Part shown: positions 1-64,000 of the stretch, in pieces
Position numbering within the stretch: position 1 is the stretch's first letter
Layout: every line of letters begins with the position of its first letter
Source: Mesodorylaimus sp. YZB2_4
Lineage: Eukaryota; Nematoda; Enoplea; Dorylaimida; Dorylaimidae
Assembly: GCA_030248295.1 (NCBI GenBank)
Contig: JASANH010000882.1
Coordinates: 434,001-498,000, forward strand
Reading direction: 5' to 3'
DNA length: 64,000 nucleotides
Position numbers and translations under genes: made by a program
The notes under the pieces: model-generated
The model's input: only the letters and a program-made list of their open reading frames with translations
What the model was told of the DNA's origin: nothing
Databases searched by the model: none

Positions 1-2417
1 TTCGAGTAAAGGTTTAATCCGAATAGTCGGCTAACTTAGTATTGCAGGCTTTCTCTCGGCTTCGGTACGTGTGCCTGCCCGTCGGTTCGGATTGCTGTGA
101 AGCTTGTGCGTGTCTGAAGACTCTGTCTCCTGCGAATGGGCCTGTGCACATGTGGTTTCGTAATATACGAGTCTGATATTTTTGTCAAGTCGAAAGCAGA
201 CTCTTGAAATTTAACTCCAATCCACAAAATAAAACAAATTTAATATGCCAAGCTATAAGAGTTCGCCGCACAACCGCTGTTTTCTATTTCATCAAATTTC
301 ATAGTACCTCATCGACAAAGGATGTGCGTATGACCCCAGGTTCGCACTTCCTCACCCTCCAACATACAAACACTGAATCGGCGTGAAGAAACAATTTATG
401 AAAACGCGATCGGGTCGAGGGCTTCGCGTTTTAATCACCTGTTTTTCAGCTTTACTTCCATAAGCCTGTGTGGTCGCTGTCGTTGTGGTGGATGAAGCCG
501 GTTGATTTCCGCGACCCCTTTTGGATAATTGTTGGACATGGTTGATAATTCTGAAGCCCAGACCATTCCTAAAGATAGGCGATACTTCTACTAAACAATT
601 ATAGAAAGTATGACGACCAGTGCTACTTTGATCCACTAAGCGTGACAGCCATTTGTCGCTGCAACCGTTCATCCTGCTTCTCACTTGCCTGCTATTAGCC
701 AACATGAAATTTATAAAGTGGGGTATTAGGGCTGACATTACATGTGCTCAACTATCATGTAGGCATAAGTGACGCTCTTAAGTGAGTATACAGTACTGCT
801 TCGCGCTAGTTCGAAAAAGCCATTCACTTCCCAGCCATATCCAAGTCATTTTGTTACCATTTACTCAAGAACCCTAGCAATCGAATGGCTGAAGATTCGC
901 CCATAGGAGCAGTTAGTAACAGGAGCGAGAGAAACAGAGATATTTTTCCGAATTCCATGGTTCGCTTTCCACTACGAGAAGATATGTCAGCTGGTGCAAA
1001 TTAAAGGCGTGCTAGGTCTCGGATTGAACTTGTCTAATATATCAGTCGGTGAGACAAATTGGGAGGGTAGGCGCCTCAAAGGATCGGCTATGTACGTCCG
1101 GTCTCTCATTACAAATGTCCGCTCGTTATCAATTGGGAGAAATTAATTGACTGCCCCCATGATGAAGTTGATTCGTCTGACACGATACCATAGTCTGGGA
1201 AGTTGCTCAGAATGACGATATTCTCATTAAATCTCGCTCATTCACGTATTTGTAACGTTGAATATTGGAAAACGGGAAGATGAGTGCGTTAGGTGCTACG
1301 ATTAAACTCGGATAACTCGGATATGCTCGGACGCTCTAACTCGGATATGCCGAGCCTATGTGGAAATTATTATTCAATTAACTACCTTTACGTATCACGT
1401 GTGTATCGTGTGTATATAAGGGATGACGCACCAAGAATACGTCCTACGTTGAAATCGTGGATGTCGTCGGGTCATCATTTGCACGAGGTTCTTCTGCCCC
1501 TATAAATCTTTTAGTTTGCCTGAATCTCCTGGTGAGGCCATTTCTTAGCGTACACGAATATAACTTTTTTGCAGAGAGTCAATGCGAAATGCTCAGACCA
1601 GCAAGTGCAGGAAACTCTCACGACGCATATAGAAATGCTTTCTAGCCCAAAGTTTGATTCTTACCTTGCAACTTTTGAAAACTTTTCTGCTCGTTTTATA
1701 TCGTTGGTATGTGTTGCAGTTCTTGCTCTTAACTTTGTTTAATTCAGCCTTCGATTCTTGTTTCTTGTTGCTGCCAGTCTCCACTTGTAGTCTCATCCCC
1801 AGATGGGATAAGATGTACCGATCAGTTGTATGGGAAATGTGTGAATCGATTGATGTGGTGTGTCCAGGCGATGCATGCCATGAAGCTTCTGTGTGCGGGT
1901 AATCTATTTTTTTACAGTGTGAGCACACGCTGGCTCCACCGTCAGACACCTGGAAAGGGCTGGTTGGTATTCTATACATGTAAAGAGAAAGAAAAAATTG
2001 TGTGAATTTTTCAAATTTTATCACAGTATTGTGATGAAGCTGGTTGAGTTGCGACCTACAAACTTAACCACACCACAGTCCATGGCACCACAGTCAACCA
2101 TAAAAATCAGAAATTTTTGCAACTTAAAAAATGGCTTCAAGTTTTGGTAGCTCAGGATGATTATATATATGTAAATAACACGACACCGATCCACTTAGCT
2201 CCTGACACCTTCCTTCCCATGCAATTCCGCAGTCAGCTCAAATGATAAAAATGCGATTTTTTAGTAAAAGTCGTTGTGTATGACACTTTCGTCTATTCAT
2301 GGGTACAAATGTAATCCAACTCAGTATACTTCTGGTCCTAATTGTCTCCTGAAGAACTGTAACTAGTCAAGACGAAGAATTTTCTTTTGTTTTGCCGTAA
2401 AGCGTACTGTTATATAC
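1..2417. other. Gene-free stretch, left edge
   Basis: I see no recognisable gene here. The longest open frame is on the minus strand at 352-738 (128 codons). It has a Thr-rich run and no motif I know, and no splice structure supports it. Around 1300-1350 a short word, ACTCGGATA, is repeated a few times. The rest looks like AT-rich intergenic sequence. Confidence 0.5.
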
Positions 2418-2632
2418 TACAGTCAACCTCGGATAATTGCACCTCGGATATTTGCAACTTCGCTTAATCGCAACGCTTTTTTACACCCGAAGGCGCATTT
2501 TACTGCGCATAATTGCGATTTTTCTCTTGCAACGGACGATTAATTAGACTTCGACAACAAATTCAGACTTCCCGCAGTTTAGCCTGGGCAGTTAGTCGTC
2601 TGCAGTATGCTGTATTTTATGAAATCGAGGAT

Positions 2633-3157
2633 AGTCGAGTCCGTTTAGTATCACCAGCCCTAGCCCCACAGGAAGAAAATGTGACAATATCCGGACTGTG
2701 ACTGAACCGAAGTACACTCTAAAATCGCAAAAACTGAATTTTTGCGTTTTTCTCGCTAAATTATACCATTTTCGTGTATTCCTAATCATTTGAAAGAAGC
2801 AATACTTTTTCAAACATTTTTGTTTTAATTAAAGAAGGTTAAATTATGCGAGTCAGTCAAATCAAAACTGAAGCACAAGGTGCCATGCCCCAAAACTTGC
2901 GCGTTTCATTGTGAAAATCATAGTTATGACGATTTTGCGATTGTTTTAGTCTGCTAAGGGTGTAAATGTGACACTTTTCTGATCCTCATTCCCCTTGGCA
3001 CAGAATTATGACAGCAAGCAGACTGGGGCAAATACAGTGTGATAATAGGCGAACTCAAAATACACACAAAATATAGGGAAAAAATTTGGACTTTCAAAAC
3101 CTGTGATAATAGCCGGAGTGTGACATTATCCGGTGTGGCTATAAGTGGACTCGACTG
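2633..3157. mobile_element. Second pogo-like element nested in the first
   Basis: An inner pair of inverted ends is visible. AGTCGAGTCC follows TA near 2631, and GGACTCGACTG precedes TA near 3158. Both sit next to degenerate copies of a CCGGATAATGTCAC-like block. The ends resemble those of the enclosing element, so this looks like an insertion of a sister family. No coding capacity is seen. Confidence 0.5.
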
Positions 3158-3309
3158 TATGGTTGAAGAGAACTTTGTAATTCATCATCGTCAGCGCAAA
3201 ATTCCCAATCGTTTTTGCTGTAAGATTGGCGAGGGAGCGGGCTCGGTTGTACTCGATTTTGATTTCGGTTGTACAAAACTATGTGACCTCGTGGCCTTGC
3301 CTGGCCGTT

Positions 3310-3475
3310 ACCAGCCTCGTGGCCTGGTGGGTTAGGCGTCTGCCTCTCACGCCGGGTGCGCAGTTACAGGCGAGTGTTTGACTCGCAGGCCGGCAAATCA
3401 TTTCGCGTAAAATGTGTCCCCTCACACTCGAGTGCGCATAAGCGTTTGGTGATGTGGTAAAACATGAACACGAAC
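3310..3475 (+). repeat. tRNA-derived SINE, family A, copy 1
   Basis: A GGTGGGTTAGGCG block, a CTCTCAC segment and a degenerate B box (GTGTTTGACTC) give a tRNA-Glu-like head. A 3' body follows, ending CTCGAGTGCGC and then GGTGATGTGGTAAAACATG. The same head and tail recur at 38706-38862 (minus) and partly at 43051-43107 (minus). A variant copy lies at 46941-47085. This copy sits inside the pogo-like element and is therefore younger than it. Confidence 0.65.
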
Positions 3476-4122
3476 ATAACATATGTGACTAGAATGTTGT
3501 TTCCCTGATAAAAATCTTTTTTGAAAGCATTAATAAAGATAAGTAGTGAGCTATGTGCGCAGAGCATACAAAACTTCGCGTAATTGCAACTTTTTTAAAA
3601 AATACATCTGAACTTCGCGTAATTGCAATATCGGACAATTGCAACTTTTTCTGGCGTCCCGAGTGGTTGCAATTATCCGAGATCGACTGTATTTGCTAGA
3701 TGGTCTCTAGACGACAGCAGAGCGCCGCGCCCTAATTCTAAGGCAGCTAGATTTGTCGGTCAGTTTCTGGCCGAAAAAATTTATTAATTCCTTAGTGGCT
3801 GTACCTTTTAGAATTAAAAAGCTTATATAGTCGATGTATACAGTATGCAGCAAGTGCACCTTCATCTCAGACAGTTCAGGATACTTTGTAGGCTGATGCT
3901 GGACATTTGTTAAAAGTGGAAGCGGAATGGATGCAACACAACCAACGCCTTCTTACTTTTGAAGATTGCTCAAAATTACAGAAGCTTCGGTCAGATAATG
4001 TCTGTTTGTTCAAGTCTGTTTTTCTCGATCAAATGAGTATCAAATCAGCGATTCAGCAACATAGTGTGTAATATATCAGAAACGCCAGCTAGTAATACTG
4101 TACATCTCGATGTATTTTGTAG

Positions 4123-4884
4123 TTTTTGCAATGACATCGATCGAATCTCATCGAGAGATTACATCCCCACTGACCAGGATGCCCTTCACGTCCGCAATGC
4201 TACAACGGGTGTCGTGGAACTCGAATTTAATCTTCGCGGGCTGACGATTAAGTGAACATCTTGATCCCCTCACTGACTGTACTATTACTTTGACCATTGT
4301 TTAGTGTTGTGGACGTCGGGGCCATAGGAACGAGCGGCGAAAATGGATTCATTGCTTCGAAAACGTTGATAGTTTGATTTTTTGTCAGTACGGCGAGTAA
4401 ATATAATCAAGTCTTGGAAGACGACTCCTCTGTCGTGCGTGATTGAGCACTTCTATGCTTTTCTGATTTATATATTCCACCTTTTTTTCAGAACCGCTTA
4501 CACGAATCCCTAAAGTTATTTGGAGCAACAATTAATTCGCAATGGTTTAAAAAGACAAGCATTATTTTATTTTTGAATAAAAAGGTAAAAAATCAAGTGT
4601 CATCCGCTCATTATTGCCTTTTCTGATTATAAAGGTGCACTTAAAGTTTTCGCAATCATTTTCAACTGCATTGAATATATTTTTTGTTACTTTCAGGGCC
4701 ATTGAGCGCCTTTGAGTCGATGGGGTATATTCAATCGATGTTCGAGAAACAAAAGGAAAATCCAAGAAAGACCATCTACTCCCATCAAACGTGTGCAGTT
4801 GACACAGAAAATATGAAATTTATTTTAAAACCTTGCTTTGATATTGTCTTTGAGAAGGATATAGCTACTGCTGGCTTTTCGTAG
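4123..4884 (+). pseudogene. Decayed heterotrimeric G-protein alpha subunit gene
   Basis: Four blocks match the C-terminal half of G-alpha proteins in order. The first (4123-about 4250) has the linker motif DYIPTDQD and then TTGVVE. The second (from 4305) has a DVG switch-II start followed by [15 protein letters not shown]. The third (about 4492-4636) has [10 protein letters not shown] and FLNKK. The fourth (about 4697-4884) has a TCAV box, DTENMKFIL and a stop after AGFS. Splice sites between blocks are plausible. The DVGGQR motif has lost one base, however, and frame returns only about 70 bases later. The Asp of NKxD and the next residues are missing with a frame change. No P-loop exon was found upstream. 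I call it a pseudogene; assembly errors are the alternative. AGFS is not a C-terminus I recognise from a standard G-alpha class. Confidence 0.75.
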
Positions 4885-6751
4885 GTATAACATTTCCGCA
4901 TGCAATGTGTCTTTCAAGCGTTGCCTTTCGAAACTGATAAAATCTAACATTTGAATGGAATTTATCTTCAAGTAGAATCTAACGTGAGCTCCCTCAATTC
5001 ATGCCTCTGGCATCTGCGCATCTGCAGTATTCCTGCGATAAATTTGGATCATGTTTCTCGCCAAAGTTCTGATAATAAAAGAATGCTACGAAATTTAGAA
5101 TAACGTTTGCAAAAGTTGTCTTCACCACAGTCCAGGGGTGCTGCTGCAAGCCACGGCAAGCACAGTCACAGCTGCACGATACCATGCAATTTCACCTATG
5201 CAGTCTCCTGCACTGCATTTTTTATTATTGGTGTAGTATATTTTTCGTTTGACCAGGGAGTTTGCAAAAGGCGGTTATTGATCGTTTATGACACAAGCTT
5301 CTTGGCTTTACCAAAACCTGCGCGACATTTCTTCAGTAACAACGAGCACGTCTTCAGCAACAGCGCCGATTCACGCCACAAATTTTTCTTCTTATTGTCT
5401 CAAACAATCTACGCAAAGCTTTATCAAAATATTCTTTTTACTTCCTTATTTCCGTTAAACATGATTAATCTTCGTCAAGAAGCAAAAAGTCGATATTTCC
5501 AACCCCAATTGATGGACGGGCGAGATAACCCTAATCTTCATTAGCTCTTTCTAGTCTCGACTGGAAAATTCTTCGCCTAACGCTGGGAAGCTGGATGAAT
5601 TGGCCAAAGTCAATATAAGCAGACGTATTTTTTGGGAGGGGCCTTTCGATTGCGCGCAGTGATAATTTACTGGTACACTCACCTAGAAACAATGGTTCCA
5701 CTCAATCAGTTAGCGACTAATTAGGCTATATATACGGATATGCTTATACAGTATTTCATAGACGCACCTACAGTAACCATAACTTATCGTAATAAGTCTA
5801 TTTCTATACTTTTTTTGATGGATACATGCTTGCCTATGCTGGGTTTTCGTGAAATATAAGACACTTGGCGAACTGAAGATAACGAAACCGGCTCTCAGAA
5901 CCAGCTCAGTAGGTTGTGGCCCGACCTCTTAAAAAGGCTCTTCCGTTCGCCTAGATGCCATTGAAAATGAATCCAATGTTTGAAAGTTCTGTCGAAATCG
6001 AATTTCGCTTTATTTTTCAATAAAAGGCCACCAGTTTGTAGCAGCAATCGAATAAAAATATGGAACTTTAAAAAGTTTAATTTTGCGCTGGGAGATGTGT
6101 ATTCAGTATTCTGACCCTTTTATGGCATTTTGCAGAAGCCGCCTTGAGTCGGGTCTTTCACTGATGTAAGACAGGAGCTGGCTATAGCTAGCGTGGTAAG
6201 CACAAACGGGCAAGATTGGGCTTCCATGTGGGTTTGGTCAAAATGTACAGAGGGCCTATGTAGGTATGGGTACTCGATTTTCACACGCTGTAGCACCCTG
6301 TACCCTCCAGCAGTCTCAAACTGACAGAGTAATGGTGTGTTGACGCAGTGTCTACCGTGTCTCAAGTCATTATTATTTTCACTCTTTGAGTAAGGGTTAA
6401 GCTCGTACATTTATATTGCACATGCGAATTTTTTATATCAGGCCTGGACACGTTCTACGCGAATAGCTGTCACGCCACGGTGGTCAATATTCTTGATTGG
6501 CCAACCGTTTTTATCGCGTTTTTGCGCAACATGTATTCTATGCATAGCTAAGCACACTGGCTCCCGATTCGATTCCACTTGACTTATCTTTTTTGATGGA
6601 CCAATCCACTTGATTGATTTGTATTATAGCCTTGGGTCAAGTCTACGTGGGTTTAGGCGCCTGTTGGGGGTTCCGCTTCCATTGAACGCGTAGAGGTATT
6701 TTATGGACCACGACTTGGTGCAAGTGGCTTACATCAGTATTTTCTAAGAAA
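4885..6751. other. Gene-free spacer between G-alpha relic and channel gene
   Basis: The only long frame is at 5107-5544 (plus, 145 codons). It is hydrophobic in part but shows no motif or splice context I recognise, so I do not call it. The 5' end of the channel gene mRNA probably lies in the last few hundred bases. No clear TATA box was found. Confidence 0.45.
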
Positions 6752-8791
6752 ATGAGCAGGAGAACAGCCCGACAAAGATCGCATTCGGTGCATAGTGTGG
6801 ATGAAGAAATCCACAGTTTGCAAGAAGCATTCGAACAATTGGATGTTCATGCATTGAAATTCGTCTTTTTGACTCGATCGTGCATCTCACGACTCGTTTG
6901 GTTATTGTTGTTTCTCGGTGGTTGTGCAGCGGCTGGCTACTATATTCGACAAATTTTCATCGACTTTCTTGGCCATCAAACTGCAACTAAAGTAAATGCC
7001 CTTCATCTTTCTCTGGCTTCTTCACGATTAAGGTTTCTTTTTACCCTGTTTCTTCTGTAGGTGACGACAAAAATTCTGGAAGAATATGATTACCCACCGA
7101 TTTATATTTGTCCTCGTCACAACTGGGATGTGGCCAAAGTCAGTGAATATAACCTGACAATGGATTCAGTAATTCACGCCGCATCGCTAGGGCAAAAAAA
7201 TTTCTCCCACAATCCACTACCCCCCTTGGCATTGGAACCAATCTTTGCCGAAGACCGTTTGCACAAGTTTATTCAACGAAACCAAAATATCAAACCGAAA
7301 ACTTACGCTGAATTCTACAAATGGATGGCCCTGGATTCGCGTTCAATTATACAAGAATCGGCTGGCATACGATCGACACATTTTTCGTCTGTTTTCGTCG
7401 CAAGTATGTTTTGGTTTTGTTGAACCTCAAATCTTGATTGAATGAAGGATTAATCAACATGACTGACAATTCAATACACGTCTTGTATTTCTCATTTAAA
7501 GATAGGCGCGTAGTTTTTATTCATGCGCACATCAAATTCTGTATGTCAGAGGAGAACGAACGCGAAAAGTGCTGTTTCAGTACGCTTGGGCAAATTGAAT
7601 AGCCATGCCAGAAAAATTCACAAAACATACTGTAAAAAGGACAAGTTCCAGGGGCCAGACATGCCAAAACAATTTACCGTTTGAGGCTGTGATGCAAGAA
7701 TCTTGCTGGCCATGCACTGGGTTGCAGGAATTTTGCTGCAGGAAAGTTTAGGAAAAAATAGAAGCTGCGCGATGAAAATAATTGCATTTTCAGGTCCGAA
7801 TCCCAGCGATCATAAACCGGTGAGCTATCAGGCGTGTTACAACGTCAGCGCTGGCACCTACAATCCTCACACAGGCGAAGTGTTCTATCTTCAATACAAC
7901 ATCGACAAACCGTCAGTCAGCTCGTTGGGTTTCGACAATGACTTCGCTTTTATTAAAGATGACCATCGAATTGTGTTGGAAAAAGATCGAATTTACCTTC
8001 GCACCAACCGAATAACAACCATTCGCTTATCAGTCAAACAATATTCTAGACGCGAAACCATGGAGAACAAGTGCACGAAACCGGAGGAATTAAAAGATCT
8101 ATACTCGCAAGAAATCTGTCGTTATCGTTGTTTTGCCAAAGCAGTTGAGCGATGTTCAAAATGCAAACTTCTATTTGACGAAACGGAATTGATCGGTTCT
8201 AGTCTCCTCTGCACTTGGTCATCGGTCAGCAATTTGACGACAAGTTGCCAAGATAGCGATGAAAAGATCTATAAAAAATGTCTGGCCATGTGCGTACCAT
8301 TATGCGAATACAACACGTACGATTTTAGTTTAGCCGTGGCCGTATTGAATTCATCAGCGCCTATGGATCCACGGATCGGTCTCTGGATTTATTTTTTGGT
8401 GGATGATGGAATTCTGGTTTTTGAAGAAATCCCAATCTACAATATTCAAACCCTTATCAGTAACATCGGTGGTCAAATGGGATTATGGACGGGGGCCAGC
8501 ATTCTGACCGTCATCGAATTGGTTTATCTATTGGCCCAATTCTTTTGCGCCGATTGGGAAATCAGAAAAGTGAAACGTCGTCGTCGCGATGAATCGACGA
8601 AAGAAGTGATAATATCGCTGGATGAGGATAAAATCGAGAAGGATGAGAAAGAGGCGGCTTTGAATGGAAATAAAGACGAAGAAGCAGAGAAGAAACAGAA
8701 GGTGCGAGAAGGAGAAATACATCGATTATCAACAATCGAAGACGCTGATACGAATGAAAACGAGGAAAAGGAGGATAGTGCTAAAAAATAG
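6752..8791 (+). CDS. DEG/ENaC-family cation channel subunit, three exons
   Basis: Exons 6752-6991, 7061-7403 and 7794-8791 join with matching phases into 526 codons. That is the usual size for degenerin/epithelial sodium channel subunits, which form trimeric amiloride-sensitive cation channels in the plasma membrane. Membrane helix 1 lies near residues 48-68. The post-M1 element reads YPPIYICP. A long extracellular loop carries a Cys-rich block (EICRYRCF, CSKC, CVPLCEY). Helix 2 (about 418-445) contains GLWTGASIL, which holds the canonical G-x-S selectivity filter (GAS), followed by the usual Glu. The cytoplasmic tail is highly charged, a basic KRRRR stretch then Lys/Glu-rich sequence. The start is the first ATG upstream of helix 1 in an open frame. 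Introns of 69 and 390 bases separate the exons. This gene is clearly diverged from the three single-exon relatives downstream. Ligand and physiology cannot be read from sequence. Confidence 0.9.
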
Positions 8792-9197
8792 GCACTTAGA
8801 CGACTTGGAAAAACGTGCACTACAGTGGGTGCAAAACTGCAAAATCTGTAGAGGATTCGGAAGTTTCATGCAGCACAATAATATTTTTGGCACATTTCTT
8901 TTTAGTGCATGTTGTAAACTGTCCTCATGCTTCTTTCAGTAGACATACTTGCATAGCATACAACATGACTCAAAAAATGAACACAGGGGCAGTATAAAGC
9001 AAACAGTCGATGGGGCTGCGTTGAGGCGTCAAATTTCTTCCTTCCGCGCTCACCTAATCTACCATCAACAAAGAGCACATTGCATAAAATTGATCACAAA
9101 TGCGTGATTCCGCTTTCCCCAAATCTGCCTTCCGGTTTCTTTCCCTCTCTACCGCCCCACATTCCCTCCAAAACACTTTAGACTCATTTATTGCGCT

Positions 9198-12100
9198 ATG
9201 GGTTGCGGGAACTCGAAGTTGCAACAGCATACTCGAAGACATCAAATCGATCAAACTTGGCATCAAGCGATTTTGACCTGCGATAGGGGCGGTGAAAAAC
9301 AACAAAGACGACACGTGGTAATTCGGGATCGAGCATGGATGCCTGTCAGAATTTATATTTGTTCAAGTTACAAAGATTTTTCTGGCGAGCGGCGATATCT
9401 GGCTGAAGAGCTGTTTCCTAAACTAGTTGATTGGTGTAGGCAAAGAAAATTGATCCTGATCGATTGTGATTTGCGATTTGTAAGTCGCAAATTCTATGAT
9501 CTGGACTAGCAAGTGTACTCTGTGTTTGCAGGAGTTGCCAGACAATGCAAAACCAGAAGAACTTCTTCGAGCAGCTCTAACAGAATTGGACAGGTGCCGT
9601 GAATGTAATGTGTGCCCATTTTTTATTTGCTTGCTGGGGTAAGTGTTTTTGAATAATTATCACATCTCTAACAATCAGAAATAAGACTGATGAAAGAATG
9701 CGATACCGGTGGCTACATTTTAGGCGCCGCATAGGATGGATTCCGAAACGAGAAGAAATCTCCACAGAACTAGGGAAAACATACGATTGGGTGCATGGGT
9801 TCTCAATGATCGAGATGGAAATAATGCACGCAGCCTATCGATTTCCGAATCCAAACGGTATGCAGAGAGAGCGGCGTGGGTGAACTGTGCGAGAATCGAA
9901 CTCCCTCTTGGCTGATCGCGTATGTTGTTCTTGGAAAGGCCCTACCAACAGGCACAAGGGGGGGGGGCCACAGGAGAGCCTGTGCCTCTGAGGTCGACGG
10001 ACTGTGAGTGTGCAAATGAACTACAACACTGGCTCATGTGAACTCTGCTTTTACTACGACAGCGAAACTGGTTATGACGCCAAGAGCAGGTGTTTCACGA
10101 AAACAAAACTTTATTAAAAAAAGACAAAAAAGCAATATTCTAAATTACCTGTGAAATTCACTCTCAAGTTGATTTTTCATTTCTGGATTTGCGTATCTAA
10201 TTGTGGGCTCTAATCTCATTTACTTTTCCCAAGTAGACAATAGCACCACTCGGCTTGTGCAGGATTGCGAACAGGAATGGATGGTCGGCTACGAAGTTAA
10301 TCGGATCGGCATGCACTGTGACTGGAGCAATAGTCATGCCAGAGGCTGATGCAGCTTCAGTTCCATTTTCGTTGACCTGAAGCAAGAAGTAGCTTTTAGG
10401 AGAGAGAGTGTGGAAGTCTGTTCATTAAATCAAGTCAGTGGGATGGGTCAAGAGTACGCCTTCAGGCCATCCTGATGGCGTGCATTTGAAAAAAGTTCAG
10501 CATGCGCCCTCTTATGAGTCTTGGCCCGCTGATATCGTTCTGTAAACGGAGAGGTTATAGCTGATGGGCATTGCACTCAGATTTAAACTTCTGTCAACTT
10601 ACGTTGATGTAGGCCTGGTGAATGGCATTGTCCACTTGCAAGGGTATGGCACTCATTCTGCTGAAGTCGGCCATTTTGCTGAACATGTTCGCCAAGCCCA
10701 TCTTGGTCAGGACGACTTTAAGATCGATCGATGACCTGACCACGAATTTCGGCAGTTGGAGTTGGACTGGACGTATGCGCATGCTAGCTATGATCGATCG
10801 TAATTGACAACCAGTCAAACTGTGCTCAAAGTCGCGCAGGCCGTCGCGTTTCTTGGGCAGGACGACGTATAGTGCTAGGTCTGGATGCTCGAACTGCAGT
10901 TGCAAGGCATCGATGTCTTCAGTCGATGCGTGCAGATAGTCGCTGTTGTCCTTCATGAATGGCACGCTTTCTGTGCTGTTGTCTTGTCCATTTTTGTAAA
11001 AGACTTGATGTTTGGTCAGGGTTTTGTTGAATGTGGCCAACCACGAGGACTTGAAATAGAGTGCGTTGGCGATGACCATACGGTCGCGTTGGGTTAGGAC
11101 GCCTGGTTTGAACAATTCAGGGATCTTGCCTGCAGTCTGGTCGGACACCCATTTATTGATCTTTTGACGCGTTGGCTCGAGTTGGTTTTGGAAATCGTTG
11201 TTGTTGTCGATACCCGCTTGCAGGCAGTCGCGTGTTGAGCTCACGTAGCTGTCTTTCAATTGTAAGGTCTTATCTTCGAAAAGGCCATTGGCGATGGACA
11301 GCTTGGCCTTGTCGTCATCGATTTGCAGTTGCTGTTCGAAGGCACGGTACGCAGTCAGCACGTCGACGCTGGAACCAATGCTGACCAGAGCGTCGTCGAG
11401 TTGCTGGCGCGTTTCACCATTTGCTCCGTTTTCAAGAATGGCCAAAGCCAAGGCGATCGAGGCGGGAGAGGTGACTTGGTTTGTATCTTGGTCTTGGACT
11501 GAGATGTTTTTGTAGAGGTTGACAGCGAAGTCGGCCAATGCTGATGCGGCTGTCTGCTCTTGCTGCTTGGTCGCCGTTGGGCACAGCTGGAGTGGAGAGC
11601 AGGTGGCCAAAGACATACCTAAAAAGTGATGTAGTGTCGCAAACTAGGGTGCCACGTCGCATTGCAAGTAGCTCCATCTGACCACTGCAAGAACACTTAG
11701 TACAAGCTTTACAAAGACCCGCCTATCCTTAGAGATCAGGTCCCTGCGAGCTGCTTGAAGGCTTGTTTTGGAATCAACCTTGCGCACAGATTGGGCAGCT
11801 AAAAACATCACCCGTCGGGATGATACTAGGTATCGACCGCATACTAGGTTGAAATCTTATTGGCTGCCCTGGATTTTCAATGTCAAGGGCCACTGGCCAC
11901 AGGCCACTGGTCACTCCTCATTATTGCGTGCTCATATTAAACGGCTGTGACTGACGCCACAACCGTTCCGCTGCATGCTTGCTGGAGGAGTGTATAATTA
12001 CTTTAGGCTTTCCTGCTTGTCCCTTAGCATCAATGCCTGTGGTTCCATCGAATGCTAAGACAGCATATCCGGTTTATGGATGCGTGCCTTGCGAACTTAC

Positions 12101-15100
12101 CAAAGAGGACGAACACTCCCTTGAACAAAAAATGCATCTTCTTGCAGCGACACAGCGAATTCGATTGATTGACAGTCTGTCAAACTAGCCTCGCAAGACC
12201 ATACACCTCCACATTCTCCTTTGTTTATATACTTTTCTGCTAAGCCACTGTCGGCTGATAAACCATATCATAGCTATTTGCCTCGTTTAGAAAATCCAGT
12301 CTTGGTGATTATTTTTATCACCCAGCCACTGTTAAGCTAAACAGACATCAGACCACTACAGTTCACTTTTGTCAATAAACATGGGCGTAACTTCTGTCAG
12401 GGACTGAAAAAATGCAATTTCACTTTCAAAAGTCTATTTACAATCGACTTTTGCTTATTTGCGTAGAACCTACGCTTATATGATACACTTTATATGTACT
12501 TGATAACCTAATGCCCGTGCCAGTCGCCAAAAAATTACGACTTATCGCTTGTGTGCCTTCGACTAGATGCATGAAATCTGTCCACGGCTAAGAGGTTTTT
12601 GTGGCAATTTAAGTGTAGGTGGGAACAAAATAAGCAGCGCGCATGTCGACTCTTGGCTTGAAAATATCTACTGTAAAGACAACGGAGTTATACATTATGA
12701 ATATACGGTACAAACTGCAAGAATGGAGTGCCTGAAAAAATCTTGGGATTTGTCGCAGAAGTGAGCCAAACCAAAAAAACCGTTTTGACACATTTGTTTA
12801 GGCTTTTATCGCAAGAGCACAAAGCAGTTTAGTTTTTCTTTTGCATGTTTTCTTCTGTGGAGAAAATAAAACAGAAAATTTGTGAAAATTGCTTCGAAAA
12901 TCAGGGTATTAGCCGATCTCTGTCAGTTTGACGGGTGGTATAGTAGGAGACGAATCAAAAGGCGCAACAGTAAATGTAATTGCTGTTTACTGAAACCTGG
13001 ACTTTTCGAATCTCGCTTTGCGTGCACTAAAAACAGGCTGTGGGTTCGCTTATGCAAAAAAGGCTGCGCGAAATTTGAATTTTTAAACTTAATTATCTTT
13101 TACTCCAAATGTAGCAAGTTCAGTTTTTACTGATAATTTACAGAACCAATAGGTTACACTTCATGTCATTCTAGGTCCCTTTTTTGTAAAATTTACGAGG
13201 AGGCAAATAAGGGAAAGAGTTTTTATTTTTTCTTACAGGCTGGTACTGCCCTGCTGGGAAACTAAGGGCTACTGTGGACGTAAAAAATCTGAGTTTTTTA
13301 TCCTAACTCAATTAATTTTTTAATTGCGCCTTACATTTTAAATTACAAGCACTCAAATTTTCAGTTTGCCCTAATAAAATTTTAGAAACGACACGTTTGT
13401 TAAACTTTTGGTTCTTGGCCGCTTTGGCGCATTGGTTCGGCGTTCGTGTATCTTTTTCTCGGCCGAGCTCGTCCTGGGTTCAATATCCAAAGATTGAGGT
13501 CGAGAACCATAGCCGACATGGCACGCCAGGCCAGGGGTGGCTCACCCGGTACCGTCGAGGTGCTCTTTTTTTTGTTTTTCAAATTTTTATGGGTGGGCCG
13601 CGCAGCTCAAAAACCACAGGGACTTCTTTGACTACTTGCAGTTGGCATCGTTAGCGAAAAAAGATATCGTTTATCGTTACCGTTAACGATAAAGGGCCAA
13701 AAAGAAACCGTTATCGTTAGTCGTTAACGCGTTAAATATCGTTAGTTTTCAAAATTAACGGATGCAGCGTCATTGTGTGAATAGCCTGCCGTTTTAACAT
13801 ACATGCTGATATTTAATACTGGAAAATCTGACTTGTTTATTCTCTGCTGCTGTCGCCAGGTTTAGTTTTTCGCAATTTAGAAGACGAAGAGAGAAAAAAA
13901 CGAATTTGATCATTTGTTGATGGCCATTATTAAATACAGTACTCATTAATTCGCCTCATTAATACTTATCTATATTCGCAGCTGGTTAGACACAATTCAG
14001 CTGTAGCTACATAGGGCACCTTTATGTCCGGTGGCTCTGCGCAAATCCTATAAGCACTTGACAAAAACCTATAAAAGGCGACGATCCCCAAGAGTCTCTC
14101 GGGTGCCTATGCGTGTAGAGCTCCTGCAAGGGAGCGCGTGACCTCATCTAAGTCCCGCTTCAACTATCCTCAAAGAAGAGTGGCAGACTAAATTTTGCTT
14201 TTTGCAGACTATATTGATTGTTGACTGTAACAGCAATTCGACTAGAAAGGCGTGACTCCTAAGGGCCCCTGTTCTAATCATCCAGATTGCACATTTCCAG
14301 AAAATCTTTGTGAAATCTGCAACTAGCGTAATTTTCTCCCCAACTGCACAGCGCTCGATGAATGAATGCAGATACGGTGCTGATCGTGAGTCGCAAACCT
14401 ATCATAAAAACTCATGCTCATCAACGCAGTCATGTTGGCTGATGCGCATCTAGGCAGTACAACCCTGAGTCCCAAGTAAGTTTCCCTCGCTCCCACTGAA
14501 GGAAACTTTGAAGGGAGATCTCCACGAAAATCCATGAGAAAAAGGTTAAAGGACAGCCTCCACCCCGTGCCCCGCGCTAAAATGCCACCAAAAGGCTTTC
14601 GAGAATGCAAACCTGCAGATGGTTTCGATGGAGGGGAGGGTAATGGAGCTATCCTCATTCTGTGAATTTTATACAGCGCCTGTCACTGCGCGTGTAATCC
14701 TATGCCTAGAGTTCAACTAATGCGTTATTTAGCACGAAAAAGATACCCTTACCGTTATGACGCGTTATATAAAAATAGATATCGTTACCGTTACCGTTAA
14801 TATCGTTGGCCAAAAGAGATGTCGTTAGCGCGGTAAATATCGTTATCAACGTTAACGTTTTCCAACACTACTTCTAGCAGATGCCACACTTCCGGCTTCC
14901 AATCCCTACTTTTCGAGTCCGTGATTTAAAAGGCCGCATATTCTGCAAAAATTGAAATTGGCGTTCTACAGGAGGTAATGACGCCAAGGGACATAATACT
15001 GTACCAGTAACTCGTGGCCATACTGTACAGTGTCATAACTAGGTTGGCTCTTTCACCCAAAAAATCGCACTCTGAAAAAGATACTGCACCCTAGATCGGA

Positions 15101-18100
15101 AAGTCCAGATTTTCTCAGAGATTTTTTAAAAATAGAAATACTTGGCAATTATTTTAGCCTTTTTCCTGTTCCGTGAAGACACCTTCCTTCATTCCGTCCC
15201 CCACGAATATCGACATAATTTCATCGATGGCAATCCGATTGCTGAAGAAAAGTTAAACCGCCTGAAATTTGAACTTTCTCTACGATTTCAAGTAAGTGGA
15301 AGTTTTTTCCTGGCTTTTCGTAAGCAGATGCGATTTTTCTCATACAGGAAGAACAAATAAACAGTTATTCCTGTCTTTTTGATGACCTCAGCCATGATAA
15401 AAAAGAAAACACATTAAAAAACCTTGATCAGCTTGGTCGATTAATTTTCGATTTTATGACTCGGCGATTAGAGGAACAGTATCCAACTGAAGGAATTATT
15501 GTGGACAAGTTTGTTATGAGCGAGATCGGAAATGAAATTCTGGAAACCAAATTAGCACCTTTTGTTATTGGAAGAGATGGAACCGTTGATCAGGTGAGGC
15601 AAAATCGCTTCCAATGAGGCACATCACCAACCGTTAAGTCGAACTGGGAAAAACCAAATTTGTAATTTGTTCCAAGGTGCCTGAGAAAACTTTCCACAGA
15701 ATATCACAGGCGTCTGGCCAAGTGGTCAGCCGAGGTCAGCGCCTAAAGTCCCACGGATTTCTGAATTTTTGTATGGTGAGGAAACGTAGAAAAAAACAAC
15801 AAGCAGGATCCTTTTCAAGCTGGATTTTTGGGTTTCAGACTTCGTGTTTTAGCTTCTAACACTCGGGTTTGGGATTTCTGTTCAAAAAACCTAAAAATCC
15901 AGGAGAATTCAAAAACTTCACTGGACTTTGAGCGCTGACCGCAGTTGTCCTTTGAAAAATTGGTCAGACGCCTCTGATATTTTGCAGAGAGCTTCCTTTT
16001 GCACCTAGGAACAAATTACGTGTTTTGGTTTTGCAAAATTCCGCTTAACGGTGGCTATGTTCCCTTGTCAGCCATAGGCTCAATTAGATCACAGTATAGT
16101 TTAGAAATGTTTAGGAGTCACACCTTGATCGATGTTGAGAAAATGCTTTGATCACTGTGTAACCAGCGCACCCAGGCGGCGGGAGAGAGTCGAGACCTAA
16201 GTCTCTAAGCAAAAAACTCCGACTGGAGGTAGGCAAGTCTCGCGACTATACCTGCCCTAGAAACATGAACGAAGAGGGACGCCCCACCAGGGGGCACAAC
16301 CCCACCCAGGGCCGCGAACTGATGCTTGACCTAAACGTAGTGAATTTTTTATGCACTGCAATGCATGCAATGGCACGGTGCATGCATGCAGGGATGCAAT
16401 CCACTTGTTACCCACGGTTAGTGAGTTATACCGAGTGAAAGAAAGCTGTTGATCTCCCCTAGCTGGGAGACGGCAACATCTTGGGTTAATGTTGCTGCCG
16501 CGGGTATGCAGCAAGACTAGCCTTTTAGTGGGTCGCATTCTCTCCCACGCCTGCCGACCGAGGGTTGCACACACCTTATGATAGGAATATACTGTACTGT
16601 ACATCCTTTGACTCGAACGATCTCTCTGCTTTTAGATTCTTGACAAAATATTGAATTTCGATCAGGCTGGGATTTTGGTGCTGTGCGCTCCAGATGGGCA
16701 CGGAAAAACTGCGTTATTGGCGAGGCTACTGAATATAAGTAGTCAGAGACCAATGTAAGAGATTTTTCGGTTTTGATGTCAGTCATTATTTGCAAAAGAT
16801 GCTGTGTGAAAATTCGCTAAAAACTGTAGTGTTCTCCTTCTAGAAGAACTTGTTAGAAAACAAAGTTTTTTTAGGGTAGCAGGCCGCTATCGAGTATTCA
16901 AAAATTTTGCATCACATGCAATTCCATTAACACTGGATGGAATGCATTTACTCCAAAGGATCTTGGCATTCCTGGATACCGAAAGGGTAAAAATTTCTCA
17001 CATTTTAGGTTTATCGAATCTGTATCTGAAAAATAGTATTTTAGGATCTGAGAGACATGGACGCAGTAGAATTAGCAGCGGCAATTTGCGCCTCGCTTTC
17101 CAAACCATTTCTGAAACCAACTTTGCTAGTTTTGGATGATATTGGAAAAGTAAGTGCACAGAGACTGTGTTGCTGTTGTGGGGTGATGAATTTGGTGGGG
17201 AGGGGCTGGGAAAACCGGGGGTTGTTCACCATGGTATAATAGTCCACAGTACTCAGGGATGGAAACTCAACTTGCTGTGATCATCATGGGATGCTGGGCA
17301 TGTAAAGCCTTCCATGGTGTGACAAAAACTTTTAGGTTTCTGGTCCTGAACCATTCACTTCGCTTCGTTGGATACCACCGAGGATGTCGCCTTCTGTCAA
17401 GTGCATCGTTACAACGGCATCGCCAGAAAGCGATCTGACAATATTATTGAAAGAAAGGACCTCAAATGTTGTGGTGTTTCAGATGCCACCATTGACGAAG
17501 GCTATCGCTGAGGTAAACCAGAGTACAGTTACTGCCCTTTGCTTGCAGGTCGCGTTTTACAGACAACATTTGTTGCAAAAAATATTTCAAAAATTGTCTT
17601 GTTTCATGATTTGCAGCAGTGTCGCTGACATACAGTCTGCTGCTCTGATAATACCCCTGGGATATTATTCGAAGATGTACTTTTTGAATGAGGATTACAG
17701 TCGGATTAAACCTAGGAGGGCAAACTAAATGTTACATATCCACTTTTCAGGAAATAGCAGAGAGGACTCTGGGCGTGCAAGGCGTTGCTGCGTCGCAAAG
17801 CTCTCACTATTCGAATGTGGGACTGATGACTAAGTTAACTGACGTGGTTGATCGATATCCCTTCTTCCAGCTCGACTTTATTCTTGGCTCAGCAGAATCG
17901 GACGTGTTTCAGACGTCAGTAACCATCTCCACTAACAACGTGGGTGAATGTTTGAGAGTAATTCCTTTCAGACTAGCGGACCATGTGCTGGACCAGATAG
18001 AGAGAGATCAAAGAAACGTTGGAGCTGTGGCTACTTTATGCTTCATGTGCTGCACTGCAGGACTGATTGAGACTGAACTGAGACAGTTGGTCGGCATTCA

Positions 18101-21100
18101 AAGTAATTCGATCAAATCTTTGCTCAAATTGCAAAACGTTGATGACAAAGAAGGTATGCTGCAAAAATTTTTTTCCATGCCGTAGGTCGCTATTTTGTAT
18201 AAAAATTTAAGTGTTTTTTTTAAAGTTAAACGTGCGACTTGTGCTCGCACCTTTTTAAGACGCTATAGGGTACTCTAACTGGGTCAAAACAGACCAAAGC
18301 ATTGCAGACACTCTATGGAATAGGCCTGACGTTACTGGGCTAGATTACAAGATACACGAAATTCACAAGTGGACTGTAACCTGCACACCCTACTGGCGGG
18401 ACATGCGAGAGACCGAAGTCTCTGGGACAAAAATCTTCGACTGAAGGAAGGCAAGTCTCGCGGCTAATTATACCTGCCGCTAAAACATCAGCCGAAGTAG
18501 TCGACGACTACCAGCCAGAGGAGAGTGTCGATCTCCTCTGACCGCCAGGATTGCTGGTCACACAAGCCTGTACAGAGTTCAAAGCCAGGAAAGGCAGATT
18601 GTCGCACTCAGCTTTTTCCCAATCTCATCATCTCTTCCCACACACTGCCAACAATTAATTTTGTTTCAGAGCAAGAAGTCAGCCCCTCCAATGACCTGCC
18701 CCTTCCAGCATATCAGTGGAGTATGATCATGAATTTGATCAAGCCCTGCATATCCTCCTCTTCCGACCCAGCAAGGCTCAGTTTAAGAAATCGTTATTAT
18801 CAAAATGCGATTCAAGCCCGGTACTCTGGTCCTATTGTTCGCACATTATTGTCAACCCAAGAATATTTGATTTTAGATACTTCTCTGAAGCAGATGATAA
18901 TTGGTGGAATACGACAATGGCAGAATTTTTTCAGAAATCCGAAGCATTCCACAGACGGGCTGAGGTAAGCGTGGGAGTGCAGGATGAGGAAAAACCTTGT
19001 GTTTTTTGTAGTCCGAGCGGTACAGATTTTGTATTGTCAGGTTTTTCTGGGGGCAAAAAACAAAATCTACATAGGTCGAAATGAAATGAATGACCAGTCT
19101 GACAGTTCCATAACATCCGAGAGTTTATTGTCCTAACATCCTTCAGGAAATTTGAATATATGCGGTATAAGAGCACGGCAAAAACAAAAAGATGGGTTTG
19201 AAATTTTTCAAAAAGTGCCGAGTTTCTGTTTTGCAGGAACTTCCCAAACAACTTATCAAATCCCAGCAATTCGAAGAAGCTTCTAATATTTTGACGGAAT
19301 GGTCCATTTTCAATTATTTCATATCTTCTCTTTGGAATTATGAATTGTTATCCTATTGGAAAGAGGTCAGGAAACTGCACACTGCTAGTTCTGTTTGTCT
19401 CGAACGTACTAACTCGAAATTTCAAAAGCTTAGATTCAAACCCTTGATCCAAATTCCGATGCATTGATTATGAGCAAAAGTTACAACGACGCTTTAGAAT
19501 GGTCAATCGAAAATAATGAATTCAATGAAACAGAATCGATTCAAATTCGCTGGAATTTAAGCAGGCTTTTGTAAGGCTCTATGTTTTACATGATTTCAGC
19601 AGGGTAAAAGTGGATCGTCCTTCAAGGAATTGCAGCCTCGTCTGACATACAAGAGCTTGTTTTAAGAGGCACATGTTCAGATTTGTAGTTTATTACATCA
19701 CTAAGCACACGTATGTGCACTCGGGGCCGAAGGGGCACATCACTGCATACGCGAAATAGACTCATTAGGTTGGTCTTCAAAGTTACTGTAAAATTTGGAC
19801 TCGCCCTTTCAGACCTCTCTTGTAAATATGAAGGTGGCTAGAAACACAGGAAAGCAAACAGTCCATGCTCGTATTTGTTACAAATATAGCATGCTAGAAA
19901 TCGGTAGTTATGATTTTTGTACGATTTCTTATGCGCGTCTTACATGAACAATGGATCTCCGCATGCAATGTGGGTCCAGGGCCCAGTTAAACCGAGGCAC
20001 TTCCATGTTTTACAAGCGCCGCAAGTGTCTATTTTACAAGTATCCGCGTTTCACCACAAACGAACTCACAAGTAAAAAATGCAAGTGTGAAAGATGCCTG
20101 GTCACGAGGAGCCTGTGGGCCGTCCATTAAAAACACGTTGCGGGTATAGAGAACTGCGGGTAATAAGTCACAAGCCTGAATAACGAGCGTTTCAACACGA
20201 CATTTCTGGCCCTTGTAAAAAAGCGGACTTGTATAAAGTGACTTGTGAAAAATGGAGGCAGAACTTGTAAATGAGCCCAAATTCGGCGCATTGATTTTTC
20301 AGAAGGTGAGGGGGGCAAGGTGCTTTGATAAGTTAGGCCACCTTTCGCAGGGGAACGAATTCTGGTTTCCTGCCATGATCATTGACTTGCCAAAAGACGA
20401 AAGGAGACGAATCCACCGCAAAAACGGAGGGGAAATGGATGAAAACCAGCAAGGCTACAAGTCCTACGAGTCTCGCTCTGACTCGTAGAAAATTCAACAC
20501 AAGTTACGAGTCTCCGCCCACTTTTTTTGAGAGCTTGTAAGTTTATGAAACCGAATGCTCGTTGTCGTACTAGTTCTCCCGTAACAAATCTTGTAGCTCT
20601 AGGAGCTGTCAATGGATCATTCACTTTGGTGAAGCGCGAGTTGCTTGTGAACTTGTAACTTGTGATCTTGTGGCTTGTTTTGCTTGTAAGTTAGTGAAAC
20701 CTGGCCCAGAACTCATGATCCGTTAATATAGCAGTGATAATAAATTTCTGATGAACAAAGGCCGGAATGCTTAGCAATCTTGCTTAGCATGAGTTTTCAT
20801 TTAAACCTTTCATTTTAGCTTTCAGAATCGAAATTACCACGAAGCTAAAAAACATTTGGATGATATAATCGCTTATTTCGATAGCAGTGGCTCAAACAAG
20901 GATATGTGTGACCAGTATTTATTGAGGGCAAGGATTGCGGAAGAGGCAAATCACCATCTGTCTTGGTAATTTAGGCAGTTTCAATAGTATCGCTTGATTT
21001 AGATGCTCGAAGAGAGGACTTTGATGTACCACAACGATACTGGGGTCTTGTACGATATTATCGGCGATCTGAAAGCGGCCCTAGCTTTGGAGAAAGAACG

Positions 21101-22781
21101 GGTGGTCGAAGTGGACAAGGTTAGGATTATATGGTGCAGGCATATTGAAGGGGGCGCAGCCTGTACTGAGTTGACTCATGTCAGAAACTGACTACAACCC
21201 ACAGCTAGCGGGCCATGGATCTCTTCTGGAAGATTCTGAGGCCAGCAGGTATAGTCGAGAGACTTGCCTTGTTCCAGTCTGAGTTTTTTGTTCCCACCGA
21301 CTTCGATCGGTCGCGCTTTTTCCCACGCCCATCATGCTTTGAGTGAGGAGGTATGACAAAAAACGGATAACGCCGCAAAACGGACGACATGCAGGCGAGG
21401 ATAGACCCTCAGAGTACAGTACAGGCTGTGTCCCACCATCAGCAGGCCTGTTTCCACAAGTTATGGCGCCATAACTTGCAAAGTACCGCCTTTAAGACTG
21501 GCTGCTTGAAAAATTGAAGGGGGCTTGTCTTTTTACAGGCTGTTAGTTATAGCTTGAGGTACTCGTACCGATCAGCCGGTCATAGTCGAGTCTAAGTGAA
21601 CTTACTGTCAGCTGATAAACAGACAATTCTCTGCTGCCATTTTTAGAACAAGCAAGCCGAATTGCTATATCGCATCGGCACACATTACAACGGCATTGCA
21701 CACAGGCTGATGGCCAACGAGGAGGCGTTTAAGTTGTCCAGTCAAGAGATCGCTGCAGTTTTAGCAGAGAGCGACGAGCTATACAAAGAGGTATGCCGTT
21801 TGGAATTGCGTACAGTATTTGTGTGGTGAGACTTTAGGTGGGAGACGAAATCGGACTGGCCGAAGTCTCAATCGAAGCTGCTAAAACATCGAATAAAACA
21901 TTAGCTGAGCAACTGTCGGTAAGTCCGCAATTTTCTGTGGTTTTTAAAAATCGCAAATAACTACCCATTGATTTTCTCCTCCGAGGACCAATTTAGCTTA
22001 GCTCCCTCAAATAGGTTCCCCGGGGTAGAGTGATACTGTACACAAAATATGTACTGGGAGGGCACGTGGAATGAGTAATTCATGGATAATATTTTGACGT
22101 TTCAAATGGAGAAGGGGTCCAGAAGAGAAGAAATTGCATGCAGCGCAAGGGTGCCCTTGCTGAACAAAATCATCAATTATCTCAAAGCATTTATTCTCCA
22201 TGAAATAGTTCTCCTCGATTAATGTCCCCGCCTCGAACCATTTGTAGGAATGATATCCCCGGGTATCATTTAAGTATCTGCAATAGTTTTCATTATCGAA
22301 TCTTGAGGAGAAGGCCACCACAGGTGTTCACCAGAACTGGTTGCATGGCACATAGTAAATATGGGTAATGCAGTAATGGGACATGTTATCTTAGCTTGCC
22401 AGATGGGTAGCCCTCATTATACCTCAAAACAGCCCTTCTCCAGCTGTACTTCCTATTTTTCAGGCCTATAATCAAGCCGAGAAAGTGCTGGAATATCATC
22501 TCGGCCCTTATGCTTCCCGCTTATCACATATATACCTGCTGAAGGCTGCGTTATTCGAAGAGGTCGGAGCGAATCAAGAAGCAGAGAAATATTTTCAAAA
22601 ACGGTATCGTCTTCTCATGACCCTGTATGGTGCGGAACACAGGCAAACTCGTGCGGCATATTACCATTTGTCCTCGCCCATTTATCAAGATCTGATCGGA
22701 AATGAACGAGGCAATGGCGCGCACGAAGCGAACGACGCGCACAACTTCGGCAGACGAAATACGCTCTTGCTTGTGGGATGA
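9198..22781 (+). CDS. Nephrocystin-3/TTC41-like DUF4062-NACHT-TPR protein, about 19 exons
   Basis: Traced exons: 9198-9479, 9532-9638, 9724-9857, 15158-15291, 15348-15593, 16636-16754, 16875-16986, 17045-17149, 17336-17512, an unresolved exon near 17550-17700, 17751-18153, 18717-18964, 19237-19365, 19434-19570, 20819-20965, about 21017-21119, 21647-21790, 21838-21918 and 22464-22781. Nearly all junctions agree in phase; the product is about 1,100 residues. It starts MGCGNSK, a likely N-myristoylation/palmitoylation signal; nephrocystin-3 is also myristoylated. A DUF4062 region follows (VRIYICSSYKDF, then LLG with IGWIP). The NACHT NTPase has Walker A APDGHGKT near residue 320 and Walker B LLVLDDI near 405. 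The C-terminal half is helical, with ELLSYWK as in nephrocystin-3 and TPR-like repeats (NYHEAKKHL and others). NACHT proteins of this type act as NTP-driven scaffolds; a ciliary role is inference from nephrocystin-3. Intron 3 is 5.3 kb and contains a serpin gene on the other strand. The junction near 17700 and the acceptor at 21016 are the weakest points. Confidence 0.82.
10110..10115 (-). promoter_or_regulatory. Polyadenylation signal of the serpin gene
   Basis: The minus strand reads AATAAA here, about 80 bases beyond the serpin stop codon. That is a normal 3' UTR distance. It lies inside an intron of the plus-strand NACHT gene, where it has no other obvious use. Confidence 0.6.
10197..11616 (-). 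CDS. Serpin, probably an inhibitory serine protease inhibitor
   Basis: Two coding exons, 11616-10603 and 10376-10197, join in phase into 397 residues, a normal serpin length. Family landmarks include helix A near the start, NALYFKSSW, VPFM, LPKFVV and the C-terminal DHPFLFAI. The reactive-centre loop lies at the start of the last exon. Its hinge reads GTEAASAS, with the small residues typical of inhibitory serpins that insert the loop after cleavage. By hinge spacing the cleaved bond falls near APV-T, which would suit an elastase-like target; that is inference. The ATG used sits two bases after an AG acceptor, so an upstream exon, perhaps encoding a secretion signal, may exist; no signal peptide is visible here. 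The gene is nested antisense in intron 3 of the NACHT/TPR gene. Confidence 0.88.
11700..13450. other. Intron sequence without recognised content
   Basis: This is the part of the NACHT gene's third intron upstream of the serpin. It should hold the serpin promoter and any 5' exon, but I cannot place either. Open frames here are short and carry no motif. Confidence 0.4.
13461..13570 (+). repeat. Dispersed repeat with tRNA-like B box (SINE family C), copy 1
   Basis: The segment begins CTCGTCCTGGGTTCAA and continues through GAGGTCGAGAACCATA, CCAGGCCAGGGGTGGCTCAC and CGAGGTGCTC. The same order of blocks is found on the minus strand at 23600-23724. The GGGTTCAA block resembles a polymerase III B box. 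The A box is not clear, so tRNA origin is an inference. Confidence 0.5.
13640..14867. mobile_element. hAT-like non-autonomous element with GTTAACG arrays
   Basis: Roughly 100 bases at each end are packed with variants of ATCGTTACCGTTAACG. The outermost bases are AGTTGGCATCGTTAG on the left and, read on the minus strand, TGTTGGAAAACGTTA on the right. Flanks are CTACTTGC (13632-13639) and CTACTTCT (14868-14875), a likely 8-bp target duplication with two changes. The roughly 1-kb interior has no transposase. It lies in intron 3 of the NACHT gene. Confidence 0.6.
15622..16059. repeat. Foldback (long imperfect inverted repeat) element
   Basis: The left arm starts near CACCAACCGTTAAG and runs through TAATTTGTTCCAAGGTGC to GGTCAGCGCCTAAAGTCC. 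The right arm repeats these blocks in reverse complement (CGTTAAGCGGAA, TAATTTGTTCCTAGGTGC, GGTCAGCGCTCAAAGTCC). The two arms of over 100 bases can fold into a hairpin. Related foldbacks sit inside the hAT-like elements at 27.8 kb and 55.1 kb. It lies in the NACHT gene intron between 15594 and 16635. Confidence 0.65.
16176..16266 (+). repeat. Dispersed repeat D, copy 1
   Basis: It contains GGCAAGTCTCGCGACTATA followed by CCTGCC, preceded by a GAGACC/AAGTCTCT block. A second copy lies at 18396-18487 in the same orientation. Inverted copies lie near 21225-21300 and 50865-50890. Function and origin are unknown. Confidence 0.55.
18396..18487 (+). repeat. Dispersed repeat D, copy 2
   Basis: The same block order as at 16176-16266 is present: a GAGACCGAAGTCTCT block, then GGCAAGTCTCGCGGCTA and CCTGCC. 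It lies in the intron between the exons ending 18153 and starting 18717. Confidence 0.55.
19978..20708. mobile_element. Non-autonomous element with TTACAAG/CTTGTAA arrays
   Basis: The left end reads CAGGGCCCAGTTAAAC; the right end on the minus strand reads CTGGGCCAGGTTTCAC. The left half is rich in ACAAG words and the right half in CTTGT words, so a short motif is iterated in inverted orientation toward each end. No target duplication is obvious. The element lies in the NACHT gene intron 19571-20818. Confidence 0.45.
21225..21300 (-). repeat. Dispersed repeat D, copy 3
   Basis: On the minus strand this reads GGCAAGTCTCTCGACTATA then CCTGC, matching repeat D of this window. It lies in an intron of the NACHT gene. 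Confidence 0.5.
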
Positions 22782-23038
22782 GGCAGGGTGTTTTACTTTT
22801 GCAGGCCCCATACAGTTGTGGTTGTATAACATTATGTCTTGTGATATTGTTGCGGGCAATGTAGCTTCAGGATTGCCTCACTCTCTCACCTTTCTTGGAA
22901 TTTCATGTTTCAAACTTCATGTGACTTGTTTTGCTTCATTTTGTCAATTTTGTTGTCACGTAATAAGTATAGAAACATGGGTCGACTATTCCCTGACCAT
23001 TGGCTTATCTAATCTTCCAAAACCGTACCTCGCTGCCA

Positions 23039-23112
23039 GCCTCCGTAGCTCAGTTGGTTAGAGCGCCAGTCTAGTAAACTGGAGGTCGAGGGTTCGACTC
23101 CCCCCGGAGGCT
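23039..23112 (+). tRNA. tRNA-Thr (anticodon AGT)
   Basis: A complete cloverleaf of 74 bases can be drawn. The acceptor is GCCTCCG pairing with CGGAGGC, and the D arm is GCTC/GAGC. The anticodon arm is CCAGT-CTAGTAA-ACTGG. The T arm is GAGGG-TTCGACT-CCCCC, with one A-C mismatch. The loop gives anticodon AGT, which reads threonine ACT codons after inosine modification. A run of five T (23117-23121) directly downstream fits an RNA polymerase III terminator. Unlike the other tRNA-like pieces here, all four stems are kept. Confidence 0.92.
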
Positions 23113-23599
23113 CAAGTTTTTGCTTTCACTTGACTTATGATTTCTATGCAAGAAGCCTGAACTTTTATTTGTCAGCTGGCCAGTGATGAAGTGTGCCTGC
23201 CTGGTACACTTACTCGAGGCAGTCGATATCGACAGGTCATGCTCTATACCTGTACAGCAGATCTTGCCGCCGTCACTGCTAATGTGCTGACAATATGCAG
23301 AAGATTACATGAGACGAGTGTATTCGTCCTCCTCTTAGTCTTTCTCAAGCTTTGTGGGCCTAAGCCCGTTTTTGCTTCTAGCCGGCCAGCAGTCAAACCT
23401 TATAAGCGGCTGTGTGGGAACCTGCACACACAGCAGCGTCCCCCTCCCCCCCCCCCCTCCGCGTATCTCCACTAGGAGCACCTCCACCCAAGGGCATCCT
23501 GGACTGGATTGGACAACGACTTCCTCAGACGATGGCGGCTGGGCTTTGAACCCTGTCGGTGCTCGACAGGGTAAACTGTCTACTCGTTTGACTTCCGCC

Positions 23600-23724
23600 T
23601 CTCCACTCGGAGCACCTCTACGGTATCAGGTGAGTCACCCATGGCCTGGTATGCAAGGTCAGCGAGGGTTTATGGTTCGCAAACCGACCTCCGTCACCGG
23701 GAAGTGAACCCGGGACGAGTTCAG
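23600..23724 (-). repeat. SINE family C, copy 2
   Basis: On the minus strand this carries CTCGTCCCGGGTTCA, GAGGTCGG, GAACCATA, CCAGGCCATGGGTGACTCAC and GAGGTGCTCC. The order is the same as at 13461-13570. A partial second tail with GGAGCACCTC-like sequence lies near 23475, which suggests a tandem or nested insertion. Confidence 0.5.
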
Positions 23725-24185
23725 CAAAGCAATACGGAGAGGAGAGAGCAATACAATTATTTGCATTGATTCTTTTATCTCCTTCACATTGATTTTAGAT
23801 TTTGCAAGTAATCATTCAATCAGCACGCGCCTGCGTGATCCTATCCATCTAGTTTTTTGCTCTGAACATGATTTATCATTTTATGCTCACTTTCTTGGGA
23901 ATCGCTGATCTGTTGAAGACCTATAAATCTTCAAGGCAGAAGCAATCAGGTTTTATTGCCCAGGAGTACGATTTTCTACTGTAAAGGCCACAGTTTGCTG
24001 CTCATCGCTCATTCATGACATGCTGACCATTTATCATGCCTTGGCAGCTGAGAATTGATGGAAATAGGTTTTGCCCATCTTTGGTCGTCATGAGAACTCA
24101 ATTCTGGTTGCTCATCACATCCACAGTAGCTCCGACTGTGCCGTCAAGCTGTGGCCTGTCTGGCAAATCTTCAGCTTGTTTAGCA

Positions 24186-25775
24186 ATGAAAAACCGACTC
24201 AAGCTTTCCTCGTCGACTCTCGTCTATGCCTTCATTGGTCTGGCCCTCTTCGGGGTGGGAATATGGGATGGATACTCGATTGTACGCGATTACATCGAAA
24301 GCAATGAGTTAACAGTGCTGCGACTAGAAAACGTAACCGGGCATTTTCCATTTATCAGTGAAGCCCGAGTATGTCTGGGCTACGCACCCGATTATCCATT
24401 CCTGTACAGTTGGCGGTCTGAAACAAATATCACCAATAAGATCAGGCGTACATTGGAAAAAACTGAGCATATATGGTCTAAACCTAACCTGACTGGAAAT
24501 CTAGAAAAATTGATAATAGAAGAGGATATTTTCGATGTGTTTCTCCTTCAAAAATATGCTTATGACTTGGATAAAACGGATATAGATCAAGTTAAAAAAC
24601 AATTAGAATTCCTGAACCCGAACATAACCAGTGTGACGGCTATCTTGGACAGTTTTATTCAAAGTGATCGTTCTGTTGACCTCATTAAAATTATTTGGCA
24701 GGCCATGAAGCACACATTCGCAAAACTGGAAACCGAAGAACTGGCCGACAATGACAGCACGACAGCGCCGATGCTGGACTACATGGATATCGTCCTCGGA
24801 GAAGACAGACCCTACAAGATGTACTTCTCCCTTCCTCTGGGGAAAGATATGACCACTGCGACACCCATAGTAGAATACGGTGTGGATATTATTATGGACA
24901 ACCCGATTAAACTTGGCCCCAATAATATGCTGGCAAAAATTGACGGTGCTTACGATGCAGCTGAGATCAGTCTTCAGATCAATGGCGAACGAATATTACT
25001 TTCAACATCTTCTGACCATGGATTCTGGGACCCGAAGGATGTGCTAGTTTTCACGGTACTCATATCGAATGATGGCGTATTCGATACGACTGACTGTCCA
25101 CCTTGCGTCAATGGCTTCGCTAGCACTGAAGCTTGCTTGGACGACTTGACAGCCCGCACCATATCCGAGATGTGTCAGTGCACGCAGTTTAGTCAGCTGG
25201 TCGTGTCTGCAATGACGGCGACGACGATGCAAAGTGCAACCCGGCCATGCACTGCATCAATCTACGAGAAATGCAGAGAGCGAGCCATGGACGAGGTGGG
25301 GCGTAGAACGGACAGGGCCATCAGCGAAGGCACATGCAAGCCGTGCCTGCGAAGTAAGAACAGCTATCAGTTCCTGTACGAATATGAACAAGGAAATTTG
25401 AACGAACCGTTCACTCGACTCATATTCATTTGCCAAGACCGATCATACATGGTGTACAAACAGGAACCAAAGTTCACACTCCCCCAAGTGATAGCACAAG
25501 TTGGAGGGAGTCTGGGCTTGTACACAGGCTTCAGTATGTTGTGGATTGTCCAAGCATTTTTGTCGTTGGTCAAAATCCTAAAACACAAACGGAAGCAAGG
25601 TTTGGCTGCGACCAGCATTGAGACGCAGAGAAATCAAGTAGATGGCCCCGAGTTTGATCAGTTGAAACAAGTCGCCGCACAGAACAGAGGTAGGATTATC
25701 TTGTCGGAGAAGAGGGCCGAAGACCTACTGCAGATGTATTATCAGCTAATTCAAAGGCAGGGACGCAAATGGTAA
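24186..25775 (+). CDS. DEG/ENaC-like channel subunit, tandem paralogue 1, single exon
   Basis: This intronless frame encodes 529 residues from the ATG at 24186. I prefer that start because helix 1 follows at the same distance as in the other two paralogues and a TTTAG acceptor lies just upstream. The frame is open back to 24036. Helix 1 is near residues 10-29 (LVYAFIGLALFGVGIW). The post-M1 segment reads FPFISEARVCLGY. The extracellular domain has many N-glycosylation sites and a Cys block with CLDDL and CQCTQFS, then TRPCTA and CKPC. Helix 2 (about 440-465) contains LGLYTGFSML, a G-x-S-type filter, but lacks the Glu that usually follows. The cytoplasmic tail looks coiled-coil-forming. It probably assembles into a trimeric cation channel; ligand unknown. 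Confidence 0.85.
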   Translation: MKNRLKLSSSTLVYAFIGLALFGVGIWDGYSIVRDYIESNELTVLRLENVTGHFPFISEARVCLGYAPDYPFLYSWRSETNITNKIRRTLEKTEHIWSKPNLTGNLEKLIIEEDIFDVFLLQKYAYDLDKTDIDQVKKQLEFLNPNITSVTAILDSFIQSDRSVDLIKIIWQAMKHTFAKLETEELADNDSTTAPMLDYMDIVLGEDRPYKMYFSLPLGKDMTTATPIVEYGVDIIMDNPIKLGPNNMLAKIDGAYDAAEISLQINGERILLSTSSDHGFWDPKDVLVFTVLISNDGVFDTTDCPPCVNGFASTEACLDDLTARTISEMCQCTQFSQLVVSAMTATTMQSATRPCTASIYEKCRERAMDEVGRRTDRAISEGTCKPCLRSKNSYQFLYEYEQGNLNEPFTRLIFICQDRSYMVYKQEPKFTLPQVIAQVGGSLGLYTGFSMLWIVQAFLSLVKILKHKRKQGLAATSIETQRNQVDGPEFDQLKQVAAQNRGRIILSEKRAEDLLQMYYQLIQRQGRKW

Positions 25776-27430
25776 AGTCATGAATTTTAATTTTCCCATG
25801 GCGCCTTTATTTTATCTGTGTGCGAATAATTGCGAATTTCCAGCTTTTATTCAATTTAGGATTTTGGACGAATATTTCCAGCTGTTTGTAATTGTGGCAT
25901 CTGCCGACAATCCTACTGGCTTTTTTTATCTATCATTGGGGTAGGAGTAAATTCTTCTCATGAGACTTCATCGGGATTGGTGATAGTAAAATATGTACAC
26001 GCACCCTGACAGCCTTGATCTTTACAACATCGTATCATTCGATGTTCGTTTTACGCCTATTCGTCTTCGAAGGCACAGATTTCACTGCTCTTGACATGCG
26101 GTGATTTATCGTTTATTGGATAAACTAGCAAAAATTATGCACAAAATTAAATGCATGGTGTGTGTTTGTGGTTTTGGTCCTCAATATACAATATATTTGC
26201 TGAATTGTGGAAGTTTTGGAAATAGCGCGCCTTTCAATTTGCGGCTTGTCTTGCTCCAAATTTTGTCTTCTTCCAAACTATGAGAACGGAAAAATTGTGA
26301 TAGCAGTTTTACTGCGAGCGGAACTATAACTGCTGTGATTACTGTAATTTCACGCCGCTCTCACCGTCGACCAGCTCTTCTTCCACGTTGTATTTTCCAC
26401 CTCCGTCCGCCCACCCCACACACTAACAAAGGAAAAGGCGTGATAGGTACCGTACCTGTCGACGTACAAATGAACAGGAAGGTCGATTTGCATACGTGAC
26501 TTGCTTATCTCATTCAAGAAAACATTTTTTCGGTAAGTGTCCCGCGACAAAACAGGGGGTGCATGAATCTACGGTACTGTATGTCATGTAACATTGTCTG
26601 ACCAAATCAGCAGGAAGTATTCTGTACTGTGGACCACCCTGACCCTGCTCCCCTACGGTACTGTAGCATCTAGAAGAAAATGTAAAGAAAGCATGAGAAT
26701 GGGGCCCAATTGCTTTACAGAGCAAATGGTCTAACAATGACGAAAATGACGATTAAATGTTCGAATTCGCGCACGAGGAAGAGATTGAACTAAAAGCCGA
26801 TTTTCGGATTATCGATTTTAATGACAGACAAACCAAACACGAAAAGGATAATGTGGATTAGATTAGATTTCCGATATCTGTTACGCAAAAAAACCGTTTC
26901 GAGCAGTGAGATATTATCATTTGCATTGACTTTCCTGCCAGGCAATCAGCCCCACCCACAAGCTAATAGATCGAAAGTTTGTATTTAAAAAGCGCGCTCA
27001 AAAATCATGGTAAGAAAGATCACACAGTTGATATGCGCGACTGCTATCACCCACCCAAAATTAGCGAGTTCGGCCTACAAAATGCCATCGGCAAGTGGAA
27101 AATATGCTTGCTTTAAAACGATTAGTCTAGTTTCGATACTTCCAAAAATTAAATTGAATGATAACAGAATGACGGCGCGTAGAAAACATAAAAAATATGA
27201 ATTTCCCACGACTTTAGGTTTTGTCAGGGGCGGATTTTTTTACTTTGTGGATGGAAAAAAAAGTTTCAATGATAAAAATTGAAAAACAATGATTTTCCCA
27301 AGTGAAATGAAACTCACATTCTTTTCCAATTCTACACCAAAAAAATTAGTCAATTTTTCTTTTGCATTGGAAATTTTGTGGTGTATTCGAGGGGCTGACG
27401 CGCACTGAGCTGTGAACTATCGCGTATTAA
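25776..27430. other. Intergenic spacer between channel paralogues 1 and the repeat block
   Basis: I see no gene. The stretch holds scattered ACGGTACTGTA-like palindromic words near 26570-26660 and AT-rich sequence. Frames of up to about 90 codons show no motif. Confidence 0.45.
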
Positions 27431-27438
27431 GAGCCCGC

Positions 27439-28758
27439 TAGCCTTGATACAGTTTTGGAAAAAAGATTCAGTTTCAGTTTCAGTTAACTGAATCCCAAAA
27501 GATTCACTGAACTTAACTGAATGATTTAGTTTTCCCTGAAAAAGAATTTCGCATCTAGATGTTAGCACTTGACGAGAACAATATCCACTTTTCTTCATTC
27601 GAATAACTACTCTTCCGCATTTTAGACTTTAAATAGCTCACAAGGCGCAGTAAAGACCAAAGTCAACACCAGAGGGTCCTTTACGAGCACAGCGATGCAC
27701 TATCATGTCTCAAGAGTCCGCCCACCTACAAATCCGCAGGCACACAAAGTACCTGAACCTTGTAACCGTTCTAATTTTACTGCTATAGCTCATGATTGTA
27801 ATTTCTTTTGGTCCAAAAGAAAGCTCTGCGCAAAATATTCAGCTCGTCAGGCCAACTACTCACAATCAGCAGAGGTCAGCAGCCGAAGTCCTGCAAATGT
27901 TTGGAAACATTCTCGCTTCCTCAGGTCTTTTGTGTCAAAAAATTTCGAGCCAGAAGCCTGGAAGAAGAAGCTGAAGCCCATAACCTGAACAGCGGGTTCA
28001 GAAGAACCCTGCGAGTGTTTCTCAACTTTCTGCCGCCTAGCACACACATATTTAAAAAACCCGCAAGATTTTAGCTGACCGCTGCTGACCAGCTGGCCAT
28101 AAGGGCCGAATATTTTTAGTAGAGCTTTCTTCCACACCAGGAACTTAGGATTATCGAATGAGCGTGTCAAGTTCAACTCACTGGTTGGCAAATCTTTCTA
28201 AGATCAAGAAGATGTAACTTTAAAATGTTTGTTATAAAATGATTGAAACTGAAGAAACCCTTTTTCATAAACTGTAGTACTTTTATTTTATGACACTGTA
28301 CCGACTGCTCTTCAACTTGGACCTCGCCTAGCTTATAACTCTTTCACTCGGCGCTAGCCTGCAGGAAATGATAAAGCACTTTAATATTCGTGAAGATTTT
28401 GCAACTTCTCTCTACATTTGGACCAAAACTCGATGGATCGATTTTTTACGCTAACTAGCGTTTTAAGGGTAACAAAATACACCTGCAACTCGCGATTAAG
28501 ATGATTCGACACAACAATTCGTCAAGCTGCGTTTCGTTTCTCTTTGAGATCTGCGCGAACATCCGCAAACAGATTACTAATTTTCAAAAGCGTAGTATTC
28601 GAAAACTGAATTTAACTGATTCTAAAAAAATACAGTTACAGTTAAATTCAGTTTTGGCGAGGAGATTCAGTTTCAGTTTCAGTTACAGTTAACTGAATTA
28701 AAAAGATTCAGTTAACTGATGGATTCAGTTTCAGTTTCAGTTAACTGTAACAACGCTA
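27439..28758. mobile_element. hAT-like non-autonomous element with CAGTTAACTG arrays, copy 1
   Basis: The left end is TAGCCTTGATACAGTT; the right end on the minus strand is TAGCGTTGTTACAGTT. Both are flanked by the perfect 8-bp duplication GAGCCCGC (27431-27438 and 28759-28766), which is the hAT target size. About 100 bases at the left end and 150 at the right are iterations of TTCAGTTTCAGTTAACTGAA. The centre is a foldback hairpin. A second copy lies at 54847-55837. No transposase is encoded. Confidence 0.75.
27805..28150. repeat. Foldback module inside the hAT-like element
   Basis: Blocks such as AAAGCTCTGCGCAAAATATT, TCAGGCCAACT and GGTCAGCAGCCG on the left recur inverted on the right (AAAGCTCTACTAAAAATATT, TGGCCAGCTGGTCAGCAGCGG). 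This gives an imperfect hairpin. It resembles the separate foldback at 15622-16059. Confidence 0.6.
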
Positions 28759-28766
28759 GAGCCCGC

Positions 28767-29617
28767 TCAAGGATGCAGTTTGGACGAGTTCAGTTTCTCT
28801 TTTTGAACACGACTCGCACAGGTGCTATGCACATGCAGTTGTGGTCTTGCTGTTTATGCGATGTTTAGGTTTTAGCGGCTTTCGAAATACATACACTTCG
28901 ATATAATTATCTTCTCTTGGAATAAATCAGTGGTCTTGCGGATTTGAAATCGCTGTCTACTGACTATCATTCGCTGTTTGGCGCAGGAGATAGGGAAAAA
29001 GAAAATCCTTAGCTAGTCTGCAGATTAGCCTCCGACGCTCTAAGCCCTATCGAATGGTCTTACACAGTTACAAAGCAGTTTTCTTCAGTAGCTCTTCGAA
29101 TAGAGGGCAGGAAACTCTAAATAGGGAATATATGCCCAGCCATCAAGGGCAACCTGACTTTTTTCTGCTGGGATTAAAGAAAAATCAGGCTGCGGGGATG
29201 TATCCATGACTCCTCAGAAACTGAAACCATGGGACTAGTCTCGCCTGATGATGAATGCTCCTTCGTTTGTGCACCGAACTTGGACCTGTTGAATCTTGAG
29301 TGAATTGGGGTTCCCAGATGTCTTGTCATTACAACAGCAACCGAAATGAGGTCGTAATCTATCATTTCCATGGCTCGCCTGACCTAGATTTCTAGTCTTG
29401 AAGGACTTTGTATTAAACGTTCGTTCTGATTTATCCCTTAAATAACTTATTTGTCATTGATGGATAAGTAGCAGATATCATCCCTCATTTTTGGCGATTA
29501 TGAGGTCGGCAGGTACAAGTTCAAGTCGAGTGTATGGACTATAGCATTTGGCCACCAGGTTCAAAGCCTGTGCCTGACTTTTTGCGCTGCATATTTCTCC
29601 ACAGTTCAAATCAAAGC
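28767..29617. other. Spacer upstream of channel paralogue 2
   Basis: No gene is recognised. A TTTCTCCACAG acceptor lies a few bases before the chosen start of paralogue 2, so a 5' UTR exon and the promoter probably lie here. Neither can be placed. Confidence 0.4.
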
Positions 29618-31210
29618 ATGGTCTCCTTCTCTACTGTAGTCTACACGTTTTTTGGCCTCTTACTGTTCAGTGTAAGCTGCTGGGATGTGTACACTATAAT
29701 CCATGATTACATCGAAGACAATACGGGCACTGTGGTTCAAATTGTGAACATCACTGATAAATTCCCTTTCATTTTTGAAACAAAGGTGTGTCTAGAATAC
29801 CAATTTTACTCAATTTTCTTCCTCAGTTGGCAAAATCTGCTTTTTCCCCAGCGTCATAGGGCAAGTAATTACAAAAATATGACAGCAAAGATGATGAATT
29901 CTACTCGAAGGCGATCAGAAAATATTTGGTCAAGACTTAATTTTAATGGCAGCTTCAAAAATTCAATAAGTGAAGATGACATTTTCGATACATTTTTGGC
30001 TTACAAGTATGTCTATGATATGGATGCGAAAAGTTTTGATCAAGTATACCAAAGAGACCTAAAAATCCTGAACCTAACAAGATCAGAGGCATCAGATTAC
30101 TTAGATGCATTTATCCAAAGCCCGAGATCCATTGAACTCATGACAACAATGTGGGGCGCAATGGAGCACATATTCGCACGACGATCCTCGCCCGATGGGG
30201 TCATGGGAAACAAAAGCGGCTTCGTATTTGAGTATATGAATATCACAGCGAGCATATTGCCATTCATAGTTTGTTTCCACCTGCCGCTGGCCGACGACAT
30301 CAGCATCAACAAACCGAGTATAGCGTACGACATGGACATGAGATATGCGGGCGCTACAGTCGACCTGGGTCCGACTCCAATGCAACTTGCTGATGGCATG
30401 GCACAGATCTCTTTTAGTATTAATGGCGACTCAATTTTAGCCAATTCCATGTGCAAATATTCAAGCTACTCGAGAAGAACTAATCTAATTACAATTTCCG
30501 TATCCAGTAATGCCGTGTTCGACAAATCTGAGTTTCCACCCTGCCAAACCAAGTTTCCAAACCTGCAAGCGTGCATTGACGATCTGAGATTTCGGACTAT
30601 CATCGAACTATGCAAATGTACTCCGTTCAGTCAAATGGTCAAAGCGGCCCTGATCGACGGCACGGAAGCTGGGATAACGAGCGAGTATGTACAACCCTGC
30701 ACAGTGAAAATGTACGAGCAATGTATGGATCACAGGCGAGAAATCGATGAGCGAATCGATGAAGCAATCAAGGACGGCTCTTGCGAACCGTGTGTTAGGA
30801 GTAAGAACAGCTATCAATATGGATTTGACTGTATAACTGCAAAGTCGCTAAATACACCCAGTTCTACAGTCGAGTACATTTGCCAAGATCGGTCCTACAT
30901 CGTGTTCCAGCAGACACCGCTTCTCAGCGTTCACCAGTTGATCTCCCAAATCGGAGGGGATCTGGGTTTCTATACCGGCTTCAGTATGTTGTGGATTGTC
31001 GACCTGCTCTTGTTTTTAACCAGACTGTATCGACGCAGGCTGCATGCAAAAGAGCAGAATAAGGATGACATAGCATCCATTCAAGAAAAGAAGAGAGCAC
31101 AGGTTAATGCGCGTGTGGTTGAGGAATTGCAGGAGGATGTGAAACGAGATGGTGACAACATTTATAGTTTGCAGCAAAAACTGGACAGTCTTTTAGAAAA
31201 ATGCATGTGA
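29618..31210 (+). CDS. DEG/ENaC-like channel subunit, tandem paralogue 2, single exon
   Basis: An uninterrupted frame of 530 residues starts at the ATG at 29618, which aligns with the starts of its two neighbours. The frame is open back to 29534, but an intron acceptor (CTCCACAG) sits between. Helix 1 is VVYTFFGLLLFSVSCW. The post-M1 segment is FPFIFETKVCLEY. The Cys block reads FPPCQTKFPNLQAC, CIDDL, CKCTPFS, VQPCTV and CEPCVRSKNSYQ. Helix 2 contains LGFYTGFSMLWIVD. The tail is rich in Lys, Glu and Gln with coiled-coil character. The block CxPCVxSKNSYQ is shared by all three paralogues. This one has an Asp where classical DEG/ENaC subunits carry a Glu four residues past the filter. Confidence 0.85.
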   Translation: MVSFSTVVYTFFGLLLFSVSCWDVYTIIHDYIEDNTGTVVQIVNITDKFPFIFETKVCLEYQFYSIFFLSWQNLLFPQRHRASNYKNMTAKMMNSTRRRSENIWSRLNFNGSFKNSISEDDIFDTFLAYKYVYDMDAKSFDQVYQRDLKILNLTRSEASDYLDAFIQSPRSIELMTTMWGAMEHIFARRSSPDGVMGNKSGFVFEYMNITASILPFIVCFHLPLADDISINKPSIAYDMDMRYAGATVDLGPTPMQLADGMAQISFSINGDSILANSMCKYSSYSRRTNLITISVSSNAVFDKSEFPPCQTKFPNLQACIDDLRFRTIIELCKCTPFSQMVKAALIDGTEAGITSEYVQPCTVKMYEQCMDHRREIDERIDEAIKDGSCEPCVRSKNSYQYGFDCITAKSLNTPSSTVEYICQDRSYIVFQQTPLLSVHQLISQIGGDLGFYTGFSMLWIVDLLLFLTRLYRRRLHAKEQNKDDIASIQEKKRAQVNARVVEELQEDVKRDGDNIYSLQQKLDSLLEKCM

Positions 31211-31885
31211 TTGGGAGTTGATATAAGCACTGCATTCTACTGTACAGCACAAGTTTAAGACGAATTTAATTACAGAATACACCAAGTCCCCCCTTCATGC
31301 CAAACGATTATTTTTCCAGGCTTACGTGCCATATATATGGGTTTCTGGTAGACCCAACTCAGAGTCTGCAAAAAGAAAAAAAAAAACTTTTCAGCATACC
31401 ATATGGGCCGATAGGGGTCCTATTGGAGGTGTGCAGACGTGGGCTCGATCGGCTCAGAAAAACTTTCTTCACGAGATAACGAATTTTTATGTTTCGAATA
31501 ACACCTTAAAAACCCTAGCGGCCTCAAGGGTCAACTGGAGATCACATTTTTCACTTCACCAGTTTTCAGCCGATTGGGTCGAATCTACCAGAAACCCTGT
31601 CTATAGGAGTATTTTATTGGTTTGATGTTTCCTGTTAGCCGTGCTTTCACATGTATGGAGGTTTTCCACTTTATATCTACAGAACAATTTTAAAAAAGGA
31701 TGCATATAATTACAAAATCATAAGAAGACTAATTTATGAGTGTCATTGTGCATGTTCTGGCTAAAAACTGCATAGGCTGCACAGAACTTTTGTACTGTAT
31801 AAGGCCACCTTCGAAAGCAACAATAAAAACGCTTTACCTTCTTTATCTGCCGCCTGTGAGTGAAATTTTAAGCTGAAAGTATCAT

Positions 31886-31992
31886 TCGATGTGATGCGTC
31901 AAATAAGCTTGCGATGCGATGTTTTGGGCACCTTTTTTGGTCAGTTCACCCGAAAGTGTCGCATCGCGCGCTTATTTGACGCATCGCATCGA
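31886..31992. repeat. Near-perfect inverted repeat (hairpin)
   Basis: The left arm (from 31886) reads TCGATGTGATGCGTCAAATA followed by AGCTTGCGATGCGATG. The right arm is its reverse complement with a few changes. The arms are about 40 bases with roughly 85 percent pairing and a loop of about 25-30 bases. It lies in the spacer between paralogues 2 and 3. It could be a small MITE or a hairpin RNA source. Confidence 0.7.
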
Positions 31993-32941
31993 GCTTTACT
32001 TTGGTCTTTATTGAGCGGGTATGATGTTTGATTATTGCAGAATATGTCCAATATCTGTACTCTGTCATGCTTTTTGCACTTTTTCATTAGCACATGAACG
32101 ATATAAGTGATAATTTGCCTAACGTTGGCTAATCGGATAATGAGAAGAACGGGCTTTTATTGTTTTTGATCAGGGCCTACTATACATGTACATGTGCGAA
32201 AAAAAGTTTACTGCCTGTTGACATCCTATGTCAAAGTATAAAGTCAGTATCCTGATATTACGTAGCCGAGCAAGACTGGAACTACAATTTTATCCATAAA
32301 ACCCTTTTACTTGCTGTGCTTGCAAACATATCTCGGGAATTTCTGTCACGACAAAAGCATATAATTCGGTTGACATATGTACTCGCAAAATGGATTCATT
32401 GAATTCGGATTGCCTGTTTCGTTCTACCTTATAAATCAATATTGATACATCGTTTCAGGAAACCCGCTCTACTGTACAGTATACAACGTATCCCGCATTC
32501 TATGCATACAGTCTAGAGGCTTACTTGCTATTTCGAGCAATACAAACATCAATGTGGAAAAACGCGATCTGAACCAGCGAGTAAGAGAATACAGAGAGCT
32601 GTGAGATCTGTGCGCCATTCTCAGGCACCCAGTTGGCTTAGATGATGGCGAGCGCTCATCGTCAGTTGCTTTATTTAAACTTACATACTGTAGTTACAAG
32701 CGATTCGTAGGCGAGCAATGGCTTATTAGAGACCGCTCAGTAGCATGGCCACACACCATCGAATTGGTAACACAGCAGATCAGAGTATATTGTATGCTGG
32801 CGGCAGTGGTCTTTTAAATAAAATGAATATCCAGAGCAGAGAAGCCTAGGCTAACCACGAAGACAGGGCTGGACTAGGAATCATTTACTGGGCATCTCAA
32901 AGGCGTGAGAATCTTAGGTGCAAAAACTGACATCATGCGAC

Positions 32942-34492
32942 TACGGTTGGTAAAAATACTTGATTTGAATGCGTATGCCTACACGCAAGGTCTGTGGAAT
33001 GCGTGTGCGTATTGCGTATTACGCAAATTGCGTACTCCACAAAGTATGCATACAAGTTTGCGTATTGCGTATTTTTCCCACTACAGCTAAGGATATATCT
33101 AGTCATAAACTGGAACTAACTGCATGTCCATAAGTGAAATGTGAGCCACCACAACAGTACTACAGATATTAAACATCGCAGAACTTGTCGCTGCCGCTTA
33201 TGGTCCGCTAAAAAACGTTTTCGGGGAAAAAATTTGTATTAGGTTCGATCATGGATTATTTCTCAGGGGTCCATTCTGGCTCAGCCAGCTACCCGTTTAG
33301 GCCAGAATCCCTTTCTGGCCTGTGCCCCTTTTGCATAAATGGGCCAGTGTTCCTGTCCCGATTCAGCCGAAATCTCTGTAAAGCAAGTGCATTAGGTGGG
33401 TGGTGTTCTCTGGGCATTCCTGCACCCGCACCCATGACGCGGCTACAAATGGACAAATATGCCCACAGATTATAATGAGGAACTAAAACTGAAGGTTATT
33501 CTACAAAACGGCCATGGTGCCATCCTGCCGTGTTCTTCGTAGACTGATTTGCGAGCTCTAAAAAAGTCAGAATATGTTATGGATGGAACGTTAGTTTGGT
33601 TCCATGCCAAATCATGTGCTCGGCATTCATGCTCCTTAACATGTGCTGGTGCAAGAAATTCAAGCTTACTCGGATCCTTGGTTCACTAAGGGCATTTGAA
33701 GGGGGGTTGAAGTTGACTTTTTTTAAAAAATGCTTGGTAACCTTTTCAAAACATATTTTGGCTGAATAGCTTTCCTGGTTGGAATGAGACTGGCCAAAAG
33801 ATGTCTCTGGCTGAAACAATACCCTGCCAGGCTGGGAATTTTCCTGGCCGAAATGGGCCACAATCGGCACAAGAACCAGGATAATGTTCAGGGCACAAGT
33901 TGCCGTATATCCTGTTTATAAATCCAAGAACCTGGCACAGAATATGGCTTGGTGGCCGCAGAACTTACAATCAGCAAGCCGCTGACTTTGAGCTTCTTCG
34001 ACTACCTTCTAGTCTAGCATTGAGAAGCTACAGCGGCGGTCACTCACTCCCTTTATTAAAAATCTTCCTTGCTGGCCGATTATTTGAAGGTTTTATAACT
34101 ATATGAGGATTTTACACATAATACATCACTTCAAACAAAACAACTCCCCCCCCCCCCATATCTCAAAAAAAAACCAAAAAAAAAAAAAAAAACCAAAAAA
34201 AAAAATTCTCCAAACCCAAAAATACCAAAAAATAAAACCTTACCCCCCCCCCAACAAAATTCCCTCCTTCAAAAAAAAGGCGCCAAAAAAAAAAAAAAAC
34301 AAAAAAAAAATATACACACCCCCCCACACCAAAAAAAAAAAATTAACAAAAAAAAAAAAACCAAACAACCGTATATGCGTACACCAGGTCGAATGCGTAT
34401 GTGTATGCGTACGCGTGTACGCATCCGAATTTCCATGCGTGTACGCAAACTTTGCGTATGCGTATTTTGTACGCAACCAACTGTACACCTTA
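32942..34492. mobile_element. hAT-like non-autonomous element with TGCGTAC arrays
   Basis: Perfect 8-bp direct copies of CATGCGAC flank the block (32934-32941 and 34493-34500). Both inner ends carry dense TGCGTAT/TGCGTAC words (32960-33070 and 34370-34480). An inverted GGTTGG/CCAACC pair lies close to each edge, seven bases deeper on the right. The interior has no transposase and includes an abnormal A/C-rich tract. Confidence 0.6.
34130..34370. repeat. Low-complexity A/C-only tract
   Basis: About 240 bases consist almost only of A and C, with homopolymers up to about 16. Single T or G bases are rare. The strand asymmetry and long homopolymers look unlike the surrounding DNA. They may mark a sequencing or consensus problem. 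Confidence 0.7.
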
Positions 34493-35036
34493 CATGCGAC
34501 TGTAACGCCCTCACAGTCACGCCCGTTGTAGAGTCTAAAGCAAAATAGCTTGAACTTTGATTCTATGTAGTCTACAGGTTTTTCAGTTTTGTTTGTTAAT
34601 GTCGCTTTCAGAGTACTAGCTTGTGAGTCGTGTACTACGCGCATGACCCGTTTTTTGTCGTTGAAATCACCCAGAAAAACTGTTACTGCTCCTGGACGAC
34701 CTATCAATTCCGCCTAGATGCATAGCTCCCATCAACCGTGGTGGGTGCATGACGGTCACTGTAGGAGACTCGTCATTAGAGACGCCCGTTGAAGTCTCAC
34801 TCCACCATCACTCATTCTTAACTTTGCGCCTCCCAATCATAGCCACTGTTGCTGGGTGATACAAATGTTTTATTCGTGTCTGATAGGCAATTTATCATTA
34901 AAAAAGGGATTTAACGAATGAGCAGATCAAACATCAAGCAGACCTCATTCGCACAGTGTCGGGGGCCTAGGCTGTGAGAAGAGTGCTCCAAGCAGGCTGG
35001 TTCTTCTAACTGTATGAGACAAGAGAGAGTGAAAAT

Positions 35037-36653
35037 ATGACCTCCTCTTCGACTATACTCTACGCAATAGCTGGTGTTTTCCTCTTTGGTGTGGCTACGT
35101 GGGATGTGTATATGATCATCATTGACTACATCCAAGACAACGAGTCTACAGCCTTGAAGATAACCAATATCACTGACCAATATCCGTTTGTCCAAAAAGC
35201 TCGGATTTGCCTAGCCTATTATTATGAAAAGCAATATTTTCTGCCGAGCTGGTCTCTTCCCAAAAAAAATTACCAACAAGAAATCACTAAGAAAATAAAC
35301 AATACGATCACAAAATTGAATAATATCTGGACCAGAAATCTGCCTAAAAGTAGTCTTCAAAGATCCATAACTGAAAGCGACATATTCGATGTTCTATTGC
35401 TTCACAAATTGGTTTATGATCTTGACAAAACCAACTTGAACAAAGTATTTGAGGATAGCAACCTCCGATTCACTCTCTTGACTAAATCGGAAGCTGTGAC
35501 GCTGCTGGACAATTTTATCCAAAGTGAGCTATCCCTCGATCTCGTAACAACAATATGGCAGGCCCTGGATCAAGTGTTTGTGCGACCGGGCGATAGTCTT
35601 CAAGGCACTGAAAATGGCACAGACGCCATTCTCGACTACATGACTATAACTCCAGTGGGCATGTTCCCCTACTCTGTATGCTTCTTCCTCCCCTTCCCTA
35701 AAACCTTAAATATAAGAAATCCCACGATACAATATCAATTAGATGCTATGAAGGGCTCCTTGATCGACTTGGGTCCCAGTCCAAAACGTCTTGAAGCAAT
35801 GCCCGAAACCGCCGAAGGGATCGACGTAAGACTCAATGGCGAACAACTGCTGATTCCAGGAGCAGCAGCTTCTGAAGTTCAAAGACAACTGTCGGGTTTA
35901 CTCAAAACTGTCACAGTTTTTATATCCAACAATGCGGTATTCGATAAATCAAAGTACGCAGAAACATGCACCAGAGATTTCTGCACAGTCGAAGATTGCC
36001 TGGACGACTTGAGAACGAGAACTGTGTCCGAGGTTTGTGAATGCACGCAATTCAGTCGACTGGTCCAGCTGGCACTGACCAATGCGACATGGTCGACTGG
36101 AACACGACCATGCACAGCCACCATATACGAACAGTGTATGGAGCGTGCGATGGAAGAAACTGATCACAGGAGAAACGAGGCCATACGAGAGGGCACATGC
36201 GACCCGTGCGTGCAAAGTAAGAATAGTTACCAGTTTTCTGTGAAATCCAGGTTGATCTCATCAGATAAAGATCCTAATATCGAACTGAAATTTAGTTGCA
36301 CAGATCGTTCATATTCACTTTTTCAACAAAAACAACAATTAAGTCTAACCCAACTGATTTCTCAAGTTGGAGGGGACCTGGGTTTGTACACAGGCTTTTG
36401 TATGTTGTCCATTGTGAATTCCTTATTTTTCTTTTACAATGCCTACATAAAAACACGAAATTCAAAGAAAAAGAGAAAAGATCTAACCATACCCGGCGAG
36501 GGCAAAGATAAAATAAATGAGGAGAAATGCGTAAAGCTGAAACAAATAAAAGAAGATATCAGGAGCAACCAAGAAAATATGCTAAAGTTGGACGAAACGC
36601 TAGCGCGTTTAGAAAAAATCTTCAGCCAAAAAATGGCGCGAAGGAAATTCTGA
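35037..36653 (+). CDS. DEG/ENaC-like channel subunit, tandem paralogue 3, single exon
   Basis: This intronless frame encodes 538 residues and starts MTSSSTILYA, in line with the chosen starts of paralogues 1 and 2. Helix 1 is ILYAIAGVFLFGVATW. The post-M1 segment is YPFVQKARICLAY. The Cys block includes CTVEDCLDDL, VCECTQFS, TRPCTA and CDPCVQSKNSYQ. Helix 2 (about residue 443 on) reads LGLYTGFCML: the G-x-S filter of the family has become G-F-C, and no acidic residue follows. A long basic, then heptad-like tail ends the protein. With the filter change, conductance or ion selection could differ, or the subunit may work only in heteromers; both are inference. Confidence 0.85.
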   Translation: MTSSSTILYAIAGVFLFGVATWDVYMIIIDYIQDNESTALKITNITDQYPFVQKARICLAYYYEKQYFLPSWSLPKKNYQQEITKKINNTITKLNNIWTRNLPKSSLQRSITESDIFDVLLLHKLVYDLDKTNLNKVFEDSNLRFTLLTKSEAVTLLDNFIQSELSLDLVTTIWQALDQVFVRPGDSLQGTENGTDAILDYMTITPVGMFPYSVCFFLPFPKTLNIRNPTIQYQLDAMKGSLIDLGPSPKRLEAMPETAEGIDVRLNGEQLLIPGAAASEVQRQLSGLLKTVTVFISNNAVFDKSKYAETCTRDFCTVEDCLDDLRTRTVSEVCECTQFSRLVQLALTNATWSTGTRPCTATIYEQCMERAMEETDHRRNEAIREGTCDPCVQSKNSYQFSVKSRLISSDKDPNIELKFSCTDRSYSLFQQKQQLSLTQLISQVGGDLGLYTGFCMLSIVNSLFFFYNAYIKTRNSKKKRKDLTIPGEGKDKINEEKCVKLKQIKEDIRSNQENMLKLDETLARLEKIFSQKMARRKF

Positions 36654-36664
36654 GCAGCTAAATA

Positions 36665-37384
36665 CAGTCAACTCCGCTTAATTGCATAGCCTCAGGACCA
36701 AAATTTTATATGCACTAAACCGGTTTATTCCTTTATCCGAAACATCGGATATTTGCATAATATGCATATATGGATGAGATATTCGATTAAGCGATGAAAG
36801 CTAGCTTGGTTTGCTCAAGTACATTATGCTAAATTCAGTATTTTCGCAAAAACTCTCAATGACCACTACTTTAATCGCATAAGATATCAAACAAAACTCC
36901 AAATAAGCAGTGGCATGTATGCGAACACCTATTTAGTGATCTTGTGCAAAGTAATCTATGATCGTAGTTTGAATGCTGCTTGTTCCTGCGTTCAAAACGT
37001 CTTGCTCAACCTCATATAAAGCATCGAGACTGGAATTTTCACGGCTCAAAAAGAATCTTTGCAGAATATGGATAGCATTTAAAGCATCAGAAATTAAAGG
37101 TGGTTCACTGAATGTTACTACTGAATGACGGCGTCGATTTTCTAATCTAATCTAATCTGAGACTGGAACCGTGGGAAACTGAGAAGCTCGTTATTCGAAT
37201 ATCCGATGGCAGAATGCATATGTAGCAGATGCGTCGTTCTGTCAAAGGCTATTCGTTTATACGATATTCAATTATGCGAAGATTTTTAACATAGCGGGTA
37301 TAGGGAAAGAGTCGGGACTTAAAAATTTTATGCAATAAAGCGATTTATGCGATTATCCTATATGCAATTAAGTGGAGTCGACTG
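36665..37384. mobile_element. pogo/Tigger-like MITE
   Basis: The ends are CAGTCAACTCCGCTTAATTG and, on the minus strand, CAGTCGACTCCACTTAATTG, flanked by TA on both sides. Subterminal words (TATGCAATTA, TTATGCAATAAAG) recur. At 720 bases it has no coding capacity. It starts 12 bases after the stop codon of channel paralogue 3, so it probably supplies that gene's 3' UTR. Confidence 0.75.
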
Positions 37385-37918
37385 TATTTCTAAAAAAAGG
37401 TTCACAATTGTTTCTCTTGATGCGATGTCTGTTTTTGTGATGTATCGTATTTATGCACTTTTTGCCCTTAGAGTTAAAAAGTGTTTTTAAATTTAATTGA
37501 ATTGCCTTGGTCCTTTATTTATTTGTACCCGTCTGATAAATTCCAAAATCAAATGCCCAGGCCGATAAGGGCACAGAGCCATGCCAGATTTGGTTGCACA
37601 TACGTCACAGATTGCAATTTGGCAGGTACGAGCATAGCGCAAGCCGTAATACATATATATTAAAAATCCATCAAAGAAACCTCCGGCGAAGCCGAAAGTC
37701 CGACGTTGTATCGGTCTTGCACGAGTGGGTCTGATGGCGATTCGCAGGCTTAACCGCCGGGCTCGCGTCTCAGATTGAATTGCTGGTACACGAAAAGTGG
37801 TGCTGGGCGAGGGGATACTGCTAATCAGCGACTTGTGGAGGGGTCGTGTAAGGGTGCTGTCCCCTGATTAGTAGTAGCTGGGGGCGAAGTCGCAAACCTC
37901 TTGATCAGATTCGTCTGG

Positions 37919-37950
37919 TCGAGGGGGGCGCGCTTTCGCGCCCCCCTCGA
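37919..37950. other. GC-rich perfect hairpin
   Basis: TCGAGGGGGGCGCG pairs perfectly with CGCGCCCCCCTCGA across a CTTT loop, a 14-bp stem. It closes a GC-rich block (about 37680-37980) that contrasts with the AT-rich surroundings. The nature of the block is unknown; a structured RNA or a foreign insert are both possible. Confidence 0.55.
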
Positions 37951-38705
37951 GCTCCCCCCGAAATAAATAACATCCCAGGGGAATTATTATTTGAAGTGAG
38001 CTGGGAGGGGTATTATTCGAGGGGAACTGTTTGAGGGCAAACTAATATTTTCCACGCACGGCATGCGTTTTCTCCCAAAAAGCGAATGATTTTACCCCCA
38101 AAAGTTAGTCATAACGTTAGTGGAATTCACTCAGTGGACATCATTTCTCTCTTCTGTTTCTCTATCGAAAACATCACGGGCTAGGCTGCTGTATCTGTTA
38201 CCACTAGCTGTCGCGGATGGGTTTGATGACACCCCAGGAATGCCACCGTATTTGTGGGGAAGAGTTATAATCCGAATGGGCCCCAGGTGGGGAAACTAAA
38301 TGAGCTTACAGTAATTTCTATTGTCGTATGTCAGTGTGTCTGTCTACGCTTTGCGTATGTCGTTTATCTTGCCGTTCTGCTTTGTATACCGTAACAGTGT
38401 CATGCAATACTAGTATTCTGCGATGGACGTGCCATGTTAGTATGCACTATTGCCATGTTGTTTGGTGGAGGGTCATGTACAACTTTCTGTGCATATAGTT
38501 ACCGGCACCCCGCAACATTGGTCGCTTCCATGCTGATCATGCCGCCCCCATGGCGGGGACGGCCCATGGCGGGGATGCGAGCAGGTGGCAGCAAGAAAGT
38601 GACGTGAGGCCAGAAAGTGCGCCTTCGCAATATTATTGTAATCACTGAGGAAACTAGTCCAGACTCACTTTCGATAAGCCTGTAAAGTCGCTTCGCTGCA
38701 AATCA

Positions 38706-38862
38706 GTGTTACTGTTCCTGTTTTACCACATCACCAAGCCCTTACAGTTGGCAGCGCACTCGAGGGTGATGGGACACACACAAGAATTTATTTACCAGGC
38801 CGCGAGTCGAACACTTGCCCGTAACTGCGCACCTGGCGTTAGAGGGGAGCGTGAGTGTGCTC
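38706..38862 (-). repeat. tRNA-derived SINE family A, copy 2
   Basis: On the minus strand it contains CCAGGTGCGCAGTTAC, GTGTTCGACTCGC, CTCGAGTGCGC and GGTGATGTGGTAAAAC, matching copy 1 block for block. The 5' tRNA-like portion is shortened. Confidence 0.65.
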
Positions 38863-39121
38863 CGGCCACAATTATCACAGCGCAGTTGACAGATTGATGG
38901 CGGCAGTGTCAGTCTCTCACTGCCCACATCCGCAATTGACGACTGACCATCACCATATTGGCTTATCATTCAATGCGAAATAAGTTCGCCCTCTGCTCCG
39001 CTGCGTTTGACTGCTACAGCGTAAAGTGGTTCTATCGTGGTGAAGGAGGCGGAAAATTTCAAATTTCGTATACCCGGGTGTTGTGTTCACGCATTTTTTG
39101 CTTTGGAATAAAGTTAAAATA

Positions 39122-40779
39122 CAGTGGGGGACAAAAATAATCGGACATCTGCAAAAAGTTGGGTATCTGCGCCTTTTCTGTGAATTTTTCCTCATGCGTG
39201 CAACAAAGAGCAATAAGTAGGATATGGCTGGATAGAGAATTGCTTGTTTAATAAAACTCGGAGTCCAGTTATCTTTCATTGAATCATCGAAACAAGAGAA
39301 AATACGAATGACCACAAATATTTCCAGGACAAAAATAATCGCACAGCTACAGATTTTCTCGTTTTTCATTGATGTCCAAGGCCAGACATGTCTCGGTTTG
39401 GTTGTCTGAGGGTATAAATAGAGGTGCCTCAGGCATAGGATATCAGTGTCTCCTTTTTTCTACCATCGAAATGGCGACTCGACAATCGTATTTGACTATT
39501 GGACAACAGTCATTGGTGGTCGATCTCAAGAACCAAGGTAAATCGTATGGACAAATCGCCAAGGCTACGGGCTTCAATCGCTCCACCATCTTCTCGATCA
39601 CCAAAAAGTCGAAAATCTCAAAGACAGTCGAAAATTTGCCTGGACGTGGCCGAAAACGCAAGACGACGCCCAGAATCGATCGCGAAATAGAGAGAAAGTC
39701 AAGGCGAATTGGCGAATATCGGCGGTCCAAGTGGCCAGGGAGCTCGAACAATCCAAGAACATCACGATTTCGCCCAAACCAATTTGTCGACGTCTGCATG
39801 AGGCCAAATTCCGATCACGCACTTCCCGCAAAAAACCATTCCTTTCTGCCCGACACATGAAAGCTCGTCTGCGTTTCGCCCTGGAACGCAGGAACAAGCC
39901 CTTGGAGTATTGAAGAAAGATCTTGTGGTCAGACGAGTCGAAATTTAATCTCATGTCATCAAATGGTCCAACCAAAGTCCAACCAAAGGTAGTACAAGGT
40001 AAGCTGTACCCGTGTGACAGTCGAATTCGGTGGTAGTAATGCCATGGTCAGGGGATCCATGGCCTACAATGGCAATGGTCGATTGGAATTCATCGATGAC
40101 CGAATGAATGCAAAGAACTATTGCCGCGTTTTGGACAACATGTTTTTCCAATCCGCTGATCAATTGCGCATGCAAGCCGATTTCATCTTTCAGCAGGACA
40201 ACGACCCCAAACATGCAGCCCGCAGAACCAACGATTGGTTCGACGAATATGGTGTTCACTTGCTGGAATGGCCTGCACAGAGTCCAGACCTCAATCCTAT
40301 CGAGCATTTGTGGCATCTACTCGAAATCGAATTGGCGATCGTCGATTCAAGACCAAAGATGAGTTGAAAGCTGCACTGGCCCAAGCTTGGCAACAACGAT
40401 TAAGCTTCCAAAAAACTCGCAATCTGGTCGATTTGGTGCCTCGGCGACTGGAAGCAGTCATCAAAGCGAAAAGAGGTACTGAGAGAGGTACTGAGGTGCT
40501 GATCAATCGTCTGTGATCGATTTTGTGCATAAAAGTTGCGGTGTTCAAATATATTTGTCCGTTGACTTTTCGGGGTGATGCTTGGAAAAACGATTGGTAG
40601 ACCGTCTTATTCGGCCTTAATAAAAAAACGAATCGGTGTAACTTACTCAGCGGAAAAAACTGCGGAAAGCAAGCCGCAAATCAGTTTCTAAACATAAGCA
40701 GTAAATTAGCTAAAGCATCTCCAATGCCGCAGAGCCTCATTTTTCTTAGGTGTCGGATTACATATTTTGGTCCCCACTG
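39122..40779 (+). mobile_element. Tc1/mariner element, inactive
   Basis: Terminal repeats are CAGTGGGGGACAAAAATAAT on the left and CAGTGGGGACCAAAATATG on the minus strand at the right. Both are followed by the ATCGGACA/AATCCGACA block and flanked by TA. The 1.66-kb size and the single transposase frame fit a standard Tc1-type element. The coding region is broken (see the transposase entry), so it cannot move on its own. Confidence 0.88.
39471..40516 (+). pseudogene. Tc1-type transposase (DD34E), frameshifted
   Basis: From the ATG at 39471 the product has an N-terminal helix-turn-helix (GKSYGQIAKATGFNRSTI) and a GRGRKRKT basic linker. The catalytic motifs are LWSDESKF, QQDNDPKHA and DLNPIEHLW; the second Asp and the Glu are 34 residues apart, the Tc1 spacing. 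The frame changes near 39690, near 40010 and near 40350. A TGA at 39911 replaces what should be a Trp codon. At least four lesions make it a dead copy. The original protein would be about 345 residues. Confidence 0.88.
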
Positions 40780-41329
40780 TATTTTTTTCTTTTGTTTTCT
40801 TCAAAGAACCCAAATTCAATTCATAAATATACAATGTATGCGTATGTAAACTTTACATTCGTCGAACAGTGTGCACTTGAAGAAATGTGCCTCGTCAGGA
40901 TGAGGCCTCTGCTTCTGTGGCTGCGGAGGCTGTAAAGTAGCTACTTGGCGCACTTTTTTGCTTCGTTGTTCCTGCGTATTCGACTTGGTGGACTTCAATG
41001 AAAGAAGTCGATTACAGGGGAAATACGCGGTTTCCGCGGCATGATTCAAATGCAGAAATACTTTCTCCGCTTTGGATAGGCTCGATATCTTTCAGTCTTC
41101 CAAATGATATAATGAATTTCCACGGCGTGAGCTCATTCATTTTCATATTTTATAACTTTGATTAGATCAGTTCTGAATACGACTGCAACGTGTTTGTCAG
41201 AAATGAAGGAATTCCATCGACTGACGAACGAGAACTTTTTGCAGCGGCTGACATTGCCAGCAGATTGATTTGTGTCCCTTGAAGGCGCTTTTGCCGTTCG
41301 GTCCCTAGGCGAAGGCTGTTATAAGGCTG

Positions 41330-41425
41330 GCTGGAGGCTAATATCAGCCTAAGCTTAATTCTTATACCAGACTAAGCCTAAGCCCAAGTCTAAATCTAAT
41401 ACCAGCCTAAGCTAACCCATGTTGT
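41330..41425. repeat. Degenerate CCTAAGC-type tract
   Basis: The word AGCCTAAGC or close variants occurs about six times with irregular spacing. It resembles a decayed (TTAGGC)n or similar simple repeat. It is too degenerate to call telomeric. Confidence 0.35.
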
Positions 41426-42148
41426 GGACCAAACAGCAAAAATGCCCCCTTGAAAATACAGAATAAATCGACCTGCATCTTATATTTCATAAATCTTTTA
41501 GCTCCTCTTTTCCCCTTTACCCTTCCCGCACAACATTTTTGCCTTCAGAACTTGAAGATTCACTACTTGATGGACGCGTTGCTTTCAGGGCACTCAATGA
41601 TGGGGTCGCTGCTGAACACGCAGGAAGACGATCAACAAAAATGACTTGATCAGCAAAAAAAATTCAAACAGTGATTTTTGGGTGATTGAGACTCTCGAGA
41701 CAAAATTGAATGTTTTGAACCATTTATTCAATTTTTGTGCACATTTTTTGGTCTTGGCTTTTTGGTTTTGGTCACCAGCCGCCGTCGGATCCCTGCGGTT
41801 GTTCTATATAATTATGGATTTTTTAAATTTTGCGACCATCAGGTTTGACCTACTTGCAGTATTTGGTCTTCAATTAAGTGGTTTCTCCGAATATCTGACA
41901 GAAGCAAAACGATGGGGACTCTTCTCTTCCATCATGGATCCGCTGGATCGCCCTGACGTCTCGCGATACGGTCTTCCTACCAGCTTACCCGGGTCCTGCC
42001 ATTTCCAGTGTTGCTGGTGGGTTCTAGGAACGGAGTGCAATGTCCTCATCGGCGCTCCCGCTCAGGGGAGGATGCGGGATCTCGTACGGCCCAGGGGTCG
42101 AGCGGCTGCTATCAAGGAGGAGATAGTAGTTTCAGTCCATCGCGCACA

Positions 42149-42319
42149 GGGCCCCGTTGCATATACGATAAGACAAGTCAGCTCGATAAGACAACTATAT
42201 ACCCACGTGTTCTGCGATAAGAAGATTTTATGGAATAAGAAAACTCCTAGATCATTTACAGCTTCTTAAACCAGTTTTCCTATTGAGTTCACTTGTCGTA
42301 TCTTTTATGCAACGGGGCC
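42149..42319. mobile_element. Short MITE with GGCCCCGTTGCATA termini
   Basis: The left end GGCCCCGTTGCATATACGAT is mirrored at the right end by GGCCCCGTTGCATAAAAGAT on the minus strand. Pairing continues through ACAAGT, giving terminal repeats near 28 bases in a 171-bp element. No coding capacity. The 207-codon frame that runs into it from 41646 shows no motif and is not called. Confidence 0.65.
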
Positions 42320-42469
42320 AGGTCACTGCAAGTATGAGCGTCGCCAATGCACCGTCAGGAGCCCGTCTTACCGAGACTCGCGCATTCAGAACAGTCCACG
42401 AACTAACTTAAAGTTTCAGCTTCGGTATTCACTCGCATAATTTTTCTTGATAAAGACTCGGGCTCACCA

Positions 42470-42503
42470 GGATTCGAACCCGGGGCATCCAGCATGCAAG
42501 CCG
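42470..42503 (-). repeat. tRNA-like SINE B 3' arm
   Basis: The minus strand carries GGATGCCCCGGGTTCGAATC followed by CTGGTGAGCCC, a T-arm with a perfect B box (GGTTCGAATCC). The anticodon side is degenerate, so this is not a working tRNA. Confidence 0.5.
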
Positions 42504-42689
42504 AAAATCATACCGAATGGATCACAAAGGATTATCACAGGCGTGCAGCCAGCGGGGGGGGGGGGCAGGGGGCCATGACCCGGGGTTAAAAGTCCAGACA
42601 TATTTAAAAAATGGAGCATTATTTTAGAGCAATTAATGTGAGTGTAGGCGAAGGCATAGAAAGGCAGTAAAGAGTCATGCGATCGCTGT

Positions 42690-42955
42690 ATGGTAAGGCT
42701 TGTATCATGGCCGGCAAAATATTGCCTTGCGTGGTAATCGCGATGCTGGATCAAGCATCGGTTTTATCTGCTGCGAAAGTGTACAGGGATCAGTTGTCAA
42801 GCACTGATGAAGTATTGGGCGAATATGATGTTTGGAGGGAAAGTTTTTCGACAGCAGATCCGGGTCAGCTTCCAAAAACAGGTGCGGAGGGTTTCCATGC
42901 TTATGACGAGTACTACTTTCCAAATATTAAGCTTCTGCTCAACTCAAGGTAAACA
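42690..42955 (+). pseudogene. hAT-family transposase fragment
   Basis: One frame carries ALRGNRDAG, a motif of hAT transposases of the zinc-finger MYM/THAP12 type. About 25 codons later, in another frame, come GQLPKTGAEGFHAYDEYYFP and NIKLLLN, the start of the C-terminal hAT dimerisation domain. The change of frame and the missing N-terminal two thirds show a decayed relic. It is evidence that autonomous hAT elements existed in this genome. Confidence 0.65.
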
Positions 42956-43050
42956 TAAAGATCTGCTGAAGAAGGAATTTAGGCTCAGGGTGCAGCATTT
43001 ACATTTGAGTGAAACTCTTACAACGACTTTTCTACATTGTAGATCTCATT

Positions 43051-43107
43051 ATGTTCATGTTCATGTTTTACCACATCACCAAACGCTTATGCGTTGCCAC
43101 TCACGCC
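43051..43107 (-). repeat. SINE family A 3' fragment
   Basis: The minus strand reads GCGTGAGTGGCAACGCATAA then GCGTTTGGTGATGTGGTAAA and ACATGAACATGAACAT. This matches the tail of SINE family A copy 1 with the head missing. Confidence 0.55.
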
Positions 43108-43199
43108 AGCTACAGCTGAACGGAGTTTTTCGACAATGAGACAATTAAAAACGTTTGAGATAAATAATGACAGAATGCAGTAAGCCCAGAGGGAAATCA

Positions 43200-45900
43200 C
43201 AGTAAGCCCAGAGGAGCTTGTGAACCGATTTTTCATGAAGCCTAGCCGCTTCTACTTACGACTGAATGAGCCAGAGATAGTATTCTGTAGTCAGCTATAT
43301 GAATTTTTGTCCCATGCAGTTTTTGTTTAGGGTACCAAGGTATATAGCTCAGGCTTGAAAACGTGTTTTGTAAGAGCGATTTTTCAAAAATTTCGCCTCC
43401 GGCGGGGAAGGGGCTAATCCCCCTCCCCACACCCCTCCTGGAACGCTTAGCGCTCCCGAAAATACCAATTCCAACGGATGGTAAAATATCTTGCTTGGCC
43501 CCCCTAATCAGCCAGCCCTGGCTGCGCGCCTGTGTCAGGTGCAGAAGTAATGCATAGGGCGATCAACTGGCTATACTTTACAATAGGTACCTGGTGCAAG
43601 AGCAAGGTGTCTGTTGCCGTTAGTGTTGCGGCTACAGTAGATACAGTGTTTGAGATTCGACGAAGTGACATAATTGAAAGCCATCAGGCCCTATTTACTG
43701 GGGGCTCTTCGCGAGCTTTCTGCCGAGGCGGTTGGCCCTCAAACTCCTACGAAAAGCACTTTTATATGGCAAATCCTGATTCAATTTGATTCGCAAGTGT
43801 TTGCAGGCGACGTTCATGACTACGTGACTTCCCTCACCCGCGTGACGCTGTGTTTGTTAGTGCCCAGTGTCTCCGTGAGACTTGTCGGTAACTGGCACGA
43901 ATAGATGTGCACCCACGCAACTAATTGCTAATGTTGTGCTAGTCATGAACACCACGTTAAACAAAGGATGTTATTGATCTGTTTAAGTTATCGGACACAT
44001 CTTTTAAAATCATGTTTACGATAAGCTATAAGTTTGATTGCGAGTGAACCACATCTGCGCCATGCTTCAATGTAATGCCATAAATCCTCGCTATGAGACC
44101 ATTCGCTCATCCCTCATTCATTTTTAAGAAACTTAAAAACTTGGAGCCTCGAGCGGGCTTTGAGCCCGCGCCGGTTTTTTGAATACCAGTCCAGCGTGTC
44201 TGAAGACGCACAATGCCATGTCTGTTCTTCGGCGTATTTTTTCATGCCGACAAGTCTGTATTCATGTTTGACAATTTTTAAATTTCAGCGAGATTCTTCA
44301 AGCCCCTATTTTAGGTTTGGGCCTGCAGAAGAGAATTACAGTGCTTCTCAAAATAACTAACAGAGTTCTTCATGAACGGCACTCAACAAGGACACATGTT
44401 AGTGCGGTAGGTGGCACATCCTATACTTATCAGGGCGCAAGCAGAGATTTTTGCAGTTTGGCAAGTACTGACCACTAGTCACTTGGAATCACAATCTCTG
44501 CCAGGTCTGTGATCCTATAGCACTAATATTTCGGTATGACTGGGACTGAGACCGTTTTGTACAGTCGATATCTTATTGGCTTGGACACACTCACAAACCT
44601 CCTTACCACGACAACATTTCAGAGAATACGTTATTTCCGTGATCCCACCAACCAGACTGCGCTCAAACAGTGATGGCCGGAGATACAGGGAACTGCCGTT
44701 AGCAGGTCAGGTGAGTTTCAGTGCGGGCACTCAAAATCAGGCACCGCAGACACGAAAAGCTGTGACTAAAAATTTCGAATGCCAAAAAAGTGGTGAAACA
44801 ATCTGAAATGTTATAAATCTAACTTTGCTAGAACTTAACTACTGGTCAAAACTCCAGCGCAATGTTTTTCATCGCACTGAAGACACAAGAGCAAAACAGA
44901 CACTCAACAAATGCAAACATAAGCTAGAAATCTCCAAAAAATCCTGGCAATCACGAATCTTGACTGGCTGCTGCTGCGCTCTGTGCACCTGCTGCACTGC
45001 TGGCAACGTTTACCTTTGCCTGCTTATTTCATCTTTGCGCTTTTTCATATTATTATCATCATTCATCCCCCAGTTATCCCACTTTTACTTGAATAGTCAC
45101 TTTCCACGTGACACAAGTCCGCAGAAACATCTCCTCGTGCTCTTGTTTTTGTGCGATAATATCATTTCTCCACACAAATACGCTCGTGGTGGTGTTTGGC
45201 ATGACTGACATTATTCCATACAAGGCATAAAAGTTCATCGAAAATGCCTGGCAGAACCTGAATAGACGCGTGATAGATGATTCTTCCCACTTGCGCAAAC
45301 AGCGAGGATATACGATAGTGAGTGAGTGCCTACACCCGCAGATAGGCCTTGCGCTGTAGAAAAACGGGAACGCGTCAAGGCACAGCAAGAAGAGCTTATT
45401 TAGAAGAATCTTCTCGCTGCCCTTTACCCCAACCCAGAATGCACTAATTCTTGGAAAACCAATCTAGGCAAGGGCATTGCGTCAGCTTGGCCGTAGCACT
45501 GCTAATAGGATGTGCTGTAAGAGAGCAAGCCGATTGCATCATCCACTCGCCCACACTGCCCTTGTCTGAACACCATTGCATCAGCCATCCATCGGAAACC
45601 CTCCTTTCCGACAAACAGCCCTTTAAACCCGCCTCGTCCGGTTTCAGCTAGTTGGACGAATGGACTAGCGGTGCGGAAATCGATGCCAGCCTAGCGTTCG
45701 TGCCACTCCTACACGACTATAGACACGTTTTTATTTTTCCCCTCCCCGTGTTTCATTGTGTTGAAAATCACGTTCGCTCAGTTTTGACACGACACGCCAG
45801 TTGTTCAAAGCATTTTAATGTTTGACACTGCCATTTTAGTTGGGCGTGATTTAAACGACTTTGAAATACGGTCCTCATTCGACCACTTTTGTTGTCGGTG
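43200..45900. other. Gene-poor spacer before the ChaC gene
   Basis: No gene is supported. A frame at 44825-45208 is hydrophobic and Cys-rich but shows no family motif. A GC-rich patch near 43385-43450 (GCCTCCGGCGGGGAAGGGGC) looks repetitive. A SINE B fragment lies at 44143-44176. Confidence 0.45.
44143..44176 (-). repeat. tRNA-like SINE B 3' arm
   Basis: The minus strand reads GCGGGCTCAAAGCCCGCTCG then AGGCTCC. The stem and loop are those of a tRNA T-arm followed by an acceptor strand, with a mutated B box. Confidence 0.45.
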
Positions 45901-45944
45901 ACTGGCTGATGCAAGAACGAAAAGGGAGCCATCCGGTGCCTTCC

Positions 45945-45952
45945 TATATAAA
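45945..45952 (+). promoter_or_regulatory. TATA box of the ChaC gene
   Basis: TATATAAA lies about 107 bases before the start codon. A CAGTCAGAC stretch about 30 bases downstream is a possible initiator. The stretch from there to the ATG is a plausible uninterrupted 5' UTR. Confidence 0.6.
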
Positions 45953-46051
45953 CACTCAACACTGCCTCTCCGCCGCCAGTCAGACAGTTAGGCACCGACA
46001 TTGTCGTACACTGCCAGTCCATATCTCTGACTGAAAAGATTGTTCTCCAAA

Positions 46052-46771
46052 ATGAAATTGAAACTTGATAATTTCGTCAACTCAACACTTCGGCCTTTAT
46101 TGGCCAATGAAAACGGCCAAAAACCGTCTTTATGGATTTTCGGTTATGGATCTCTGATATGGAATCCAGGCTTTGCTTATGAGCAACATGCCAAAGCTCG
46201 ATTGCCGGGCTATAGTCGTCGATTCTATCAAGGCAATACCACATATCGTGGCACCGAGGACAGACCGGGTCGGGTGGTCACTATCATCGAGGACCAACAG
46301 GAGGACACGTACGGACTAGCCTTCAAGGTCCAGGGTTGGTCGCAGTTGACAGCAGCATTGGATCATTTGCACTATCGCGAAATCCAAAGTGGTTATGTTT
46401 TTCGTGTGGTCAGTATAGAATTGACTGAAATTCAACAAACTGTCCAGGCTTTAACTTGCATCGCTTTAAAAGACAATGCTTTCTTCATGGCCCCTTCGAC
46501 ATCAGTTGTCATCGAGAAATCGGCGGATGATCAGCAAATTCATATGAAATTGATGGCCTACCAAATTGCAACAGCTTCGGGCAAAGGTGGTCCAAATCAC
46601 GAATACTTATCCAAATTGGCCGATTCCATGCGCGTACTTTTCCCGCACGCTTTCGATGAGCATTTGTTCCAATTAGAAACACTCATGCTGCAATTTATGA
46701 ATGTTGATACTGCTACCTATGATCGCGTGCAACTCGTAGAGCTTCGAACTGGAAAACTTCAAGCTAGCTAA
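46052..46771 (+). CDS. Gamma-glutamylcyclotransferase, ChaC family
   Basis: This single-exon gene encodes 239 residues from the first ATG in frame. The enzyme cleaves the gamma-glutamyl bond of glutathione in the cytosol, giving 5-oxoproline and Cys-Gly. Seen in the sequence are the substrate-binding loop YGSLIW (near residue 32), GYSRRFYQG and the PGRVVTI strand. The catalytic Glu is in HYREIQSGY (near residue 110), the family's general acid/base position. Length is close to animal CHAC1/CHAC2. In vertebrates CHAC1 is stress-induced while CHAC2 is constitutive; which one this matches cannot be decided by eye. The TATA box suggests regulated transcription. A TTG codon extends the open frame four codons upstream but is an unlikely start. 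Confidence 0.92.
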   Translation: MKLKLDNFVNSTLRPLLANENGQKPSLWIFGYGSLIWNPGFAYEQHAKARLPGYSRRFYQGNTTYRGTEDRPGRVVTIIEDQQEDTYGLAFKVQGWSQLTAALDHLHYREIQSGYVFRVVSIELTEIQQTVQALTCIALKDNAFFMAPSTSVVIEKSADDQQIHMKLMAYQIATASGKGGPNHEYLSKLADSMRVLFPHAFDEHLFQLETLMLQFMNVDTATYDRVQLVELRTGKLQAS

Positions 46772-46940
46772 ACATTTCAAATGTAATTTCATGTCACTTA
46801 TTTATGAGCTTCACAATTGTGCTGAGCGTGATGCAGTCACTGACTGATTACCAAAGAGAAGACACTACTTGTCGTTGTGCCTTGTTCTCACGAAATGCAA
46901 AAACAGACCGGGCTGCCAGAGCCTACTACATTTATACCCA

Positions 46941-47085
46941 AAGGTGGTCTAACGGCCAAGGGCGTCTGCCTCTCACGCTAGATGCGCACTCACAGGGGAG
47001 GGTTCGACTCCCGCCTGGGTGGAAAATGATTGTCAAATATGCGTTCCCTAGACCTCGAGTGCGCTGTATGGTGCTGGGCTATGGA
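46941..47085 (+). repeat. tRNA-derived SINE family A, variant copy
   Basis: The head reads ACCCAAAGGTGGTCTAACGG, close to tRNA-Glu (GTGGTCTAGTGG). It is followed by a CTCTCAC loop segment, a perfect B box (GGTTCGACTCC) and an acceptor end CCTGGGT that pairs with the start. The tail has CTCGAGTGCGC, then GGTGCTGGGCTATGG in place of GGTGATGTGGTAAAAC. This is the best-preserved head in the window. Confidence 0.65.
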
Positions 47086-48222
47086 TAACATCGTCCTGTC
47101 CGCGATTTCCTCATTCCACTCCACACGACACCAACAAATTAAATACCACATCACGATGAGCAAAATTCACACTCCACAGTAGGCGCATACTCTAAACTGC
47201 CAGTGCAGATTGCAAGTGTCATTCGCCCGTAAAGCGTAATTATAGCAGCATTCTATCTATTACACCACTACGGCGTATGCACAACCCAATCACCTATGTA
47301 CAACCTGTTCTTGATTGATTTCCATTCGGAAGTAAGCATCTGTGAATAAGCTATAAGGCGGGAATATTCGATGCCTATGCAAGCAATCTCAAACATTCGA
47401 TACCGTTTCGGCGGGCACGTGCGTCAAGGCTTTGTTGACGAATTCACTGAAATCAAGAATCAGTCGTACAGTACATATACTGTACAATATGCTCATCTAC
47501 TCCAGCTGATCCAACAGGGTGTGGCGTAACACCACTATATGGACATACGGTATAGTAAAATTGAAACAGTACAGAGAATAGCAGCTCCTGTTAAGACTGG
47601 AATGCTAATATTTGAAAAGTATCATGCAGAATTCAGCTTCACCCTGTGACAAGGTGCAACGATTCATTTTCACGAAGACACAAAAACCATTCGGCTCGGC
47701 AGCCATAATTAGCAGAAAACAATTTCAGTTTGTCGCCAGAAACTAACAGTAATCTGCGTCTCCTTGCCGTCTGGTGGTTCAACAGAGCTCCCACCCGCGT
47801 GGCCATCCATTCTACCTCTACAGTTGTGTCAAATCTGCTAATGCTGCCGAAACAGCAGGTAACATTCATGTGTTTCTTCAGGCCCTGCATGCCTACCAAT
47901 ACCCGAGCCCGGCGGGTATGATTTGGTTATTGAAGTGGTTTTCAGAAAGTGACCAATGTGGGCATGAAGGGTGATCAGCAGATACACTTCATTTGTGTAC
48001 TGAAATTGCGCACCTGATTCTCCTACAAAGCAGTGCCTGTGATAACTGATGTCAGAAGTTGGTCCGCTAATTGTAAACAGGGAGACAGCCGCTGTTTTAG
48101 AGATATGGCCCTACAGTGGGGCCCATCGAAAGCTGCTAGCATACACACAGTATGGCGGCCTAGCTCAATGTCGGCTTTCACACACAGGACACAACCCCCG
48201 CCCCAATTTCAGGCACCCCTTA
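47086..48222. other. Spacer between ChaC and ABHD12-like genes
   Basis: The two genes converge here. No further gene is seen. The tract near 47460-47500 contains TACAGTACATATACTGTA, a short perfect palindrome. The 3' UTR of the minus-strand hydrolase must lie here, but I did not find a clear AATAAA. Confidence 0.4.
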
Positions 48223-51200
48223 CTATATGATATCAGGCAGTTCGGGGGCGTTACAAATATATTTGTGTCCGTAGTTGTGAGGATGATCGAACTCGATGAA
48301 TGACACGTCCACACCTTCCGCTTTGGCCACATCTCGCAACTGAAATAAGAATTATACACCATTAGACATCGCTAATGTTTGCCTTCGCCTCGACTGCCGA
48401 TGTGCCAGAGTCCAGCAGCCTTCCTTCCATTCTTATCTGCTAGGTAAGCAGATATCAGTCCGATCTCTGCTGGGAGGTCATCTCCTACGTATACTGTACT
48501 AGAGCATCTCACAAAATCTATTGACGACCCATAACAGAAAGAGAAAGAGAATGATACCCATAAGCCCCGAGCAGGAATCGAACCCGCACCCATGAGATCA
48601 ATGGTTCAATTCTATTCTATTTCTTGATTCCAACCCTGGCCATTCCCTGTCAGTGAATACTCACTTTGACAGCCAGTTCAAATGGAATAATATGATCATC
48701 CTTGGCATGCAGAATCAATACTGGGCACTTGACTCGCTTGATACTGAAACCAAAAGCTCCCATAAGTACCACGCACCACAATGATTCCTACAACGTTTTA
48801 CCTCTCATCTGTATTCAAAACGAGGCCAGCTCGAATTGGAGGATTCACCAAAAACCACTCAAACCAAGGAAGCCAACGAAAGATCTAAAATGAGCATAAA
48901 ATGTAAGTCAGTTATTCGGTGTTTCACAGCGTTCTGGGAATAATACCCCAGCTGACGCGACTTCAGGATTAGTCGCGTGTAATCAATAAGTCGCAGGTAC
49001 GTGCCGTGGGTTCTGGGAGGGGCTAGTTCCAAAAGAGCACGTTTCCTTCTCCTGCATTCTACCACACACAATGTAGTCTTTGAGGTTCACACGCAAGTAC
49101 ATGCACAAATCCTAAAGCCTTGAGCGGGATTCGAACCCGCGCTTCTAGGAATGCTGATCCAACCTGCTAACTGGGCCATAAAACTTTCTCACGCCCCGCT
49201 TGCAGTCGTCGGCTCAGCACGCGATATATCAAGTGATCGCAAAGGCGTAGGTTTTGAATACCGCTCAAGGCTCAAAATTATTCGTAAATATCTTCATAAA
49301 AATTGATATACCCTCCTTCCATTCAAACTCGCATGCACCCACTCTAACTTACTCTAGCCATAGGATGATTAGTCAAGACTTCCGTCAAATTATTGAATGG
49401 CGATTCCAGAATCAATCCACGTGGGCACTCGCCTCGCACGCACAATTTGTTAACCGCTGATGTGGAAATTCTAAAATAAAAATGCCCACACTCGCTCGAT
49501 TATTTGATAGAACTAATAGGAAAAGTGATTACGATGTGCCTAACGAGTGGCCCCACATAAACACTGGATTCGAACCGGCTTTTTGCAAAGCCCACTCGTA
49601 TAATTTGATTGCATCAGTTATTAGACCCATCTCGGTCGGATGACCCGTCGAGTCGCCGTACCCTGGAAAAGACATGCTACACTTCTTCATCGTATCAGCC
49701 CTTCGACAGTGCCAATTCAATTTGTTAGTCCAACCCAGTGTCCCTTCTACACGACACGGTACCATAGATGATAGCAAGGCCGCAAGAGGGGTCAACCTAC
49801 TGTTGAGACCCATCACCCGTTTCCAACCTGGAGGGGCGACATTTCCCAACTGATTCACTCAATCCACAAAATCCAAAAACTCGACTCATTACCTCTATAA
49901 TCATAGGTGATGACGTGGTAGCCAATCTCGGACAAAATATTATACAGCTTTACACGATGAGGCCCGCATCTACTCCAACTATTGCCATGATTATAAACGA
50001 ACACTGGCGCCTTGTGCTCCGATAAGAGCCTTTCGAATTCCTCGTCCGTTGATGCCTTCACGCCTTTGGGTAAGATCTGCCTAAAAAGGACACAAATTAT
50101 TGGACGGCAACTAAATTGTACGTAATAGCAAGACTGGAGCCGCCCTTGGCCGCCTTCCCCCCATCCCCGCCGCTACAAATCAGCATACAGTATCTCAATT
50201 AGGCCGAATTTTAGTGACCTAACTACAAATCACAGTCGTCGAATCAACTATTCACTGTTTGCATTTCACAAGAGCCGAACAAAGTATACATATATAAAAA
50301 CACAAGCCCTGAGCGGGAATTGAACTCACCACAGCGAAAAACTTGTAACCAGCAACCGCCCGTCAAGAGCAACAGCCGACAGAATTACTATAGCTATAGC
50401 AAGGGTTCTCCAAAACATGCTGCTTATTCAACCTTGGATCTGCAGAAGGCACTATTCCAGTCCCCACGAAATGACCAACATTTCACGAGTGCCTATCATT
50501 ACTCCCACCCCCCCCCCCCCCCGTTTCTCCAGGCAGATTTACTGGAACTCACTCTAAGGATGGATAAGATCAGAATGCAGGGGGAACTTTCAATGAAAAT
50601 TTTCCCGCCATTTTTTAATTTGACTTATTGTGCGAGCAAACTATTTTTTGCTTCTTTTAACCAAAAAATCAGTGCGATAAAGACACCCGCTGGCATTTCT
50701 TTCTTCCCTAAACCTGTCAGTATTCCTCTATTTACAGACACTGCCGGATTTCGGAGACATTGCGGTACTTTAGATGAAAGACACAACCCAGGTATTCCTT
50801 ATCGTTAGTTTCTGCGAGTGGGAGAGAGTAATCGAGCTCCGCTGGCGGGGACGGTTGATGTTTCAGCCGCAGGTATAGTCGCAAGACATGTCCAGCTCCA
50901 GTAGTACTCCTTGTCCCGCCCCCCACACTTGCTACTGCGCCAGGCTAGGTTACACTGTGCTGATATCAGCACCCCGTGATACACAGCGGGGACGAGAATC
51001 GACCAATTGTCTCATGCTCTACTTGTTTGGCCTCCTTCTCTCAACGGAACCGGATAAGTTGACCAGTGACAACCAATATTTCAAGAATCGTTCTAGAACC
51101 ATTCTTTGGCGCAAGCACAAATTCAAAGTCACAAGAAAATGATCAATTTCTGACCACTAGTGCTATCGAAGAGTTTCCAATACAGCACTGGATTTACTCT

Positions 51201-52508
51201 CAGCTCTAGTGTTATCTACATACATCCTTGCATTCCTTACTAGCCTGGCCCTGCCGTCCAAAACTTGTTTCTAACCCACAGTGAGAATTGATTTCCTAAA
51301 AAACCTTCACCTGTCGTGGCCCAATCAATACGGGATCAAAATATACTGTGCCAAGTGAAGCATGGTGACTCTTTCTTCAAATATGCGCACCTAATACCAC
51401 CCTACTCTACTTGCCCTAGCCTTTCCTCACCCCGCTAATCAGTCATCTCCATGAGCTCGCAACCAGCGCGCCCAGTCTGTGGGATATACGGGACAGAAAT
51501 CTCTGGCACAAACCTTTATCACTATTTAAGCAGGAGAAGCAGACAAACTGGAGAGCCGGCTGGAACATCAAATCTACTGGTCCCCTCTGTCAAAACAGAA
51601 TATCCCCGAGCACCGCCAAGGAGTGATAAGAAGCACCCAATCAACTTACCAGACTCCTAAGGTTATGCCTTCCTCCACAACAACGTACAAATTTCGACTA
51701 GAACCATTCACGCCGAGCGTTTGAAAATCAGAATAATTAGAAAACGGCCATTTGACTAAACAAAAGTGTCATTTTCAATTAAACATACAAGTACGATAAT
51801 CCACTAAACCTTACCAAAATTCATAAATATAAAATTGACGTGAATAAACGGCGTACAAAATAAAATGACTGGCAGGACTACATAGACAGTGAATAAGGTA
51901 CCAAGGACCACTTTGACGGTCGGCCATATAAATCTGCAATGAGCCAAGTCGATTAACCAATTCTAGCTTGGCAAGGAGACACGCCTGCCAGCCCAAGGGT
52001 GGCGATAGGATAGGCTAGGCAGCGTAGTGGTGTGAAGGGGGCATAAAAGATTCTGAATATTGCCTCACGTCGACGATAGGCAGTCACAAGTCAGTTGACA
52101 ACCCCTCCATCTCAATTTTACCATTTCATACCACTGCTCTCTGGTAACCTGACGCCACCAGTGCAGATTACGATACCAATCTTTAAACTGCTCTCTCACT
52201 TCTGCCTGAAAGTGTAGCGGCAAAGTCCAGACAGGGGTGGCCAGTTGGCACTTGCATGACGATGCACAGCATCTCAACCGTGCACATACCATGTATCCCC
52301 CCCATGTCCCCCTACTTACCCCATTCCGAAACGATTGAGTACTCAATCCGACCTCTGAAAACAAAAAAGGCAAATTTCTGGTTTGCAACCACAGTACCAC
52401 ATCCAAATATTCAGGGCTATACCCCCTCGCAACAACAACCCCAACACTTGACTTTGCAATTTACTGTTCCAAGCAAAAACACTTCGATAAACTACCAGGG
52501 GACACCAT
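48223..52508 (-). CDS. ABHD12-like membrane serine hydrolase, 11 exons
   Basis: Exons in order: 52508-52496, 52354-52320, 52205-52122, 51962-51815, 51755-51650, 50080-49893, 49662-49533, 49470-49353, 48884-48802, 48743-48665 and 48339-48223. Phases agree at every junction and give 366 residues. Animal ABHD12 enzymes are ER-membrane lysophosphatidylserine lipases. A transmembrane helix (VVLGTLFTVYVVLPVILF) comes first. Then come the RNLY and GVTLGVW-like region, the oxyanion HGN motif (VYNHGN), nucleophile elbow GHSLG (Ser), acid in HAKDDHIIP (Asp) and base in DHPHNYGHKYI (His). The end NAPELPDII matches the family's C-terminus. The complete triad predicts an active enzyme. The 13-base first exon starting at 52508 is the least certain part. 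Several tRNA-like repeats lie in or next to its introns on the same strand. Confidence 0.88.
48562..48600 (-). repeat. tRNA-like SINE B 3' arm
   Basis: The minus strand reads GGTGCGGGTTCGATTCCTGC then TCGGGGCTTA, with a perfect B box (GGTTCGATTCC). It lies in an intron of the ABHD12-like gene. Confidence 0.5.
49116..49179 (-). repeat. tRNA-like SINE B, longest copy
   Basis: The minus strand reads CCCAGTTAGCAGGTTGGATC as an A-box-like D arm. It continues with an anticodon-side segment and GCGGGTTCGAATCCCGCTCA then AGGC. The T arm is perfect, but the 5' acceptor strand does not pair with the 3' one. I therefore call a tRNA-derived repeat rather than a tRNA gene. It lies in an intron of the ABHD12-like gene. 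Confidence 0.55.
50304..50335 (-). repeat. tRNA-like SINE B 3' arm
   Basis: The minus strand reads GGTGAGTTCAATTCCCGCTC then AGGGCTTG, the same ending as the other SINE B copies with a mutated T stem. It lies in an ABHD12-like gene intron. Confidence 0.45.
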
Positions 52509-52628
52509 GACCGCCACGCAATTAGATAATCAGAACAACAGATTGTTACCAAAACAAACGAGTAATCATATCAAAAAAGCAGAAAAACTCGGAAAAAAGA
52601 CAATCGTTCAATTCCTTTGTCTATCCTG

Positions 52629-55600
52629 CTAATAATTATCCACTTCCATGGGCTGTGCAATCCCAACGACCACCGTGTCGTACCCGTATCGCTGCTGTCC
52701 ACTGATCGGATCCTTCTGCACGCTCTCATACAAGCAAGCCAGGTCGGGCGTTGTTCGGATCATGCTAGTCAATTCGAGCAGCTGCGGGCTTTTGTCCGCG
52801 TCTGGGATCACCTGAAATAGTACGAGTCAAAGACCAATCAGACTACCTCATTTGTTTGCACATTCGTACGTACGCTGCTCCAGCGATAACGCTATCACCT
52901 CTCCCCGATATTCTACATGACCCTCCCTCTCAGACCATCCGCAACCCTCCGCCACACTGCATCCACGTTTCATACCTGCAAGGCGCACACAGCTCTCAGG
53001 GCGCATCGTTTCAATTCGTCTTGTTTCTCGTACTCTTGCTTCACCGAATTAGCTTTCACTTTCTGAATACACGTCTGTTTCAACGGTTCCACCAATCGGT
53101 CCAAGCGTTGTAGGGTTTGCGTCGGACACAAAGTGGCCAAACGAATCAACATTAAATAAGTCAGCATCTTGATATCGTAATGATCCTGAAACCACAACCT
53201 TCCATTCCGCCCTGACTGTCCTTTCCAAACCTCACCTTCAATCCGTCCTCCACATGAGTCAGAAACTCGAAAACATCCAGTCGTTCCAGGCACGTGTCCA
53301 ACAAAGTGTACATGCATTCGAAAGCCGCCTTCCTCAAATCCAGTCCGTCATCGACCGTGTGCTTGAAAGGACCCATCTCCACTTCACGAATTAACTCGCG
53401 TCGTATCTTCGTTTCACCGTACACCTGCGGCAATACCGTGGCCAGGATATCGCCCTTCACCAAAGACGGCTTGTTGTGAGCCGCCGAATTGAAGGTCACC
53501 AACGCCACGCGTCGCACGTTCAGGTCTGGGTCGGTCAACGTTTGCAGAAACTCGCCGATGCACGCCTAAATGGACCGCGACATCACAAATCCATACAAGG
53601 TCACTTGGCAGCAGCTACCAGCAGACTACCCGTGTACGGGCAAAAGGGCAACCCCACCCTACTGTTCCACCGCGGGTGATTTTCGGGGACGAGGACGAGA
53701 GTTCTGGGTGTCAAAGTCAAGAAATCTGGTTCATTTCAGGTCAAGATATAGTAAGAAGTCGAATACGACTCCTCAAGATTTCTTGACATTTTCAAGAAAT
53801 CCAGTTTACTCCGCATTTCTTGGGTACAATCAGAAGTCACTATAATGTAGCCTTTTTTTGTGTCATATAATCGTGGCAAGCAGGAGCTTTTCAAAAACTG
53901 ATGGAAACCCTTCGTTAACTGTTTTATTGATAGACGAGATTAGTTTGCTCTGTAGTCAGTGGAGTTACTCAATACTTTTTGTTTTGACAGCAACTGACAA
54001 TTCATGTGACTTGCACTTGGGTGCTTGTGATACAAGGGGATCCGACATGAACCGATCTGAGCTAACATCCCGGGTGCATGTGATCATGGGAAGCAGTGAA
54101 GTGCACTGTCTATTGCAGTCATGATGTATCCGCTCTATGATGATAACTGGTGTGCTGAGAGGGGAGTGGAGGTGAACCGAGTTGAACGAGTGCTCAGGCC
54201 TGGTCGTATCGCATCCTTTCTTCTGCCTCCTTCTATGCTTTTTTATGTGTGCTCTCGACTTTTTGCTGAAGGCCACACTAACACATACCTTTTCTGAATG
54301 TGTCGATAGAAGTAAAAAGTTGAATATGAAAAAAAGTTTACTCTGCTTTTTTGCAATTAGCCTTCACATATAGTTTACTTATATTGCAGATTAGCAGAAA
54401 CAAAATTCCTTGGCGGATTTATCCGCGACTGCCTTTGTGAAATTGTATTCTTTCTTTCTTATGGCACGATTTCAAATGATTCCAAAAACCTTTCCTAGAA
54501 CCCCTTCCTCATCTGCAAGGTTTTTAACAAATTTTGAGTCAGCTTTGTCAAAATGGACCCACACTTCAGATATGTTTTCTATTCAGAAAAAAGTTTAGCA
54601 TCGATTGAAAACCAGCTTGCTAGCCTCACCTACCAATACTGACCTGATCTCACTGGTTACATGATGCACATTGCGCAACGTCTCGTCATCATGCGGAAAG
54701 GACAAATTTTTTTAATAAGTAACCATCGCACAACATTCTGCAGAATGATGATAAAATGTTTACAGTAGCGGGTATTATCAATTATCAGGAATTTGAGGAA
54801 AGATACTGGACATTTTTAATAAACTTTTTCGAGGTAGGGGACCCGGTAGATTTAGCACAGTTTTGGAAAAAACATTCAGTTTCAGTTACAGTCAGTTAAC
54901 TTAATCTAAAAAGATTCAGTTGACAGAATTTAACTGAATGACTCAGTTTTTCCTTTAAGAAATCTTCTTATCTGAACGCTTGGCAAGCATAAATCTCCAC
55001 TTTTTTCATTAAGACCCAACACTCTGGACTGTATGACTCCAACAGCTCACAAGGAGCCCTTGCCAGCCGTTACAACCGAAGAACTTGACATGACCTATGC
55101 TTGTAAATTGTTTAGGGGCAGAAGCTCTATGCAAAATATTGGACCCGTCTGACCACATGGCCAACAGTAATCAGCGCCCGAAATCCTGCAAAGTTTTTTA
55201 AATCTCCCTGCTCTGACGGTATTTTTGTTGGAAGAACCAAAAACTCTAATGTTGTAATACGGAGCGCAAAGACTGAAACCTAAAAACCAAGTTTGGAGAA
55301 GCCCCTGCGAGTTTTCCCAAACTATCTCCTTACTGCACAAGAATCCAAAAACCTGAAGGACTTTAAGCGCTGACCAGCTGGCCGGACGGATTCAATGTTT
55401 TGCAGCTTTCTTTTACACCCAGGGCCAAATTACAATCATCGATTGTGTCAAGTTTAACTTAGCAGTTGGCTAGGCTTCCTCAGATCAAGGAGATGAAAAC
55501 TCTTTCACTCACGCAGCAGGAGCTGATAAAGCACGGCAATATTGTGAAGATGTAGAAATTTTTCTCTATGATTTGAACCAAATTTAAACGGATTTTATTT

Positions 55601-58600
55601 CATTTACAGCCGCTTAGGGCTTTCTAAGCATGACAAAATCTGCTTATAACTCGCGATCAATAGGATTTCAACCAGCAATTCTCAACTGCGTTTTATTTCT
55701 CTTTGAGCTTTTAAGAACAGCTCACAACATCACCAAGTTTAGAAAACGCGGAATCTATCTGATTCCAAAAAAATCAGTTACAGTTTAAATTCAGTTTTGG
55801 CAGAGAGATTTAGTTACAGCTAACTGTATCAACGCTAGGCCCCAGTCGGACACTACCCCACCCAGAGTGGTCGACTGAAAAGATGTCAAGGGTCCCTCGC
55901 ACTATCCTAGTTTACATCAAACATCAAACACTGATCACCTTGGGTGATCTGTCTCATATTACATTTTGAACAACTAATACTGACCTTATCAAACATAGCC
56001 TCATATTTAGTATTAAAAAAAACCGCTTACACAAAAAAACCACGAGCCCCGAGTGGGAATCGATCGTCATCCATGGAGGTTACCCAGAGTATATGCTACC
56101 ATTCCAGACTCAACCTCCAACACACCCTTTTCGTCCCCTCATTGTACTGATTCAGGGTTAGAAAATGATTTTCTCTGATTTTCTAGAGAAAAATTGGATT
56201 TTCACATGGTCGCATGGCAGCACTACTAGCGCTCGTTCAAAATCCCGAACCCGATTTCGATCTCGATAAAAAGTGGTCGGGATTGGGACTGAATATTGTG
56301 GAGATAGAATGTTTTTATTGCAACAGGAAATGGGGCTGGTGTGTGGGAAACGAGCTGTAGGGTGATAATGGCATGATTAGATGAAACTACTCCCATAAAA
56401 TGCACAAGTCCTGCTTTTTCTGATGTACGATTTGCGCCCAGTTGGATATAGTAACAGCCCGCATTTGCCATCATTAGATGGTGGGCCTGCTGCAGAAGCT
56501 GGCGACATTCTGCTTGACACTGACTCAGATGGTCATGGCCATCAAAATGTTTCAGAAGGGGAAATAAAGAGACCTTGGCGGATGATTGAATTATTAGAGG
56601 AGAAGGAGGGGATTTGTTTGCTAATTTGTAACTGATTCTTCGCTTGCCTGATTTTGAATGCAATGATAAATAGTGCACTAAAAATTATCTAAGGAAAGGG
56701 ATAGGTGGCTTTTAATTTGCTGGCTGCTCAGGGTGGGTTGTAGGTCATCTATAGCCAATGAAAAGCGCTCTCTTTAAAAAATCCCGATCCTGTCCCGGTC
56801 CCGATCCCGGTCGGGATTGAGCGAGTCCCGATCCCGATACCAATCCCGAAAATAATGATCCCGAACGAACGCTAAGCACTACAACCTATTTCAACTGATT
56901 TATTGATTTTTATAGGGATTCAAGAGTTAGAGCCCCAGAATGAACCCCGATTCCGCGTCTAAATTACCCATTTTCCCTGATTTTCACAGGTTTTCCACAC
57001 ACTTCTCTGATTCCGTGACTTTTCCAGACTTGTATTCCAACTTTGTGATCCCCCCACATCTAACCTCACCTCCACCTTGCCCGCACTCACCTTCAGCAAA
57101 TTATCCACCGGTTGTGGTTGATCGACGATAGTGAACTTTACTGCCGTGACCACGGTGGCTCGTACCAACGGATTGTCGTTCCCGATCAAATGGCCTTTCA
57201 ATTTCGGCAACAAACGCTCCGGTTCTAACAAGCATAATTTGCCCAAGCATTCGGCCACCACGTTCCGCACGCCTTCCTCGTTACAACCCGAATGCGACAA
57301 CAGCACCTACAACACACAGAATAGACCAATTTAGTGTCAACTCTTATAAACTCACGCATCGCCTACACGCCTGTATTTTATCGAGCACCATAAAAACCCT
57401 GATCCACTGCCTACCTTATACACATGCTCTAAGCACTGAATTTCCGCTCTTCTGGACACGAATTGCCCATTCATAGCATTCCTATGTTAATAGGTTCCTT
57501 CAGGTAAGAGCACAAAATTCCACTCCCAGCAAAGTGTGTCTAGCTTACAAATATCTCGACTTCCAGGCAGCCTCACCCACTCAAGCTAAACTGCACTACA
57601 TTATTATCGGCCATCTTCACGCCTGTCATGCGCATCTTTTTTATGCACACAATGGCCATCAGCACTATGCCACGCTATTGCAGTCATCGCTATCGTTGAG
57701 CCAGGGCAGCCCCGAAAACCCCTTCAAGCACAGCCCCCAATCGGTTAGCCTGGGAGTAGAGTGATTTTTCCCAAAAAATCTTTCCCGCCCGTTCTAAATT
57801 TACATTTTCATATTTGCGCAAATTATTACAAGAAAAACTGGAAATAGAGATGATGAAAGCCAAATTCGACTAGGCTACCTTGGTTTTCCCATTTTTTCCC
57901 TGACTCATTGGATGCCGCATTCAGTGGCAGTCATTAAAAGTTACCGACTGCAACTCAGCAAACCAAAAGAAACACGCTTATAACCTCAATGTCATTTTCT
58001 TAAATTTATTATCAGCTGGTAAAGCTTCACATTTTTCAGACCAGGCTCATCAGCATCCAGAGCCTAGCCTCTGGCCAGGGGAGGGGTTTTGAAACTTTTC
58101 AGGCGTCCGAAGTGGGGAGGGGTCCGAGAAACAACAAAGCAAGCTTTTGTATGCAAAGGGGCCCATGGGTCTGCTCCACTAATTTCACGGCACGGCAACA
58201 ACCAGTTTGTCCACAACTCATCACCAGCGCCAGTGCTAGTCATCCAAGTACACAACACTTACCATCCAAATTTGGTCAATGTGCGGTTTGAATATTGCAG
58301 AAACGCTTTCTACTTCCATCATCGTCGATTCCGAGCTGATGATCTCCTGGAATGGCAACAAATCTAACCATCCTGCACTCCTGCCAAAAACTATTCGCTT
58401 GCGACCAGCCCCATTTTGCGATAAAATTTCATGCGCCCCAAATAACACCCCATTTCGAGTTAGAAACAATTTCAAAACTGATAAAGCAAGCAAGCCCAGT
58501 CTCACCTTTAAAGCGTGCAGAAGCAAATATTGTCGTTTCGGTTGTGTCTCGATTTCTTTCAATACGATAGGTAAATATTTTTCCAAATTCCCAACAGCCA

Positions 58601-61600
58601 CACCGCCCAATGCCAACGAAGCCGCCGTTTTCACTTCTTCATTATTCGATTGAAATCCACGCATAATCACCTGATCGATCGGCGGCTGCGTATCGGCAAT
58701 CGATTTCGCTGATTTTCGTCCGATTTCTCCCAAAGCCAACAACGAAAATAATTGAACTTGCTGATCGACGCCTTGACTCGTGGTCAGGTTGTAGACAAAT
58801 TTGGATACGAGCTGCAAGGAAGAATCCATTCGCCCCTTCTACCCTCAGTTCTCACATTCATAACTTACACTCGGCGCTTCCTGGGGTCTCGCCGCGACCA
58901 ACGTGGCCAAACATTTGGCAGCGCTATGGAAATATTGTTTATGCACAGCCGAAGCCGCGTGTTGATCGTAGATTGGTTTCGTCAATAATATTTTCAATTC
59001 ATCGAAACTCGGTCGTTGTAATCCGCTTTGCATTAATTGCAATAAAAATTCATTTAAGGCATTCAATGAAATGCCTTGTAAGAGCGGCGATTGAATTAGA
59101 CGACCGATCGATAATAAAATGGCATCCACATACTCGGCTACACCAGACGATTGCGATTTCAACATGATGGTCAACAAAGCCAACGTCATCTGAGCGATTT
59201 GTAAATCACTTTCCACAATCAAAGCCGGCAATTCGGCTAACACTTTTTTCGACATGGCCGGCGTGATCGACGATTGATAACTCGTATTCAACGTATCCAA
59301 TAATTGCAATGTTGATATTCGAAGCGCTCGTTGATTCTTGCGTAAAAATTCAGCCAAATCATTCATGACCGACGGAAGAATCGAAGCCAACGGTATCTTC
59401 AAGGGTGATTGCCCAATCACGCTCAATGCACGCACAGTTGTCAAACGAGTGATTTCGTTCTTCAATCGATCCAATAATAATGGCAGGCAAACAGGCAGCT
59501 CGGCCTAAAATCAAAATACATGCTCTCTATGAGATAATACAATTAATTTTAGCTAAACATGGAAGACACACCACCAGGCCTATGAAAACGCAATTCACTC
59601 CAAGCGAGTGGAACTTGGAATTACCTGACACGACAATGCTTGATCCAATCACTGCCTCAAGCAGCCTCCTACTCGACCATCTTAGCAGACACCCAATTCC
59701 ACACTGCCAACAAACATCTTTTCCATCCCCACTTTACACTGCGTACTCAGACCGCTGACTCGCCCCATTTAGACAGGGCACCCTGTCTCGATTAGTTGCC
59801 TAAGCCACGAAGTACTCAGCTGTGTCCTCGGACGACACAATACATCATCTGAATGCACACTATCGATCGGCCCAACATCGAGCCTAGACATGACCCCTGT
59901 GATCAGTCCATGCTGGCAAGTGCCTTCAATTATTCCTTAACGACAGACTCAAACTGTAAGGACAAGCCATCCCCCAGGACTCCAGCACCGACCGACCCGG
60001 GCCGGATCGGTTTGGGGGAACCGACCCAAGCTGTGGGTCGGCCGGATCGGAATTTTGAATTCCCGCCAAAAGTTTTTCTCTGACGGCCAGTCATGTCTTC
60101 ATGCAGGCAGCTAGGATCGACACTTCAACCCACTGGACTGGCCGCCCATGCATGACATTGACGTTTTTTTTGCAAGTTTCGACCTCACCCACCTTCTGTC
60201 CACATAGGAGCGCGGCTCATTTGGCTTGTGAAAGGTTGATCAAGGGGGCAACCCTGACTGAAACGCTTCAGTTCTATTCTGGCTGAAGACGTCAGTTTAA
60301 ACCTGTTCTCAGAGAACTGGCTGTGGGCGATTCACCAGAAATTCAATTGGAGGTGGAAGTGGTGCCCTCGATTGAGAAAACTGGTCCTAATTGCCAGTCG
60401 GGGCCCTCCGTTCTTGCCCTCTATCATCCGGAAACGCCGATTCTGGCGCAGGATGCCCTCGGCGGTGATGCTCCAGCGGAGCAGCGCCAAGCGAGGCCGC
60501 CAGAGGGAAGCTGCCATGAGAGTTGATCGCCTCACACACTGCCGCACCCGTCATGATGACTGCTGGCTGGCAACTGGCAAAACCCATAGGAAATTCGGGT
60601 AGGTAGGGGTGGGGGCCCAGCCCAAAAAAATTTAAAAAGCTGTCCTCATACCGGCCACCTTCCACTCTAAGAAGTCAAGTCTAGAAGCGAAACGGGATAT
60701 TGCAGGTGCAGTTGGACAGCAAAAATTTGTGAAATTCTACGCTGTCGCCTCAGACAGCATGGGGCAAGGGACGAGCACGTTAACTTATTCCTAAAGTCCT
60801 CCTCCCCTGTCCGTTTTCGCCCGAAATGCGTCAGCCTCTTCCTCCTTGACTGCGGGTGTCTGGTGGTTCTTTATCGAAGAAAGAATGTGCATCATGCCAG
60901 AAAACAAATGTGTGGACGCAATACGATGGGTCAGGTCGGTCGGGTCGGGTCGGTTTGGTGACCTCACACCCGGGTCGGTCGATGCTGGCCAGGACTCGTT
61001 AAAAACTTCTACATGTCTTATCCTATGACTTCGATTAGTCTGCAGTCAGCGACGAAAAAAAGCAGACACACACAACCGGATTCAGTTTTCATCTATCCTA
61101 ACAATTTAGTGTTATAGTAAGTGCGGCTGAGAGCATATGAATCGTAGGCCCTACATTAGAAGATACAGCGGGGACTGGATGATCTCACAAAGGGTACCTC
61201 AGTCAACAGAGCCAGAGCCCAGAATCGACCGATCCGCCGATCCGAGGGGTGGATCGGTTCCTGACCCGATCCAACTGCTGGATCAGCCGGATCGGCAACT
61301 AATATTTTTTCGAGCTTTAAATGCTGGGAAATGATAAAATGTGGCATAATATGAAGAGAAAATCCCGTTTTTTCTCTCAAATCAGTATTTAATCTGCTTA
61401 GCTCTCTTATGTCCTTTGGAATGGTTTAACATAGAGTGACAGCGAGGAACCATGGCAGGTTGGTGAAGATGCAGTGCCAAACACGTCATCCCCATCTATC
61501 TTCTACTTTTTGAATTGGATCGGATAGGAATCTGGCCAATCCAGACCCTGGATCGGATCGGGATCCAGGCCCAGGGTCGGATCGGTCGATGCTCGCCAGA

Positions 61601-64000
61601 AGGGTTTCTGCTTCGCCTACAGGTGCGTGTCAGTGGCCGACGAAGGCAATCGAACACAGTTCACTGGCTTCCCCACATGTCAAACACACCTATTATTTCT
61701 AATATGCAGGACCGGCCCTCTCAAAGATTTGAATTCTGCGAAAAAAATGAGAAATCCTCTCAGAAAAGCAATCCTCCCCTTTCTCGCTATCTCCACATAT
61801 AGCGCATCACTGCACTTTATCCCGCTGCTCGTCGCTTATTGTTCAAAACAGCTAAAAATTAATGGATTTTCAAGTGCAGTTTTTTAATTGTCATAAATCA
61901 AACCCATCACGGGAGTGTGCATTTACGTTATTGGTTCCTCAGACCACTGACAAGAAAACTCGCTTCGAAGTGCCATTTTCATCGATAACTCGTGAACGGT
62001 TTGAGGGAGGCAGGACAAGTAAAAAACAGCATTGCATAATTGGTCCATTATTGAGCCATTTATCTTAACTTGCCTCAAAAATCCCCAGGATTAAGGAAAC
62101 AGACCCGATATCGCCAAAGCGCCATATTTCTGGGAAAAGGCTACCAGAAAAACTTATTTTCTTCCCCGTAACAACTTGAGATAGCGTCGATTTCATACAA
62201 ATACAGGTTCAAAATTTTCTTCTGTATGAAATCGTTACAAAACCCTGCCTTTAAACCTGGTCCTACCCGACCTCACAATTTCACTTGAATCATTAAAAAA
62301 TGCTTGTCTTACCTGCAAATAATCCCCGAAACTGGCCAGCATATACCCAACGCACGTGATCGCCCGCTCCTTGACCTCCTGATCGATATCGGTGGCTTTC
62401 AATTTCGTGAACACAGCACCGTACAACTTGGCCACGTGCGGTGTAAAATCGAAACTACTCGACGGCGTGTCCGGTGGGCGAAGAATACGAATCAATTGTT
62501 GCACAACATTCAACGCTTCGGCCGTCACTTTATAAAACGGATCTTCCACTGCATTCACCACCAGCGGCACCAATTGTCCCACGTATCGTTGAAACGTCTT
62601 GGCCGGATGACCGGACAATGCTGCTCCCACAAACACCAACGTATCGATTTTCATATTCGAATTCGCTTGCTTATCAGTCAATGCGTGCTGCACACCAGGC
62701 AACAATAAACCGAAATAATCAGACGACAAACAAGCCGGATAAACACGCAATAATTCCGTCAACAATGCGAAACATGATTGACGTGTCTAAAACATATTTC
62801 AATGGTCACTGAGAAAATTCTGTGATAAAAATGCAATTTTTTGTGACTGTTTATATTAAAACCTAACAAAACAAGCAGCCGTAATGAACTTATGGTTGTT
62901 AGAAGTCACTCTGGCCGTTTAACAAAAATATTCCGACGCTCTGCTTTTTTAAAATTGCGCCAATTCCAAATTTCAAAAGCGTTTTCACGCGCTAAAAAAT
63001 CGGCCAGGTATTTTCACTTTCTGGTCATTTTTATAACAAAGAGCGGGATTTTTCAAATTTTGATATTCGTATAATGAGTATGCCGGCTGTAGTCAGGTTC
63101 ACAGCTACCACAATTTTAATGCAACAATCTGAAGACCCTGCGACACCAAAAAATTTCACCAGCCACCCCACAGATTTCTACCAAAGGCCCATTATAGTAA
63201 AGCATCGGCAAGTCCGAAATTTGAATTCGCGCGGATTTCACATTGCTCAGCAGGTTCCAGCCACTTACAATAAAACAGGCTGGATACGGTGACTGTTGTA
63301 ACAACTGCGCCAATCTCTTATGAACACATTTCGAGAGCGAAAAAAGCTGAAATACACTTATTGCTAGAATATATAGCATCGTTTACTTATCAGATGTGCC
63401 ATAAACAATGATACCTTCACATTTGTCATTCAATCATACCCAGACTTCCAGTTCAGCTGAAAACTGCGCTCTTCAAAGAGTATCACTTTTTATAGCACAC
63501 CCAATGACAGCATCGATTCCTATTTTGTGGTAAACAGTCTAAACCTACTGAGCAATGAGAAATCCGCGCGAATTCAAAGTTTGGACTTGCATTTCTGAAA
63601 TGTTTTGTGTTGATGTCCTTTGATGCAGTTCATGACAATTTCTGAAAATTTTGACTACATCGGCACTTTACAACAAGCACGCATTGCCCTGCTGTGAGCT
63701 ATATTTAATCAGAAGAAGTCTAAAGAGACCGATCTAAAAACGCGATTTTTAGCCTTGTAAAAGTAAATAAAACATTTTAAAATTCGAGTTCTCTGTTATA
63801 CGAGTCACCAGCCCGATTACAACTAACTTCCTTTCGCCGTCATTATCTCAACATCGCACGGATTTTAAAAGCGTAAAATGTGGAATTTAAGCATATTATA
63901 ATAAAAGCATTCATGCTCACACTATCTTTTAATCGCTTTTTGTGTAAAATTACTCGTATTACCTTCAAAGATTTCTCTTTCAATTGTTTCGTAACTGCTT
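52629..64000 (-). CDS. CAND1: Cullin-associated NEDD8-dissociated protein (CAND1), C-terminal two thirds
   Basis: CAND1 is a HEAT-repeat protein that binds unneddylated cullin-RBX complexes and exchanges substrate receptors of SCF ubiquitin ligases. Exons: 64000(+)-63963, 62786-62313, 59504-58869, 58811-58506, 58346-58263, 57306-57091, 53565-53236, 53185-52976 and 52811-52629. All are phase 0 and together give about 824 residues. Diagnostic stretches include [105 protein letters not shown] and ESVQKD. The last intact exon in view ends with KQLKEKSLK, directly before the TRQSCF exon, as in human CAND1. About 400 N-terminal residues lie beyond the right edge. After ESVQKD the tail is longer than in human and ends MEVDNY. 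Introns of 2.8 and 3.5 kb hold four hAT-like elements. Confidence 0.95.
54847..55837. mobile_element. hAT-like non-autonomous element with CAGTTAACTG arrays, copy 2
   Basis: The same terminal arrays (TTCAGTTTCAGTTACAGT and relatives) and the same central foldback as at 27439-28758 are present. Ends are TAGATTTAGCACAGTT and, on the minus strand, TAGCGTTGATACAGTT. Flanks are GGACCCGG and GGCCCCAG, a degenerate 8-bp duplication. It sits in the 3.5-kb CAND1 intron and is shorter and more worn than copy 1. The foldback arms are at about 55105-55440. Confidence 0.65.
56043..56085 (-). repeat. tRNA-like SINE B 3' arm
   Basis: The minus strand reads ACGATCGATTCCCACTCGGG followed by GCTCG. It is a mutated T arm and the same terminal GCTCGGGGC seen in other copies. 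It lies in a CAND1 intron. Confidence 0.4.
56227..56874. mobile_element. hAT-like non-autonomous element with TCCCGATC arrays
   Basis: Perfect 8-bp direct repeats AGCACTAC lie at 56219-56226 and 56875-56882. The ends are TAGCGCTCGTTC on the left and TAGCGTTCGTTC on the minus strand at the right. Just inside are arrays of CCCGATCCCG-type words, short on the left and about 90 bases on the right. At 648 bases it has no transposase. It lies in a CAND1 intron. This is the cleanest hAT signature in the window. Confidence 0.8.
59982..60988. mobile_element. hAT-like non-autonomous element with GGTCGGATCGG arrays, copy 1
   Basis: Terminal repeats CCAGCACCGACCGACCCGGG and, on the minus strand, CCAGCATCGACCGACCCGGG differ at one base of 20. 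Perfect 8-bp duplications CCAGGACT flank it (59974-59981 and 60989-60996). Subterminal words GGGTCGGCCGGATCGG are iterated. No transposase. It is in the 2.8-kb CAND1 intron. Confidence 0.8.
61219..61594. mobile_element. hAT-like non-autonomous element with GGTCGGATCGG arrays, copy 2
   Basis: Ends are CCAGAATCGACCGATCC and, on the minus strand, GAGCATCGACCGATCC. Flanks are GCCAGAGC and GCCAGAAG (6 of 8 matching). The same GGATCGG word fills both ends. It is a shorter relative 230 bases from copy 1, in the same CAND1 intron. Confidence 0.6.
62787..63962. other. CAND1 intron without further content
   Basis: This lies between the exon ending KQLKEKSLK and the exon starting TRQSCF. It has a TTTTAG acceptor and a GTAATA donor on the minus strand. 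I see AT-rich sequence with no gene, tRNA or repeat family of this window. Confidence 0.6.

Follow-up and report, generated by a model that had tools for sequence, protein, structure and literature searches.

The locus analyzed here raises the question of why so many small transposon-like blocks lying in a single stretch of nematode DNA keep one layout and swap the short word that fills their ends. The window, i.e., the whole stretch analyzed, spans 64,000 nt of Mesodorylaimus sp. YZB2_4 (contig JASANH010000882.1, positions 434,001-498,000 of the forward strand) and embeds eight such blocks (Table 1). A first-pass annotation had attributed to all of them short terminal inverted repeats, word arrays at the ends and the absence of a transposase, and this picture was confirmed for each of the eight by the analysis of their frames and by shuffling. 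Indeed, all blocks have short terminal inverted repeats and ends packed with copies of one short word, and none has a transposase-length frame (the longest overlapping stop-to-stop frames, of 157 and 152 aa, lie at 32942 and 56227, respectively). The most frequent 5-mer of the two 120-bp ends, occurring from 7 (59982) up to 19 times per block, exceeded 300 of 300 dinucleotide shuffles in every case; in 731 control pairs from other parts of the window, the top 5-mer never occurred 8 times, and in 8 pairs it occurred 7 times. A genome-wide copy search retrieved more than one copy of each block, the identity of the best genomic copies to the window query ranging from about 95% (TCCCGAT) down to about 79% (GGATCGG). 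Near-matches to family ends at window positions 38743 and 59916 were dismissed as chance.

Table 1. Window coordinates of the eight blocks and of the features embedded in them.
Feature	Position	Strand	Details
hAT-type non-autonomous element, word CGTTA/GTTAACG	13638..14870	.	right terminal repeat TAGTGTTGG, left one degraded
Inverted word pair AACGTTAACGTT of the CGTTA element	14848..14859	-	bp 12-23 from right tip
TTACAAG element, NuwaI/PIF-Harbinger-like, not hAT	19980..20706	.	terminal repeat GGCCMRGTTTCACC; CAG flanks 19977-19979 and 20707-20709
hAT-type non-autonomous element, word CAGTT	27439..28758	.	terminal repeat of TAGCGTTG type; duplication GAGCCCGC, 8/8
Inverted word pair CAGTTAACTG of the CAGTT element	28738..28747	.	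bp 12-21 from right tip
hAT-type non-autonomous element, word GCGTA	32942..34485	.	terminal repeat TACRGTTGGT; duplication CATGCGAC
Inverted word pair TGCGTA-N5-TACGCA of the GCGTA element	34459..34475	-	bp 11-27 from right tip, the 5' end in transposase orientation
CAGTT family, second, more worn copy	54847..55837	.	duplication 6/8; right end at C52:489822-489837
hAT-type non-autonomous element, word TCCCGAT	56227..56874	+	terminal repeat TAGCGYTCGTTC; duplication AGCACTAC, 8/8
Remnant of the C237 transposase C-terminal part	56375..56569	+	65% identity over 71 aa, E 2e-15
hAT-type non-autonomous element, word GGTCGG	59982..60988	.	terminal repeat CCAGCAYCGACCGACCCGGG; duplication CCAGGACT, 8/8; ends match C813
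Sister family, word GGATCGG	61219..61594	.	terminal repeat CCAGCATCGACCGATCC, window copy CCAGAATCGACCGATCCG; duplication 6/8

The idea of one word per block stood, although the words as originally written were often absent: exact copies of CAGTTAACTG are missing from 54847-55837, GGTCGGATCGG occurs once in the whole window, and the real recurring units are 5-6-mers (CGTTA, ACAAG, CAGTT, GCGTA, CCCGAT, GGTCGG and GGATCGG). The arrays lie at both ends, in both orientations, and are split into clusters within which, in most families, the words mostly follow one another every 4-6 bp. The possibility that they were ordinary microsatellites unrelated to the terminal repeats was not borne out, since Tandem Repeats Finder returned short, low-scoring rows only and, in the hAT families, the word also forms part of the terminal repeat itself. 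Among copies, the word columns were not consistently better conserved than the neighboring ones; the observed difference was reached by 3 of 104 shifts at one of ten ends and by at least 17 at the other nine.

The 8-bp flanking duplications reported for most blocks proved perfect at 27439, 56227 and 59982, matched at six of eight positions at 54847 and 61219, and were missing at 13640, where nothing recognizable was found on either side of the window copy, and at 19978. The element at 32942 also has a perfect duplication (32934-32941 and 34493-34500), with 7 extra bases before the right copy, which places its true right end at 34485. Eight bp is also the length of the target duplication of Hermes. 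Genomic copies confirmed this length, next to the terminal repeats, for six families, TTACAAG not being among them. In the CAGTT family, 17 of 30 loci had both ends recognized, and their duplications matched at 8/8 (12 loci), 7/8 (four) or 6/8 (one), taking the best of three left offsets and including the window copy. Scoring the best two pairs per locus, a duplication adjacent to the terminal repeats was found in eight of ten TCCCGAT loci (five 8/8, two 7/8, one 6/8), eight of ten GGTCGG loci (five 8/8 and three 7/8, one of the latter shifted by one base), six of ten GGATCGG loci (two 8/8, one 7/8 and three 6/8, one of them shifted) and five of ten GCGTA loci (three 8/8, two 7/8), the remaining loci being topped by other pairs, mostly internal word matches. 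Three independent CGTTA copies with TAGTGTTG ends had duplications (L032 and L051 at 7/8, L053 at 8/8); a fourth, L054, shares the flanks of L053 and hence is not independent. Thus, 8-bp duplications accompany short terminal inverted repeats in seven blocks, the weakest case being 13640, for which they are seen in three independent genomic copies and not in the window copy.

The view that all eight blocks are hAT-like held for seven of them and failed for the one at 19978. No 8-bp duplication was found in any of 11 genomic copies of the TTACAAG family (best match, four of eight letters), and the flanks were CWG at 14 of 22 sides, matching CWG triplets enclosing 4 of the 11 copies; an hAT origin was therefore rejected. 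The block would fit a relative of NuwaI/PIF-Harbinger with a layout similar to that of the hAT blocks. A class of elements with CWG duplications is named in PMC4482050, and this block alone resembles those NuwaI/PIF-Harbinger (PHIS) elements in its 3-bp flanks, mostly CWG, its short terminal repeats starting with GG and its animal host; the published repeats, however, usually start with GGG, whereas those found here start with GGC after CWG (PMC4482050).

Full-length partners, a search for which had been suggested in the first-pass annotation, were found for TCCCGAT and GGTCGG, at one end only for GCGTA, and not for CAGTT or CGTTA. The genome search gave 150 places matching PF05699, the hAT dimerization domain, of which 11 transposase 3' ends and two full elements were read. 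The C237 element has TAGCGTTCGTTCGGGATC at both tips and a perfect duplication (ATTCAGAA, 8/8); each of its ends bears a TCCCGAT array, and its long frame measures 677 aa. The C813 element has CCAGCATCGACCGACCC and a perfect duplication (CCTAAGGA, 8/8), with GGTCGG arrays on either side of a BED exon and a 629-aa frame; its best solved relative by sequence is Hermes (2e-20). In C354, an hAT C-terminus is followed by a GCGTA end, and the left end of the 32942 element matches the 3' end of an hAT transposase gene. PF05699 was thus recognized within same-ended elements for TCCCGAT (7e-15) and GGTCGG (2e-16), with both ends read, and for GCGTA (6e-6), with one end read. An N-terminal BED zinc finger was found in C813 only (exon 1, PF02892, E 6e-5); upstream of the long frame of C237, a BED-like stretch with an in-frame stop was noticed by eye, and the part searched gave no BED match, so that the BED sequences read amount to one exon and one possible remnant. 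The assignment to hAT is based on a transposase for 32942 (by C354), 56227 (by C237, of which type it is a deletion derivative), 59982 (by C813) and 61219 (by its outer terminal repeat, which is that of C813); at 13640, 27439 and 54847 it is based on terminal-repeat type and 8-bp duplications only.

No partner was found for the words GTTAACG or CAGTTAACTG. For CAGTT, none emerged when 100 of 266 end places were crossed by eye with the 150 PF05699 places, and the same crossing gave no sound one for CGTTA, exact left ends of which number 62 genome-wide (control, 0). In C124, a CGTTA left end and a PF05699 match below threshold (17.3 bits) are separated by 2 kb, a weak association. C23:739230-742690, taken as an autonomous CAGTT element, is actually a non-autonomous copy with a nested insert of about 2 kb, and C354, encountered by chance as the neighbor of a CGTTA end, was rejected as a partner of the GTTAACG family, its end belonging to the GCGTA family. 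No array was seen by eye within 660 bp of two of ten transposase 3' ends (L113 and L118).

In Hermes, BED zinc fingers bind an inverted-pair layout behind the terminal repeat of the left end (PMC10368747). A comparable inverted word pair, starting at about bp 11-13 of one end only, was found in four families (CAGTT, TCCCGAT, GCGTA and CGTTA). Comparing one end with the other, it occurred in 19/27 vs. 3/28 CAGTT ends, 10/10 vs. 0/10 TCCCGAT ends and 7/10 vs. 0/9 GCGTA ends; for CGTTA, counting every exact TAGTGTTG in L031-L060 (24 distinct ends, the anchor containing no word), it was present in 12 of 13 right-type ends and in none of 11 left-type ones, one of which had a non-word pair. In both families with a pair and a known orientation, the tip bearing it is the 5' tip. 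The 56227 copy has lost the pair typical of its family. The one-end rule is not universal, because GGTCGG and GGATCGG show an exact inverted pair at none of 40 ends, on either side; the left consensus of GGATCGG displays one that no single copy has, and the 5' end of C813 has none.

Beyond the window, four further hAT lineages were recognized, which add only three other words because one of them (C285/C47) uses the word of C813. Seven transposase lineages, as defined by their terminal repeats, therefore coexist with six words in one genome, and two further words are known solely from non-autonomous copies. The proposal that the layout is kept and the word swapped is in agreement with most families and with hAT lineages outside the window, the exception being C285 and C47, whose terminal repeat is unlike that of C813 and whose word is practically the same (five shared 6-mers, counted for C285). 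Since, in addition, CGATCC is common to the GGATCGG and TCCCGAT arrays, the words are not fully private. The sister families differ in their word in both terminal repeat and arrays: GGTCGG ends contain on average 3.95 GGTCGG and 1.80 GGATCRG words, GGATCGG ends 0.55 and 4.10, respectively, and at bp 13-15 of the terminal repeat nearly all ends read GAC in the former family and GAT in the latter.

We consider it likely that seven blocks are non-autonomous hAT elements whose words are predicted BED-domain sites of each family's transposase, the eighth being NuwaI/PIF-Harbinger-like. The words would probably be docking sites for each family's own enzyme. According to this model, five hAT end types may be distinguished (CGTTA, CAGTT, GCGTA, TCCCGAT and the sister pair GGTCGG/GGATCGG), and mobilization of each block would depend on a transposase encoded by a full-length relative. 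The tips, some 8-10 bp long (TAGCGTTG, TAGTGTTG, TACRGTTGG and CCAGCATCGACC), may represent cleavage-site repeats, and the arrays clustered low-affinity sites for the N-terminal BED finger, which is presumed to read the word. In four families, docking may begin cooperatively at the inverted pair found at about bp 11-27 of one end, as in Hermes, and a lineage changing its word would change the terminal-repeat part and the arrays together. The idea that the arrays are putative transposase-binding sites, already advanced in the first-pass annotation, is favored by the layout, the same-word autonomous relatives, the BED finger of C813 and the Hermes structures (PMC10368747). More tentatively, with the odds somewhat against it, we can speculate that hAT ends embed a position-fixed, letter-free docking code, in which the own-word inverted pair stays put and its letters swap with the terminal repeat and the arrays. 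If so, a single animal genome would offer a set of transposases matched with ends whose words are largely distinct, and from it the BED recognition code could be read.

Different explanations might account for the arrays. The words might be recognized by a host protein, e.g., a domesticated factor of the BED/CGGBP type, or be left over from a different function carried along by the elements. Domesticated hAT DNA-binding domains with diverse specificities are reported for many eukaryotes (PMC8097297), one word is common to two lineages with different terminal repeats, and the arrays appear to exceed in length a minimal docking site of the Hermes type; moreover, mutating putative sites deep in the Hermes left end did not strongly reduce transposition (PMC10368747), so that dense arrays need not all be used. 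However, the word lies inside the terminal repeat; in three families, the element encoding a transposase and the non-autonomous copies derived from it have their word in common; most transposase lineages differ in their word; and a single host factor would have no need of several words. We regard this explanation as improbable. Even less credit can be given to the idea that the arrays are slippage products, i.e., imperfect hexanucleotide microsatellites grown at transposon ends and devoid of any binding role. The short, regular spacing and the lack of special conservation of the word columns are in agreement with it. Against it stand the arrangement in clusters at both ends and in both orientations, the low tandem-repeat scores, and the fact that the same word turns up again within the terminal repeat and as an inverted pair whose position, near bp 11-13, is fixed.

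Transposase docking may also be viewed in the light of an arms race, in which the words diverged under selection to escape other transposases, titration by non-autonomous copies or host repression. The coexistence of so many lineages and words in one genome would fit, as would the spread of best-copy identities, which suggests bursts of different age. Our measurements, however, do not separate selection from drift of specificity, insulation would not predict the word common to C813 and C285/C47, and the arms race initially envisaged receives no evidence here, word columns being no better conserved, consistently, than their neighbors. We judge it unlikely, though less so than a host protein or slippage.

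The individual elements are ordinary, and the principle of a transposase BED site at the ends is already known; what is new is the panel of words in one genome, a limited literature search having turned up no account of a genome in which many hAT families differ in their subterminal words. With seven lineages whose six words are easily read, two words from non-autonomous copies and a sister pair one small step apart, the correspondence between words and fingers, the docking pair at one end and the insulation of families from one another become testable, and the word common to two lineages provides a built-in control.

Among known systems, Hermes, whose left end contains the BED sites STR1-STR3 and in which the choice of ends by hAT BED fingers is known in structural detail, shares an hAT transposase with a BED finger, many short subterminal repeats and, at a single end, a quasi-palindromic pair immediately following the terminal repeat; its word is AAGT, whereas CAGTT, CGTTA, GCGTA and CCCGAT occupy a similar position here (PMC10368747). 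The arrays described here also look denser and more regularly spaced, by impression and without a side-by-side count. According to PMC10368747, the medaka hAT element Tol2 contains repeated subterminal motifs and, immediately behind its left terminal repeat, a perfect palindrome; it differs in its word and in being an active element with tested ends. In maize Ac/Ds, a single autonomous element has its short terminal repeats and part of its subterminal ones in common with varied non-autonomous elements (PMC3260210); this is one system, in contrast to the several end types seen here in one genome. Finally, hAT-type BED and Hermes DNA-binding domains have diverse specificities, the motifs of four hAT proteins matching their own subterminal regions (PMC8097297). 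These specificities, described for proteins that include the hAT-derived CGG-binding proteins (CGGBP), come mostly from domesticated proteins measured in vitro (PMC8097297), whereas the present analysis reads the pairing from its DNA side, within a single genome.

The transposons in the eight blocks are for the most part ordinary; they stand out by a set of end words that can be read unusually easily within a single genome. Their mechanism follows established hAT biology, the principle of which is already known. The new contribution lies in how many lineages carry differing words, in an inverted pair at one end that keeps its position while its letters differ, and in a sister pair of families (GGTCGG and GGATCGG) differing in word in concert.

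For each block, the outer 120 bp at the two ends were taken together and searched on both strands for the commonest 5-mer, counted without overlaps. In each of the eight, none of 300 dinucleotide shuffles matched the observed count; among 731 control pairs drawn elsewhere in the window, none reached 8 copies and eight reached 7; and in the block interiors the top word occurs 0 to 5 times per kb, with the exception of TTACAAG (16 per kb). Thus, the existence of the word arrays is confirmed, and those of the hAT families are terminal. In this respect the first-pass annotation was right, but the words as it spelled them have lower exact counts than it implied, because the true units are 5-6-mers with variants. 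Word spacing within clusters is mostly 4-6 bp in the hAT families; among copies, conservation of the word columns was not consistently above that of other columns. An arms race, one of the readings offered in the first pass, gains no support here.

Features of the window, with the top 5-mer and its copies in the block ends
Feature	Position	Top 5-mer	Terminal repeat
CGTTA (GTTAACG) block	from 13640	CGTTA 16	TAGTGTTG
TTACAAG block	from 19978	ACAAG 10	GGCCMRGTTTCACC
CAGTT blocks	from 27439 and 54847	AACTG 19 and 11	TAGCGTTG-type
GCGTA block	from 32942	ACGCA 16	TACRGTTGGT
TCCCGAT block	from 56227	CGGGA 11	TAGCGTTCGTTCGGGATC
GGTCGG block	from 59982	CCGAC 7	CCAGCATCGACCGACCC
GGATCGG block	from 61219	GATCC 11	CCAGCATCGACCGATCC
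83% match to GCGTA end of C354	32937-33098
A/C-rich low-complexity stretch	34121-34370
Seven extra bases	34486-34492
C237 protein remnant, 65% over 71 aa	56375-56569
Match to left end of C813	59992-60078
Channel family frames (+), scanned	7685-8791, 29504-31210
Channel-like frames (+), by eye	24027-25775, 35010-36653
Helix-turn-helix frame	39339-39860

Terminal repeats and target duplications were taken from copies across the genome, which comprises 145 Mb in 1067 contigs. In the CAGTT family both ends were recognised at 17/30 loci, where the duplications agree in 8/8 letters (12 loci), 7/8 (four) or 6/8 (one). For the CGTTA family, whose window copy is too worn for boundary reading, 8-bp duplications were seen by eye at three independent loci (L032, L051 and L053; the flanks of L054 repeat those of L053). 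Counting a repeat-adjacent pair among the two best per locus, provided that at least 6 of its 8 letters agree, the duplication lies at the repeat in 8/10 loci for both TCCCGAT and GGTCGG, 6/10 for GGATCGG and 5/10 for GCGTA. Exact end patterns occur genome-wide 266 (CAGTT), 71 (GCGTA) and 62 (CGTTA) times, and reversed controls never.

The seven extra bases separate the right terminal repeat of the GCGTA element from an otherwise perfect 8-bp duplication. Inside the same element, the A/C-rich stretch is covered by none of the matches listed other than the window itself; it may have been filtered, have expanded locally or be misassembled. Eight array-bearing elements per 64 kb looks dense against 138 to 901 candidates per query in 145 Mb, mostly unscored. 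Reading frames of the window match the serpin, amiloride-sensitive channel, ChaC and CAND1 families, which makes an animal the most likely source; with two of four long frames of one region domain-scanned (amiloride-sensitive sodium channel) and the other two looking similar by eye, the elements appear to sit within a local channel gene cluster. The frame with a Sleeping-Beauty-type helix-turn-helix match, under the curated cut-off, is probably a Tc1/mariner remnant.

The TTACAAG block is the exception. An 8-bp duplication was found in none of 11 copies, the window copy among them, and 14/22 flanking triplets are CWG (the same CWG on both sides in 4/11 copies). The block was rejected as a hAT element, and the label "hAT-like" given previously is wrong for it. 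It looks like a second superfamily with an architecture resembling that of the hAT blocks, with a dense right-hand array of words 7-9 bp apart. According to the sections of PMC4482050 dealing with NuwaI, this group of the PIF/Harbinger alliance has CWG duplications, mostly a GGG start and mainly animal hosts; the mostly CWG flanks of the block may fit such elements.

A genome search with the profile of the hAT dimerisation domain (PF05699) gave 171 candidates, of which 150 places were scored and ten 3' ends read, two (L113 and L118) showing no array. The 3' end of element C813 carries a GGTCGG array and a CCAGCATCGACC repeat, those of C237 and C1061 a TCCCGAT array and a TAGCGTTCGTTC repeat, and three further words were met at transposase 3' ends, namely GGGTAY (C167), GGATCCG (C1043) and GTCAAA (C114). 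Two other hAT 3' ends, L115 (C285:43990-44650) and L119 (C47:665750-666410), have their own terminal repeat, CAGGTCCGACATCGGG, yet their array word is practically that of C813 (C285 and C813 have five 6-mers in common; a 150-bp stretch of C285 contains nine copies of GGTCGG, against 13 in C813). Since, in addition, CGATCC is common to the GGATCGG and TCCCGAT arrays, the words are not strictly private to families.

The full elements C813 and C237 possess arrays at both ends, perfect 8-bp duplications (CCTAAGGA and ATTCAGAA, respectively) and frames of 629 and 677 aa, 31% identical over 564 aa. The C237 protein remnant and the match to the left end of C813 show that two blocks of the window are related to these elements. 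In C354, met by chance, a hAT C-terminus is followed ~170 bp on by a GCGTA end. Domain scans detected PF05699 in C813, C237 and C354, and zf-BED in C813 only, whose nearest solved structure, by sequence, is Hermes. No partner was found for CAGTT (100/266 ends compared by eye with transposase places) or for CGTTA (end places against PF05699 places). At L123 (C23:739230-742690), a CAGTT element holds a nested insert of ~2 kb, with flanking duplication AAGAATGG (by eye).

The sister families share the outer repeat CCAGCATCGACCGA. Over 20 ends each, the GGTCGG family has 3.95 GGTCGG and 1.80 GGATCRG per 130 bp, and the GGATCGG family 0.55 and 4.10; at bp 13-15 of the repeat the former reads GAC in 20/20 ends, the latter GAT in 18/20 and AAT in 2/20.

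Exact inverted pairs of 5-mers at bp 9-28 from the tip are confined to one end in four families: CAGTT (right 19/27 vs left 3/28, the three being T/A runs), TCCCGAT (left 10/10 vs right 0/10), GCGTA (right 7/10 vs left 0/9) and CGTTA. In the last, every exact TAGTGTTG in L031-L060 was counted (24 distinct ends), and the word pair is present in 12/13 right-type and 0/11 left-type ends, one left-type end having a non-word pair. Shuffled sequences put the chance of a pair at 1 to 17% per end. The word pair starts at bp 11-13 throughout, except in two CAGTT copies whose match reaches outward to bp 9. GGTCGG has no pair in 20 ends, nor has GGATCGG in 20 single ends, though its left consensus shows one. 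Relative to the transposase, the pair lies at the 5' end in TCCCGAT and GCGTA, C813 is without it, and none of the seven lineages with a known 3' end has it there. As described in PMC10368747, two BED domains bind cooperatively to a quasi-palindromic pair that lies within bp 11-27 of the left end of Hermes; its right end is without one, and Tol2 has a palindrome right behind the left repeat. The pairs of CAGTT, TCCCGAT, GCGTA and CGTTA resemble that of Hermes in DNA layout, in occurring at one end only, behind the terminal repeat.
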